DNA of 38,176 nt from a virus. The position numbers and the translations under genes are program-made. The notes under the pieces are model-generated. The model saw only the letters and a list, made by a program, of their open reading frames with translations. It searched no databases and had not been told where the DNA came from. This document shows positions 1-38,176 of the stretch, one piece after another. Location: IMG/VR virus record IMGVR_UViG_3300008216_004600, positions 1-38,176 of that record; one strand, written 5' to 3'. Each line of letters opens with the position of its first letter. Position 1 is the first letter of the stretch.

Positions 1-792
1 TCAGAATAACCCCGCCGGCTCCGCCTGGATATCCCAACTGAAGATCAGCACCTCGCCCCGCTGCACTCCTTTCCCGCCCCCGACCGTGTATCGAATATCC
101 GTCTGCTCGATGTGGTATCGGGAAAACACCTGGCGTATGTCCGGGTGGTCATTGAGGCTGATGATTGCCTTGCCCTTGATCTCGCCGATCAGGCTGGCCA
201 TCTCCTCGTACTGCTCCCAGCCAAACTCAACACCGTAGCCCTCTGTTTCCCAGTACGGTGGGTCCAGGTAAAACAGCGTGTGCGCCCGGTCATAGCGATG
301 GATGACGTCCTGCCAGGGCAGATTCTCGATGTAGACGTTTGAGAGCCGCAGATGGGCAGCGGAGAGGCTTTCCTCCAGACGTAGCAGGTTGAGGCCGGGT
401 GGCGTAGTAGTGGCGGTACCGAAGGACTGGCCGTCCACCCTGCCACCGAAAGCGAGCTGCTGCAGGTAGTAGAAGCGCGCCGCCCGCTGGATATCTGTGA
501 GGGTCTCTGGCCTGGTCATTTGCTGCCACTTGAACACCTCCCGGCTGGACAGCGCCCATTTGAACTGTCTGACGAACTCCTCCAGGTGGTTCTGCACCAC
601 CCGATAGAGCCGTACCAACTCGCCGTTGATGTCGTTCAGCACCTCCACCTCAGCAGGTACCGGCCGTAGGAAGAACATGGCCGCGCCGCCAGCGAATGGC
701 TCAACGTAGCACTGGTGGCGTGGGATGAAGGGGAGAATGCGGTCGACCAGGCGGCGCTTGCCGCCCAGCCAGGGGATGATCGGATCCGGCAT
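1..792 (-). CDS. Dam-type (D12 class) adenine DNA methyltransferase
   Basis: This 263-aa protein resembles the D12 class N6-adenine methyltransferases, which transfer a methyl group from S-adenosylmethionine to adenine in DNA. The visible motifs are an N-terminal WLGGKRRL loop (residues 8-15), EPFAGGAAMF (31-40) in the SAM-binding region, LNDINGEL (52-59) and the catalytic DPPYW (177-181). The start is well supported: GGAGG lies just ahead of the ATG and overlaps the stop of the com-like gene. It is the last late gene, in the place where Mu has mom, and is probably translated together with com. I infer that it modifies phage DNA against host restriction. Its recognition sequence cannot be read from the protein. 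Its stop codon is the first three bases of the window. Confidence 0.9.
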   Translation of the reverse strand: MPDPIIPWLGGKRRLVDRILPFIPRHQCYVEPFAGGAAMFFLRPVPAEVEVLNDINGELVRLYRVVQNHLEEFVRQFKWALSSREVFKWQQMTRPETLTDIQRAARFYYLQQLAFGGRVDGQSFGTATTTPPGLNLLRLEESLSAAHLRLSNVYIENLPWQDVIHRYDRAHTLFYLDPPYWETEGYGVEFGWEQYEEMASLIGEIKGKAIISLNDHPDIRQVFSRYHIEQTDIRYTVGGGKGVQRGEVLIFSWDIQAEPAGLF

Positions 793-802
793 GGCTACCT
801 CC

Positions 803-931
803 TTACTGAGGCTCGCCGGCCTTCTCCGTGTGAATGTACCCGCAACGCGGGCACTTGATACTGATCCAGGTGAAAAGCGCCACCGCCAGCTTTCGGTTGC
901 ACCGGCGGCACCGCAGCTCTCTTTTTACCAT
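803..931 (-). CDS. com: Com-like zinc-finger translational regulator
   Basis: This 42-aa ORF encodes a small basic protein with two CxxC knuckles, C8-x2-C11 and C27-x2-C30. That is the pattern of Mu Com, the RNA-binding zinc-finger protein that opens the mom ribosome-binding site. The ATG is preceded by AAAGG at about 7 bases. The TAA stop overlaps the ribosome-binding site of the methylase gene 10 bases downstream, which is the com-mom type of coupling. What it regulates here would be the Dam-type methylase instead of a Mom acetamidation enzyme. It is shorter than Mu Com (62 aa) and lacks a long C-terminal tail. The zinc pattern and position make the call fairly safe; RNA binding is inferred. 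Confidence 0.8.
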   Translation of the reverse strand: MVKRELRCRRCNRKLAVALFTWISIKCPRCGYIHTEKAGEPQ

Positions 932-957
932 CTGCAAACCTTTTGCCTAATCTGGTA

Positions 958-989
958 GGCTCGCCCTGCTCGGATCCGAGCGGGGAGCC
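958..989. repeat. Inverted repeat in the com leader, centred on a BamHI-type GATC site
   Basis: A 32-base imperfect palindrome with a perfect 14-base core (968-981) centred on GGATCC. In the leftward transcript it would form a stable hairpin about 30 bases before the com start. No U-run follows, so it does not look like a terminator. It may control com translation or be a methylation-sensitive protein site. Confidence 0.6.
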
Positions 990-1020
990 TTGCCGGCTCG
1001 CAGAGTACGCTGCGGGTTGG

Positions 1021-1056
1021 GCCTGCGGTTGGGTGTTGGTGCACCGAACCGCAGGC
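1021..1056. repeat. Strong hairpin in the com leader
   Basis: GCCTGCGGTT (1021-1030) is exactly complementary to 1047-1056. The stem continues after one mismatch through 1032-1035 with 1042-1045, leaving a loop of about 4-6 bases. It lies in the predicted 5' leader of the com-methylase transcript. There is no U-tract on either side, so a regulatory RNA structure is more likely than an intrinsic terminator. Confidence 0.6.
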
Positions 1057-1125
1057 GCTCCTTCTTTCCGTTACATGATCCCTCTCCGATCATTCATGTG
1101 GGTAAGCTCACTGTCAGAGGGTTCC

Positions 1126-1170
1126 ATGATGCCGCCTTCCATCCCTTCAGTCCTTTGAACGAGGGCAAAA
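1126..1170 (-). promoter_or_regulatory. Late promoter copy 1 (Pmom-like), Mor/C-type box plus -10
   Basis: The leftward element has the dyad TTTTG-CCCTCGTT-CAAAG at 1153-1170 and the hexamer CATCAT at 1126-1131, separated by 21 bases. It is one of four copies in the window. The dyad abuts the TGA stop of the tail fibre assembly gene. The predicted start of transcription is near 1119, which gives a leader of about 188 bases before com. This copy differs from the other three in the last dyad base (CAAAG for CAAAA), which could make it weaker. Confidence 0.75.
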
Positions 1171-1617
1171 TCAATCCCAGGACAAAGCGGCCATATCTTG
1201 CCAGTCGCTGAGCACAGACAGTTGGTATTCCAGAGCCTGACGCCGCCCCAGCACCGCCGCCACCTGAGCCGTATAGGCATCTGCCTTGGCGATGACACGG
1301 TCCCGCAGATCCACAACGGTTATGCCCCGACCCACCGCGATCCCGGACAAGAGAGCCGACTGATAGTTCGGGTCCGCTAGCATCAAGCGCGCCTCTCGCT
1401 CCTGCTTGTCCCAGGACAGAATTTCGGATTCGGGGTACTGCGACCGCAGGATCGCAAGTTCCTGCTCAGCCCGGACATTGAACTGAGAACGCCGGTACGC
1501 CCGATAATCATCGGGGTGGAAACTGAAGCGGGCCACATCGATTTCGGTGACCTCTGCCATCACACTGAGGTCGTCACCGGTACCAAAGTAAATGCCGTCA
1601 AGAAGGATCCGCATCAT
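1171..1617 (-). CDS. Probable tail fibre assembly protein (DUF4376-like)
   Basis: A 148-aa protein. The C-terminal half (about 75-140), with an Ala-rich helical region around ADAYTAQVAAVLGRRQ, resembles the DUF4376/tail-fibre-assembly proteins that follow fibre genes in many tailed phages. It starts with an ATG overlapping the end of the fibre gene by 4 bases, so the two are translationally coupled. It ends directly against late promoter copy 1. Role as a fibre chaperone or minor tip component is inferred from position and weak family resemblance. Confidence 0.55.
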   Translation of the reverse strand: MMRILLDGIYFGTGDDLSVMAEVTEIDVARFSFHPDDYRAYRRSQFNVRAEQELAILRSQYPESEILSWDKQEREARLMLADPNYQSALLSGIAVGRGITVVDLRDRVIAKADAYTAQVAAVLGRRQALEYQLSVLSDWQDMAALSWD

Positions 1618-2759
1618 TCCATGCTCCCCGCTGAAAGTAGAGGCGCCGTGTAGATGCCCGGATCCACCGCGCCACAGAAGAAAGCCGGACAGGCGATCTG
1701 GATTTTGGTGACGTTCCGCTCCCCATAAAATCGAGGGAACGAAGCGTCATAGCCTTGCGGCGCCACGCGCACGTAGCGCATGAAAACCCACCCCTCGGCG
1801 GGCGTCAGGATGTAGTAGTTCGGCGATAGGTGTGGGACACCGTTAATCTCCCGGACATCCCCCTCAGAATGCGGATTGCCAAACAGCGCGGCGTCTCCGT
1901 CAACCGCCCGCACCCACCCAGTGAAGGTGGAAAAGCTGCTCGCCGAGAAGATGAACTTCGAGCCATTCCCCAAAGCCAGATACAGCCCTGTGGAAAGGAG
2001 TTCGTTCGCGGTGCCGCCACCGCATGAGAGCTCGGCAATGTAGAATTCGATGCCGTATCGGGCATACGTACCGGTCCGCCCCATGGCGTTGATCAGATCG
2101 ATAGTGGTTTGGGTCATGCTCCCCAAATTTCCACCAAAGTCATCATTGTTATGGATGAATTTGCCGGCCTCCGAGACCGTAGCACCGTTGTAAAACATCC
2201 AGGACGAAGTGAAGTCGAAAGGTGATGAGCTGACTTGTTGCGTGAACATGCCATAAGTGTTGGCGGACATGTCCGCCTGACGGCCACCATACCCAATCAA
2301 ATTAGTGAACGGGAACGCCGCTTGGTCCGCAGTGGCGCCACTGCCCAATTGCGCCCATGCACCATCTTTCCGAGCATGGATTTCCCCGTCACTCGGGGCG
2401 TCATCCACCACCGCCATGCTCCCCAACTCATCCAGCGTCAATGACGTGTTGATCCAGCGGGCGGCACCGGCGGCTGCCGATGTGCACCGGAAAATCTCGC
2501 CATCGCCACTTTCATTCACCCAGATGGAGCCCGACGACTCCGGCCCAACACCGCTGAACCCCTGTGTTTCATCGTCGTTCACCGTCGGGTCGCGCGTGTC
2601 GACATGGTGCTTGATGCCGTTCGCCTTGAACCACCCCAGCAACACCGACAGCGCCAACTGGCGGCTGCTCAGGCTTCCACCAACGTCCTGCGACACCTCC
2701 ATCAACTCCGTACCTGCCAGAGCCTGGGCAATTGCCAGATCTGAAATGCGGTCAGCCAT
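1614..2759 (-). CDS. Tail fibre / receptor-binding protein
   Basis: A 381-aa protein starting at the ATG that overlaps the stop of the tail tip gene (TAATG). An upstream in-frame ATG at 2840 exists, but it would lie well inside the tip gene. The N-terminal 120 residues contain an ISDLAIAQALAGTELMEVSQ-type segment, seen at the start of phage fibre proteins. The rest is Gly, Ser, Thr and aromatic rich with no catalytic motif. Position after the tip protein and before a fibre assembly protein supports a host-recognition role. Such proteins diverge fast, so the fold cannot be named. Confidence 0.65.
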   Translation of the reverse strand: MADRISDLAIAQALAGTELMEVSQDVGGSLSSRQLALSVLLGWFKANGIKHHVDTRDPTVNDDETQGFSGVGPESSGSIWVNESGDGEIFRCTSAAAGAARWINTSLTLDELGSMAVVDDAPSDGEIHARKDGAWAQLGSGATADQAAFPFTNLIGYGGRQADMSANTYGMFTQQVSSSPFDFTSSWMFYNGATVSEAGKFIHNNDDFGGNLGSMTQTTIDLINAMGRTGTYARYGIEFYIAELSCGGGTANELLSTGLYLALGNGSKFIFSASSFSTFTGWVRAVDGDAALFGNPHSEGDVREINGVPHLSPNYYILTPAEGWVFMRYVRVAPQGYDASFPRFYGERNVTKIQIACPAFFCGAVDPGIYTAPLLSAGSME

Positions 2760-4984
2760 TACTCTATCCTCCGGGTCTGGCCGTCTTCTGTGATACGCAG
2801 CGCCCCGTCTTCGGTGATCCGAGCGGAGGTCTGCAACCATTCAAAGGAGTGTTCGTATGCCTGCCAGCTGGCCAACCCATCCCGCACGGAAACCACCCGG
2901 ACGGTGTACGTGCCGTCCGCCGGCGGAGTGATGGTTTGGCTGGTGGTGGCGGTGGTTTCCTGGGAGACCAGAGAGCCGCCCTGGTACAGAGACACCTGGT
3001 AGGTGGTGCCATCCTCTGGCCCGATATTGCCGTCAGTCCACGGCACCAGGACGTCGGCCTGCAGCAGGCGGTCGCGGTGGGCCCAGGTGACCTGGATCTC
3101 GCCGACCAGGCTCTCTGGCCAGTACTCGCCATTCAGTCGGACCCTGGCCGGCGGATAGGGCCGGTAATGGCGCTGATCGAGCGTGACCACGCCTGTGGGC
3201 GCCTGGGCCAGCTCCAGCAGCCCAGACGACGTGCGCGTGAGCAGTTTGAGATTGACGGTCTCGCCGTCGACGTACTCGCTCTGATCCACCGCCTCGTAGC
3301 CGTCGTAGAACCAGATCCGGGTGCCGGCCAGGTGCAGCACCGGAACCGTGTCTCCACACCCTCGGGCCACCGTGCAGGTCCCAGCGCCGGCATCCAACAC
3401 GTCGACACGCACCATCTCGCTTCCCAGGAGCGCCGCGCCGCCGGTACCCACCTGGTTCAGATCAATGCCGTCTTGCAGGACCAGGTTCCCCTCACCAGGT
3501 TGGAGATCTTGTGCCAGCACCGCCGTCGGGCACCAATCGCCAACGTCGGCCTCCGCGTAGTCGGCGGATCCGGTCCGGGTCATCAGATTGAAGTTCAGCG
3601 CCAGGCCCGACGGCCGCGCGCCAAACGCGCCCACCCAGCCTGACTCCGGCGCCACCGCGCTCAGGTCACCAGGACCCAGCCCGGTCACCATGTCGCGGTA
3701 GGAGAACTCCAGAGCGACCTGGTCGAGCGCCGGCCGCGTTTCCCTATCTGGGGGCGTCCATTCCGTGGGCTGCTCTTCTGTGAGCGCCGTCGCCGGCAGA
3801 CCGAACACGTCCTGCAGGGCGGTAATGATGATCTCGCCGTCCGTGATCGGGCTTTCCTCGATCCTGCCGGCCCGCAGCACCATCTGATCAATACCATGGT
3901 CCGGTGCCGAGATTCGGAAAAGCCCAGCCGGGTGGATATCGTATCCACGCCGGTCAAATCGAAGCCGCAGCCGCCGCAGCCCCTGTTCCTTGGCCGCCAG
4001 ATCCCGCCGGCCCACGCGGCTGGCCAGCCCATAGGTGGGGATGCCTGGATAGTTCACAGTCTCGCTGTGTTTCACCCCGGCGGCCTGGATCGCTCCAAGG
4101 TTATACTCGCGGACGGGCCGATCCTTATTGGTGATCGGGTCGCGGTAAATGACCACCACCTCATTGACGGCGGTATCCGGGGTGGCCAGCCCATCCTCCT
4201 CGATGCTGAGAAGGCCCGAGGAGTAGTCGTAGAGCGGCAGCGCCTCGGGGTCGTAGTCGCCGCGTATCAGGCTCAGAGTCAGCAGCCCGGTTCGGCGGTG
4301 CACGTAGTGACTGGCGCCAATGTGGTCCATCACCGTCTGCATGAACTCGGACAGGCTGCTCTGCCTGGCATAGCGTAGACAGATCCCGAATTCCTCCGCA
4401 TACAGCTTGTCGGCGGCCACCCGGTAGCTCTCAACGTCCAACCGATCGATCGGGAATCCACGCCCCCAGTCCCGATTGGTCAGCCCCTCCACAATAATGT
4501 GGACGCCGTTCATGGCGTGGATCTGTCCGCCCGCCAAGTTGATGGCCACCTTCTCCGGGTACCAGACGCCGTTATCCCAACCGCACATCCGCCGCCGCGT
4601 CCTGAACTTCCACGGTTTCGGGTACGGGTTCATCGCGCTGATCATGCCGCTGAAAAACGCGGTGAGCGTTCCCCTGAATCCGGGAGAGGTACCCCCGAGC
4701 AAGGCCCGCAGTCCCTGCGGTGCCACCTGAGTCGGTTCCCCCATCATGATGTGCAGGGGGCCCTGAACGCCGCCTTCGCCGCTCTCACCACCGAACAGCT
4801 CGGGTTTATCGATCTGTATCGTCGTCGATTCTGTAACGCTGCCGTTCCACGCTGTACGGTCGCCAACCCGGACTTCCACCACCTCATCCACAGCCTGGTC
4901 CGTGCTGGATCCACGCGACAGCCCCATCAGGATGTCGAAGTAGTACCGGTACCCAACCGTCCGGCGTTTACTGCTTCCGCCCAT
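2759..4984 (-). CDS. Tail tip / central hub protein (gpJ-like, Phage-tail_3 type)
   Basis: A 741-aa protein at the end of the tail tip operon, comparable to lambda gpJ and to the tip proteins of siphovirus-type Mu-like phages. The N-terminal 300 residues (SKRRTVGYRYYFDILMGLSRG onward) look like the hub domain. The middle part, around ARQSSLSEFMQTVMDHIGAS, matches the Phage-tail_3 type of region. Residues around 640-720 look like a fibronectin type III domain (TYQVSLYQGG to YTVRVVSVRDGL). The extreme C-terminus has two copies of RITEDG. It overlaps the preceding small gene by 17 bases. A role in host contact and DNA ejection is inferred. Confidence 0.8.
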   Translation of the reverse strand: MGGSSKRRTVGYRYYFDILMGLSRGSSTDQAVDEVVEVRVGDRTAWNGSVTESTTIQIDKPELFGGESGEGGVQGPLHIMMGEPTQVAPQGLRALLGGTSPGFRGTLTAFFSGMISAMNPYPKPWKFRTRRRMCGWDNGVWYPEKVAINLAGGQIHAMNGVHIIVEGLTNRDWGRGFPIDRLDVESYRVAADKLYAEEFGICLRYARQSSLSEFMQTVMDHIGASHYVHRRTGLLTLSLIRGDYDPEALPLYDYSSGLLSIEEDGLATPDTAVNEVVVIYRDPITNKDRPVREYNLGAIQAAGVKHSETVNYPGIPTYGLASRVGRRDLAAKEQGLRRLRLRFDRRGYDIHPAGLFRISAPDHGIDQMVLRAGRIEESPITDGEIIITALQDVFGLPATALTEEQPTEWTPPDRETRPALDQVALEFSYRDMVTGLGPGDLSAVAPESGWVGAFGARPSGLALNFNLMTRTGSADYAEADVGDWCPTAVLAQDLQPGEGNLVLQDGIDLNQVGTGGAALLGSEMVRVDVLDAGAGTCTVARGCGDTVPVLHLAGTRIWFYDGYEAVDQSEYVDGETVNLKLLTRTSSGLLELAQAPTGVVTLDQRHYRPYPPARVRLNGEYWPESLVGEIQVTWAHRDRLLQADVLVPWTDGNIGPEDGTTYQVSLYQGGSLVSQETTATTSQTITPPADGTYTVRVVSVRDGLASWQAYEHSFEWLQTSARITEDGALRITEDGQTRRIE

Positions 4985-5189
4985 TGGCGACCTCCTGGCG
5001 GGCGGTGTCGGCGACCCGCTGACCCAATGCGTCCCCGGTGGCTTCCAGCATCTCGGCGGTGACTTGCCCGCGCCGGCATGCCTCGAACGTCATGCCGTAT
5101 TTAATGAACCACTGACGCGCGCCGGACATGCACAACCCAGCGGCGCGGATATGGCGGGGATAGATCACCACCAGCGCCGTCATTGTCAT
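4968..5189 (-). CDS. Small tail assembly protein
   Basis: A 73-aa protein starting MTMTALVVIYPRHIRAAG. It belongs to a small family that sits between the BR0599 protein and the hub protein in siphovirus-type transposable phages; the LEATGDALGQRV segment near the C-terminus is the recognisable part. The ATG overlaps the TGA of the preceding gene (ATGA), so translation is coupled. The long ORF read-through above it (to 5537) runs antiparallel to coding sequence in another frame and is not real. The biochemical role is unknown. Confidence 0.7.
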   Translation of the reverse strand: MTMTALVVIYPRHIRAAGLCMSGARQWFIKYGMTFEACRRGQVTAEMLEATGDALGQRVADTARQEVANGRKQ

Positions 5190-5416
5190 TTCTTGCCGCC
5201 TTTCTTCCGGATTGCGCTGGTGCGGTAGTTTCCAACCGCGAGCACGACCCAGTCTTGTGTCCAGCAGTCGCCAAAGATGACGTACTGTTCCGTGCCTTCT
5301 TCCGCCAGCGGAAAGTCCACGTCCTCGAAGGCGGCCGGCTTCGGCGCCTTTGGTGTCGGGGCCAGAAAATAGCTGACCGCATAGCTGACAACCGCAATGG
5401 CAAGCTGTACCCACAT
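5186..5416 (-). CDS. Small membrane-anchored tail assembly protein
   Basis: A 76-aa protein with one N-terminal hydrophobic segment (about 3-19), then a Pro/Lys-rich linker (PTPKAPKP) and a short domain containing EEGTEQYVIFGDCW. This resembles the N-terminal part of phage tail tip proteins that read PxxAEEGTxxxxxFG. It lies 12 bases after the BR0599 gene and overlaps the next gene, inside the tail tip operon. It may help assemble the tip complex; this is inferred from context. Confidence 0.65.
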   Translation of the reverse strand: MWVQLAIAVVSYAVSYFLAPTPKAPKPAAFEDVDFPLAEEGTEQYVIFGDCWTQDWVVLAVGNYRTSAIRKKGGKK

Positions 5417-5428
5417 CGCGTTTCTCCC

Positions 5429-6238
5429 TCAGAACACCGGATTGCCGTCGAATGGCGATGTGTCGGGCATGCCCGGCGCACCGCCGTAGTTGTCGTAATT
5501 GCCTTTCTCGATGCACGCCGCTTTGGTGAGTAGGCACCCGGCATGCGCCTGAACCACCTGTCCCACGGCGAGGCGTTCGGTACCGCCACGCAGGATGACG
5601 GTGTCACCCTGGTGGATATCGATCCCGCGTTGTTCCTGCAGACCGTCACTCGCCGTCCAGCTGATGAACCCACCGGAAAACCAGCCATCGGGCTTCGTTG
5701 CCAGCTCCAGGGCCGCGATGGCGACGCGATCCAGAGCGCCGATCGTGGCCGTTACACGGAAGTCCGCGGGCCTCAGCTTGCAGTTGTGGTCGTAGATGCT
5801 GTAGACGCAATTGGGGCTCCACGTCAGACGCAGGCCGGTGGTATCCAGGTCCTGAGCAATAGAGCGGCAGGTGATCTGGGCATCCAGCCGCCGACGGTTG
5901 ACGTTGACGATGGACCCCGTCCAGACAGCGACCATCTGGGTATCGCCGTAATGCATGTCGTAGACAGTCAGCCAGATACGCTGCGACGGTGGGTAAAGGC
6001 GGTATTGCAGAAGCACTTCCAGATCTGGCGGTACGGTGATCTTGGCGTCGTCGGCGCTGGTCTCACCGGTCTGACGGAAACCGTCATCGCTGATCTGGAT
6101 ATTGGTCCAGTGGGTCAACTCGTGATCGATATCCCGGTTGGCGCTTGTGTATCGCCAGACCCGCCCCGCCTGGGAAAACTCGTAGAATCGAACGGGCCGA
6201 CCGTCGGCCAGGCTTTGCTCCAGGGCGTCATAGCTCAT
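5429..6238 (-). CDS. Phage BR0599 family tail tip protein (gpL-like)
   Basis: A 269-aa protein of the DUF2163/BR0599 type, the counterpart of lambda gpL. The N-terminal domain (1-130) is beta-rich. The C-terminal part holds four conserved cysteines, C144, C153, C235 and C242, followed by the typical GNYDNYGGAPG segment. In lambda gpL a cysteine cluster binds an iron-sulfur centre, and the same spacing here suggests a metal-bound fold. It overlaps the upstream tail gene by 11 bases. The assignment is good; the metal is inferred. Confidence 0.82.
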   Translation of the reverse strand: MSYDALEQSLADGRPVRFYEFSQAGRVWRYTSANRDIDHELTHWTNIQISDDGFRQTGETSADDAKITVPPDLEVLLQYRLYPPSQRIWLTVYDMHYGDTQMVAVWTGSIVNVNRRRLDAQITCRSIAQDLDTTGLRLTWSPNCVYSIYDHNCKLRPADFRVTATIGALDRVAIAALELATKPDGWFSGGFISWTASDGLQEQRGIDIHQGDTVILRGGTERLAVGQVVQAHAGCLLTKAACIEKGNYDNYGGAPGMPDTSPFDGNPVF

Positions 6239-7934
6239 CGCTGACCCCCTTGACTAACACCGAGGTGCGTGCCCCCCCCTCCTGGTCCGCAAGGTGCTCG
6301 ATCTCAACGTCGTCTTGGTCCAACCGGGACAACACCAGCCAGCTGGCCAGCACGACGTCCGATGGCTCAAACGCCATCGGCAGACCGCTTTCCAACTGCA
6401 GCCGTTCCACGTCATCACTGACCACAGCGGCATCGATGACTCGCGTATAGATGACGTCACCGGTGCGCAGCTGCAGACGCAGATCCCGCCGGCCTGGCTG
6501 CGCCGTGCCATACACCGAGTAGCTCATGTACTCGATTTCGAGTGTGTCCTCGCCGATCACCACCGGGCTGACGATGACTACGTCCGGGCGCCAAGTGGGG
6601 ATCCACATTGCCCGCCGGCGGCCGTCAAACCATGACACCAGCGAGCGGAACCAGTGGTGCTGCTCCATTCCCTCCAGCAGGTACTGCAGCTGCTGCACGG
6701 GCCAAGCGCGGTCGGCTGTATCCTCGTACACCGGATTCCCGGTCTCGTTGTCCAGGATCTCCACCAGGCGGGCATAGGTGTCAGTCAGATCGCCGGTCTC
6801 ATCCGGTCGCTGTTCCAACACCGGGTGGCCGCGATATTGTGGCCAGGTCACCATCGTCGGCGCATCGTAGGGCCCGTCCACCTCGAACTCCGCTGACCAT
6901 TGCGCCTGGTCGTTACTCGCTCGAGCCAGGCGCGGCTGCTCCACCAGGTGGGCCGGTACCGCTGGATAGAGTTTGCCGCCGTGAGGCCACGCTCGGTCCA
7001 GCGGCTCGCGAAGCACCAGGCGATCCGGCAGCACCTCTCTGATTTGCACCATCTCAAACCGCGTTGCGGATTCATCCTGTAGCAGCACCAGGCCGTCGGC
7101 AGCGTACTCTCGCCCCCCGGTATCGCACTCGATTTCCACCGCGCCGGCTGCCTGCGGACCGATCCATTGCACCTCGTGATAGAGCGGTACCGCCCAGGCC
7201 CGGCCGGACCAGCTGAACAGAGCCAGATCGAGCAGCCGGCGATCCCGACCCTCGACCAGACCCTGGATCTCGAACCGGCGCCGCGCGCCAATCCGGACCG
7301 AGCGACGCTGCTCGACACCGTGCTTGCTGGTCCGAATGCTGGTTTTCCAGCTCAGGCGTTCCAGTACCGATTCCAGCCAGTTGTGCGCGAAAGTCCAGGG
7401 AGCGATCCGGTTTCCCAGAACAGACAACACCTCTTGACGGCCGTCTTCAAAACCGAAAGCGTACTCAGCCCCAATCGTCGGTGGGCCTTCCCCTTGAACG
7501 GAGATGAAAAACGGGATGGATTCCAACCCCCGGAATGTTAGGGGAAGAGAAGGACGCCCCAACGTCACCGAGCTGTCAGGGTCAGGAGAAATCGTATCCA
7601 ACCTGTACGGATCGAGGAAAGCCGACCAGATTTTTACTTCTTCAACCCGGTTGGATACCACGGCTCCCAGATCAAGCGGGTTCGGCGTAATGTAAATCCG
7701 GTCATAGAAGTCATTAAAGTGAGACAAGGCCCGCTCGCCCGAGAAAGACTTCCCTGGAAACGCCGGTAGAGGGGAATTATGGGAGATCGAGCCTGCGAAC
7801 GGCACATCAGCCGACAGGTGAGGCAGATACTGCTTCCATCGAGGCAGAGTCCGCACACTAAAACTCGCGGAGTAGTTCGGGTTCTGCCCTGAACCTTCTG
7901 AGCCATCCGCCACAACACCAGTAAACGTGCTCAT
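6228..7934 (-). CDS. Large tail assembly protein (distal tail/baseplate type)
   Basis: A 568-aa protein with no catalytic motif. The N-terminal 90 residues look like an extension. The remainder contains repeated beta-rich segments, for example GRPSLPLTFRGLESIPFF and RRSVRIGARRRFEIQGL, and a C-terminal domain with WIPTWRPDVVIV. It stands between the two virion proteins and the BR0599 gene, where siphovirus-type Mu-like phages carry a large tail protein that joins the tube to the tip. The start ATG lies 4 bases after the previous stop. I do not know a precise family. Confidence 0.6.
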   Translation of the reverse strand: MSTFTGVVADGSEGSGQNPNYSASFSVRTLPRWKQYLPHLSADVPFAGSISHNSPLPAFPGKSFSGERALSHFNDFYDRIYITPNPLDLGAVVSNRVEEVKIWSAFLDPYRLDTISPDPDSSVTLGRPSLPLTFRGLESIPFFISVQGEGPPTIGAEYAFGFEDGRQEVLSVLGNRIAPWTFAHNWLESVLERLSWKTSIRTSKHGVEQRRSVRIGARRRFEIQGLVEGRDRRLLDLALFSWSGRAWAVPLYHEVQWIGPQAAGAVEIECDTGGREYAADGLVLLQDESATRFEMVQIREVLPDRLVLREPLDRAWPHGGKLYPAVPAHLVEQPRLARASNDQAQWSAEFEVDGPYDAPTMVTWPQYRGHPVLEQRPDETGDLTDTYARLVEILDNETGNPVYEDTADRAWPVQQLQYLLEGMEQHHWFRSLVSWFDGRRRAMWIPTWRPDVVIVSPVVIGEDTLEIEYMSYSVYGTAQPGRRDLRLQLRTGDVIYTRVIDAAVVSDDVERLQLESGLPMAFEPSDVVLASWLVLSRLDQDDVEIEHLADQEGGARTSVLVKGVSDEL

Positions 7935-7937
7935 CCG

Positions 7938-8900
7938 TTACTCCCGTAGAATGGCTATGCCCAGCCACTCCGTTCCCATTCGATATTGATATCGCATATT
8001 TCCATCGGATGACGGGTAGACCCCACCCAAACCTTCTTCAACTGGAATGCTTTCTCCATAGGCATATCGCGTGGATCCCATCGGGAAGACCTGCCATTCC
8101 AGCCCCCCAACGGTTATCACTTGACCCTCGCCAAAGATGTCTGCCTTGATGGATCGGATTCCTGGGACGTAGGCGACGGGCGTTACCCACGTATCACTGC
8201 CCCCGGGAAGAGCAGCAAAGAGCAGTATTGGGTGTAGAGTTGTTGATCCATCGACACCAGTGGGAGAAACCGCCGAGAGGGCGGTGTTATATGCATCTCC
8301 CCAACCACCACCAGCCCGAAAAACTGCAGGTAGATTATTCGAACCAAAATAGTAAACAGAGCTTGGGGCATCCTCGTGATTGATTTCGATGCCACCGCTG
8401 TATCGGCCGGAGCCGGCGAAAAGCATGTGGCTATCTGCGTCGTCCCACTCGTCCGGCGTCCCAGCACTCAAAGTCCAGTATGTTGTTCCTACCAGCGCCC
8501 CACCCGAATAGTTGCCCAACTTGCTCCCGTATCCCAACCAGGCATGGACGAACACTCCTGGAATGGTGGTGAAAACCAAGTGCATCCACGGCTCTGGTGT
8601 ATTTCCGGCAAAGACGTAGACATTGCTTAACGGCGTTAATGGCCTTGCCAAGGATTCCCAGGGCGTCTGTACTTGGGATACGCCGATCTTCAGGTACTCG
8701 TAATCGTAGTACCCGTAACTAGAATTACCTCCAGAGAATGACCCTGCTGACAACGAAAATTTCGCGGGCTTTCCAGGGAACTCAAGGTGAACGCCGGCAG
8801 CATCTTCCGTTACTGTCCATTCCATCGTGGTCCGAGCGAATTCGGCGACGCTCGCCAAAGCGTTGCTCACAGTGCCACCGGGAAATACAGCGTAAGGCAT
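7938..8900 (-). CDS. Virion structural protein, tail region (paralogue A)
   Basis: A 320-aa protein with no recognised catalytic motif, rich in Gly, Tyr, Ser and Trp, as is usual for exposed beta-structured virion proteins. It lies directly after a similar-sized protein with a matching plan (8907-9947): a short helical start, a central Gly/Tyr-rich region, then a VGG-W-VFP-like strand near the C-terminus. The two look like diverged duplicates. Base composition is a little lower in GC than in the flanking tail genes. A tail or receptor-contact role is inferred from place. Confidence 0.6.
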   Translation of the reverse strand: MPYAVFPGGTVSNALASVAEFARTTMEWTVTEDAAGVHLEFPGKPAKFSLSAGSFSGGNSSYGYYDYEYLKIGVSQVQTPWESLARPLTPLSNVYVFAGNTPEPWMHLVFTTIPGVFVHAWLGYGSKLGNYSGGALVGTTYWTLSAGTPDEWDDADSHMLFAGSGRYSGGIEINHEDAPSSVYYFGSNNLPAVFRAGGGWGDAYNTALSAVSPTGVDGSTTLHPILLFAALPGGSDTWVTPVAYVPGIRSIKADIFGEGQVITVGGLEWQVFPMGSTRYAYGESIPVEEGLGGVYPSSDGNMRYQYRMGTEWLGIAILRE

Positions 8901-8906
8901 GGTGCA

Positions 8907-9947
8907 TCACTCCAACTTCAGGGCGATAAAGTTCTGATTCGCGGTGCGATATACGTTTGGAAGGATGAGATAGGTGTCACCACCGATGGTTACCGTGTCC
9001 TCAGCCGAAACCCCCACTCCGGGGATAAAGAAAATGCCATCCAAGATGCCGTATACCCCTGGTGCATTTGAGGCCATAGAGTTGAGCGTGATCGGAGTTA
9101 GAAGATAGCTCCCCCCCAAAAGAGGGACTTGAGCCCGTACAAACACCTCCGTGAGCATTCCCCAACTACGCGAGCCCAATCCACCGCCCCAGCCGGGCGG
9201 GGTGGCCAGCCCCCCCCCTGAAGTGATATGGCGAGGCTGGGCACTAATGTTATAGGGGAAGGTTCGCGCTCCTCCCGTCCCGGTCTCGTAATCGTCGTCG
9301 GCGTTACCATTATCGAAATTGAGCCAAGTTCCGGTCGGTCCCTGAGCTGCCAGTTGACCCGCTGCCGGATCCGTGAAGAACGCGTGGTTGGTCCCCGTGG
9401 TTTCGAGACCGACAGAACTGATCCCTGCTGTTGTTGTTCCACCCACAAAGGCGGGATAAGGGTGCCCGGCAGGGGAAGCATAGGGTATGTACAGGCCCCC
9501 TCCACCCAGCCCGTAGGTCATTCCAGTCTTCAGCCCGATGTAGAACCGACGTCCGCTAGCAACAAACCAGTAGCCAACGGTGCTCAAGCCGAGAGGGAGT
9601 TGCTTAACACCAGAGCTGTTGATGTGCCCCTCATACGTGACATTGTCGGGCAGAACCCCGTTATGCCCTTGAATGTGGAGCATTGCTCTCAGAAGCGTTT
9701 GGCTCTCTTGGAGCCATAACGAAACGTAGATCTCATCCTGCGCAGCCAACCCTGGCCCTTTAAGCATGACGGCTCCAGTGATCCCGCTCCCTGCCGTATC
9801 CGCAACAAAGGGGGGAGGCGCTCCCACTTCCGGAACCCGCTCCCAATTCTGACCCGCCGCTACCAGGTCAGGATTTGAAGTCAGGAAGCTGTATAGCTTG
9901 TTAAACAGATCAACATGATCGGTCGCGGTACCAATTTCCACTGCCAT
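8907..9947 (-). CDS. Virion structural protein, tail region (paralogue B)
   Basis: A 346-aa protein whose start overlaps the stop of the tape measure gene (TAATG). The N-terminus contains HVDLFNKLYSFLTSNPDLVAAG, a segment I associate with phage particle proteins that follow the tape measure. The centre is Gly/Tyr rich, and the end reads TVTIGGDTYLILPNVYRT. The following gene has the same general plan. No enzyme motif is visible. It is probably a tail surface or tip-proximal protein. Confidence 0.6.
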   Translation of the reverse strand: MAVEIGTATDHVDLFNKLYSFLTSNPDLVAAGQNWERVPEVGAPPPFVADTAGSGITGAVMLKGPGLAAQDEIYVSLWLQESQTLLRAMLHIQGHNGVLPDNVTYEGHINSSGVKQLPLGLSTVGYWFVASGRRFYIGLKTGMTYGLGGGGLYIPYASPAGHPYPAFVGGTTTAGISSVGLETTGTNHAFFTDPAAGQLAAQGPTGTWLNFDNGNADDDYETGTGGARTFPYNISAQPRHITSGGGLATPPGWGGGLGSRSWGMLTEVFVRAQVPLLGGSYLLTPITLNSMASNAPGVYGILDGIFFIPGVGVSAEDTVTIGGDTYLILPNVYRTANQNFIALKLE

Positions 9948-12900
9948 TATTTAACCCCCATAACGCTGCGGAATTTCCCAGGATTGCGACTGATGTGCAG
10001 GACCATGGCTTCTTCGCCAGCCGGCCCGCGCAGCGCCTCCGGAATCAAATCCTGGTCCAAAATCGGCAATAGCCGTTGCTTCATCACCGGTGCCGGAATC
10101 GCCCCGGCCATCAGCACCGCCGGGCTGTCGGAAATGGGGGCCACCGGGGTGACAGGCCCGCCCTCGGCGTAGCCTCGGAATCGAGCCAGCGCCGCCATTC
10201 CTTCGGCACGAAACGCTTCCATGAACGCCATCGCTCCCGGCTGACGCATGATGTGCGCCGGCTGGACATACTCACCAGCGTGCACCACACCCGCGACCTG
10301 GTACTTGCCGCCCGGGCCTGTCCAGCCACCGATAGCGAAGCCCCCCAATCCGCCCGCCGCATTTGCCGCCGTGATCTGGGCAGCACCAGTGGTGAACGTG
10401 GTAGCGAGGGCAGTAGTCAGGAGCGTAGTCCCTGACGTCATAGAGGTGGCGATCGCCGTGCCCAGTGTGGTTGCGCCAGCAGCTGTACTGGCAGTGATCG
10501 TGCCGCCTATAGTCGTTGCCCCGGCCGTACTAGCGGTCGTAATCGCTGCCGACATGGTCGCGGCTCCAGCAGCGGTGGACGCGGTGTCCGCAGCTGCATC
10601 TGCCCCACGATTGAACCAACCTGATATCTGGTCCGTGGCCATCTGAGCCAGATTCTGCGCCGCGAGATCCAGCATGGCGTCGGCGATGGACTGAGCCACG
10701 CCTTGTACGACGTCGCGCAGGTCTTCGGCACCCTTTGCCAGCTGAACCAGGCCATCCGCCAGACCGCTTTCAAACGAGTCACGAAGCGTGGTGGTGAACT
10801 GGTTGGCGGTGGCTTGCAGCTGCTCCATCTCGGCCTTGAGATCTCGCACACGTTCCAGAGCCGCTGGATCGCCTGTCGCGGCGGCCAACTCTTCCATGCG
10901 GGGGATCAGCTGCTCGATCTGCTGTGCGGTCTCACGGTGCAGGTCGAGCACTTGGCGCCGCGCGCTCAACTCGCTGATCAGTCCAGTCTGTTGCTGGGAT
11001 TGGATGGATTGTTCTCGGCGATCCTGCTCGCTGTAGATGCGGTCGATCTGCGCTTGCAGCTGCTCCATTTCGGCCCGAGCCGTCTCTACGTTGATCAGAG
11101 AGCGGACCATTTCCGCCCCGGCTACGTCGCTGGCGGCTTCCAGGCGGGCGAGTAGCTGCTTATAGGTCTGTTCCAGCTCGTTGGCACGGGCTTGCGCGAC
11201 GTTGCCCTGGGCGCGCTGCAGGTCGTTCTCTACGCCCTGCAGAGCCTCCAGGTTCTCCTGAGCCGTGAGGGCTGCGTTCGCTGCCCGGGCACGTTCCAGC
11301 AGCGTACCGGTCAGGCCCTTCTGCTCAATGTCATAGGCCCGCGTCGCGGTCGCACCGCCGTCCAGTACTGCCGCCTCGCGCTCCAACTGCTTGACGAACC
11401 GTTCCATCTCCTTGCGCTGGCGTTTCAACTCACGTTCCGCTTTTGCGGACGCGGAGCTGCGGTCGGTGTACCGGGCATTGATATTGGCGATGTTGCGGTC
11501 GACGGTTGCCTGGTCGAGGCGTGCGTCGTCGGGATTAACCTTGCGGATAGCCTCCAGGTTCTCCCTGTACTCCTTGATCGCCGCGAGGCGCTTTTCTTCC
11601 TTGGTCTGTGCCGACTTCGTTTGTTTGTCGATCTCGGCCATGGCCTTGATGGCCGCATCCTGAGCCTGGCGCTCCTGAGCCTCTCTTTCGGCGGCGGCAT
11701 CACGCCGCTGCCCCTCCAGCACCAGCGCTTCGCGTTGCGTTCTCAGGTTTGCCAGGATGCGGCCAGGCACCGACGGACCATCAACGCGATCCGCGCCGGC
11801 GTTCTCCAGTTTCGCGATCTGTCGATCCAGTTCCTCGATCTGCTCGTTGACCGTTTGCTCCCGGCCAATATTCAGCAGTCCGTCCCACGCCTCAGCGGCA
11901 ACGCTCTTGAGCCCGTCCCAAGCTCGTTCGAGCAAGCCGATATCATCACTGATCTCGCCGGACCGCTTCCGCACCGTATCCGCGTAGGCGTTCATCGCGG
12001 CTTCGACCGCTTCGGCTGACCGGCCCTGTTCCTGCAGAGACGCGATTGCGGAATAGGCCGACGCATCCAAGAAGTGATACTGGGCGTTCAGCTCCTGGAT
12101 CGCTTTGACTGGGTCTTCCGCGATCTTGACGAACTCCGCCACGGTGGCCTCGACTGCCTTGCCGGTGGCGCTTTCCATCAGGATTGCGGCCGTGGCAACG
12201 GATTCGATCTGTTCCGCCGTGAACTTGCCCGTTTCCGCCACGTCGGCGAGCACGGCCGCCGCGTTCCGGCGAGTGCCCTCAATGTCGTCCAGCCGCCGCG
12301 CCATGTCACCGAGCTGGTCCGCCGTGGTGCCAGCGGCGTTGCCGGTGAGGGTCAGCGCTTCCTCATAACGCCGGGACTCGCCGGCACCTTGCTCATACGC
12401 TGCAATGGTGGCGATCAGGGCTGCCCCTACAGAGCCAATCAGCAACGGTACCGGGCGGATGGACGACACCAGCGCACGCGCCGCTGGGCGGATACCGCCG
12501 AAGCTATCCTTGAGCTGGCCACCTTGCTGGATCGCCACCATCCAGATCGGCATGCCAGAGGCAATCGAGGTGGTGACGTCGGTGATCTGCGCAGGGAGTT
12601 GACGCATGGCCTGGCGGTATTCACCGGCGGACAAGGTGCCATAACGCATGGCCTCGGCGGCCTCTCTGGACGCGCTGGCCTGCTGGCGCATTCTCCGGGG
12701 GACCGGTGTCGCCCCCACAGCGCTTATGCTGTTGCGGGCGGCGTCGGCTGCCTGGTCGATCTCACGGAGTTCCTTCTCCACGACCTCCAGCGACTTTTTC
12801 GCGGGCGCGGTGTTCGTCGTACCGACAGCGTCCATACTGGTGGCGGCGCCTTTGGCGGCTGCATCGACTTCATGCAGCTCCTTCTCCACCGTTTCCAGTG

Positions 12901-13072
12901 ATTGCTTCGCCGGTGCCACGTTGGTGGTGCCAACGCCGTCCAGGCTGGCCTCGGCGCCTTTGGCGGCAGCATCAACCTCATGCAGTTCTTTCTCGAACAG
13001 ATCGAGCTGCTGTTTGGCGGTGTCCAGGTCTGCCTGGATGCGCAGGGCGAGGTCGAGATTTGATTGGGCCAT
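9947..13072 (-). CDS. Tail tape measure protein (TMP_2 type)
   Basis: At 1041 aa this is the longest gene and has the tape measure pattern of lambda-type tails: a helical N-terminus, a domain around residues 150-235 with RQLPAQITDVTTSIASGMPI and then a hydrophobic stretch, long charged coiled coils (about 390-770), and a Thr/Ala-rich C-terminal region ending in GYAEGG. It sets tail length and is ejected with the DNA. Residues 19-120 hold three tandem 36-residue repeats (LEVVEKELREID type). The ATG has no Shine-Dalgarno sequence and coincides with the predicted start of transcription from late promoter copy 2, so the message may be leaderless. Confidence 0.9.
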   Translation of the reverse strand: MAQSNLDLALRIQADLDTAKQQLDLFEKELHEVDAAAKGAEASLDGVGTTNVAPAKQSLETVEKELHEVDAAAKGAATSMDAVGTTNTAPAKKSLEVVEKELREIDQAADAARNSISAVGATPVPRRMRQQASASREAAEAMRYGTLSAGEYRQAMRQLPAQITDVTTSIASGMPIWMVAIQQGGQLKDSFGGIRPAARALVSSIRPVPLLIGSVGAALIATIAAYEQGAGESRRYEEALTLTGNAAGTTADQLGDMARRLDDIEGTRRNAAAVLADVAETGKFTAEQIESVATAAILMESATGKAVEATVAEFVKIAEDPVKAIQELNAQYHFLDASAYSAIASLQEQGRSAEAVEAAMNAYADTVRKRSGEISDDIGLLERAWDGLKSVAAEAWDGLLNIGREQTVNEQIEELDRQIAKLENAGADRVDGPSVPGRILANLRTQREALVLEGQRRDAAAEREAQERQAQDAAIKAMAEIDKQTKSAQTKEEKRLAAIKEYRENLEAIRKVNPDDARLDQATVDRNIANINARYTDRSSASAKAERELKRQRKEMERFVKQLEREAAVLDGGATATRAYDIEQKGLTGTLLERARAANAALTAQENLEALQGVENDLQRAQGNVAQARANELEQTYKQLLARLEAASDVAGAEMVRSLINVETARAEMEQLQAQIDRIYSEQDRREQSIQSQQQTGLISELSARRQVLDLHRETAQQIEQLIPRMEELAAATGDPAALERVRDLKAEMEQLQATANQFTTTLRDSFESGLADGLVQLAKGAEDLRDVVQGVAQSIADAMLDLAAQNLAQMATDQISGWFNRGADAAADTASTAAGAATMSAAITTASTAGATTIGGTITASTAAGATTLGTAIATSMTSGTTLLTTALATTFTTGAAQITAANAAGGLGGFAIGGWTGPGGKYQVAGVVHAGEYVQPAHIMRQPGAMAFMEAFRAEGMAALARFRGYAEGGPVTPVAPISDSPAVLMAGAIPAPVMKQRLLPILDQDLIPEALRGPAGEEAMVLHISRNPGKFRSVMGVK

Positions 13073-13078
13073 GCCGGC

Positions 13079-13123
13079 ATTCTGTCGTGCCGGTGCCAGG
13101 GAGTCTTTTGAACGAGGGCAAAA
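13079..13123 (-). promoter_or_regulatory. Late promoter copy 2 (PP-like), before the tape measure gene
   Basis: The dyad TTTTGCCCTCGTTCAAAA is at 13106-13123 and the hexamer CAGAAT at 13079-13084, with 21 bases between. The predicted +1 is base 13072, the A of the tape measure ATG. The upstream edge of the dyad forms part of the T-tract of the terminator that ends the previous operon. Confidence 0.8.
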
Positions 13124-13144
13124 TTAAGGCGGCCGGAGCCGCCT
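13121..13144 (-). terminator. Rho-independent terminator after the tail chaperone genes
   Basis: In the leftward RNA, AGGCGGC-TCCG-GCCGCCT is followed by TAATTTT. It lies immediately after the stop of the frameshifted chaperone reading frame (13143-13145). The T-tract overlaps the dyad of late promoter copy 2, so one transcription unit ends exactly where the next begins. Confidence 0.8.
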
Positions 13145-13801
13145 ATTTGGAGAGGGCCTTGAAGAGCGTGTTCGCTTCCTGTTTATCGGCTCCCCACGCG
13201 GCCCTGACGTCATTGAATCGCCATGCCCGCTGTCGGCGCTCCCGCCGCAGAGCGGCATTGTAGTAGAGCATCAGCTGGCGCTCGGTGTATCCGCCGATTC
13301 GATCTGGATCGTGTCCGTTGGCGATGAGGGCGCCGTAGATGTCGGCCCAGCGGAGCGTTGACTTCGTTGTGCGTGCTCGCTGGCCATCTCGGCTATCCTG
13401 CGATTCTGCACCGAGCGCATGAAAAAAGGGCCATTGACCATCCACCAGGTCATCATCAGAACCTCGCCTTCCATGCTGGACAGCCCGCGCATCCAATCCA
13501 TATCCCGGTCGATGGATTGCGCGATCAGCTCCAGGATGATTTCGTGGTGTGTCTCGATCAGCCCGAGCACGTCGGGGAGCGTCAACGCCTTGCCCGACAT
13601 CAGCCCTTCCATGTCATCCAGGAACGGCTTTGCAAAGGGCTTTAACCGCAGCCCTTCAACAAAGCCGTACTCCCGGACGGTGATCTGCTCCCCCTGGAGG
13701 GTCAGCTCACGCTCAGGGTGGAGCTTCTCCAGATCCTCGTCCGGGTTGTCCTGGTTGCTGGGGGCCGGAGCATCCGGTTTTGGCGGCAACACTTTTCCCA
13801 C
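13143..13801 (-). CDS. Tail assembly chaperone GT fusion, made by -1 frameshift
   Basis: The GT product would be residues 1-127 of the G frame joined to 92 residues of the -1 frame, about 219 aa in all. The shift site is U UUU UUC, read P-F-F in frame, at 13421-13427. After the slip the frame reads HALGAESQD and continues without stop to 13143. The extension contains STLRWADIYGALIANGHDP, an RWxDIY-type segment seen in tail chaperone extensions. The relation of the two frames (G first base 1 mod 3, extension 2 mod 3 on the minus strand) is exactly -1. In lambda the GT form recruits the tube protein to the tape measure; the same role is inferred here. Confidence 0.75.
13271..13801 (-). CDS. Tail assembly chaperone G
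   Basis: A 176-aa protein encoded between the tail tube and tape measure genes, the standard position of the lambda G chaperone. It has an acidic, Pro-rich N-terminus, then a domain (about 30-128) with LTLQGEQITVREYGFVEGLR. The last 48 residues, Ser/Thr/Pro rich, overlap the -1 frame and are probably little conserved. It starts at GTG with GGAGG six bases before it, overlapping the end of the tube gene. It coats the tape measure before tube assembly (family knowledge) and is not expected in the virion. Confidence 0.78.
   Translation of the reverse strand: MGKVLPPKPDAPAPSNQDNPDEDLEKLHPERELTLQGEQITVREYGFVEGLRLKPFAKPFLDDMEGLMSGKALTLPDVLGLIETHHEIILELIAQSIDRDMDWMRGLSSMEGEVLMMTWWMVNGPFFMRSVQNRRIAEMASEHAQRSQRSAGPTSTAPSSPTDTIQIESADTPSAS
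13421..13427 (-). promoter_or_regulatory. -1 ribosomal frameshift site U UUU UUC
   Basis: The heptamer is in the correct phase in gene G (last base of CCT, then TTT, TTC). It is followed in the -1 frame by 92 open codons. The upstream CCC-TTTT also fits the X XXY YYZ rule one codon earlier. Frameshifting between two tail genes is a conserved feature of lambda-like tails. Confidence 0.75.
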
Positions 13802-13802
13802 G

Positions 13803-14567
13803 TTACGCCTCCGCCTTCAGCTGCTCCATCCGGCCATAGCCACCAAACTCATCATCCAGTGCTGCGGTGGGCTCGAACAGCAGGGTGCCCGACAACTCCA
13901 GCGAGCCGAACGATTCGTTGATCAAGTCCAGCTGACTGACCGGATTGAATTTCATCTTATACAGCCGTACCCGGACACGTTCATTGCGATACTCGTCAAC
14001 GCGGTTCAGACCGCTGAACAGCAGGTAACGGATCGGCGGGGCGGCCGTGAACATGGTGACGTCGTCGCTGGCCATGTGTTCGTAGTCCGCCAGGAACGGC
14101 TGGGTGAACGTCGAGGTGTCCAGCATCTCGATAACGCCCCCCTCCACGTCGTCCACACGGAAATGCGTATCTTCCGCCAGCGTGGCAGGTGTCGCATTAC
14201 TATCGGTGATCTGGACATTGGAAATGCCTCCACGGTCCAGGGCAACCAGATCACCGTCCGCCACCGGCGGGAAGGATTCCCCGGTAATTGATCCAGCCGC
14301 CACGGTGCGCGTCTCACCATACAGCGCCAACGCCAGGTTCTCGCGAGACATGTGGTGCAGGGTCAGGTTGAACGTCGCCTCGGTCGGCCCACTCAGGGTT
14401 GCGGTGGTGCGTTTCATCCCCGACCAGCTTTCCTGCCGGGTCTCTTCATTCGTCGAGAGGGCGATATTCAGTACCGCCGCGTCATCCACCCACCGCAGCG
14501 CACCCGGGTTGCCCCCGGGCAGCGATGCGCCCAGCAGCACTTTGCCTTGTAGAGAGTAATCCCTCAT
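13803..14567 (-). CDS. Major tail tube protein
   Basis: A 254-aa protein between the small gp38-like gene and the G/GT chaperones, where siphovirus-type phages encode the tube subunit. The sequence is beta-rich, with no signal peptide or catalytic motif. Recognisable parts are the N-terminal SLQGKVLLGASLPGGNPGALRWVDDAAVL and the C-terminal MKFNPVSQLDLINESFGSLELSG, both typical of tube proteins of this phage group. Its start overlaps the preceding gene by 4 bases. Identity rests on order and sequence pattern. Confidence 0.75.
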   Translation of the reverse strand: MRDYSLQGKVLLGASLPGGNPGALRWVDDAAVLNIALSTNEETRQESWSGMKRTTATLSGPTEATFNLTLHHMSRENLALALYGETRTVAAGSITGESFPPVADGDLVALDRGGISNVQITDSNATPATLAEDTHFRVDDVEGGVIEMLDTSTFTQPFLADYEHMASDDVTMFTAAPPIRYLLFSGLNRVDEYRNERVRVRLYKMKFNPVSQLDLINESFGSLELSGTLLFEPTAALDDEFGGYGRMEQLKAEA

Positions 14568-14767
14568 TTTTTGTCCCCTTTCTGCTCAGAGGTTTTGCCG
14601 GGCTGATATCCACCAGGGCCGCTCGCTGCATCGATCTTGCCGCGCGCCTTCAGCCAGGCTTTCTGTGGTGCCGTCACCTGGATCTCAGTCCCAGCCGCAC
14701 GGTCTTTACCCTCGTGGCGGTGGGGCTTGGTCAGGGTGACGGTTTCGGTTTTCTGCTTTGCAGCCAT
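14564..14767 (-). CDS. Small basic gp38-like protein
   Basis: A 67-aa, Lys-rich protein reading MAAKQKTETVTLTKPHRHEG at its start, with a short domain ending KAWLKARGKI. Small proteins of this type (DUF7210-like, with the pattern L-x-K-P-H-x-H-x-G) lie between gp37 and the tube gene in Mu-like phages. The start overlaps the end of gp37. A longer ORF in the same frame up to 14863 would run inside gp37 and has no ribosome-binding site. Its role in the head-tail joint or tail is unknown. Confidence 0.65.
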   Translation of the reverse strand: MAAKQKTETVTLTKPHRHEGKDRAAGTEIQVTAPQKAWLKARGKIDAASGPGGYQPGKTSEQKGDKK

Positions 14768-15219
14768 TAGCGCTTGCCTCCAATGAAACGTTGGGTTGAG
14801 AACACGTCGATCCACAGCAGCGTGCTCGCGTCGTAATCCAGCACGTCGCCCTGCAACCACCACGCCGCCCCCATGATCCGCGGGTCTGGCGTCCAGCCCA
14901 TGAGGGCATCTCGGATCTGACCGATATACGGGTCAGCGTCGCGCTGGGCGGCTGCGCCCGTGACGTCGCTGTAATTACGAACGGCGGAGATAACACCGAA
15001 CGTTGACACCGCTTGCTGGGCACCAGATGGCCGGCGGCCTGGTCGTTCCGGTTCGTCGGGCCCGCGCTCGTTGGCGAGCACGACATAGGCGGACGGTGCC
15101 CGGAAGCCGCGCAGGTCCTGAATCGCCGCGTAGTCGGCCGCCAGCCCAACCGCTTCCAGGTCGGGGACCTCCTCCACCAGGCGGGCTTGAATGATGGTCG
15201 TATCGAGCGGCTGGCTCAT
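14767..15219 (-). CDS. Mu gp37-like protein (DUF1834), probable tail terminator
   Basis: A 150-aa protein following gp36 in the usual Mu order gp35-gp36-gp37. The N-terminus reads IIQARLVEEVPDLEAVGLAA and the C-terminal part WWLQGDVLDYDASTLLWIDV, the pattern of the Mu gp37 family. It shares an overlapping stop/start with gp36, so translation is coupled. Proteins in this slot close the tail tube at the head-proximal end in related phages; that role is inferred. Confidence 0.72.
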   Translation of the reverse strand: MSQPLDTTIIQARLVEEVPDLEAVGLAADYAAIQDLRGFRAPSAYVVLANERGPDEPERPGRRPSGAQQAVSTFGVISAVRNYSDVTGAAAQRDADPYIGQIRDALMGWTPDPRIMGAAWWLQGDVLDYDASTLLWIDVFSTQRFIGGKR

Positions 15220-15734
15220 CAGTAGTGCCTCATGTTGCGACGACTGAACACCGATGGGTCCCCCTCGAACCGGACGTCAATCTCCTGGGGACTGCCGGAT
15301 ACGGGGTCATCCGCCCCGAGGGAGAAACTGCCGTCCACGATCTGCTTCAGGAACTTCAGCGCATCGCGGTAGGCCCGCACAATAGGATCTTCGCGCTCAT
15401 CCGTGATCCGGTCCTTGTGCAGCAAATACCGGGCAATATCCCGTGACCACACCGCCACAAGATCCGGGACCGGATTCATCGGCACCGCGTAACCACGCTT
15501 GCGAAGGTGGCCATTGATCAGTGCATCGGCGTCGCGCACGGCGTCCTCAATGCGCTGCAGCGCGTCATCCGCCACCGCCACGTCCTCTGGCGACCACGCA
15601 CTGCGGTCCGCACCCAGTAACGTGGCCTCCATCAGCGCACTGTCCACCACCCGATGACGCTCAGCGGTGGCCACCTGGGCCAGCTCGGTAGCACCAGGTC
15701 GTTCTGCTAGTTGTGCGTGGGTGATATAGCCCAT
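15219..15734 (-). CDS. Mu gp36-like protein (DUF1320), head-tail connector
   Basis: A 171-aa helical protein of the DUF1320 type. It starts MGYITHAQLAERPGATELAQ and has the conserved stretch DADALINGHLRKRGYAVPM and RDIARYLLH, the hallmark of Mu gp36 and related adaptor proteins. I chose the ATG at 15734 over an in-frame GTG three codons upstream because AGGAG is eight bases before the ATG. It probably sits on the portal as the connector to the tail. Confidence 0.82.
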   Translation of the reverse strand: MGYITHAQLAERPGATELAQVATAERHRVVDSALMEATLLGADRSAWSPEDVAVADDALQRIEDAVRDADALINGHLRKRGYAVPMNPVPDLVAVWSRDIARYLLHKDRITDEREDPIVRAYRDALKFLKQIVDGSFSLGADDPVSGSPQEIDVRFEGDPSVFSRRNMRHY

Positions 15735-15756
15735 GGTGGCCACTCCTAGAAAAAGC

Positions 15757-15803
15757 GCCGGTTCCGCTTCGTTGCGCTGTGTTGCGGGCGGCTATGAACC
15801 GGC
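15757..15803 (-). repeat. Long-span inverted repeat between gp35-like and gp36-like genes
   Basis: GCCGGTTC (15757-15764) is exactly complementary to 15796-15803. In the leftward RNA the second arm is followed by GCTTTTTC. The 31-base loop is long for a simple terminator. It may be a weak attenuator between capsid and connector genes or a processing site. Confidence 0.35.
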
Positions 15804-15833
15804 AAGGTCACCGCCCACCAGCGCCGGCTGTAT

Positions 15834-16256
15834 TCAGGGTTTGGGCAGGGCCGCGTCGGTAAAGGTCACGCGCTCCACCACCAGATTGGGCTCGTTTTCC
15901 AACGCCTCGATCTGCTCCGGGGTCAACGCCTCCAAGGCGATACCATGGCCACGGCGATTGAACTGATGACCGGCGCGGCGGAACGTCGCGGGCAGCGAGC
16001 GGATCCACAGACCTTCAATGCCGCTCTCGTCCTGGGATGCCTTGGTGGCAGCGGCCGCCTCGTTTTGTTTGTCTGCGGCCTGCTGTTCTGCTTCGGCCTT
16101 TGCTCGTGCTTCAGCAGCGTCCTGCTCCGCGTCCGCTTGTGCCTTCTCCTGCGCTTCGATCTTGGCGTTTTCCTCTTCGGCCTTTTGGGCTTCAGAGGCC
16201 GCTGCAGGTTTACTGGCGGCGGGCTGTCGAGTCTGGGTACGGGTGTTCTTTGCCAT
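15834..16256 (-). CDS. Mu gp35-like protein with FluMu-type domain
   Basis: A 140-aa protein. Residues 1-75 are a highly charged Ala/Glu/Lys/Gln-rich helix (EAQKAEEENAKIEAQEKAQA), likely a coiled coil. The C-terminal 60 residues hold the conserved GLWIRSLPATFRRAGHQF motif and TPEQIEALENEPNLVVE, as in the FluMu/gp35 family. It follows the capsid gene, as in Mu. The ATG at 16256 is used as start; an ATG one codon earlier is equally possible. Function is unknown; it is a small head-associated protein in relatives. Confidence 0.75.
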   Translation of the reverse strand: MAKNTRTQTRQPAASKPAAASEAQKAEEENAKIEAQEKAQADAEQDAAEARAKAEAEQQAADKQNEAAAATKASQDESGIEGLWIRSLPATFRRAGHQFNRRGHGIALEALTPEQIEALENEPNLVVERVTFTDAALPKP

Positions 16257-16259
16257 CAT

Positions 16260-16334
16260 TCACTCCGAAATTAGGTCGATGTCCCAACCGGCCCCCGCCG
16301 TCCATGGCGAGTTATTAGCCGGTGGAATGATCAT
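16260..16334 (-). CDS. Possible 24-aa ORF between capsid and gp35 genes
   Basis: A tiny ORF starting MIIPPANNSPW and ending right against the gp35 start (TGA followed by ATG ATG). It has AAGG directly before the ATG, too close for a normal ribosome-binding site. It could serve as a coupling leader peptide or be chance. The 102-base interval around it holds nothing else I can name. Confidence 0.2.
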   Translation of the reverse strand: MIIPPANNSPWTAGAGWDIDLISE

Positions 16335-16361
16335 CCTTGAGCGCTTGCCATAGGGTGTTCG

Positions 16362-17255
16362 TTAGGCCAGCCAGGGCACGACCAGGATCTCCACCAGGTC
16401 TTTGTTAGCGTTGTCGGCGCCATCCGCTTTGCGGGCGACTTTGATCACTTCCTGGGCTTTCTTACGATTGCTCGGACCGACCACCAACAGATCCGGCAGC
16501 ACTCCCAACGGGCGACCTTCGTCAGTGAATTGGCTGGTCATGGCGTCATAGGCCGCATCGAAATTGGTTTCGTCGAGCGTGGCTTTGGAACCGAACGCCT
16601 GCTGCCAGAAACCAAAACCGACATTACTGCGACCGTCCACGCCATATCGGTATTCATCACGCATGAACACGGCTTCGTCGTCACCGGCGGTCATGGCCTT
16701 GATGTCATAGGGCTTGCGCTCCTGGTAGATCAAGGGCTTGAGGGCGCGGCGGGTGTCCAACAGGAACCAGCCTTTACCGGAACCGGCCTGCATGTTGGAA
16801 ACGCTGACCTCCTTGCCGTCTTCATCGACGCCGGGGTGATCGGTATCAAAGAAGTATTGCCCGTCATAGCAGGTTTCCTCGAAACCCCGTTTCAGCAACG
16901 AATACACCTGTTCGTCCGGGTGGACGGCGGCCGCATAGCCCATTTCCGAAAACAGCGGTGTGAACACCCCATAGGTGTCATCCCCGATGTCATCGGAGGG
17001 GATCGCGACGGAGGACTCGAACTTCTTGTTGACGATGGTGTAGGCGTGCGCCTCCATGCTTCTCAGATGGCGGTCACCGACCCATTCCCGCAGACGCGGG
17101 AACTGCCCGAGCCACGCGTAGGTTTCCGATTTGGTCGTGGACGGCACGCGAGTAGCGACTCGGCTCCAGGTTGGCTCGACGCGGCTCCGGCCTTCATTGA
17201 AGGCCGCTTTGATACCGACAAATAGCGCGTTCAGATTGGATTTGTTGATGATCAT
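16362..17255 (-). CDS. T: Major capsid protein (Mu gpT-like)
   Basis: A 297-aa protein of the Mu gpT major head subunit family, which builds the HK97-fold shell. The N-terminus MIINKSNLNALFVGIKAAFN, the central TYAWLGQFPRLREWVGDR and IPSDDIGDDTYGVF, and the C-terminal LPDLLVVGPSNRKKAQEV are all typical of the family. Length fits gpT (about 300 aa). It lies after the decoration-like gene, with no sign of a processed N-terminal scaffold, since the scaffold is made separately from gene I. No oddity seen. Confidence 0.92.
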   Translation of the reverse strand: MIINKSNLNALFVGIKAAFNEGRSRVEPTWSRVATRVPSTTKSETYAWLGQFPRLREWVGDRHLRSMEAHAYTIVNKKFESSVAIPSDDIGDDTYGVFTPLFSEMGYAAAVHPDEQVYSLLKRGFEETCYDGQYFFDTDHPGVDEDGKEVSVSNMQAGSGKGWFLLDTRRALKPLIYQERKPYDIKAMTAGDDEAVFMRDEYRYGVDGRSNVGFGFWQQAFGSKATLDETNFDAAYDAMTSQFTDEGRPLGVLPDLLVVGPSNRKKAQEVIKVARKADGADNANKDLVEILVVPWLA

Positions 17256-17266
17256 TGCAGGGCTCC

Positions 17267-17668
17267 TTAAAAGTCGATCCAGACGCCATCGGCATCCACG
17301 TCGGCGATGGTGCCGGCGACGGATCGCGTACCCCCGCCATCGGTCAGCGCCACCGTTTCATCGTCGACCAGGTAGGCGTCCTGGCCGAGATGTGCGCGGG
17401 TGATTTCATCGGCCCCGGCGCTGTTCTTCACCCGGTGCCATCCATGGCGGCACTCCACGGCGGTCTCGCCATCAACCGCGCCGCCAACCACGTGCTCTTG
17501 GGCGATTCCTCGTGCCACCAGGCCGGTGCCCTCGGCCGCCGCCTGGGCGAACCCAGTGGCGGTGTCGACCACCACGATTCCGCCCGCAAAGACTTCCGCA
17601 CCCGCAGCCAGTGGCTCAAAGGTGAACACGCCTTCGCGGAACGGGGTGCTACGGTCTTTCGTCAACAT
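17267..17668 (-). CDS. Probable capsid decoration protein
   Basis: A 133-aa beta-rich, Gly/Ala/Val-rich protein located between the protease/scaffold gene and the capsid gene. That position and pattern (short N-terminus PFREGVFTFEPLAAGAEVFAGGIVVVDTATGFA, repeated small-residue strands) fit the head decoration or cement proteins of Mu-like and lambda-like phages. It has no catalytic motif or signal peptide. The call is by context and composition. Confidence 0.6.
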   Translation of the reverse strand: MLTKDRSTPFREGVFTFEPLAAGAEVFAGGIVVVDTATGFAQAAAEGTGLVARGIAQEHVVGGAVDGETAVECRHGWHRVKNSAGADEITRAHLGQDAYLVDDETVALTDGGGTRSVAGTIADVDADGVWIDF

Positions 17669-17680
17669 GATGTACTCCCG

Positions 17681-18292
17681 TTACTTATCGGAGGTGCTGC
17701 CGGCAGCCGGCTTATAGCCGGGCTTGCTCTTGGCGTACTCTTCCGGATCAATGCCCATGGAACGGCACACGGCCAGTTCCTCCGCATCCAGGCCGTTGTC
17801 ATCGACCTGGGTCGTCACACCATTGGTTTGAGTGCTACGCAGTGCCGCAATGGGTTGAGCGGTCTCCAGGTAAGCCTTCAACGCCTGGATGTCCTTCTTG
17901 CCAAGGTCACGGGCCCACTGTTCCTGCGCCTTCAAAAGTCGACCGTCTTCCAACCCCTCGCTCACGAGTTCGTCAAGCTGGTTGGAGTTGAACTGCCCGG
18001 ACAGCGCCGCCAGTTCGGCACGGAGGTCTTCAACCACCTTCACCGATACGTATTTGGCCGGATCCGGGGTCTCTCCTCCCTGGGTGCCGCCGGATTTGAG
18101 GGTGGCCACGCGTGCTTTCAGCGCGTCCAGACCAGCGCCTTCTTCCGCACCCAATTCCTGGCGCAGTGCCGTCAACATGGCCACGAAACCCGTGTTGTCG
18201 GCCGTGACCTTTTTCAAAGCCGCAATGGCGTCGTCTTCGGTGGTGTTCGGTTCCAGGCCCAGGGCCTCGATCAGCATCTTCAGCAAATCCAC
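17681..18292 (-). CDS. Nested scaffold protein from an internal start in gene I
   Basis: An in-frame GTG at 18290-18292 is preceded by a perfect GGAGG eight bases upstream (18301-18305). The product would be 203 aa and begin MDLLKMLIEALGLEP, which is a typical start of scaffold domains. Mu makes its scaffold Z in the same nested way from gene I (established). I infer the same here; the strong internal ribosome-binding site, against the lack of one at the main start, would favour scaffold over protease. Confidence 0.6.
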   Translation of the reverse strand: MDLLKMLIEALGLEPNTTEDDAIAALKKVTADNTGFVAMLTALRQELGAEEGAGLDALKARVATLKSGGTQGGETPDPAKYVSVKVVEDLRAELAALSGQFNSNQLDELVSEGLEDGRLLKAQEQWARDLGKKDIQALKAYLETAQPIAALRSTQTNGVTTQVDDNGLDAEELAVCRSMGIDPEEYAKSKPGYKPAAGSTSDK

Positions 18293-18862
18293 GGGGTGTT
18301 CCTCCGTTGGGTGATGGATTGACCGCATGGCAGCCAGCGCCTGCATCCCGTCCAGGCCGGGATAGTTGGTGACGGCAGCCATTTCTAAGGTCAGAACGTC
18401 CCCCGTGCCGGGGGCATACTGGAAAACCGGGGATAGGTAGCGGTACTCGCCGGCCTGGATCATCTCCCGAGCCTTGGCGGTCCACTCAATCTTCGCGAAC
18501 AACCCTTGGCCTTCACGCCACTGCAGCTCATTGATCCAGCCGGCGGCCGGCGCGGGCACGCCGTTCACCTCGGCGTGCAGCGTCTGGTGCTCGTAGTCCA
18601 CCACGGCGGCGTTCACCCGCCGACTGAACTGAGCAATCAGAGTGGCGGCGAGAGTCGCATCCAGGCGCCACGCCGGCGCATCGACCGGACGGCCATCTCG
18701 TGCCGAGAACGTGCCCGCTGGCAGGATCTGCTGCCATTCCCCCGTGGAGCTCTGCAGATCGAACACGCAGGCCGCCACCACCGGGCAGCCCGTTTGGGCG
18801 GTCGGCTGAGCGCTACAGACAGCGAGGCGCGAGGGTTGAGTTGTCCGAGATATCGTTTCCAT
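17681..18862 (-). CDS. I: Head maturation protease with C-terminal scaffold (Mu gpI-like)
   Basis: A 393-aa protein of the Mu gpI family. The protease part covers about 20-185, with LPAGTFSARDGRP, VVDYEHQTLHAEVNGVPAPAAGWI and YRYLSPVFQYAPGTG. The C-terminal part is a helical, charged scaffold. Upstream in-frame starts at 18886 (GTG) and 18871 (ATG) lie at or upstream of the predicted -10 and would not be transcribed from late promoter copy 3. The ATG at 18862, one base after the predicted +1, is therefore preferred, although no Shine-Dalgarno is present. The protease is expected to cut scaffold and portal-associated proteins during capsid maturation. Confidence 0.82.
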   Translation of the reverse strand: METISRTTQPSRLAVCSAQPTAQTGCPVVAACVFDLQSSTGEWQQILPAGTFSARDGRPVDAPAWRLDATLAATLIAQFSRRVNAAVVDYEHQTLHAEVNGVPAPAAGWINELQWREGQGLFAKIEWTAKAREMIQAGEYRYLSPVFQYAPGTGDVLTLEMAAVTNYPGLDGMQALAAMRSIHHPTEEHPVDLLKMLIEALGLEPNTTEDDAIAALKKVTADNTGFVAMLTALRQELGAEEGAGLDALKARVATLKSGGTQGGETPDPAKYVSVKVVEDLRAELAALSGQFNSNQLDELVSEGLEDGRLLKAQEQWARDLGKKDIQALKAYLETAQPIAALRSTQTNGVTTQVDDNGLDAEELAVCRSMGIDPEEYAKSKPGYKPAAGSTSDK

Positions 18863-18869
18863 GGTGGCC

Positions 18870-18914
18870 ATAATGGGACCGGCCACCGACGGCGTCTTTT
18901 GAACGAGGGCAAAA
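18870..18914 (-). promoter_or_regulatory. Late promoter copy 3 (PI-like), before the protease gene
   Basis: Dyad TTTTGCCCTCGTTCAAAA at 18897-18914, hexamer CATTAT at 18870-18875, 21 bases between. The predicted +1 is 18863, one base before the METIS start codon of gene I. This is the best match to a sigma-70 -10 among the four copies. Confidence 0.8.
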
Positions 18915-19056
18915 TTTGTCGGGAGGCGGATTTCCGGACGCGGAATGGCGCATCGCCCCGAAACGCACCACGCAAAGGGGGCAACGGCGTTTTATAAACG
19001 TTTTATCAGTGGAAAGCGGCCGGTGACCGCCATGGTTGTACCGGCCAGGGGGCGCC

Positions 19057-19076
19057 AGAGGCCTTACAGGGCCTCT
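19057..19076 (-). terminator. Hairpin after gene G, possible terminator
   Basis: AGAGGCC-ttacag-GGCCTCT forms a 7-bp stem that touches the gene G stop codon. No U-run follows in the leftward RNA, so termination would have to be weak or Rho-assisted. The rest of the interval down to late promoter copy 3 (18915-19056) has no gene I can support; it contains an AT-rich stretch at 18990-19008 in otherwise GC-rich DNA. Confidence 0.4.
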
Positions 19077-19639
19077 CAGCGCGTCAACGCATTGGCGAGG
19101 TAATCCTGGGTGATATCCAAGATGTGGTTGTCCTGATCGTCGTTCGTGCCGAGCCACGGGCGGGCCGGGATCCGGATCATGTAAGCCTTCACCTTGGCGC
19201 TTTGGGCGAAGTCGCTCTTTGACCGTTTAACGAAACGGTTGCCCACCTCGCCGTTGCGAGTACGCCGGAAGTAAAGCTCGCGGACCGAAGCCGCCCGCTG
19301 TATCTCTGCGCCGAAATGTTGGGCGGCACCGTAGGGCCGGTCAGTACCAAATTCCAAACCCGTGTCGTCGTACTGACCGCGCAGCGTTCCGGATAGGTAT
19401 CCCCGAAGGGTCAGGATCCGATTGCGGTTCCGGTGCTTCCGACGTTGATAGGCCGGCGACAACGGTGCCCACGGCGTGCCGTCAGGCGCTGTCTGCGCCC
19501 GGAATCTCGCCCGGTGGATCCGAGTCAGGTATTCAATGATGCTCTGAAACAGCGGGGCGGGATTATCCAGGCGCTCGATGGCTGTCCCCAGCGCCGCCGA
19601 TGCCTCCGCGTGATCCCATTCGATTCTGGCGCCTGCCAT
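19076..19639 (-). CDS. G: Virion morphogenesis / tail completion protein (Mu gpG-like)
   Basis: A 187-aa basic protein of the phage virion morphogenesis family (Mu G, P2 S type). Features include an N-terminal helix, then HRARFRAQTAPDGTPWAPLSPAYQRRK (about 42-68), which is the family's most recognisable stretch, and a C-terminal IPARPWLG followed by a helix. It ends the first head operon after gpF. It is likely needed for joining heads and tails. The gap of 98 bases to the F stop contains only weak inverted repeats. The call is secure at family level. Confidence 0.85.
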   Translation of the reverse strand: MAGARIEWDHAEASAALGTAIERLDNPAPLFQSIIEYLTRIHRARFRAQTAPDGTPWAPLSPAYQRRKHRNRNRILTLRGYLSGTLRGQYDDTGLEFGTDRPYGAAQHFGAEIQRAASVRELYFRRTRNGEVGNRFVKRSKSDFAQSAKVKAYMIRIPARPWLGTNDDQDNHILDITQDYLANALTR

Positions 19640-19737
19640 GGAAACCTCCTAAACTGGTCCTACGGTTGTTGCATGTGCTGCCCCCGGCGGCTGGGCCACC
19701 AGGTGCACCAACTGCCCACGTGAGCCGGCGCGTGGGA

Positions 19738-20988
19738 TCACTCCTCTCTGCGGTACAACCGCACCCCCACCCGCAAATCATCCAAGCTGCCGGACTCCAA
19801 GGCGAACGTGGTGATCCCCGACCACCCCGACTCGCTCCATTCAAAGACGGCGAGCGCCGGGACGTCCTCACCAGGCAATAGGAACTGAGCGATATAGCGG
19901 CGGCGGACCACCGCCGTTTTGCGCGCGGCCTGGTATTCGACCCGCACCCAGATCTCGTCCGGGCTCAGCACCGCATCGGCAAGGATCCGCATGTACCGCC
20001 CCCGGCCATTCTTGTCTGCCTTGAGCCGCCCAGTACGGCGCTGCTCGAACAGATCCCGGCCCACGACCAGTGGTTCTCCAATCACATCTCGAACGACGCG
20101 CGGCTCGTCGAGGCTCGCACCAAATTCATCCAGGAAGGCGCCGGCATACTCTTCATCAGTGAGACCGCCGGGGAGAAGGCGGCTTGCCGGCGCGTGGCGC
20201 GGCGCTGGGAGCGGATCCGATGGTCGGCGGTTGGGCAGCCCCTCGCCGCCCACGGAACCGGGCAGCGGCGGATCCGGACGCTCGGGAGGAACCGCACTGT
20301 CCAGGCGGCTTCGACCGGGTGCGTGTTCAAAGCCGGGATCGATTCCGGCCGGAACACGGACGGTCCGAGGGCCATCTGGACTGTACTGTCCGATGACCCG
20401 CTCCTCCCATTCGATCGTGGGCGCCTCATCCGGTCCCGTCTTGCCAAGGTCCGTGAGATCCCGCTCAGCCAGTCCGGTCACCCAACACTGGCACCCCCAC
20501 GCATTGATCGGGAAATGGGTTCTCCACCATGGATGCCCCGCAGGCAGCACCAGACCATCCCACGCCAGGTGCAACTCACGGGGGTGCTCCACGGCATCGC
20601 TATGGTTGTATTGCCAGTACGGCAGCGCCTCGCGGTTCTCCCAAAGCTGCTGATAGCGGCCAGCCTGGTAACTGGAGAACAGGTTGGTCTCGAAGATGGT
20701 ACGGCTACGCCATTCCCGGCCGCCGTTGTAGTCCCAGCCATGCCGGGCCACGATGTCGTCGAAGTCACGCCGAAAGGTTTCCAGCGTTCCGCCATTCGCA
20801 ATGGCGTTTTCCACCGCCTCTCGGAAGTCCGTCACCAGGGCGTCACGGTTGGCACCGGCGACCATGAAGGCCCAGTCGTGCTCCTGACCGTAGATGTCCG
20901 TCCAGGCATTGGTAGGGACATTCAATTTGCGCTGGAAAAACTGAATCTGCTCCTGGAACGGTACGGATCCGTAACTAGCCGAAGGCAT
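19738..20988 (-). CDS. F: Minor head protein gpF-like with C-terminal PBECR-type nuclease domain
   Basis: A 416-aa protein. The N-terminal half (about 1-200) is the SPP1 gp7/Mu gpF head morphogenesis domain, ending in the typical HPWWRTHFPINAWGCQCWV. After a Pro/Arg-rich linker (about 215-270), the C-terminal 145 residues, with VVRDVIGEPLVV, RYMRILADAVLSPDEIWV and RRRYIAQFLL, resemble the PBECR nuclease-like domains attached to gpF in many phages. I chose ATG 20988, with GGAGG upstream, over 21012. F helps portal and capsid assembly; the second domain's activity is inferred only from resemblance. Confidence 0.8.
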   Translation of the reverse strand: MPSASYGSVPFQEQIQFFQRKLNVPTNAWTDIYGQEHDWAFMVAGANRDALVTDFREAVENAIANGGTLETFRRDFDDIVARHGWDYNGGREWRSRTIFETNLFSSYQAGRYQQLWENREALPYWQYNHSDAVEHPRELHLAWDGLVLPAGHPWWRTHFPINAWGCQCWVTGLAERDLTDLGKTGPDEAPTIEWEERVIGQYSPDGPRTVRVPAGIDPGFEHAPGRSRLDSAVPPERPDPPLPGSVGGEGLPNRRPSDPLPAPRHAPASRLLPGGLTDEEYAGAFLDEFGASLDEPRVVRDVIGEPLVVGRDLFEQRRTGRLKADKNGRGRYMRILADAVLSPDEIWVRVEYQAARKTAVVRRRYIAQFLLPGEDVPALAVFEWSESGWSGITTFALESGSLDDLRVGVRLYRREE

Positions 20989-22540
20989 CCGGATTTTCCT
21001 CCGTGACTTCATTGCGACCGGCCAGGTGGGCGGCCGCCAAGGCCTGGGCCATTACTTGGGCGTATTCGTCCAGGGTAAGGTTCGGATAGATCTCCAGCAG
21101 CCGCTCGCTCAGTTCCTCCAACGAATTGACCTGAGCCAGGAGCCCGCGGATCTCGTCGATCCATCCGTTCGTCACGGTTTCCACCCGCGCCCGCGCCATC
21201 GGCATCATCTGCACCGGCGGTGCTGGTACGCCGGATGACGGCTGGGCCCGCAGAGCCGCTGCACCTGCAGGGCTTTCCCCGCGCGGTTTCCGGGCGAGGA
21301 TCGGTTGGCCCGCCTCTGGCTTCGGGATGCCCAGCCGCTCTTGCGCCCAATCCCTGGGGATCTCCAGCCCGACATCGACCAGGCGTGGCAACGCGACAGC
21401 ATAGGTTTTGATGTCCTCAGGTTCGCTCAGATCGAACACGAACTTCGGGCAGCGACGGTAGCTGTCGATGGGCGCATTGAGCACCACCATGGGCCAGATC
21501 AGATCTCGCGTGATTGTTCGGGCCACCTGCCGCGCATCACCTTCCAGCAGGTCACGACGTACTTCCTCATGGACATTACCAAGCGCGTTGGTGGAGGTTT
21601 TGCCATCGGCCTGGCTGGTCAGGGTGCCGCCGAGGATGGCCTTGGATTGGGCCTTGTCGCACCAGTTGATCATCAACTCAAAGGGTTGTCCGTTTCCCTT
21701 CACTGCCTCATGGAACTCCACCTCCATGCCGGCGGGAATGATGCCGCTGGCACGGTGTCCGATGCTCAGCAACGCCCGCAGCAGTGTCCGTTTTTCCTTC
21801 TCGGTGGCACCACTGTTGTACTTGCCCAGGCGCACCGGAATGCCATACGCCTCCAGGAACTCCGCCAGATCGCCGACGCTGTAGTTCTTGAACAGGTAGG
21901 GCCAAACCAGGGCACGAAACAACGCGGACCGTTCGATCAGTCCACTCTTGGCCTTGTGAACGTGGGTCACCCAACCGAACGGCTGCAGCGGTTCGCCGTC
22001 GGGGTGGTTGGTGCGTAAACGCATCTCCTGGCGGTACCCATTGTGGATGCGGAACATCGCCTGGGGCCGGTGCGTGATGGAGTCAGGTAGCCACAGCCCG
22101 TCGGCCCGGTGCCATTCGATTTCCTGACACACAAACCCCTTGCCGATCGCATCAGTGAGGTCGAACAGCGTTTCGTCCCAATCCTCCAGCTCGGCCATCC
22201 AGCCGGTGACGGCCTCGGTCAGTTTCTTTTCTTGGGCGGTGGCGTTGGGCGGCGGATCGATGCGCCAATCCAGGCCGAGCAGGCCCCGTCGACGCTTGCC
22301 CATCTCCGCCATGATATGGGTGTCCTTTTCCTCCATGTCCTCAAACAGCTGATACTGGGCCGCGATATCGCCGTCTTCCGCCTGCTCCAGGATCGTCGAC
22401 AGCTTTGACGGCGTGAGCCCCTTGCTGGGGTGGTCGTTGAAGCGCGTGTTCAAGCCGCCGGCCTTGGACGTCTGCGGCGTCTTAAGGTCCTGCGGTTTCA
22501 CCAGCCGGTTGGCCAGTGCCGCCAGTCTCGCCATTACCAT
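20975..22540 (-). CDS. Portal protein (Mu gp29-like, DUF935)
   Basis: A 521-aa protein of the Mu gp29/DUF935 portal family, the dodecameric ring through which DNA enters and leaves the capsid. Characteristic parts are LTPSKLSTILEQAEDGDIAAQYQLFEDMEEKD, LLGLDWRI, VCQEIEWHR and WPYLFKNYSVGDLAEFLEAYG. Order TerL-portal-F is as in Mu. The start overlaps the TerL stop by 7 bases, and the end overlaps gene F by 14 bases, so the packaging genes are tightly coupled. Length is in the family range. Confidence 0.92.
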   Translation of the reverse strand: MVMARLAALANRLVKPQDLKTPQTSKAGGLNTRFNDHPSKGLTPSKLSTILEQAEDGDIAAQYQLFEDMEEKDTHIMAEMGKRRRGLLGLDWRIDPPPNATAQEKKLTEAVTGWMAELEDWDETLFDLTDAIGKGFVCQEIEWHRADGLWLPDSITHRPQAMFRIHNGYRQEMRLRTNHPDGEPLQPFGWVTHVHKAKSGLIERSALFRALVWPYLFKNYSVGDLAEFLEAYGIPVRLGKYNSGATEKEKRTLLRALLSIGHRASGIIPAGMEVEFHEAVKGNGQPFELMINWCDKAQSKAILGGTLTSQADGKTSTNALGNVHEEVRRDLLEGDARQVARTITRDLIWPMVVLNAPIDSYRRCPKFVFDLSEPEDIKTYAVALPRLVDVGLEIPRDWAQERLGIPKPEAGQPILARKPRGESPAGAAALRAQPSSGVPAPPVQMMPMARARVETVTNGWIDEIRGLLAQVNSLEELSERLLEIYPNLTLDEYAQVMAQALAAAHLAGRNEVTEENPDAFG

Positions 22541-24168
22541 GCTGAGTGCTCCTCCATTGGCAAATCGCTGTCGTCGTCCAGCACGTTGTCATACCCTCGG
22601 CTGGAGCGAGGCACCTCGGTAAATTCCATCGGGGATACGTTCATATGCGCGGCTCGCGCCGCCATCACCAGCGCCACCGCGAAGTCGCCATGACGCTTCG
22701 CTTTACCGGACTGGGATTCCAGGTCTTTCTGTCGGCCTTTATCGATGCTGGGGATCCCGTTGACGACCTTGATACTCAGCAGGTCATCCAGAATGGACTG
22801 ATGCCGTGGCACCTCCATGTTGAAGGCCTCAAACTCGCCCTTCAGTTTGGGCATCCATTCGTGATACCAGGACTGGCTGATGTCCACCTGGTCCACCATG
22901 TTGCTGCCGAATTCCAGCGCTGCCTGTTCCGCCAAATACCCGCCGTTGCCGGTGGCATCAAACGCCGAGCCGCAGAAGTTGGGAAGGCGTTTCATGATGT
23001 AGAACAGCACCTGACGTTGCTGCTCGTAGGTCAGATTGCGCAGCTCCACCACGAAGGGAGCCCGCTTGCGCAGATTCGCACTGATCGCGAGTGGGACAAA
23101 GACGGTCAGGTCGCCTTTGCGGGCGAAGTCTTCCCCAAATACATGGCGGTGGCTCTTGTTGAGCCGTGCCAATACCGGTGCCAGGTACTCCTCACACCAG
23201 CTGTCGATCTCAGCCTCACGTTGGGCCTGTGGCCATCCCTCGAAGCCGCTAGGCGCTTCATATCGGAAGATGGGGATGGACCGATCCGCGACCATCGCCG
23301 CCTCGATCAGGATCCGACTCAGATAATTGCCGCCGGATCGCTTCGGCACGCAGCCGTATTCCTCATCCGCGCTTTCCGGGTTCGGGGCGTTCTTGTACAG
23401 GTCATCCCGCCATTTCTTCTCGGCCTCTGGTGACCACGGTTGGCCGGTGACGTAACAGATCCGGCGATACAAGCCTTCAGCAATGGCTTCGTCCAAGGTG
23501 ATGCGGTGAACACTGTAGTCCTTGCGGCCTTCTCGGGCGTCCTGGATGTACTGATTGAAGGCGTTATCCACGCCGTTATGGGTGCTGATCAGGCGTACCT
23601 TGTTTCCCCACATGGTGAGCGCCAGCGCGGCCTTGAGCAGCTCCTCCAGGGATTCGTGAAAGGCGGCTTCATCAATGACCACATCGCCCTGCAGGCCCCG
23701 CAAGTTGCTGGGGCGCGATGACAGCGCCTGAATCTTCCGGCCAGTTTTGGGAAACCGGATCATGTAGGTCAGGATTTCTTCCTTCTTGCCGTCATCCCAG
23801 AACGTTTGCTCATAGACATCGGCCTCGGCCAGCTCATTGAACGCCCGGGCGAACAACGCACAGGCGGCAATGTACTCCAGCGCCATCTCCTGTTTACTGC
23901 CCACGTAGAAGGTGTTGCAGCCACCACGTCGCCGGGGCTTCGCGGCGTTCATGACATTGCGGCCTGCCTCCGCCCAGGTCAGACCGGTCCGACGAGACTT
24001 CTCGGCGATCATGATCTGGCTCAGGTCCTCGAACCAGCGCTGTTGGTACGGCAGAAACACCGGCTCGTTGTCCGGCTGAGCGTCGACCATCTCCTGCGGC
24101 ACGTCCACCCCGTACAGCGCCATTTCTTCCGCCAAGTCGATCTTGCGGGGCGTTCCGGTGGGCTCCAT
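22534..24168 (-). CDS. Terminase large subunit (Mu gp28-like)
   Basis: A 544-aa packaging motor. The ATPase part has a deviant Walker A (KSRRTGLTW, about 57-65) and Walker B VVIDEA (about 163-168). The nuclease part shows FGEDFARKGDLTVF (about 344-357), FDATGNGG (about 403-410) and HGDFAVAL near 500, the acidic positions of the RNase H fold. I use the ATG at 24168, overlapping the gp27 stop as TGATG, over the GTG one codon before. In Mu-like phages it cuts inserted genomes by headful starting in host DNA next to the left end. Confidence 0.93.
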   Translation of the reverse strand: MEPTGTPRKIDLAEEMALYGVDVPQEMVDAQPDNEPVFLPYQQRWFEDLSQIMIAEKSRRTGLTWAEAGRNVMNAAKPRRRGGCNTFYVGSKQEMALEYIAACALFARAFNELAEADVYEQTFWDDGKKEEILTYMIRFPKTGRKIQALSSRPSNLRGLQGDVVIDEAAFHESLEELLKAALALTMWGNKVRLISTHNGVDNAFNQYIQDAREGRKDYSVHRITLDEAIAEGLYRRICYVTGQPWSPEAEKKWRDDLYKNAPNPESADEEYGCVPKRSGGNYLSRILIEAAMVADRSIPIFRYEAPSGFEGWPQAQREAEIDSWCEEYLAPVLARLNKSHRHVFGEDFARKGDLTVFVPLAISANLRKRAPFVVELRNLTYEQQRQVLFYIMKRLPNFCGSAFDATGNGGYLAEQAALEFGSNMVDQVDISQSWYHEWMPKLKGEFEAFNMEVPRHQSILDDLLSIKVVNGIPSIDKGRQKDLESQSGKAKRHGDFAVALVMAARAAHMNVSPMEFTEVPRSSRGYDNVLDDDSDLPMEEHSAW

Positions 24169-24716
24169 CACTCTCTCCCCAGCAGGATCCCTTTGATCCG
24201 GCTTTCCAACTGCTCGCTCATACCATCGCTGCCACGCATCTCCTCCAGCCGCTCCTGCTGTTCCTGAAGCAACTTGTCGCGGGCTTCCTTGGCGATCTGC
24301 CGGCGCTCTTCCATGCTCGCCTTACGGGCATGCAGCACGTCCTTGGCGGCGCGGGCCAGCTTTCGGACCGCATCAATGTCGACCTCTTCCTCGGACTGTG
24401 CGGAGAGCGCCGCATGGGTGGTCAGGGTAGTGATGGACTGCACCATGAGGGCACCGGCGCGCTCGTCAGGATTCTCGCCCAGTTCCGATACCAACATGGC
24501 GGCCAGATCCTGCTGCTCCTTCGCCCGGCGTGTCAGTTCATCGAACTGCTTGCTATATCGACCAACCGAAGACCGGCTGGGATGGTCGACGCTGGGGAAC
24601 CGTTCTTTCAGGTCCGCAATCAATTCATCCAACGTCATGCGGCCTTCGCGCAGACGTTTCTCGATGTGTGACCGAACCTCGGCCGGCATTTGCTCGATAC
24701 TGGACTTACGGCCCAT
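24168..24716 (-). CDS. Mu gp27-like protein (DUF3486), probable small terminase
   Basis: A 182-aa protein of the DUF3486 family. The N-terminus MGRKSSIEQMPAEVRSHIEK and LDELIADLKERFP with VSRSSVGRY-type helix (about 44-60) form a putative HTH, followed by a long charged helical region. I start it at 24716, beside the stop of the gp26-like gene; the upstream extension to 24779 is out-of-family sequence within that gene. It probably recognises DNA for packaging and partners TerL. Confidence 0.85.
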   Translation of the reverse strand: MGRKSSIEQMPAEVRSHIEKRLREGRMTLDELIADLKERFPSVDHPSRSSVGRYSKQFDELTRRAKEQQDLAAMLVSELGENPDERAGALMVQSITTLTTHAALSAQSEEEVDIDAVRKLARAAKDVLHARKASMEERRQIAKEARDKLLQEQQERLEEMRGSDGMSEQLESRIKGILLGRE

Positions 24717-24717
24717 G

Positions 24718-25014
24718 TCAGGCTCCTGGTCTGCGCACGCCCGGTACGGAGGCACGTCCAGCGGCGATATCCGCGCCACGTTCGGTCAGCTTAACCAGCA
24801 TCACGGCATCCATGTCTTCCACCTCGGCGAGACCTTGCTCATCGAGCCAGTGCAGTTCTGTCTTCACCTGGTCTCGGGAGGCGTTATGGCCGTACTGGCG
24901 AAGAAGACCGGCCAGCACCGAACTGTTGGCACTGTACGCCGGCATTTCACACAGAATGCGCAAGATCACCAGGCGCTGGTCCTCGCGCAGGAAATTCGCG
25001 TACTTGCTGCTCAT
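24718..25014 (-). CDS. Mu gp26-like protein, winged-helix type
   Basis: A 98-aa protein similar to Mu gp26 and the VpaChn25_0724-type phage proteins. It has a small winged-helix-like region: REDQRLVILRILCEMPAYSANSSVL and then LHWLDEQGLAEVEDMDAVMLVKLTERG. Located just before the small terminase gene, as in Mu. It is often annotated as an ArsR-like regulator, but whether it binds DNA or joins the packaging complex is not known. Confidence 0.75.
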   Translation of the reverse strand: MSSKYANFLREDQRLVILRILCEMPAYSANSSVLAGLLRQYGHNASRDQVKTELHWLDEQGLAEVEDMDAVMLVKLTERGADIAAGRASVPGVRRPGA

Positions 25015-25020
25015 TGGCGG

Positions 25021-25323
25021 TCACCTGTGCTTCAGAAGGTAGTCGTTAACACGATCCAGATTCTTGGCGACGGGAATCATGCTTTCCGCTATGCCGCCTA
25101 ACCGGGCCTCCAAGCCCGCCAATCGCTCCACCAAATTGGAGAGCTGATCGGTGGTGGGGACAGATTTCATCGCCGTCTCCAGAGCGATCAACCGGGAGCG
25201 CATTTCCAGCACTTCCGTGGCCCGGGCGGATTGGCGCCCGATCAACCAGGCGTAGATCCCCACCAACACGGTCAAAATCCATTGCATGTTCGAGAACGAG
25301 AACGTCAGCTCCCCGAGTTCCAT
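25021..25323 (-). CDS. DUF2730-type protein, one transmembrane segment and coiled coil
   Basis: A 100-aa protein with one transmembrane helix (about 13-29) and a long C-terminal coiled coil (about 35-95). The pattern fits DUF2730, found between lysis and packaging genes in Mu-like phages. ATG 25323 directly precedes the Rz1 stop. Its function is not known; a role in lysis or virion assembly at the membrane is possible. Confidence 0.7.
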   Translation of the reverse strand: MELGELTFSFSNMQWILTVLVGIYAWLIGRQSARATEVLEMRSRLIALETAMKSVPTTDQLSNLVERLAGLEARLGGIAESMIPVAKNLDRVNDYLLKHR

Positions 25324-25584
25324 CTACTTTTCCCCCTGCATCTGATATTCGTACTGCTCGTACTTCAGCCCCGCGCACTCGCCGTAAAGGTCATACATCT
25401 GTTTCAGCACGACCGGGCACTGATTTGGATCATTCGTCGGATACGGGATCCGAGCGCTGCAGGGCACCGTCGAGACCGCCGGTTGCGGCGTCGACAGCCC
25501 GCTGTCGGGCGGCGGTGAGGATGTGCACGACACGGTCGCTATAGCGCACAGCAGCACGCAGCTCGGCGTTTTCAGCGAGTGCAT
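25324..25584 (-). CDS. Rz1: Outer-membrane spanin lipoprotein (Rz1-like)
   Basis: An 86-aa lipoprotein whose signal ends in a lipobox-like ATVSC with Cys20, followed by a Pro/Ser-rich region as in Rz1. It starts inside the Rz gene in another frame (overlap 25430-25584) and extends beyond it. This overlapping arrangement is characteristic of spanin pairs. Together with Rz it fuses inner and outer membranes in the last step of lysis. Longer than lambda Rz1 (60 aa); residue T at -3 is not the commonest lipobox residue. Confidence 0.75.
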   Translation of the reverse strand: MHSLKTPSCVLLCAIATVSCTSSPPPDSGLSTPQPAVSTVPCSARIPYPTNDPNQCPVVLKQMYDLYGECAGLKYEQYEYQMQGEK

Positions 25585-25837
25585 CTTTCAGCTCCTGAGT
25601 GGTGGTCTGGTCCTGCCGGTATCGCTCCGCCAGGAGTTTGGACAGCCGCACGCTGGCCGCTTTCGAATCGACCAGTAGCGTCTTGTGAGTGGCTAGCGCC
25701 TCGGTTAATGCGGCCAGAGTGGCCTGGTTGGCTTGCGCTTCGGCTCGGCCTTTTCCTTGCTTGTAGCCGATGCCGTATCCCCCACCTGCGGACAGAATGG
25801 CGGCCACCAGGATGGCGATGATCCAGCGCGCGATCAT
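25430..25837 (-). CDS. Rz: Inner-membrane spanin (Rz-like)
   Basis: A 135-aa protein with an N-terminal transmembrane anchor (about 5-25), followed by a basic YKQGKGRAEAQ boundary and a long periplasmic helical region (about 30-120). This is the architecture of i-spanins. It overlaps the endolysin stop (ATGA) upstream and contains the start of Rz1 in a different frame. Topology and neighbours make the call firm even without close sequence similarity. Confidence 0.82.
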   Translation of the reverse strand: MIARWIIAILVAAILSAGGGYGIGYKQGKGRAEAQANQATLAALTEALATHKTLLVDSKAASVRLSKLLAERYRQDQTTTQELKDALAENAELRAAVRYSDRVVHILTAARQRAVDAATGGLDGALQRSDPVSDE

Positions 25838-26448
25838 GGGCAGACTCCCGTGCCCCAGCCGGCCCGTTCATACAGCGGGGACCAGCGGAGCAAGATCCGC
25901 CGGGGGTAGTCTCGGTTTTCCCGGAACGCAGCGGCGGAACGGCCCGCGTTGAACCGCTCCACCGAATCAAACCACGCCAGCGGATCGGCCCCCTTAGCCG
26001 ATGCCAGCCGTTTGTCGCGGAGGATCCAACCGAGACCGCCGTTGTAGCTCGCAAGCGTCATGGCCCAGCGGTCGCAGACGTGGGTGGCGTGGATCCGGTC
26101 ATAGAGCCAGCGGTCATACAACACCAGCGCTTGTAGCGCCCAACTCGGGTTATAGGGCTGACGGTCTCCCAGGTACGCCGGATACAACTCCGCGAACCAA
26201 TCCGACGTGTCCGGCATGAACTGCGCGAGCCCCTCAGCGCCGGCCCATGACCGAGCGTCAGAACGCCAGGCGCTTTCTTGGTGAACCTGAGCCGCCAGCG
26301 TAGCGATGGGAGCATCCAGGCCCCAGTGGGCATGGGCGGCGCGGGTCAGCAGGCGCTGGTATTGCAGCGCCTCCCGAGGGACGACATCGGCGTAAGCCGG
26401 CTGGCAGGCACTGACCAGCAGCACCATGGCGACGATCAGCCCGCGCAT
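25834..26448 (-). CDS. Lytic transglycosylase endolysin (SLT domain)
   Basis: A 204-aa secreted lytic transglycosylase. Residues 1-20 are a Sec signal (possible cut after AYA). The SLT fold shows the catalytic glutamate in QVHQESAWR (E58), GAEGLAQFMP (about 70-79) and the ASYNGG motif (about 133-138). It cleaves the glycan strand of peptidoglycan with formation of an anhydro-sugar. The signal also contains VSAC, a possible lipobox with Cys15, so an anchored lipoprotein form is possible. It follows the holin by one base and is coupled to Rz. Confidence 0.85.
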   Translation of the reverse strand: MRGLIVAMVLLVSACQPAYADVVPREALQYQRLLTRAAHAHWGLDAPIATLAAQVHQESAWRSDARSWAGAEGLAQFMPDTSDWFAELYPAYLGDRQPYNPSWALQALVLYDRWLYDRIHATHVCDRWAMTLASYNGGLGWILRDKRLASAKGADPLAWFDSVERFNAGRSAAAFRENRDYPRRILLRWSPLYERAGWGTGVCP

Positions 26449-26449
26449 G

Positions 26450-26728
26450 TTAGAGCCCCAGCGTCAGACCGAGGATGCAGGCCAGCACGACCAGGGCACG
26501 CCGCACCATTGCCGCAGCACAAGGCACGGCCTGGGTGCCTCGGGCAAACGTATGCGGTCGCGCATAGGGGAACAGGGTCCGGTCAATCCAGTAGCCGAGC
26601 ACCGCACCCATCGTGACCAGCGACGCTTTATACAGGACAACAGGCAACTGCTGCGGTTGGATCAGAGCGATAACAACCAGCAGCCCTATAGTGATGACCA
26701 GCCATTCTGTGAGGCGGGGGAATCGCAT
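26450..26728 (-). CDS. Putative holin (HP1-type)
   Basis: A 92-aa protein with three hydrophobic segments (about 8-24, 28-48, 70-92). The central LYKASLVTMGAVLGYWIDR-LFPYARP stretch is typical of the holins of Mu-like and HP1-like phages. It is the first gene after late promoter copy 4. The ATG has GGAG about 8 bases upstream. As a holin it would depolarise or permeabilise the inner membrane and time lysis. Confidence 0.75.
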   Translation of the reverse strand: MRFPRLTEWLVITIGLLVVIALIQPQQLPVVLYKASLVTMGAVLGYWIDRTLFPYARPHTFARGTQAVPCAAAMVRRALVVLACILGLTLGL

Positions 26729-26761
26729 GACGCTCTCCGTTCGGTGGGTCCGAAATAACTA

Positions 26762-26780
26762 CGCCCCCATGATGGGGGCG
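26762..26780. repeat. Hairpin overlapping the -10 of late promoter copy 4
   Basis: CGCCCCCAT and ATGGGGGCG form a 9-bp perfect arm pair around one base (26762-26780). The -10 hexamer CATCAT lies inside it. In the leftward direction the run after the stem is TAGTTATTTC, so it could also act as a weak terminator for the cargo genes upstream. It may alter melting of this promoter. Confidence 0.5.
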
Positions 26781-26813
26781 CAGCCCGTGAGCGTCTTTTG
26801 AACGAGGGCAAAA
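26769..26813 (-). promoter_or_regulatory. Late promoter copy 4 (Plys-like), before the lysis genes
   Basis: Dyad TTTTGCCCTCGTTCAAAA at 26796-26813, hexamer CATCAT at 26769-26774, 21 bases between. The dyad abuts the TGA stop of the small lipoprotein gene. The predicted start near 26762 leaves a 34-base leader with a Shine-Dalgarno before the holin. Confidence 0.8.
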
Positions 26814-27011
26814 TCAGTCGCGGCGGAGCACCAGGTGCTGGCTGGTGCAGTCAGATGTGGAGACCACTCCCATAAAGGCGTTCAGTTTTACCGCGCATTT
26901 CTCGACATTCAATCCATCACGGCCGTCGCTGGAAATATTGGTCACATACGGACCAGCCGTGGTACATCCCCCAGTAAAAATGGCAAGCGCCAGAAGTACT
27001 ACCTTTTTCAC
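26814..27011 (-). CDS. Small lipoprotein
   Basis: A 65-aa lipoprotein: a short basic start, a hydrophobic stretch, and the lipobox FTGGC with Cys16. The mature part is about 50 residues with a NISSDGRDGLNVEKC segment and a second Cys (C55) that could pair with C39. It begins with GTG, preceded by AAGGAG. It is the last gene of the repressor-side operon and ends against late promoter copy 4. Similar small phage lipoproteins have no settled role; an envelope-changing function in the lysogen is inferred. Confidence 0.6.
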   Translation of the reverse strand: MKKVVLLALAIFTGGCTTAGPYVTNISSDGRDGLNVEKCAVKLNAFMGVVSTSDCTSQHLVLRRD

Positions 27012-27038
27012 ATCGTTCTCCTTGGTTTTTAGATATCG

Positions 27039-27386
27039 CTATTTCAGGGTGCCAGGCGTGTTGATCACCTGTTGCACTCGGATCATTTTTCCAGTGCCAG
27101 AAAACAAAACAGACGCCTGCTGGATGGCGGTATTCACTGATGTACCCCGTGCTTTCGACTCGACGTACTGCCACACATAGAGCTGGTTGCCGTCCTGTAG
27201 AGTGACGATCTGTTGTGGTTCGCCGAGGATAGCCCTCGCGTCATCGGTGGTGGTTACTCCGGGCTGTAGCTGTTGTACCGCATCAGCATTAAATTGAGCC
27301 CCGGAGGTTGCCGTAGCGCACCCGCCGAGCAGCAGCACGCTGAAAAGAGCAGTCGCCAACAGCCTTATGTTCAGTCCCTTGATCAT
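27039..27386 (-). CDS. BamE/SmpA-like lipoprotein
   Basis: A 115-aa lipoprotein with a lipobox LLGGC (Cys23). The mature domain reads LQPGVTTTDDARAILGEPQQIV followed by a W-Q-Y strand (QLYVWQYV), the pattern of the BamE/SmpA-OmlA fold. BamE itself is a part of the outer-membrane protein insertion machine. Here the gene is phage-borne, seven codons' distance or less from its neighbours in an operon with the repressor, with AGGAG ahead of the ATG. It may alter surface proteins to exclude superinfecting phage; that is inference. Confidence 0.65.
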   Translation of the reverse strand: MIKGLNIRLLATALFSVLLLGGCATATSGAQFNADAVQQLQPGVTTTDDARAILGEPQQIVTLQDGNQLYVWQYVESKARGTSVNTAIQQASVLFSGTGKMIRVQQVINTPGTLK

Positions 27387-27389
27387 GTT

Positions 27390-27953
27390 TTATCTCCTGC
27401 CGCGTAACCGCAACAGCTCAGCGTCGAGCTGTGTGATCCGTGCCCGGCAATCATTCTGAAGGCCTTGGGCCGCCGAACGCCGCAGAGTCCAGAGCCCGGC
27501 GGCCGCCAACATCACGGCCACCACCACCGCATAAAGCCACAGCGGCAGCATTTCGTCGAGGCGTGGCATGCCGTCTGCCGGCAGCAGCAGCACCGTCCAA
27601 TCCCGGCCACTTAACTCAAGAGTCCGCCATACGCTCCAAACGATCATCGCAACCAAACTGAGGAACGCGCTGGCAAAGATAAAAAACGGTGTATTGACCC
27701 ATTCAGAGCATCGCGCCCACCACATGTCTCTCTTCAACGAGGATCTGCGGTCTCGCAATTCCGTTTCAGAAAGAGCATCTGCACGCAACGAAAAGTGATC
27801 GTCGCTTTCGTTCAATACCAGGCTCAGAGAAGGAGTAGGCTGATCGCTCAGGATGCGCATCAGCTTGGCCAGGTCCTCCGCGCTCCCAAAATGCAGGTGA
27901 ACTTCGTTGTAATCCCGCCCCGCAACCCGATTGAAGTTACCGGTGACTTCCAT
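27390..27953 (-). CDS. Two-transmembrane protein with a repressor-like N-terminal motif
   Basis: A 187-aa protein I do not recognise. Two transmembrane helices are clear (about 89-108 and 137-156); the C-terminal 25 residues are a charged helix. Residues 5-15 (GNFNRVAGRDY) match the end of the repressor (GNRVAGRDY), and the DNA there is 27/31 identical. It lies between the repressor and two lipoprotein genes on the same strand, overlapping none, with the next gene's ribosome-binding site inside its 3' end. Expression in the lysogen and an exclusion or signalling role are inferred. Confidence 0.6.
   Translation of the reverse strand: MEVTGNFNRVAGRDYNEVHLHFGSAEDLAKLMRILSDQPTPSLSLVLNESDDHFSLRADALSETELRDRRSSLKRDMWWARCSEWVNTPFFIFASAFLSLVAMIVWSVWRTLELSGRDWTVLLLPADGMPRLDEMLPLWLYAVVVAVMLAAAGLWTLRRSAAQGLQNDCRARITQLDAELLRLRGRR
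27902..27932 (-). repeat. Direct repeat, copy in the membrane protein gene
   Basis: A 31-base segment 27/31 identical to 28113-28143. Both are in frame and encode NRVAGRDY-type peptides. Confidence 0.75.
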
Positions 27954-27981
27954 GGCTTTGCCCCCTGTCAGTAGGTAAATA

Positions 27982-28007
27982 GGGTTTCACTTTAGAAAAG
28001 TGAACCC
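27982..28007. terminator. Hairpin after the repressor gene
   Basis: An 11-bp stem with one bulged T and a loop of about 3 bases (GGGTTtCACTTT / AAAGTGAACCC). In the leftward RNA it is followed by TATTTACC. It could be a leaky terminator between the repressor and the cargo genes, or a regulatory site. The interval 27954-28101 contains no gene that I can support. Confidence 0.45.
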
Positions 28008-28101
28008 GATCACAGTATGCCGCCCATCCGCGCCAGCCGACCGCTTGTCGAATGCCAGCCAAAACGGAAAACGTTTTCCGCTTTGTAACTGATTCCCGTT
28101 C

Positions 28102-28488
28102 TTATTTTTCGCCTTCTTTGTAATCCCGGCCAGCAACCCGGTTTCCCCGGCCGGAGACACGGACACCAGTCTTCGACTCGCCGGAAAGCAATGCCGAAAG
28201 CAGAGCCTTCCGTTCCTTTGCTGGCATCCCCCGATAGTGCTCTAGAAGCAACTCTTCGTCTGGTGCCATTTCTGGCACATCGCCATGGCGCCCCGTTACC
28301 AGGTACATCACATCCAGACCGGCCCCAGCCCACACACCAAGGGCATCGGCATCAGGGGAGGCAGTACCGCCCTCCCAACGAATCAGGGTTCGTTTGGACG
28401 CACCGACCATTGAGGCGAATTCCGTCTGGGTGAGGCCCAAGCGCTCACGCTCCTCTCGGAGTCGAGCGCCGAGTGTCATATTTGTCAT
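28102..28488 (-). CDS. Lysogeny repressor, HTH_3 (Cro/CI) type
   Basis: A 128-aa protein with an N-terminal helix-turn-helix (about 6-62), including GLTQTEFASMVGASKRTLIRWE. There is no LexA/CI-type peptidase domain, so induction by RecA-driven self-cleavage is not expected. The C-terminus has a GNRVAGRDY motif (115-123). I take ATG 28488, with AAGGTG upstream, over the ORF start at 28530, which lies beyond the operator. It is divergent from the early genes and the operator-promoter lies between. It should keep the early promoter silent in the lysogen. Confidence 0.82.
   Translation of the reverse strand: MTNMTLGARLREERERLGLTQTEFASMVGASKRTLIRWEGGTASPDADALGVWAGAGLDVMYLVTGRHGDVPEMAPDEELLLEHYRGMPAKERKALLSALLSGESKTGVRVSGRGNRVAGRDYKEGEK
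28113..28143 (-). repeat. Direct repeat, copy in the repressor gene
   Basis: Partner of 27902-27932 (27/31 identical); encodes the NRVAGRDY end of the repressor. Confidence 0.75.
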
Positions 28489-28497
28489 CAATGCACC

Positions 28498-28526
28498 TTG
28501 ACAGGTGACAATAATGTCACCATGAT
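28498..28526 (+). promoter_or_regulatory. Early promoter with palindromic operator
   Basis: A perfect -35 TTGACA (28498-28503) and CATGAT (28521-28526) are spaced by 17 bases. The spacer is filled by GGTGACA-ATAA-TGTCACC, a perfect inverted repeat with 7-base arms (28504-28521). Repressor bound there would block rightward early transcription. On the other strand the palindrome carries CATTAT close to the repressor start, so self-regulation is also possible. Confidence 0.75.
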
Positions 28527-28567
28527 CCACCTAGAATCATACTGTAATTCAAGGAGCCGCCACCGCC

Positions 28568-28771
28568 ATGGCAACCCCTAAAGCACTGACCCCGGAGCAG
28601 GTCAAAAAAACCCTGAAGCAACGTGGTATCACGATCACCCAATGGGCGCAGAACCACGGGTACCGTCGGGACGCCGTTTACCGCGTCCTGAATGGAATCG
28701 ACAAGGCCCACTACGGACAGGCGCACGAGATTGCCGTCGCACTCGGCATCAAACGGCAGGCAGCCGCATGA
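28568..28771 (+). CDS. BcepMu gp16-like DNA-binding protein
   Basis: A 67-aa protein, the first early gene, divergent from the repressor. It resembles the BcepMu gp16 family: LTPEQVKKTLKQRGITITQW, then a helix-turn-helix GYRRDAVYRVLNGIDKAHYG, then HEIAVALGIK. The start has AGGAG twelve bases upstream. By position it takes the place of Mu Ner, the Cro-like repressor that turns down both early and repressor promoters. That function is inferred; DNA binding is likely from the fold. Confidence 0.8.
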   Translation: MATPKALTPEQVKKTLKQRGITITQWAQNHGYRRDAVYRVLNGIDKAHYGQAHEIAVALGIKRQAAA

Positions 28772-29074
28772 TCAATGCACGCCTGACCGCGCCCATGCTC
28801 CGCCGGCCTGTAGTAGCCCGTACAGCACACTTATTGGCTGGAGAACGTCGGGAGAAATACCAACGTCATCTCCTACATTTGCCCTCTGGTACAGCTCTCG
28901 CCGTTCTCGCCAACGAGGTTCGAGGTCCTGCAGCACAGCGGGAGTTCGATGACTCATCACCTGCAGAACGTCGTTCAGCGCAGCGCACACGCCTTGAGCC
29001 CAGTCATCAGTCGCGGAAAGCTCCGCTTCCAGCTGCTCCATGCGGGCGTTCAATGCGTCCAGATTGTCGGCCAT
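28772..29074 (-). CDS. Hypothetical coiled-coil protein on the opposite strand
   Basis: A 100-aa ORF on the minus strand within the otherwise rightward early region. The ATG is preceded by GGAGGGG at a good distance. The N-terminus (LDALNARMEQLEAELSATDD) is a coiled coil, and the remaining part is helical. It ends at the base after the gp16-like stop codon. The overlapping plus-strand ORFs lack ribosome-binding sites and have odd composition, so this is the better choice. No family is recognised. Confidence 0.5.
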   Translation of the reverse strand: MADNLDALNARMEQLEAELSATDDWAQGVCAALNDVLQVMSHRTPAVLQDLEPRWRERRELYQRANVGDDVGISPDVLQPISVLYGLLQAGGAWARSGVH

Positions 29075-29127
29075 GGGGCCCCTCCGTCATCCGATTCATG
29101 ATGCCGGAATTTGGACATAGAGCAACC

Positions 29128-29156
29128 CCGTTTCACCAGATGCAAAACGGTTTTTT
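29128..29156 (+). terminator. Possible intrinsic terminator before the second early operon
   Basis: CCGTTT (29128-29133) pairs with AAACGG (29145-29150), loop 11 bases, followed directly by six T. It lies between the gp16-like unit and the gene at 29198. The stem is short, so termination may be partial. Confidence 0.5.
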
Positions 29157-29197
29157 GTTTGGCACCTCCAGCCAGACGAGACGCCGGGGACTTTCCA

Positions 29198-29689
29198 ATG
29201 TCGCCTAGAGTTTGGAAACGCCGGATACCCACAAGCCTCAGACAGGCGTTCGAGTGGTGTAAGGACTATGCGCGTGACGTCCACAACCTCAGCGTCCCTC
29301 AAATCGCCGAAGGTATGGGGGTGGCGGATCACTGGCGTCTTTATAAGTGGATCGCGGGTGCCAATATGCCGGCGGTCAAAGTCACCGCGTATGAGCGCTG
29401 TTGCGGTATCAATTTTGTCAGCCGTTATCTGGCCGCAACGGGTGGACGCCTAGTTGTTCAGATCCCTACCGGAAAGACCTCTTCCGCCCAGGATGTATTG
29501 GCTCTGCAGGGAGAGGTTACCGACGCAATCGCCGCGCTGATCGATTTCTACAAAGGAAAAGCTGAGGCCACCCAGACTCTGGCGAAAATCCAAGGCGCTA
29601 TGGAGGGCCTGGCCTACCACCACAGCAACGTAGAGCAACACAGCACCCCTCAATTGCCTTTCGACACCGAGATGGAGGACGACTCATGA
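29198..29689 (+). CDS. Early HTH-like phage protein
   Basis: A 163-aa protein. The N-terminal half (RRIPTSLRQAFEWCKDYARDVHNLSVPQIAEGMGVADHWRLYKWI) reads like a DNA-binding HTH seen in early regions of transposable phages; the C-terminal part is a helical oligomerisation-like region (DVLALQGEVTDAIAALIDFYKG). ATG 29198 has GGGGA eight bases before it; the 29-codon upstream extension passes through the terminator hairpin and is unlikely. It overlaps the next gene (ATGA). A role as a regulator is inferred. Confidence 0.65.
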   Translation: MSPRVWKRRIPTSLRQAFEWCKDYARDVHNLSVPQIAEGMGVADHWRLYKWIAGANMPAVKVTAYERCCGINFVSRYLAATGGRLVVQIPTGKTSSAQDVLALQGEVTDAIAALIDFYKGKAEATQTLAKIQGAMEGLAYHHSNVEQHSTPQLPFDTEMEDDS

Positions 29690-29934
29690 ATGTTATCCCG
29701 TGCAAGCTGCGCCCAGGCGACCCGCTCATTGTGAACGGGCCGGACGGAAAGGAATATCGCGCGACGTTTATCCAGCGGTACCCAGAGCACGACCTCAACA
29801 AGCTGCACTCCAACGACTGGGAAGGCCTCCCCGATGTCGACGAACTGGGCTTCGTCAACTTGTCCGACGAATGCCTGATTCGGCGCTCCCGCCTCGCTCC
29901 CGAGTCAGACCAGGAGGCCGACGGTGACCGATAA
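29686..29934 (+). CDS. Hypothetical early protein
   Basis: An 82-aa acidic protein of unknown family. It begins MNVIPCKLRPGDPLIVNGPDGKEYRA, a beta-like segment, and has no motif I can assign. It is translationally coupled to the gene before it (ATGA overlap) and overlaps the next gene by 11 bases. Confidence 0.6.
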   Translation: MNVIPCKLRPGDPLIVNGPDGKEYRATFIQRYPEHDLNKLHSNDWEGLPDVDELGFVNLSDECLIRRSRLAPESDQEADGDR

Positions 29935-30223
29935 ACATACCTCGCTCCACAAAGGCTTCCGCGTATTCAAGGCCCTGCGTGGACACACCCTCAGCGGCAT
30001 GAGCAACCAAGAGCTGTGCCGCGCAACCGGCCTTAACGCCTCGGCCGTGACGCGCATCATGCAGGCGCTCATCGACGAGGGGTTGGCGGAAAAGCGGTCG
30101 GATGGGCGTTTCTCGCTCAGCGTTAGCACCCTGCAAATCGCCCAGGCCCATGCGCTGGAGATTCAGCGTGCACAGGACCGCATTAACGAACTGGGCCACC
30201 GCATATCCACCGGCCTGCAGTAA
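29924..30223 (+). CDS. IclR-type winged-helix DNA-binding protein
   Basis: A 99-aa protein with the N-terminal winged helix of IclR-like regulators: HKGFRVFKALRGHTLSGMSNQELCRATGLNASAVTRIMQALIDEGLAEK, then a short wing (SDGRFSLS) and a helix. It has no effector domain. Start is GTG with GGAGG seven bases before. Overlap with the gene before and an adjacent gene after place it in the early operon. A regulatory role is likely; its target is unknown. Confidence 0.7.
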   Translation: MTDKHTSLHKGFRVFKALRGHTLSGMSNQELCRATGLNASAVTRIMQALIDEGLAEKRSDGRFSLSVSTLQIAQAHALEIQRAQDRINELGHRISTGLQ

Positions 30224-30235
30224 AGGAGCGCCTCA

Positions 30236-31051
30236 ATGAGCACAAAAACCGATGTGGCCGAATTCCAGGCCCACAGCCAGTTGATCAGCGACCTGTACCT
30301 TGACGGCCAGCCCTATGACCGGCGGCGAGTGGTGAATGAAGCGAGGTTCTGTCTGGAGCAGAGCGCCACCGCGATGCTGGAGACTGGTAAACGGTTGATC
30401 GTCCTCAAGGAGAACGAACCCTTCGGCGACTTTGTGACCATCCTCAATCAAGAACTGGGCATGGACGATCGGATTGCTCGGAAGATGATGCAGGCAGCGG
30501 CTAAGTACCTTTCTCCCAAACTGGAGAGCAAGAGCAAGGCCCTAGCCGCCCTGGGTAAGTCCAAGCTCTACGAGCTGATGATGGAGGACGACGACGAACT
30601 GGTCGCTCTCTCAGAAGGCGGCACCGTTGCCGGATTGGAGCTGGATGACATTGACCGCATGAGCACCCGCGAGCTGAGAAAGGCCCTGCGTGATGCTCGG
30701 GCGGACGACGCCGCAAAAGACCAGGTCATTGCCGACAAGAACAAAAAGCTCGACGAGTTGGCGACGAAGAAAAAGCGCCTCAAGCCCTCGACGCCAGATG
30801 AAGACAGCAAGGCCATTCGGCTGGAGGCCGCGGATCTCTGTTTTCAGGCAGAGGCCCTGGTTCGAGGGCAGGTCCGCGAGGCGCTGATGGCGGTCCTGGC
30901 CCACGGGAACGACAACAACATCGACGTTGACGCGTGGCTGGCTGGCCAACTCGACCAACTCGACCAGGCATTGCTGGAAGTCCGGGATGCGGTTGGTATT
31001 CACCGCAGCGTTGAAGGAGCGCCCTGGGAGCAACAGGGGGACGCTGAATGA
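30236..31051 (+). CDS. Early protein of transposable phages, DUF3102-like
   Basis: A 271-aa acidic protein located directly before the transposase. The N-terminal part (NEARFCLEQSATAMLETGKRLIVLKE and FGDFVTILNQELGMDDRIARKMM) resembles DUF3102-like ParB-related phage proteins. Residues about 150-190 are a Lys-rich coiled coil. The C-terminal part (LDQLDQALLEVRDAVG) is helical. It overlaps the transposase start (ATGA). A DNA-partner function in transposition or replication is possible but unproven. Confidence 0.6.
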   Translation: MSTKTDVAEFQAHSQLISDLYLDGQPYDRRRVVNEARFCLEQSATAMLETGKRLIVLKENEPFGDFVTILNQELGMDDRIARKMMQAAAKYLSPKLESKSKALAALGKSKLYELMMEDDDELVALSEGGTVAGLELDDIDRMSTRELRKALRDARADDAAKDQVIADKNKKLDELATKKKRLKPSTPDEDSKAIRLEAADLCFQAEALVRGQVREALMAVLAHGNDNNIDVDAWLAGQLDQLDQALLEVRDAVGIHRSVEGAPWEQQGDAE

Positions 31052-32820
31052 ATCCCGCAATGACCGAACAGTTGCTGTCGGTCGCGGCGCGGGCCAGAGA
31101 GGCCGGCCACGGCCGCAAGACCGAGATCTATGCCGAAGCTGCCGAGGCGCTGGGCATCAGCATGGCGACGCTGCAGCGGCGGCTGAAAGCCGTCACCGAC
31201 CGTCCCCGCCGCCGCCGCCGGAGTGATGCCGGCACCAGCGCGTTGAGCCACGACGACGCCCGGCAGATCGCGGCCTACCTGATGGAGAGCCAGCGCCGCA
31301 ACGGCAAACGCCTGGCGTCCATTGAGGACGCGGTGGAGGTGCTGCGTGCCAATGGTCGGATCACCGCCGGGCGCGTCGATGAAGACACGGGCGAGTTCCG
31401 GCCGCTGTGCGCGGCGACCATTGGCCGGGCCCTGCGTGGCTACGGGCTACATCCGGAGCAGCTACGCCGCCCGTCGCCGAAGATGAAGCTGGCGAGCCTC
31501 CACCCCAACCATGTTTGGCAGATCGACCCCTCCCTCTGCGTTCTGTATTACCTCCCGACCCGGACGGGGCAGCGTCTGCAGGTGATGGACGAAACCCAGT
31601 TCTACAAGAACAAACCGGCAAACATTCGCAGGATTGAGCGGGAACGTGTGTGGCGTTACGTCATTACGGATCACACCAGCGGCGTCATCTACGTCCAGTA
31701 TGTGCTCGGGGCCGAGAGTGGCCAGAACCTGGTCGATGCGTTCATCGGTGCCACGCAGAAAAGCGAGCATCCGGCCGACCCGTTCCACGGCATCCCCAAA
31801 ATGGTGATGGTGGACCCAGGCTCCGCCAACACCGGTGCCGTATTCCGCAACCTGTGCCGCGCCCTGGGTGTTCATCTGCAGGTGAACGAGCCCGGTAAGC
31901 CGTGGGCGAAAGGCCAAGTCGAAAAGGCCAATGACATCGTCGAGCGCTCGTTCGAGCACCGAATGGGGCTGATGAAGGAGGCGCCGACGTCACTCGGAGA
32001 GATCAATGAAGCGGCGTGGCAGTGGATGCGCTGGTTCAACTCCGTCAAACCACATAGCCGTACCGGCCAGGCTCGGTATGCCGTGTGGCAGACCATCACG
32101 GCGGAGCAACTGCTCAAAGCGCCTGCGCCCAAGGTCATGCGGGACCTATCGTATCGGGCACCAGAACCCCGGAAAGTCCGTGCGGATCTGACGGTCAGCT
32201 ACGGCGGGCAGACATTCCGCGTCGCTGATATCCCGGGTGTTGCCGTTGGTGAGCAGATCCTGATTACACGCAACCCGTGGAGGGACGACGCGGCGCAAGT
32301 GGTCTATGTCGATGATGAGGGCGCGGAGCGCATGCAGGTGGTCGAAGCCGAGCAGCGCAATCAATACGGTTTTGTCTCCGACGCCCCAGTCATTGGCGAG
32401 AACTACAAGGCCCACGCCGATACCCAACTGGACACCGAACGCAAGGCGGTCGAGCGCTTGGCTATGGAAGCGCCGACGGACCAGGACGCCGCTCAGCGCC
32501 GCAAGGCCAAGGCCGTTCCGTTCGGTGGCTCCGTCGATGCCATGAAGCCGGTCACTGACACCCAACTGCCAGATTACATCCCGAAACGCGGTACCGACCT
32601 GGACCTACAGGCTCCGACCGTGGAGGCCCTGCGCCTGAACCACGTCCAGGCCGCAAAGCAACTGCGTAGTCGCCTCGGCGATGAATGGCAGCCGGAGTAC
32701 TTCCAATGGCTGCAGCAACGACACCCGGAAGGCGTGCCCGAGGATCAGTTGGATTCTATTGCCGAGGTACTGCAGCGCCGGCCGGTGGCGCCGCTGCGGA
32801 TTGTGGGAGGTGACGCCTGA
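31048..32820 (+). CDS. A: DDE transposase (MuA-like)
   Basis: A 590-aa transposase that cuts and joins phage ends to target DNA during integration and replicative transposition. An HTH (ISMATLQRRLKAV) is near 36-50. The catalytic triad is D160 (HVWQID), D256 (MVMVDPGS) and E292 (KGQVEKAND), with a 35-residue D-E spacing. A Mu-type C-terminal beta-barrel is visible around 365-445 (RKVRADLTVSYGGQTFRV). It is smaller than MuA (663 aa), lacking the enhancer-binding N-terminus; it fits the B3/BcepMu style. Its stop overlaps the start of B (TGATG). Confidence 0.95.
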   Translation: MNPAMTEQLLSVAARAREAGHGRKTEIYAEAAEALGISMATLQRRLKAVTDRPRRRRRSDAGTSALSHDDARQIAAYLMESQRRNGKRLASIEDAVEVLRANGRITAGRVDEDTGEFRPLCAATIGRALRGYGLHPEQLRRPSPKMKLASLHPNHVWQIDPSLCVLYYLPTRTGQRLQVMDETQFYKNKPANIRRIERERVWRYVITDHTSGVIYVQYVLGAESGQNLVDAFIGATQKSEHPADPFHGIPKMVMVDPGSANTGAVFRNLCRALGVHLQVNEPGKPWAKGQVEKANDIVERSFEHRMGLMKEAPTSLGEINEAAWQWMRWFNSVKPHSRTGQARYAVWQTITAEQLLKAPAPKVMRDLSYRAPEPRKVRADLTVSYGGQTFRVADIPGVAVGEQILITRNPWRDDAAQVVYVDDEGAERMQVVEAEQRNQYGFVSDAPVIGENYKAHADTQLDTERKAVERLAMEAPTDQDAAQRRKAKAVPFGGSVDAMKPVTDTQLPDYIPKRGTDLDLQAPTVEALRLNHVQAAKQLRSRLGDEWQPEYFQWLQQRHPEGVPEDQLDSIAEVLQRRPVAPLRIVGGDA

Positions 32821-33986
32821 TGTTGGTCCTGAAGCGAGAGCTGAAACGCCACGGTATCAGCCAGTCAGAGCTGGCCCGGGCCCTGGACGTGTCGCCGGCA
32901 ACGGTGGCGCAGCTGGTAAACCACGGCATCTGGCCAAAGCGCCCGGCGCCGGAGCCCCTGAAAACCCGAATTACCGAGATCTTGAACCAGGACGGTGGCG
33001 ATGTATCCGCCGATTTGTTCGAGGAAGACCGCGCCCCGGATAGCGGCCGGGGCGCGGCCCAATCACCAGACCGAAACACGCACACGCAAGAGAGCGACCT
33101 GGAGGACATCATGTTACTACGCAAACAAACCCTCTCACCAGAAGCGCGGCGGGCGTTCATGTTGGCGCGGGATCCCTTCGCCGAGGTGAGCAGCTCCGAA
33201 GACGTATTCCTGACCCGAGATTTCCGGTACGTGCGCGAGTCCCTCCGCACCACGGCTCGCCATGGCGGATTTATCGCCGTGGTGGGGGAATCCGGCGCCG
33301 GTAAATCCACGCTGCGCCGGGATCTGGCGGAGTGGATCCGGAAAGAGAACCAGTCGGTGATCATGATCGAGCCCTATGTGCTCGGCATGGAGGACAACGA
33401 CGTCAAGGGCAAGACGCTGAAGGCAGCCCACATTGCTGAGGCGATCATGGCGGCTGTGGCGCCCAGGGAGCACGTGAAACGCAGCCCGGAGGCCCGGTTC
33501 CGCCAGGTGCACGCGGCCCTGCGAGAATCCCATCGGGCCGGTAACCGGCACGTGCTGGTGATCGAGGAAGCCCACGGGTTGCCGATCCCGACCCTCAAGC
33601 ATCTGAAACGGTTTTTCGAGCTGGAGGATGGCTTCGCCAAGCTGCTGGGCATCGTGCTGATTGGCCAGCCGGAACTCGGCCAAAAGCTGGACGAACGCAA
33701 CCCGACAGTCCGCGAGGTGGTCCAGCGCTGCGAGGTGGTGACGCTAGCGCCGCTGGACAGCGACCTGGAAGCCTACCTGCGCCACCGGTTCCAGATGGCG
33801 GACAAGCCGCTGGAAAGCCTCATGGACGGAACGGCAGTGGACGCGCTCCGGACAAAGCTCGCCGGGCGCGGCCAGTACTCCGTGCTCTATCCATTGGCGG
33901 TGCACAACGTCGTGACCGCCGCGCTGAACGAAGCCGCCGTCCTGGGCATTCCCCAGGTGACGGGCGATGTAATCGCGGGGGTGTGA
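32820..33986 (+). CDS. B: AAA+ transposition ATPase (MuB/TnsC type) with HTH
   Basis: A 388-aa protein. Residues 10-40 form an HTH (HGISQSELARALDVSPATVAQL). A poorly conserved linker follows (about 60-95), then the AAA+ domain with Walker A GESGAGKST (156-164) and Walker B VLVIEEAH (245-252). MuB proteins coat target DNA, deliver it to the transposase and enforce target immunity. There is a second in-frame ATG at 33111 (residue 98) preceded by GGAGG at six bases; a shorter, HTH-less form of 291 aa might be made. Tightly coupled to A. Confidence 0.92.
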   Translation: MLVLKRELKRHGISQSELARALDVSPATVAQLVNHGIWPKRPAPEPLKTRITEILNQDGGDVSADLFEEDRAPDSGRGAAQSPDRNTHTQESDLEDIMLLRKQTLSPEARRAFMLARDPFAEVSSSEDVFLTRDFRYVRESLRTTARHGGFIAVVGESGAGKSTLRRDLAEWIRKENQSVIMIEPYVLGMEDNDVKGKTLKAAHIAEAIMAAVAPREHVKRSPEARFRQVHAALRESHRAGNRHVLVIEEAHGLPIPTLKHLKRFFELEDGFAKLLGIVLIGQPELGQKLDERNPTVREVVQRCEVVTLAPLDSDLEAYLRHRFQMADKPLESLMDGTAVDALRTKLAGRGQYSVLYPLAVHNVVTAALNEAAVLGIPQVTGDVIAGV

Positions 33987-33987
33987 C

Positions 33988-34203
33988 ATGGCCAAGTACG
34001 TCATCACGCTCGAAGACGCCGGCAGCGGCACCCTGATTGATGTCCAGCAGGACGACAGTGTGAGCGATATCCCTGGCAATCAGGGGGCGCGCCATATCGT
34101 CCTGGGACTGATGGTTTCCAGCAATGCGCTGCTCTCTGTAGGGCGCGCGCTCACCCGTCATGACGATATTCAGCCCATCCACCGCTCAACCAAGGTCCAT
34201 TGA
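33988..34203 (+). CDS. Hypothetical early protein
   Basis: A 71-aa protein starting MAKYVITLEDAGSGTLIDVQQ, a beta-rich start followed by a hydrophobic helix (HIVLGLMVSSNALL). It begins one base after the B stop. Small proteins of this type follow B in transposable phages, but I cannot name a function. Confidence 0.6.
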   Translation: MAKYVITLEDAGSGTLIDVQQDDSVSDIPGNQGARHIVLGLMVSSNALLSVGRALTRHDDIQPIHRSTKVH

Positions 34204-34216
34204 TTGAGGAGGTCCC

Positions 34217-34504
34217 ATGCGTCTGGAAACGGAGCAACTGGAGTACTGGGGTAACCGGTTCATGCGGCATGGCCTGAATCGCTATATGACGTTCGCCGCC
34301 TTCATGGTGAACCCGCGCAAGTACTGGATAGAACTGATGGGCGGCCCGTATCGGCCGCCCACCAGTGCCGCGCAGCGCATCGCGCAATCAGGGCAGGGCC
34401 TGGAACTGGCTATGGAGCGCCTGGAAGCGCAGGTCGACCACCTGCGCCGGATCAATAACGGGCATCCCTACGAGCAGCTCAAGCATCACGCGAACGGGAG
34501 ATAG
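34217..34504 (+). CDS. Hypothetical early protein
   Basis: A 95-aa basic, mainly helical protein with a good AGGAGG ribosome-binding site. It contains NRYMTFAAFMVNPRKYWIEL and a C-terminal helix (LELAMERLEAQVDHLRR). It is not clearly like any named family. Position in the post-transposase early block is like that of small host-takeover genes of Mu (such as kil), but no similarity supports that. Confidence 0.6.
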   Translation: MRLETEQLEYWGNRFMRHGLNRYMTFAAFMVNPRKYWIELMGGPYRPPTSAAQRIAQSGQGLELAMERLEAQVDHLRRINNGHPYEQLKHHANGR

Positions 34505-34506
34505 AA

Positions 34507-34719
34507 ATGGGGAGTTTCGCGCATCGAAAACAGGCGGAGAAGCTGCGGAATGACATCGCGGCTTATTTGGCCCGTGGAGGAACAATCACCGAGGTGGCTC
34601 CGGGGCAGTCTGGCGAGAAAACCACCTATGGTCGGCTGAACTGTTCCACTGCAAATGCAGCCAAGGCCAGGCTGAACGGCCAAAAGGCCTGTGGCCGTCA
34701 AAAACAAGGGAGCAGGTAG
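34507..34719 (+). CDS. Small basic early protein
   Basis: A 70-aa, positively charged protein starting MGSFAHRKQAEKLRNDIAAYL and with RGGTITEVAPGQSG, a short motif that appears in small phage and plasmid-type DNA-binding or transcription-related proteins. The family is not certain. Its TAG stop overlaps the GTG codon at the start region of the next gene. Confidence 0.55.
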   Translation: MGSFAHRKQAEKLRNDIAAYLARGGTITEVAPGQSGEKTTYGRLNCSTANAAKARLNGQKACGRQKQGSR

Positions 34720-34721
34720 TG

Positions 34722-35408
34722 ATGGACAAGGAAAAGGTGCTGCGCCGGATCCAGAAATGTCTGGCTTTGGCAAAAAGCAGCAATCCGAACGAGGCGGAAA
34801 CGGCATTGCGCCAGGCGCGCAGGCTGATGGAGCAATACAACATCGAGGAAGGAGCTGTAGCCGCCCTGGATGCCAGTGAGGTGCTGCAGGCGACAGGCTG
34901 TAAAGGTCAACCACCACATTGGAAGTGGCACCTGGCCTATGTGGTCGGGGAGGCTTTCAGCTGCAAAGTGGTTCTACGTCACGGGTTATTTGACTCTCAC
35001 TTTGCCTACATCGGTACATCTCTATCTCCCAAGTTGGCCCAGTACGCTTTCGAGGTTCTGGAACGGCAATTAGTTAAAGCCAGGCGCGAGCATGTGGCCG
35101 GGCTGAAACGCTGCAAACTGGCGACCAAACGCCGGCGCGGGGATGTCTTCGCAAATGCCTGGGTGGACGCTGTCGCGATGAAGGTACAAGCCTTTGCTGG
35201 CATGAATGAAGAAACCCAGCAGGCCATCGACGCCTTCATCAAAGAGCACCACCCCGACCTGAAAACTGCCGAGTCAAAGCCCCGCAAGGCGAAAGCCAAT
35301 GATGACCGATCCGCATGGGACGGTCACCGTAGTGGCCGCTCCGCAACTCTAAATCATGGTGTGGCCGGCCAGGACGGGCCGGCGCGCCTTCACCAAGCAG
35401 GAGAGTGA
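34722..35408 (+). CDS. DUF2786 family protein
   Basis: A 228-aa protein with an N-terminal DUF2786 domain (about 3-42): KVLRRIQKCLALAKSSNPNEAETALRQARRLMEQYNI. The following part has FSCKVVLRHG and YIGTSLSPKLAQYAFEVL, as in the second domain usually linked to DUF2786. The last 50 residues are low complexity and charged. I prefer ATG 34722 over the GTG one codon before. The family is common in early regions of transposable phages; its function is unknown. Confidence 0.75.
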   Translation: MDKEKVLRRIQKCLALAKSSNPNEAETALRQARRLMEQYNIEEGAVAALDASEVLQATGCKGQPPHWKWHLAYVVGEAFSCKVVLRHGLFDSHFAYIGTSLSPKLAQYAFEVLERQLVKARREHVAGLKRCKLATKRRRGDVFANAWVDAVAMKVQAFAGMNEETQQAIDAFIKEHHPDLKTAESKPRKAKANDDRSAWDGHRSGRSATLNHGVAGQDGPARLHQAGE

Positions 35409-35409
35409 A

Positions 35410-36033
35410 ATGGGTACCCATGCTGTTCCTGAAGGCTATATGAAAAACGCCCAGGGCCACCTGGTGCACGAAGACAATGTGGAAGAGGTGGACCTGGTTC
35501 GCGACGATCTGGTCCGCAACCTGGTGGCTCGCGGCAAGCTGATACAGGGCGACATCAAGAAATATCGCAACGATGCGATGTCAGAGGTGAGGAGCTTCAT
35601 CGAGTTGGCGGCGTCCAAGTACGACGTCGCGCTCGGCGGGAAGAAGGGCAACGTCAGCATGACCAGCTACGACGGGACCCGCATGATCAAGGTTCAAGTC
35701 GCCAATCTGATTCGCTTCGATGAACGGATCCAGGCCGCTGAGCAGTTGATCAATGAGTGCCTGGGAGAGTTAACCGACCACCCGGGCATTCCCAGTGACC
35801 TGAAAACCATCGTCGCGAATACGTTTGCCAGAAACTCACAGGGGCAGCTCAGCGTAACCAAGGTTATTGGTCTGCTGCGCTGGGACATCAAGCACCCCAA
35901 ATGGCTGAGAGCGATGGATATCATCCGTGATGCCATGCAGGTGGTGGGCTCTGCGGAGTACATCCGCCTATATGAGCGTGATACCCCAGAAAGCCAGTGG
36001 AAGGCCATTCCCCTGGATATCGCGAAGCTGTGA
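35410..36033 (+). CDS. DUF3164 family protein
   Basis: A 207-aa protein of DUF3164, a family of Mu-like early genes. Typical are GYMKNAQGHLVHEDNV at the N-terminus, DLVRNLVARGKLIQGDIKKYRNDAMSEV, KGNVSMTSYDGTRMIKV and ATEQLIN-type helix, ending HPKWLRAMDIIRDAMQVVGS. ATG 35410 has GGAGAG before it and lies one base after the DUF2786 stop; the upstream ORF extension to 35356 is inside that gene. Function unknown. Confidence 0.8.
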   Translation: MGTHAVPEGYMKNAQGHLVHEDNVEEVDLVRDDLVRNLVARGKLIQGDIKKYRNDAMSEVRSFIELAASKYDVALGGKKGNVSMTSYDGTRMIKVQVANLIRFDERIQAAEQLINECLGELTDHPGIPSDLKTIVANTFARNSQGQLSVTKVIGLLRWDIKHPKWLRAMDIIRDAMQVVGSAEYIRLYERDTPESQWKAIPLDIAKL

Positions 36034-36042
36034 GGGGGCGTT

Positions 36043-36276
36043 ATGGCTACAGATAACTGCCAGGAAGTGCCGATGAGCGCGTCTCCTCTAACTGAGCGCG
36101 AAGCCATGGAGCTGGAAGTGCACCTGTCGGATCTGGCGCGATTCCTCGGTGCCCCAGGGGATTGGGGGTATGCCAGTAAATTAGGGCAGTTCACCAAAAG
36201 CACCCATCAGATGCTGGCTGAGCTGCGGATCAACATGGAGCAACAACAAGGAATGGGGGGAAACCATGGCGATTAA
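36043..36276 (+). CDS. Hypothetical early protein
   Basis: A 77-aa protein with GGGGG-type ribosome-binding region seven bases before the ATG. Helical, with LTEREAMELEVHLSDLARFLG and a Met/Gln-rich end. It overlaps the next gene by 11 bases. I recognise no family. Confidence 0.55.
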   Translation: MATDNCQEVPMSASPLTEREAMELEVHLSDLARFLGAPGDWGYASKLGQFTKSTHQMLAELRINMEQQQGMGGNHGD

Positions 36277-36505
36277 ACGCCTGCAGGACGAGCTACATCG
36301 ATTGGAAGCGCTGGAGCTGCGCGAGATCTTGGATCAAATGGCCAGCCACAACACGCCAAAGATCTCTATGGCGTTCAACGATGACAAGGGCAAGCCAGTG
36401 CTCGCGGTGGTGCTGCTTCACGGGAAAGACACGCAGCACTACCTGGACGCGCTGGCCAAAGTCGAAGTGCCTGATGAGGAGAAGGACGATGGAAACTGGG
36501 ACTGA
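36266..36505 (+). CDS. Hypothetical early protein
   Basis: A 79-aa protein: an N-terminal coiled coil (LQDELHRLEALELREIL), a short beta part (GKPVLAVVLLHGK) and an acidic end (EVPDEEKDDGNWD). It overlaps the genes on both sides, which argues for coupled translation. The acidic tail might mimic DNA, but nothing else supports that. Confidence 0.55.
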   Translation: MAIKRLQDELHRLEALELREILDQMASHNTPKISMAFNDDKGKPVLAVVLLHGKDTQHYLDALAKVEVPDEEKDDGNWD

Positions 36506-36896
36506 TCAGCCGGCATCAACAGTTCCTGAGTATCTGGATCCAACCAGTAATAACGGGGACCTGCGCCCCGATGCCGAGTTTCGTCGGGGTTGGAATGCCT
36601 GTCGTGAGGCTATGATCGCCAGCTCGAATCCCCGCCCTAACGGCGTGTGTCCTCACGGTGTGAGTGGCGTTCACGAATGCAAATGTTGTGCTGATGAGGT
36701 ACCCGCGCACATCGCTAGAGCTGCTGTAGAGCGCGATCTGGCCACCATGAATGCTGGTGATCTTCATGGATTGCCAAACCCTGACGATTACACCAACCCC
36801 TTAGACAGGGAACTGGCTCGCCGCATCGGCAAAGACATTGCGAGGCGTCGAAAAAACACCGTCATCCAGGATGAGAAGGGCCAACAATGCAAATAG
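36489..36896 (+). CDS. Hypothetical protein with Cys/His cluster
   Basis: A 135-aa protein. The centre has a Cys/His cluster, C54-x-H56, H62-x-C64-x-C66-C67, able to bind a metal. It starts at 36489 inside the previous gene and ends inside the next. The N-terminal segment LRPDAEFRRGWNACREAM is helical. No named family; a nucleic-acid role is possible. Confidence 0.55.
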   Translation: METGTDQPASTVPEYLDPTSNNGDLRPDAEFRRGWNACREAMIASSNPRPNGVCPHGVSGVHECKCCADEVPAHIARAAVERDLATMNAGDLHGLPNPDDYTNPLDRELARRIGKDIARRRKNTVIQDEKGQQCK

Positions 36897-37381
36897 GCCG
36901 CTGCCCGATCTGTCATCATCGGTTGGACCTGCAGGCCATGGCTCAGGACGAGGCCAGCAGTGCGCTGCTGGGACTACTGGCGCGCCTGTCGACCCCCCTG
37001 GGCCACGCAGTACTCGGCTACCTAGGGCTATTCCGCGCTGAACATCGGGACCTCGCCAACGACCGGGCTCTGCGCTTGGCTCAGGAAGTCCTCGATCTGA
37101 CCAGCGACCAGCATCTCCTGACAGCCGCCCTGGTCGAGACCACCGAAGCTATCCGGTCAAAACGCCAGACCGGCGACCGGCGACCGCTCAAAAACCACAA
37201 CTATCTCGGCCAGGTGATGCAAGGGGTCGCTGATCGCGTGGGCCAGGCAGTCCCCAAGGCCACGGAGCAACCCCATTCGCATCAGAAGCAACCGGTGCAC
37301 GCTGACAGCATGGATGCATGGAGGCGCCAGATGGAGCGCCTTGGCCGAGATCCCGACAAGCTGCTCGGAGGTGGCCAATGA
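36887..37381 (+). CDS. Hypothetical early protein with CxxC motif
   Basis: A 164-aa protein starting with MQIGRCPICHHRLDL, a CxxC-HH half zinc knuckle (C6, C9). The middle (about 22-90) is helical and the end DSMDAWRRQMERLGRDPDKL. It overlaps GemA by 4 bases. Proteins of this pattern stand before gemA in siphovirus-type transposable phages; the function is not known. A role in replication is possible. Confidence 0.6.
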   Translation: MQIGRCPICHHRLDLQAMAQDEASSALLGLLARLSTPLGHAVLGYLGLFRAEHRDLANDRALRLAQEVLDLTSDQHLLTAALVETTEAIRSKRQTGDRRPLKNHNYLGQVMQGVADRVGQAVPKATEQPHSHQKQPVHADSMDAWRRQMERLGRDPDKLLGGGQ

Positions 37382-37839
37382 GCGACTCAGCGGGGGACAT
37401 CCGGCGGCGGGAGCTGGCTCAGATCCACATCGCCCGTAGTGAGCTGGGCATGGACGAGGAAACCTATCGCCTGATGCTGCATGACACGGCAGGCGTGACC
37501 TCATCCGCTGATCTGACACCAAGGGGCCGATCAAAGGTGCTCGCAAGGATGCGGAAGCTCGGCTGGAAGCCTAGGACCGCGCGCCGTCCACGGCGACGCA
37601 TCACGGCTCAAACGCCTCAGGATCGAATGATCCGGGGCCTCTGGTTGGAATTGGCCGACCTGGGGGCGGTCCGTGACCGTTCTGAAGGCGCATTGGGTCG
37701 GTACGTCGCTCGCCAGACCGGTATTGACGCCCAGGACTGGATATCAGGGGAGCAAGCTGAGCAGGTGATCGAATCACTCAAGGCTTGGCGCAACCGAGTT
37801 AAACGCCAGCAGCAAGGGGGTAGCAATGACTCGCGATGA
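37378..37839 (+). CDS. gemA: GemA-like regulatory protein (Mu gp16, DUF1018)
   Basis: A 153-aa GemA family protein. The core (about 10-55) reads RRELAQIHIARSELGMDEETYRLMLHDTAGV and SADLTPRGRSKVLARMRKLGWKP, which is characteristic. The C-terminal half is a second helical domain (MIRGLWLELADLGAVRD). I start it at ATG 37378, overlapping the previous stop, over the frame-extending start at 37318. GemA in Mu affects host gene expression and DNA supercoiling; as in Mu it lies just before mor. Confidence 0.85.
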   Translation: MSDSAGDIRRRELAQIHIARSELGMDEETYRLMLHDTAGVTSSADLTPRGRSKVLARMRKLGWKPRTARRPRRRITAQTPQDRMIRGLWLELADLGAVRDRSEGALGRYVARQTGIDAQDWISGEQAEQVIESLKAWRNRVKRQQQGGSNDSR

Positions 37840-38176
37840 TTCCGACATGTCGCTCCGCCGGCATGAATTGCTAGAGAGTGTGCACGATAAGACCCGGCGG
37901 ATCCTTGAGGAGCACGGTGTTGATGCGGCGGTGGCTGACCAGGCTGGCTGTGCTCTGGCGGACGAACTGGCCGAGGATTTCGGCGGCCAGAACTTCTTTT
38001 TCCCCATGGACAGCGCCTATAAGGTCGCTCTCCGCGATATCCAGATCTATGAAGACTTCACGGGCAAGAACTACACTGAGCTGAGTCGCCGCTATAAAAT
38101 GTCCGTTCGTGGGATCTACAAGGTCATCAAGCGAGTAAGGGCAAAAGGGGACCCGAATCAGCCGCGCCTGTTCTGA
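37826..38176 (+). CDS. mor: Mor/C-family transcription activator
   Basis: A 116-aa activator of the Mor/C family. Residues 10-50 form the helical dimerisation part, GGQNFFFP (53-60) the beta strand of the family, and NYTELSRRYKMSVRGIYKVIKRV (82-104) the C-terminal HTH. Mor binds a dyad around -43 and recruits RNA polymerase. No separate C gene is seen, so this one protein probably activates all late promoters; the four dyads found here, centred near -42 from the predicted starts, fit. It overlaps gemA by 14 bases and its stop ends the window. Confidence 0.9.
   Translation: MTRDDSDMSLRRHELLESVHDKTRRILEEHGVDAAVADQAGCALADELAEDFGGQNFFFPMDSAYKVALRDIQIYEDFTGKNYTELSRRYKMSVRGIYKVIKRVRAKGDPNQPRLF

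Follow-up and report, generated by a model that had tools for sequence, protein, structure and literature searches.

Four near-identical 18-bp boxes, all facing leftward in a transposable phage, raise the question of whether they are the promoters of its late operons and, if so, which protein reads them. The window, that is, the whole 38,176-nucleotide stretch of the IMG/VR record IMGVR_UViG_3300008216_004600, is the 38-kb record of a transposable siphophage of the B3 type. Its rightward strand encodes MuA-like and MuB-like proteins, GemA, and Mor, and its leftward strand the repressor, lysis genes, a Mu-like terminase, portal, protease, capsid, and long-tail genes. The Mor-family gene (37826-38176, +; PF08765, E = 3.2e-33) is the last of the early operon and the sole one of its family in the record. 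Considered as a whole, the boxes are very probably best explained as Mor-driven late promoters of a B3-type transposable phage.

Direct reading bore out the layout of the original prediction, namely four leftward boxes of which the first differs by one base. The 18-mers at 13106-13123, 18897-18914, and 26796-26813 showed no difference among the three, and that at 1153-1170 had a single mismatch to them, G replacing A at base 18 when read in promoter orientation; all four were on the minus strand. Read on that strand, the 22-nt stretch ATTTTGCCCTCGTTCAAARGAC was common to all four copies, such that the N8 core of the 18-mer is not free. The −10-like hexamers were located exactly 21 nt past each 18-mer, as had been claimed, and the same predicted +1 positions were obtained again.

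The genes that follow were also those originally named. At the lysis promoter, the box at 26796-26813 (TTTTGCCCTCGTTCAAAA) and CATCAT at 26774-26769 give a predicted +1 at 26762, ahead of the holin ATG at 26728; the holin gene (26450-26728, −; phrog_1528 holin, E = 3.6e-34) is the first of the lysis/packaging operon. The protease promoter comprises the box at 18897-18914 and CATTAT at 18875-18870, with a predicted +1 at 18863, one base before ATG 18862 of a Mu-I-like head protease (17681-18862, −; PF10123, E = 4.9e-109). Based on the promoter position and on relatives, the start of this gene was reassigned from GTG 18886, which gives the longest open reading frame, to ATG 18862. The box at 13106-13123 and CAGAAT at 13084-13079 precede the tape measure gene (9947-13072, −; PF06791, E = 2.8e-72), the first of the tail operon, and here the predicted +1, 13072, is the A of the ATG. 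Lastly, the box at 1153-1170 (TTTTGCCCTCGTTCAAAG) and CATCAT at 1131-1126, with a predicted +1 at 1119, stand before a small four-cysteine Com-like ORF of 42 aa (803-931, −), recognized by sequence reading and by its position, which is like that of B3 Com, immediately upstream of a D12-class adenine methyltransferase, Dam (1-792, −; PF02086, E = 1.4e-25). Between this start site and the Com-like ORF lies a repeat-rich, untranslated leader of about 190 nt (932-1118), which is partly conserved in the virus records G008 and G009 and is possibly a Com-type translational control region.

Chance repeats were excluded as an account of the four boxes by expectation, shuffle counts, and matrix scores alike. 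With up to one mismatch, TTTTG-N8-CAAAA was found four times in the window against an expected 0.40, and four copies were reached in none of 100 shuffles. A position matrix trained only on the promoters of other phages scored the lysis site at 47.5 bits, the protease site at 47.1, the tape measure site at 43.4, and the com/Dam site, the lowest, at about 40.6-40.9; the next best score anywhere in the window was −4.4, and the best among 12 dinucleotide shuffles was 2.0. The record therefore contains exactly four such sites. A scan of the window for consensus sigma-70 promoters and terminators returned nothing beyond shuffles, which is expected for activator-dependent promoters.

The window Mor alone gave few relatives when used as a probe, and the box itself was therefore used. 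An exact scan of IMG/VR for its 17-mer recovered 22 stretches, and the refined pattern TTTTGCCCNNGTTCAAAWKAC recovered 76; removal of duplicates and addition of prophage sites from the Microbulbifer okhotskensis genome (six sites with the pattern, none with a reversed control) resulted in 66 distinct promoters. The dyad of the original prediction, TTTTG-N8-CAAAA followed by GAC, was present but proved underspecified: across the 66 promoters the true element is TTTTGCCC-NN-GTTCAAA-WKAC, in which only the two central bases vary freely. The box-plus-hexamer search of related genomes that had been proposed as a check bore out the spacing in all 66 promoters, with A(−11) and T(−7), positions 2 and 6 of the −10, at an offset of 21 nt in 61 of the 66 promoters and 22 nt in the other five, while the same signature occurred 0-7 times at each of the remaining tested offsets. 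By similarity, the first downstream gene was a holin (27), protease I (19), or tape measure protein (20), and nothing else. By any comparative standard, these 66 sites are late promoters.

Several records carried the 17-mer in another setting. In G003, G004, G006, and G007 it was judged not to be a promoter, being on the strand opposite to the late genes and beyond a tail gene; the Mor helix in these four is ITERGLRKLI, and their lysis boxes resemble TCTGCCCNNGGGCAAAYTAC and are followed at 21-22 nt by a −10-like hexamer. The M. okhotskensis OS29 sequences (L028, L029, and L157-L162) are prophage pieces with the same box as the window and a Mor 59-61% identical to its own, a hint that the host of the window phage is a related bacterium.

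As expected of a B3-type late regulon, a common box stood at holin, protease, and tape measure genes with 21-22 nt to the −10, and, in a comparison of 30 genomes or records, sites recurred at these three orthologous places. Just three of them, the window, G008, and G009, had a further, separate window-type box at com/Dam, which scored lower than any other site of the same record (40.9, 26.6, and 29.0, respectively, versus 33.9-46.8 for the other sites). Where Dam is located elsewhere (G005, G011, B3, and phiSHP3), no box was found upstream of it. Comparison across these genomes thus gives the regulon a core of three promoters, with an optional and probably weaker fourth at com/Dam. The claim of a complete late regulon stands insofar as the record holds exactly four sites, but not as to its core, which is three. 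Moreover, the record seems trimmed at gene ends, with the Dam stop codon at base 1 and the Mor stop codon at 38176, and about 120 bp would be expected past mor by comparison with JBD25; completeness is therefore valid for this record only. The initial finding is right and general once restated as a three-plus-one regulon with an 18-bp box that is free at two bases.

The late-promoter reading received further support from transcription in the Pseudomonas phage Fc02, for which passages of a strand-specific RNA-seq study describe an early strand, ending in mor, that is transcribed first, followed by three clusters on the opposite strand (PMC9936078). The first of these begins with holin-endolysin and packaging genes, and the second contains mainly virion structural genes (PMC9936078). 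We located boxes in Fc02 before the holin (11702), protease (20100), and tape measure (25607) genes, and the three late clusters, as reported in those passages, fit these three boxes. The corresponding predicted +1 positions in Fc02 are 11753 for lysis, 20152 for the protease, which coincides with its annotated ATG, and 25658 for the tape measure. The boxes themselves are not described in the passages concerned (PMC9936078), and among the open papers searched, of which the Fc02 RNA-seq study was the only relevant one, we found no description of B3-type late promoter sites.

The candidate activator is encoded once. The window and 28 other virus records with a Mor-family gene each had a single such gene, and no second, C-like protein was detected in them; Mu, in comparison, has two Mor-family proteins, Mor and C. 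Among the first 15 virus records, 13 had exactly one Mor-family gene, and the two others were fragments of 11 and 16 kb. Seven further records with the 17-mer had no Mor-family gene over the cutoff. Box-bearing records that lack Mor and have a transposase stop within a few kb of the transposase, and so look truncated before mor. Searches of the PDB with the window Mor retrieved Mu Mor (1rr7, E = 2.5e-10) and the C structures 9l0x (E = 5.1e-8) and 9vw8. A single-sequence structural model of moderate confidence (pLDDT 69.5), which served only for helix placement, puts a putative C-terminal helix-turn-helix at residues 83-90 and 94-108, with R95, K99, and R103 in the second helix.

Across related phages, the class of box changed with this recognition helix, as the original link to Mor would have it. 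In 23 carriers of the window-type box, with Mor identities down to 37%, R95 was retained in 22 and K99 and R103 in all 23, and the second-helix motif was VRGIYK or a close variant. Fc02, JBD25, and D14K have the Mor helix LTPSSIYKLL and the box TTTTCGCCCCTTCCAAAAGAC, B3 has VTEDWIYSVV and TTTTCG-N6-CGAAAA, and JBD67, PM105, JD18, and D14F have ISEGLIYEIV or VSEGLIYEIV and a fourth box class. In all three of these groups the boxes have diverged, while their places and spacing are unchanged. The B3 and JBD67 types are the most informative pair: their Mors are close, and the sequence flanking the box and −10 is almost the same in both at lysis and protease, but the helices differ, as do the boxes at all three operons. 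If Mor reads these operators, three unlinked sites are expected to change in concert with the recognition helix, as they do here. This covariation, which is partly phylogenetic, supports Mor as the reader of the box, short of proof of binding. A single box for all Mor phages was rejected, since Mu, D3112, B3, and JBD67 are without the window-type box, B3 and JBD67 having boxes of their own. De novo searching of three upstream regions in D3112 and the Leptolyngbya phage JY19 gave nothing above the level of shuffles, and D3112, JY19, and Komp yielded no box with the same methods. In phiSHP3, the lysis and protease regions share GAACNCGTGCAAATGACCTG, which was weakly picked by the matrix, and no third copy was found.

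These results bear on two other accounts of the boxes. They could be real late promoters that are bound by another phage regulator, for example the IclR-like helix-turn-helix protein encoded at 29924-30223; the window does encode other helix-turn-helix proteins, and it was for Mor that box covariation was examined. Nevertheless, box class tracks the Mor recognition helix, with its three basic residues kept among carriers at low overall identity, mor is the last gene in the early operon, and the Mor and C proteins of Mu activate such promoters from the same position, so that we consider a different regulator improbable. Alternatively, the boxes might serve some other process, such as transposase or enhancer binding, packaging, or replication. 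Repeated transposase sites do occur in transposable phages, and the box alone contains nothing that marks a promoter. Against this, all 66 copies face the start of a late operon with A(−11)/T(−7) at 21-22 nt, no box occurs in the early region of the window, and the late clusters of Fc02, as far as the passages cited above describe them, fit the sites; a non-promoter role is hardly credible. Mor-driven late promoters thus remain the preferred reading.

The nearest characterized counterparts are in Mu. At its middle promoter Pm, the −35 is replaced by a 16-bp element, centered at −43.5, whose two 5-bp inverted repeats are bound by a dimer of Mor (PMC4390567). With +1 set 7 nt past the hexamer, the window dyad is centered at about −42.5, which agrees with the predicted center near −42 and is within 1 bp of Pm. 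The window resembles a Mor/C-activated promoter system in encoding a PF08765-family activator and in having a dyad in place of the −35, a fixed −10 spacing, and a predicted start. As at Pm, the activator is of the Mor family, and 5-bp inverted repeats with a G/C-rich spacer replace the −35 (PMC4390567). Unlike Pm, the element is 18 bp with 8 bp between the 5-bp arms, rather than 16 bp with 6, and Mu Mor serves a single promoter to make C, whereas three or four late operons are the predicted targets here.

The Mu late promoters Plys, PI, PP, and Pmom are activated by C (PMC4461284). They have in common with the window sites that several late operons are served by one Mor/C-family protein near −35/−45, that the −10 is non-consensus and there is no good −35, and that separate promoters serve the lysis genes, protease I, and the com/mom-type modification genes. 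They differ in that the activator here is the mor homolog ending the early operon, with a single Mor-family gene in place of the three-tier Mu cascade (Mor, Pm, C, and late). The layout also departs from lys, I, P, and mom, the third promoter being at the tape measure gene rather than before P. The box sequence, for which the matrix reached at most 8.3 in Mu, is unrelated as well, and the Mu I gene has its annotated start at 18056.

Further parallels were seen with the Pseudomonas B3-like siphophages B3, JBD25, Fc02, JBD67, and PM105, which share divergent early and late arms, a mor that ends the early operon, and three late promoters with equal box-to-(−10) spacing. Their boxes are unlike that of the window (TTTTCGCCCCTTCCAAAA in Fc02 and about TTTTCGGTTGCCACAAA in JBD67, with the B3 version given above), and their com/Dam genes have no separate box. 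Phages of this group have alternating CG tracts (CGCGCGCGCG) as the spacer from box to −10, namely at B3 11566 and 26818, at the lysis and tape measure promoters of JBD67, PM105, JD18, and D14F, and at the Fc02 tape measure promoter.

We propose that the rightward early operon ends by making Mor, the sole protein of its family, and that a Mor dimer, by analogy with Mu, would bind the 18-bp imperfect dyad (half-site TTTTGNNC) centered at about −42.5. The box would stand in for the −35, with Mor recruiting sigma-70 RNA polymerase through contacts again modeled on Mu, at −10s that are weak and defined mainly by two bases (NANNNT, usually with C first). Mor would thereby fire the lysis/packaging, head, and tail operons directly, and in some lineages com/Dam, giving two tiers (early and late) instead of the three of Mu, with neither a middle promoter nor a C protein. 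For the protease and tape measure operons, transcripts would start with the A of the ATG or one base ahead of it, which predicts leaderless mRNAs, and the holin would have a leader of about 34 nt.

The short −10-to-ATG distance behind the leaderless prediction, which the original prediction did not point out, was seen widely, though not universally. At 21 of the 39 protease and tape measure promoters, an ATG occurred 6 nt (18) or 7 nt (3) past the hexamer, and among all 66 promoters none had its first ATG at 8-16 nt, while none of 27 holin genes started closer than 24 nt to the hexamer. The protease ATG of Fc02/JBD25, B3, and JBD67 is likewise right past the −10 despite different boxes, and a leaderless protease mRNA is predicted for B3, Fc02, and JBD67 as well. 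Annotated or longest-frame protease starts lie upstream of the predicted +1 not only in the window but also in B3 (B3ORF36, 19857) and JBD67 (20124); the true start in all three is probably the ATG just past the −10. In other lineages, a leader is predicted at the protease and tape measure genes.

It is also conceivable that the promoters are right and the protease and tape measure mRNAs nonetheless have leaders, either because they start farther upstream or through read-through from the preceding operon. The 7-nt distance from −10 to +1 follows a rule of thumb, read-through is possible between late operons arranged head to tail, and several relatives have the longer leaders just noted. The exact position of the ATG, its recurrence in the proteases of B3, Fc02, and JBD67, and the fact that a start 2-3 nt earlier would still be too close for a Shine-Dalgarno sequence argue otherwise; leadered transcripts nevertheless retain a substantial chance, if somewhat short of even. 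We likewise give a chance somewhat short of even to the full combination in which, in this large phage group, Mor alone replaces the Mor-C cascade, head and tail mRNAs are leaderless while lysis keeps its leader, and Mor specificity has switched repeatedly with all operators in concert.

Relative to Mu, three things would be new: direct control by Mor, Mor-operator pairs that have diversified, and head and tail mRNAs predicted to be leaderless. The sites define the late regulon at sequence level, with start sites predicted to the base, in a group of transposable phages that is widespread and whose late promoters we did not find mapped in the open literature. The paired specificities, of at least four classes, are material for learning how Mor-family activators read DNA, and the promoter signature corrects protease start codons in several phage annotations. 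The textbook leaderless case is lambda cI from PRM. Should the leaderless starts be confirmed, translation of major structural operons in proteobacterial phages would do without a Shine-Dalgarno leader. This would be unusual, and leaderless head and tail versus leadered lysis mRNAs could tie structural and lysis proteins to different ribosome states.

Two further observations concern the region around the lysis promoter. The motif NRVAGRDY is common to the C-terminus of a repressor-like protein (28102-28530) and the N-terminus of the adjacent membrane protein (27390-27953). The lysis −10 hexamer itself is in the loop, or close to the loop, of a strong G+C hairpin (26735-26800, −; CGCCCCC-ATCAT-GGGGGCG, then TAGTTATTT), which was also found at the lysis promoters of G002, G008, G009, G012, L091, L095, L111, L127, L156, and L159. 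As read-through RNA, this hairpin folds much more favorably than shuffled sequence (z = −4.4 for the window and −5.3 for G008), and it may end a leftward immunity transcript inside the lysis promoter.
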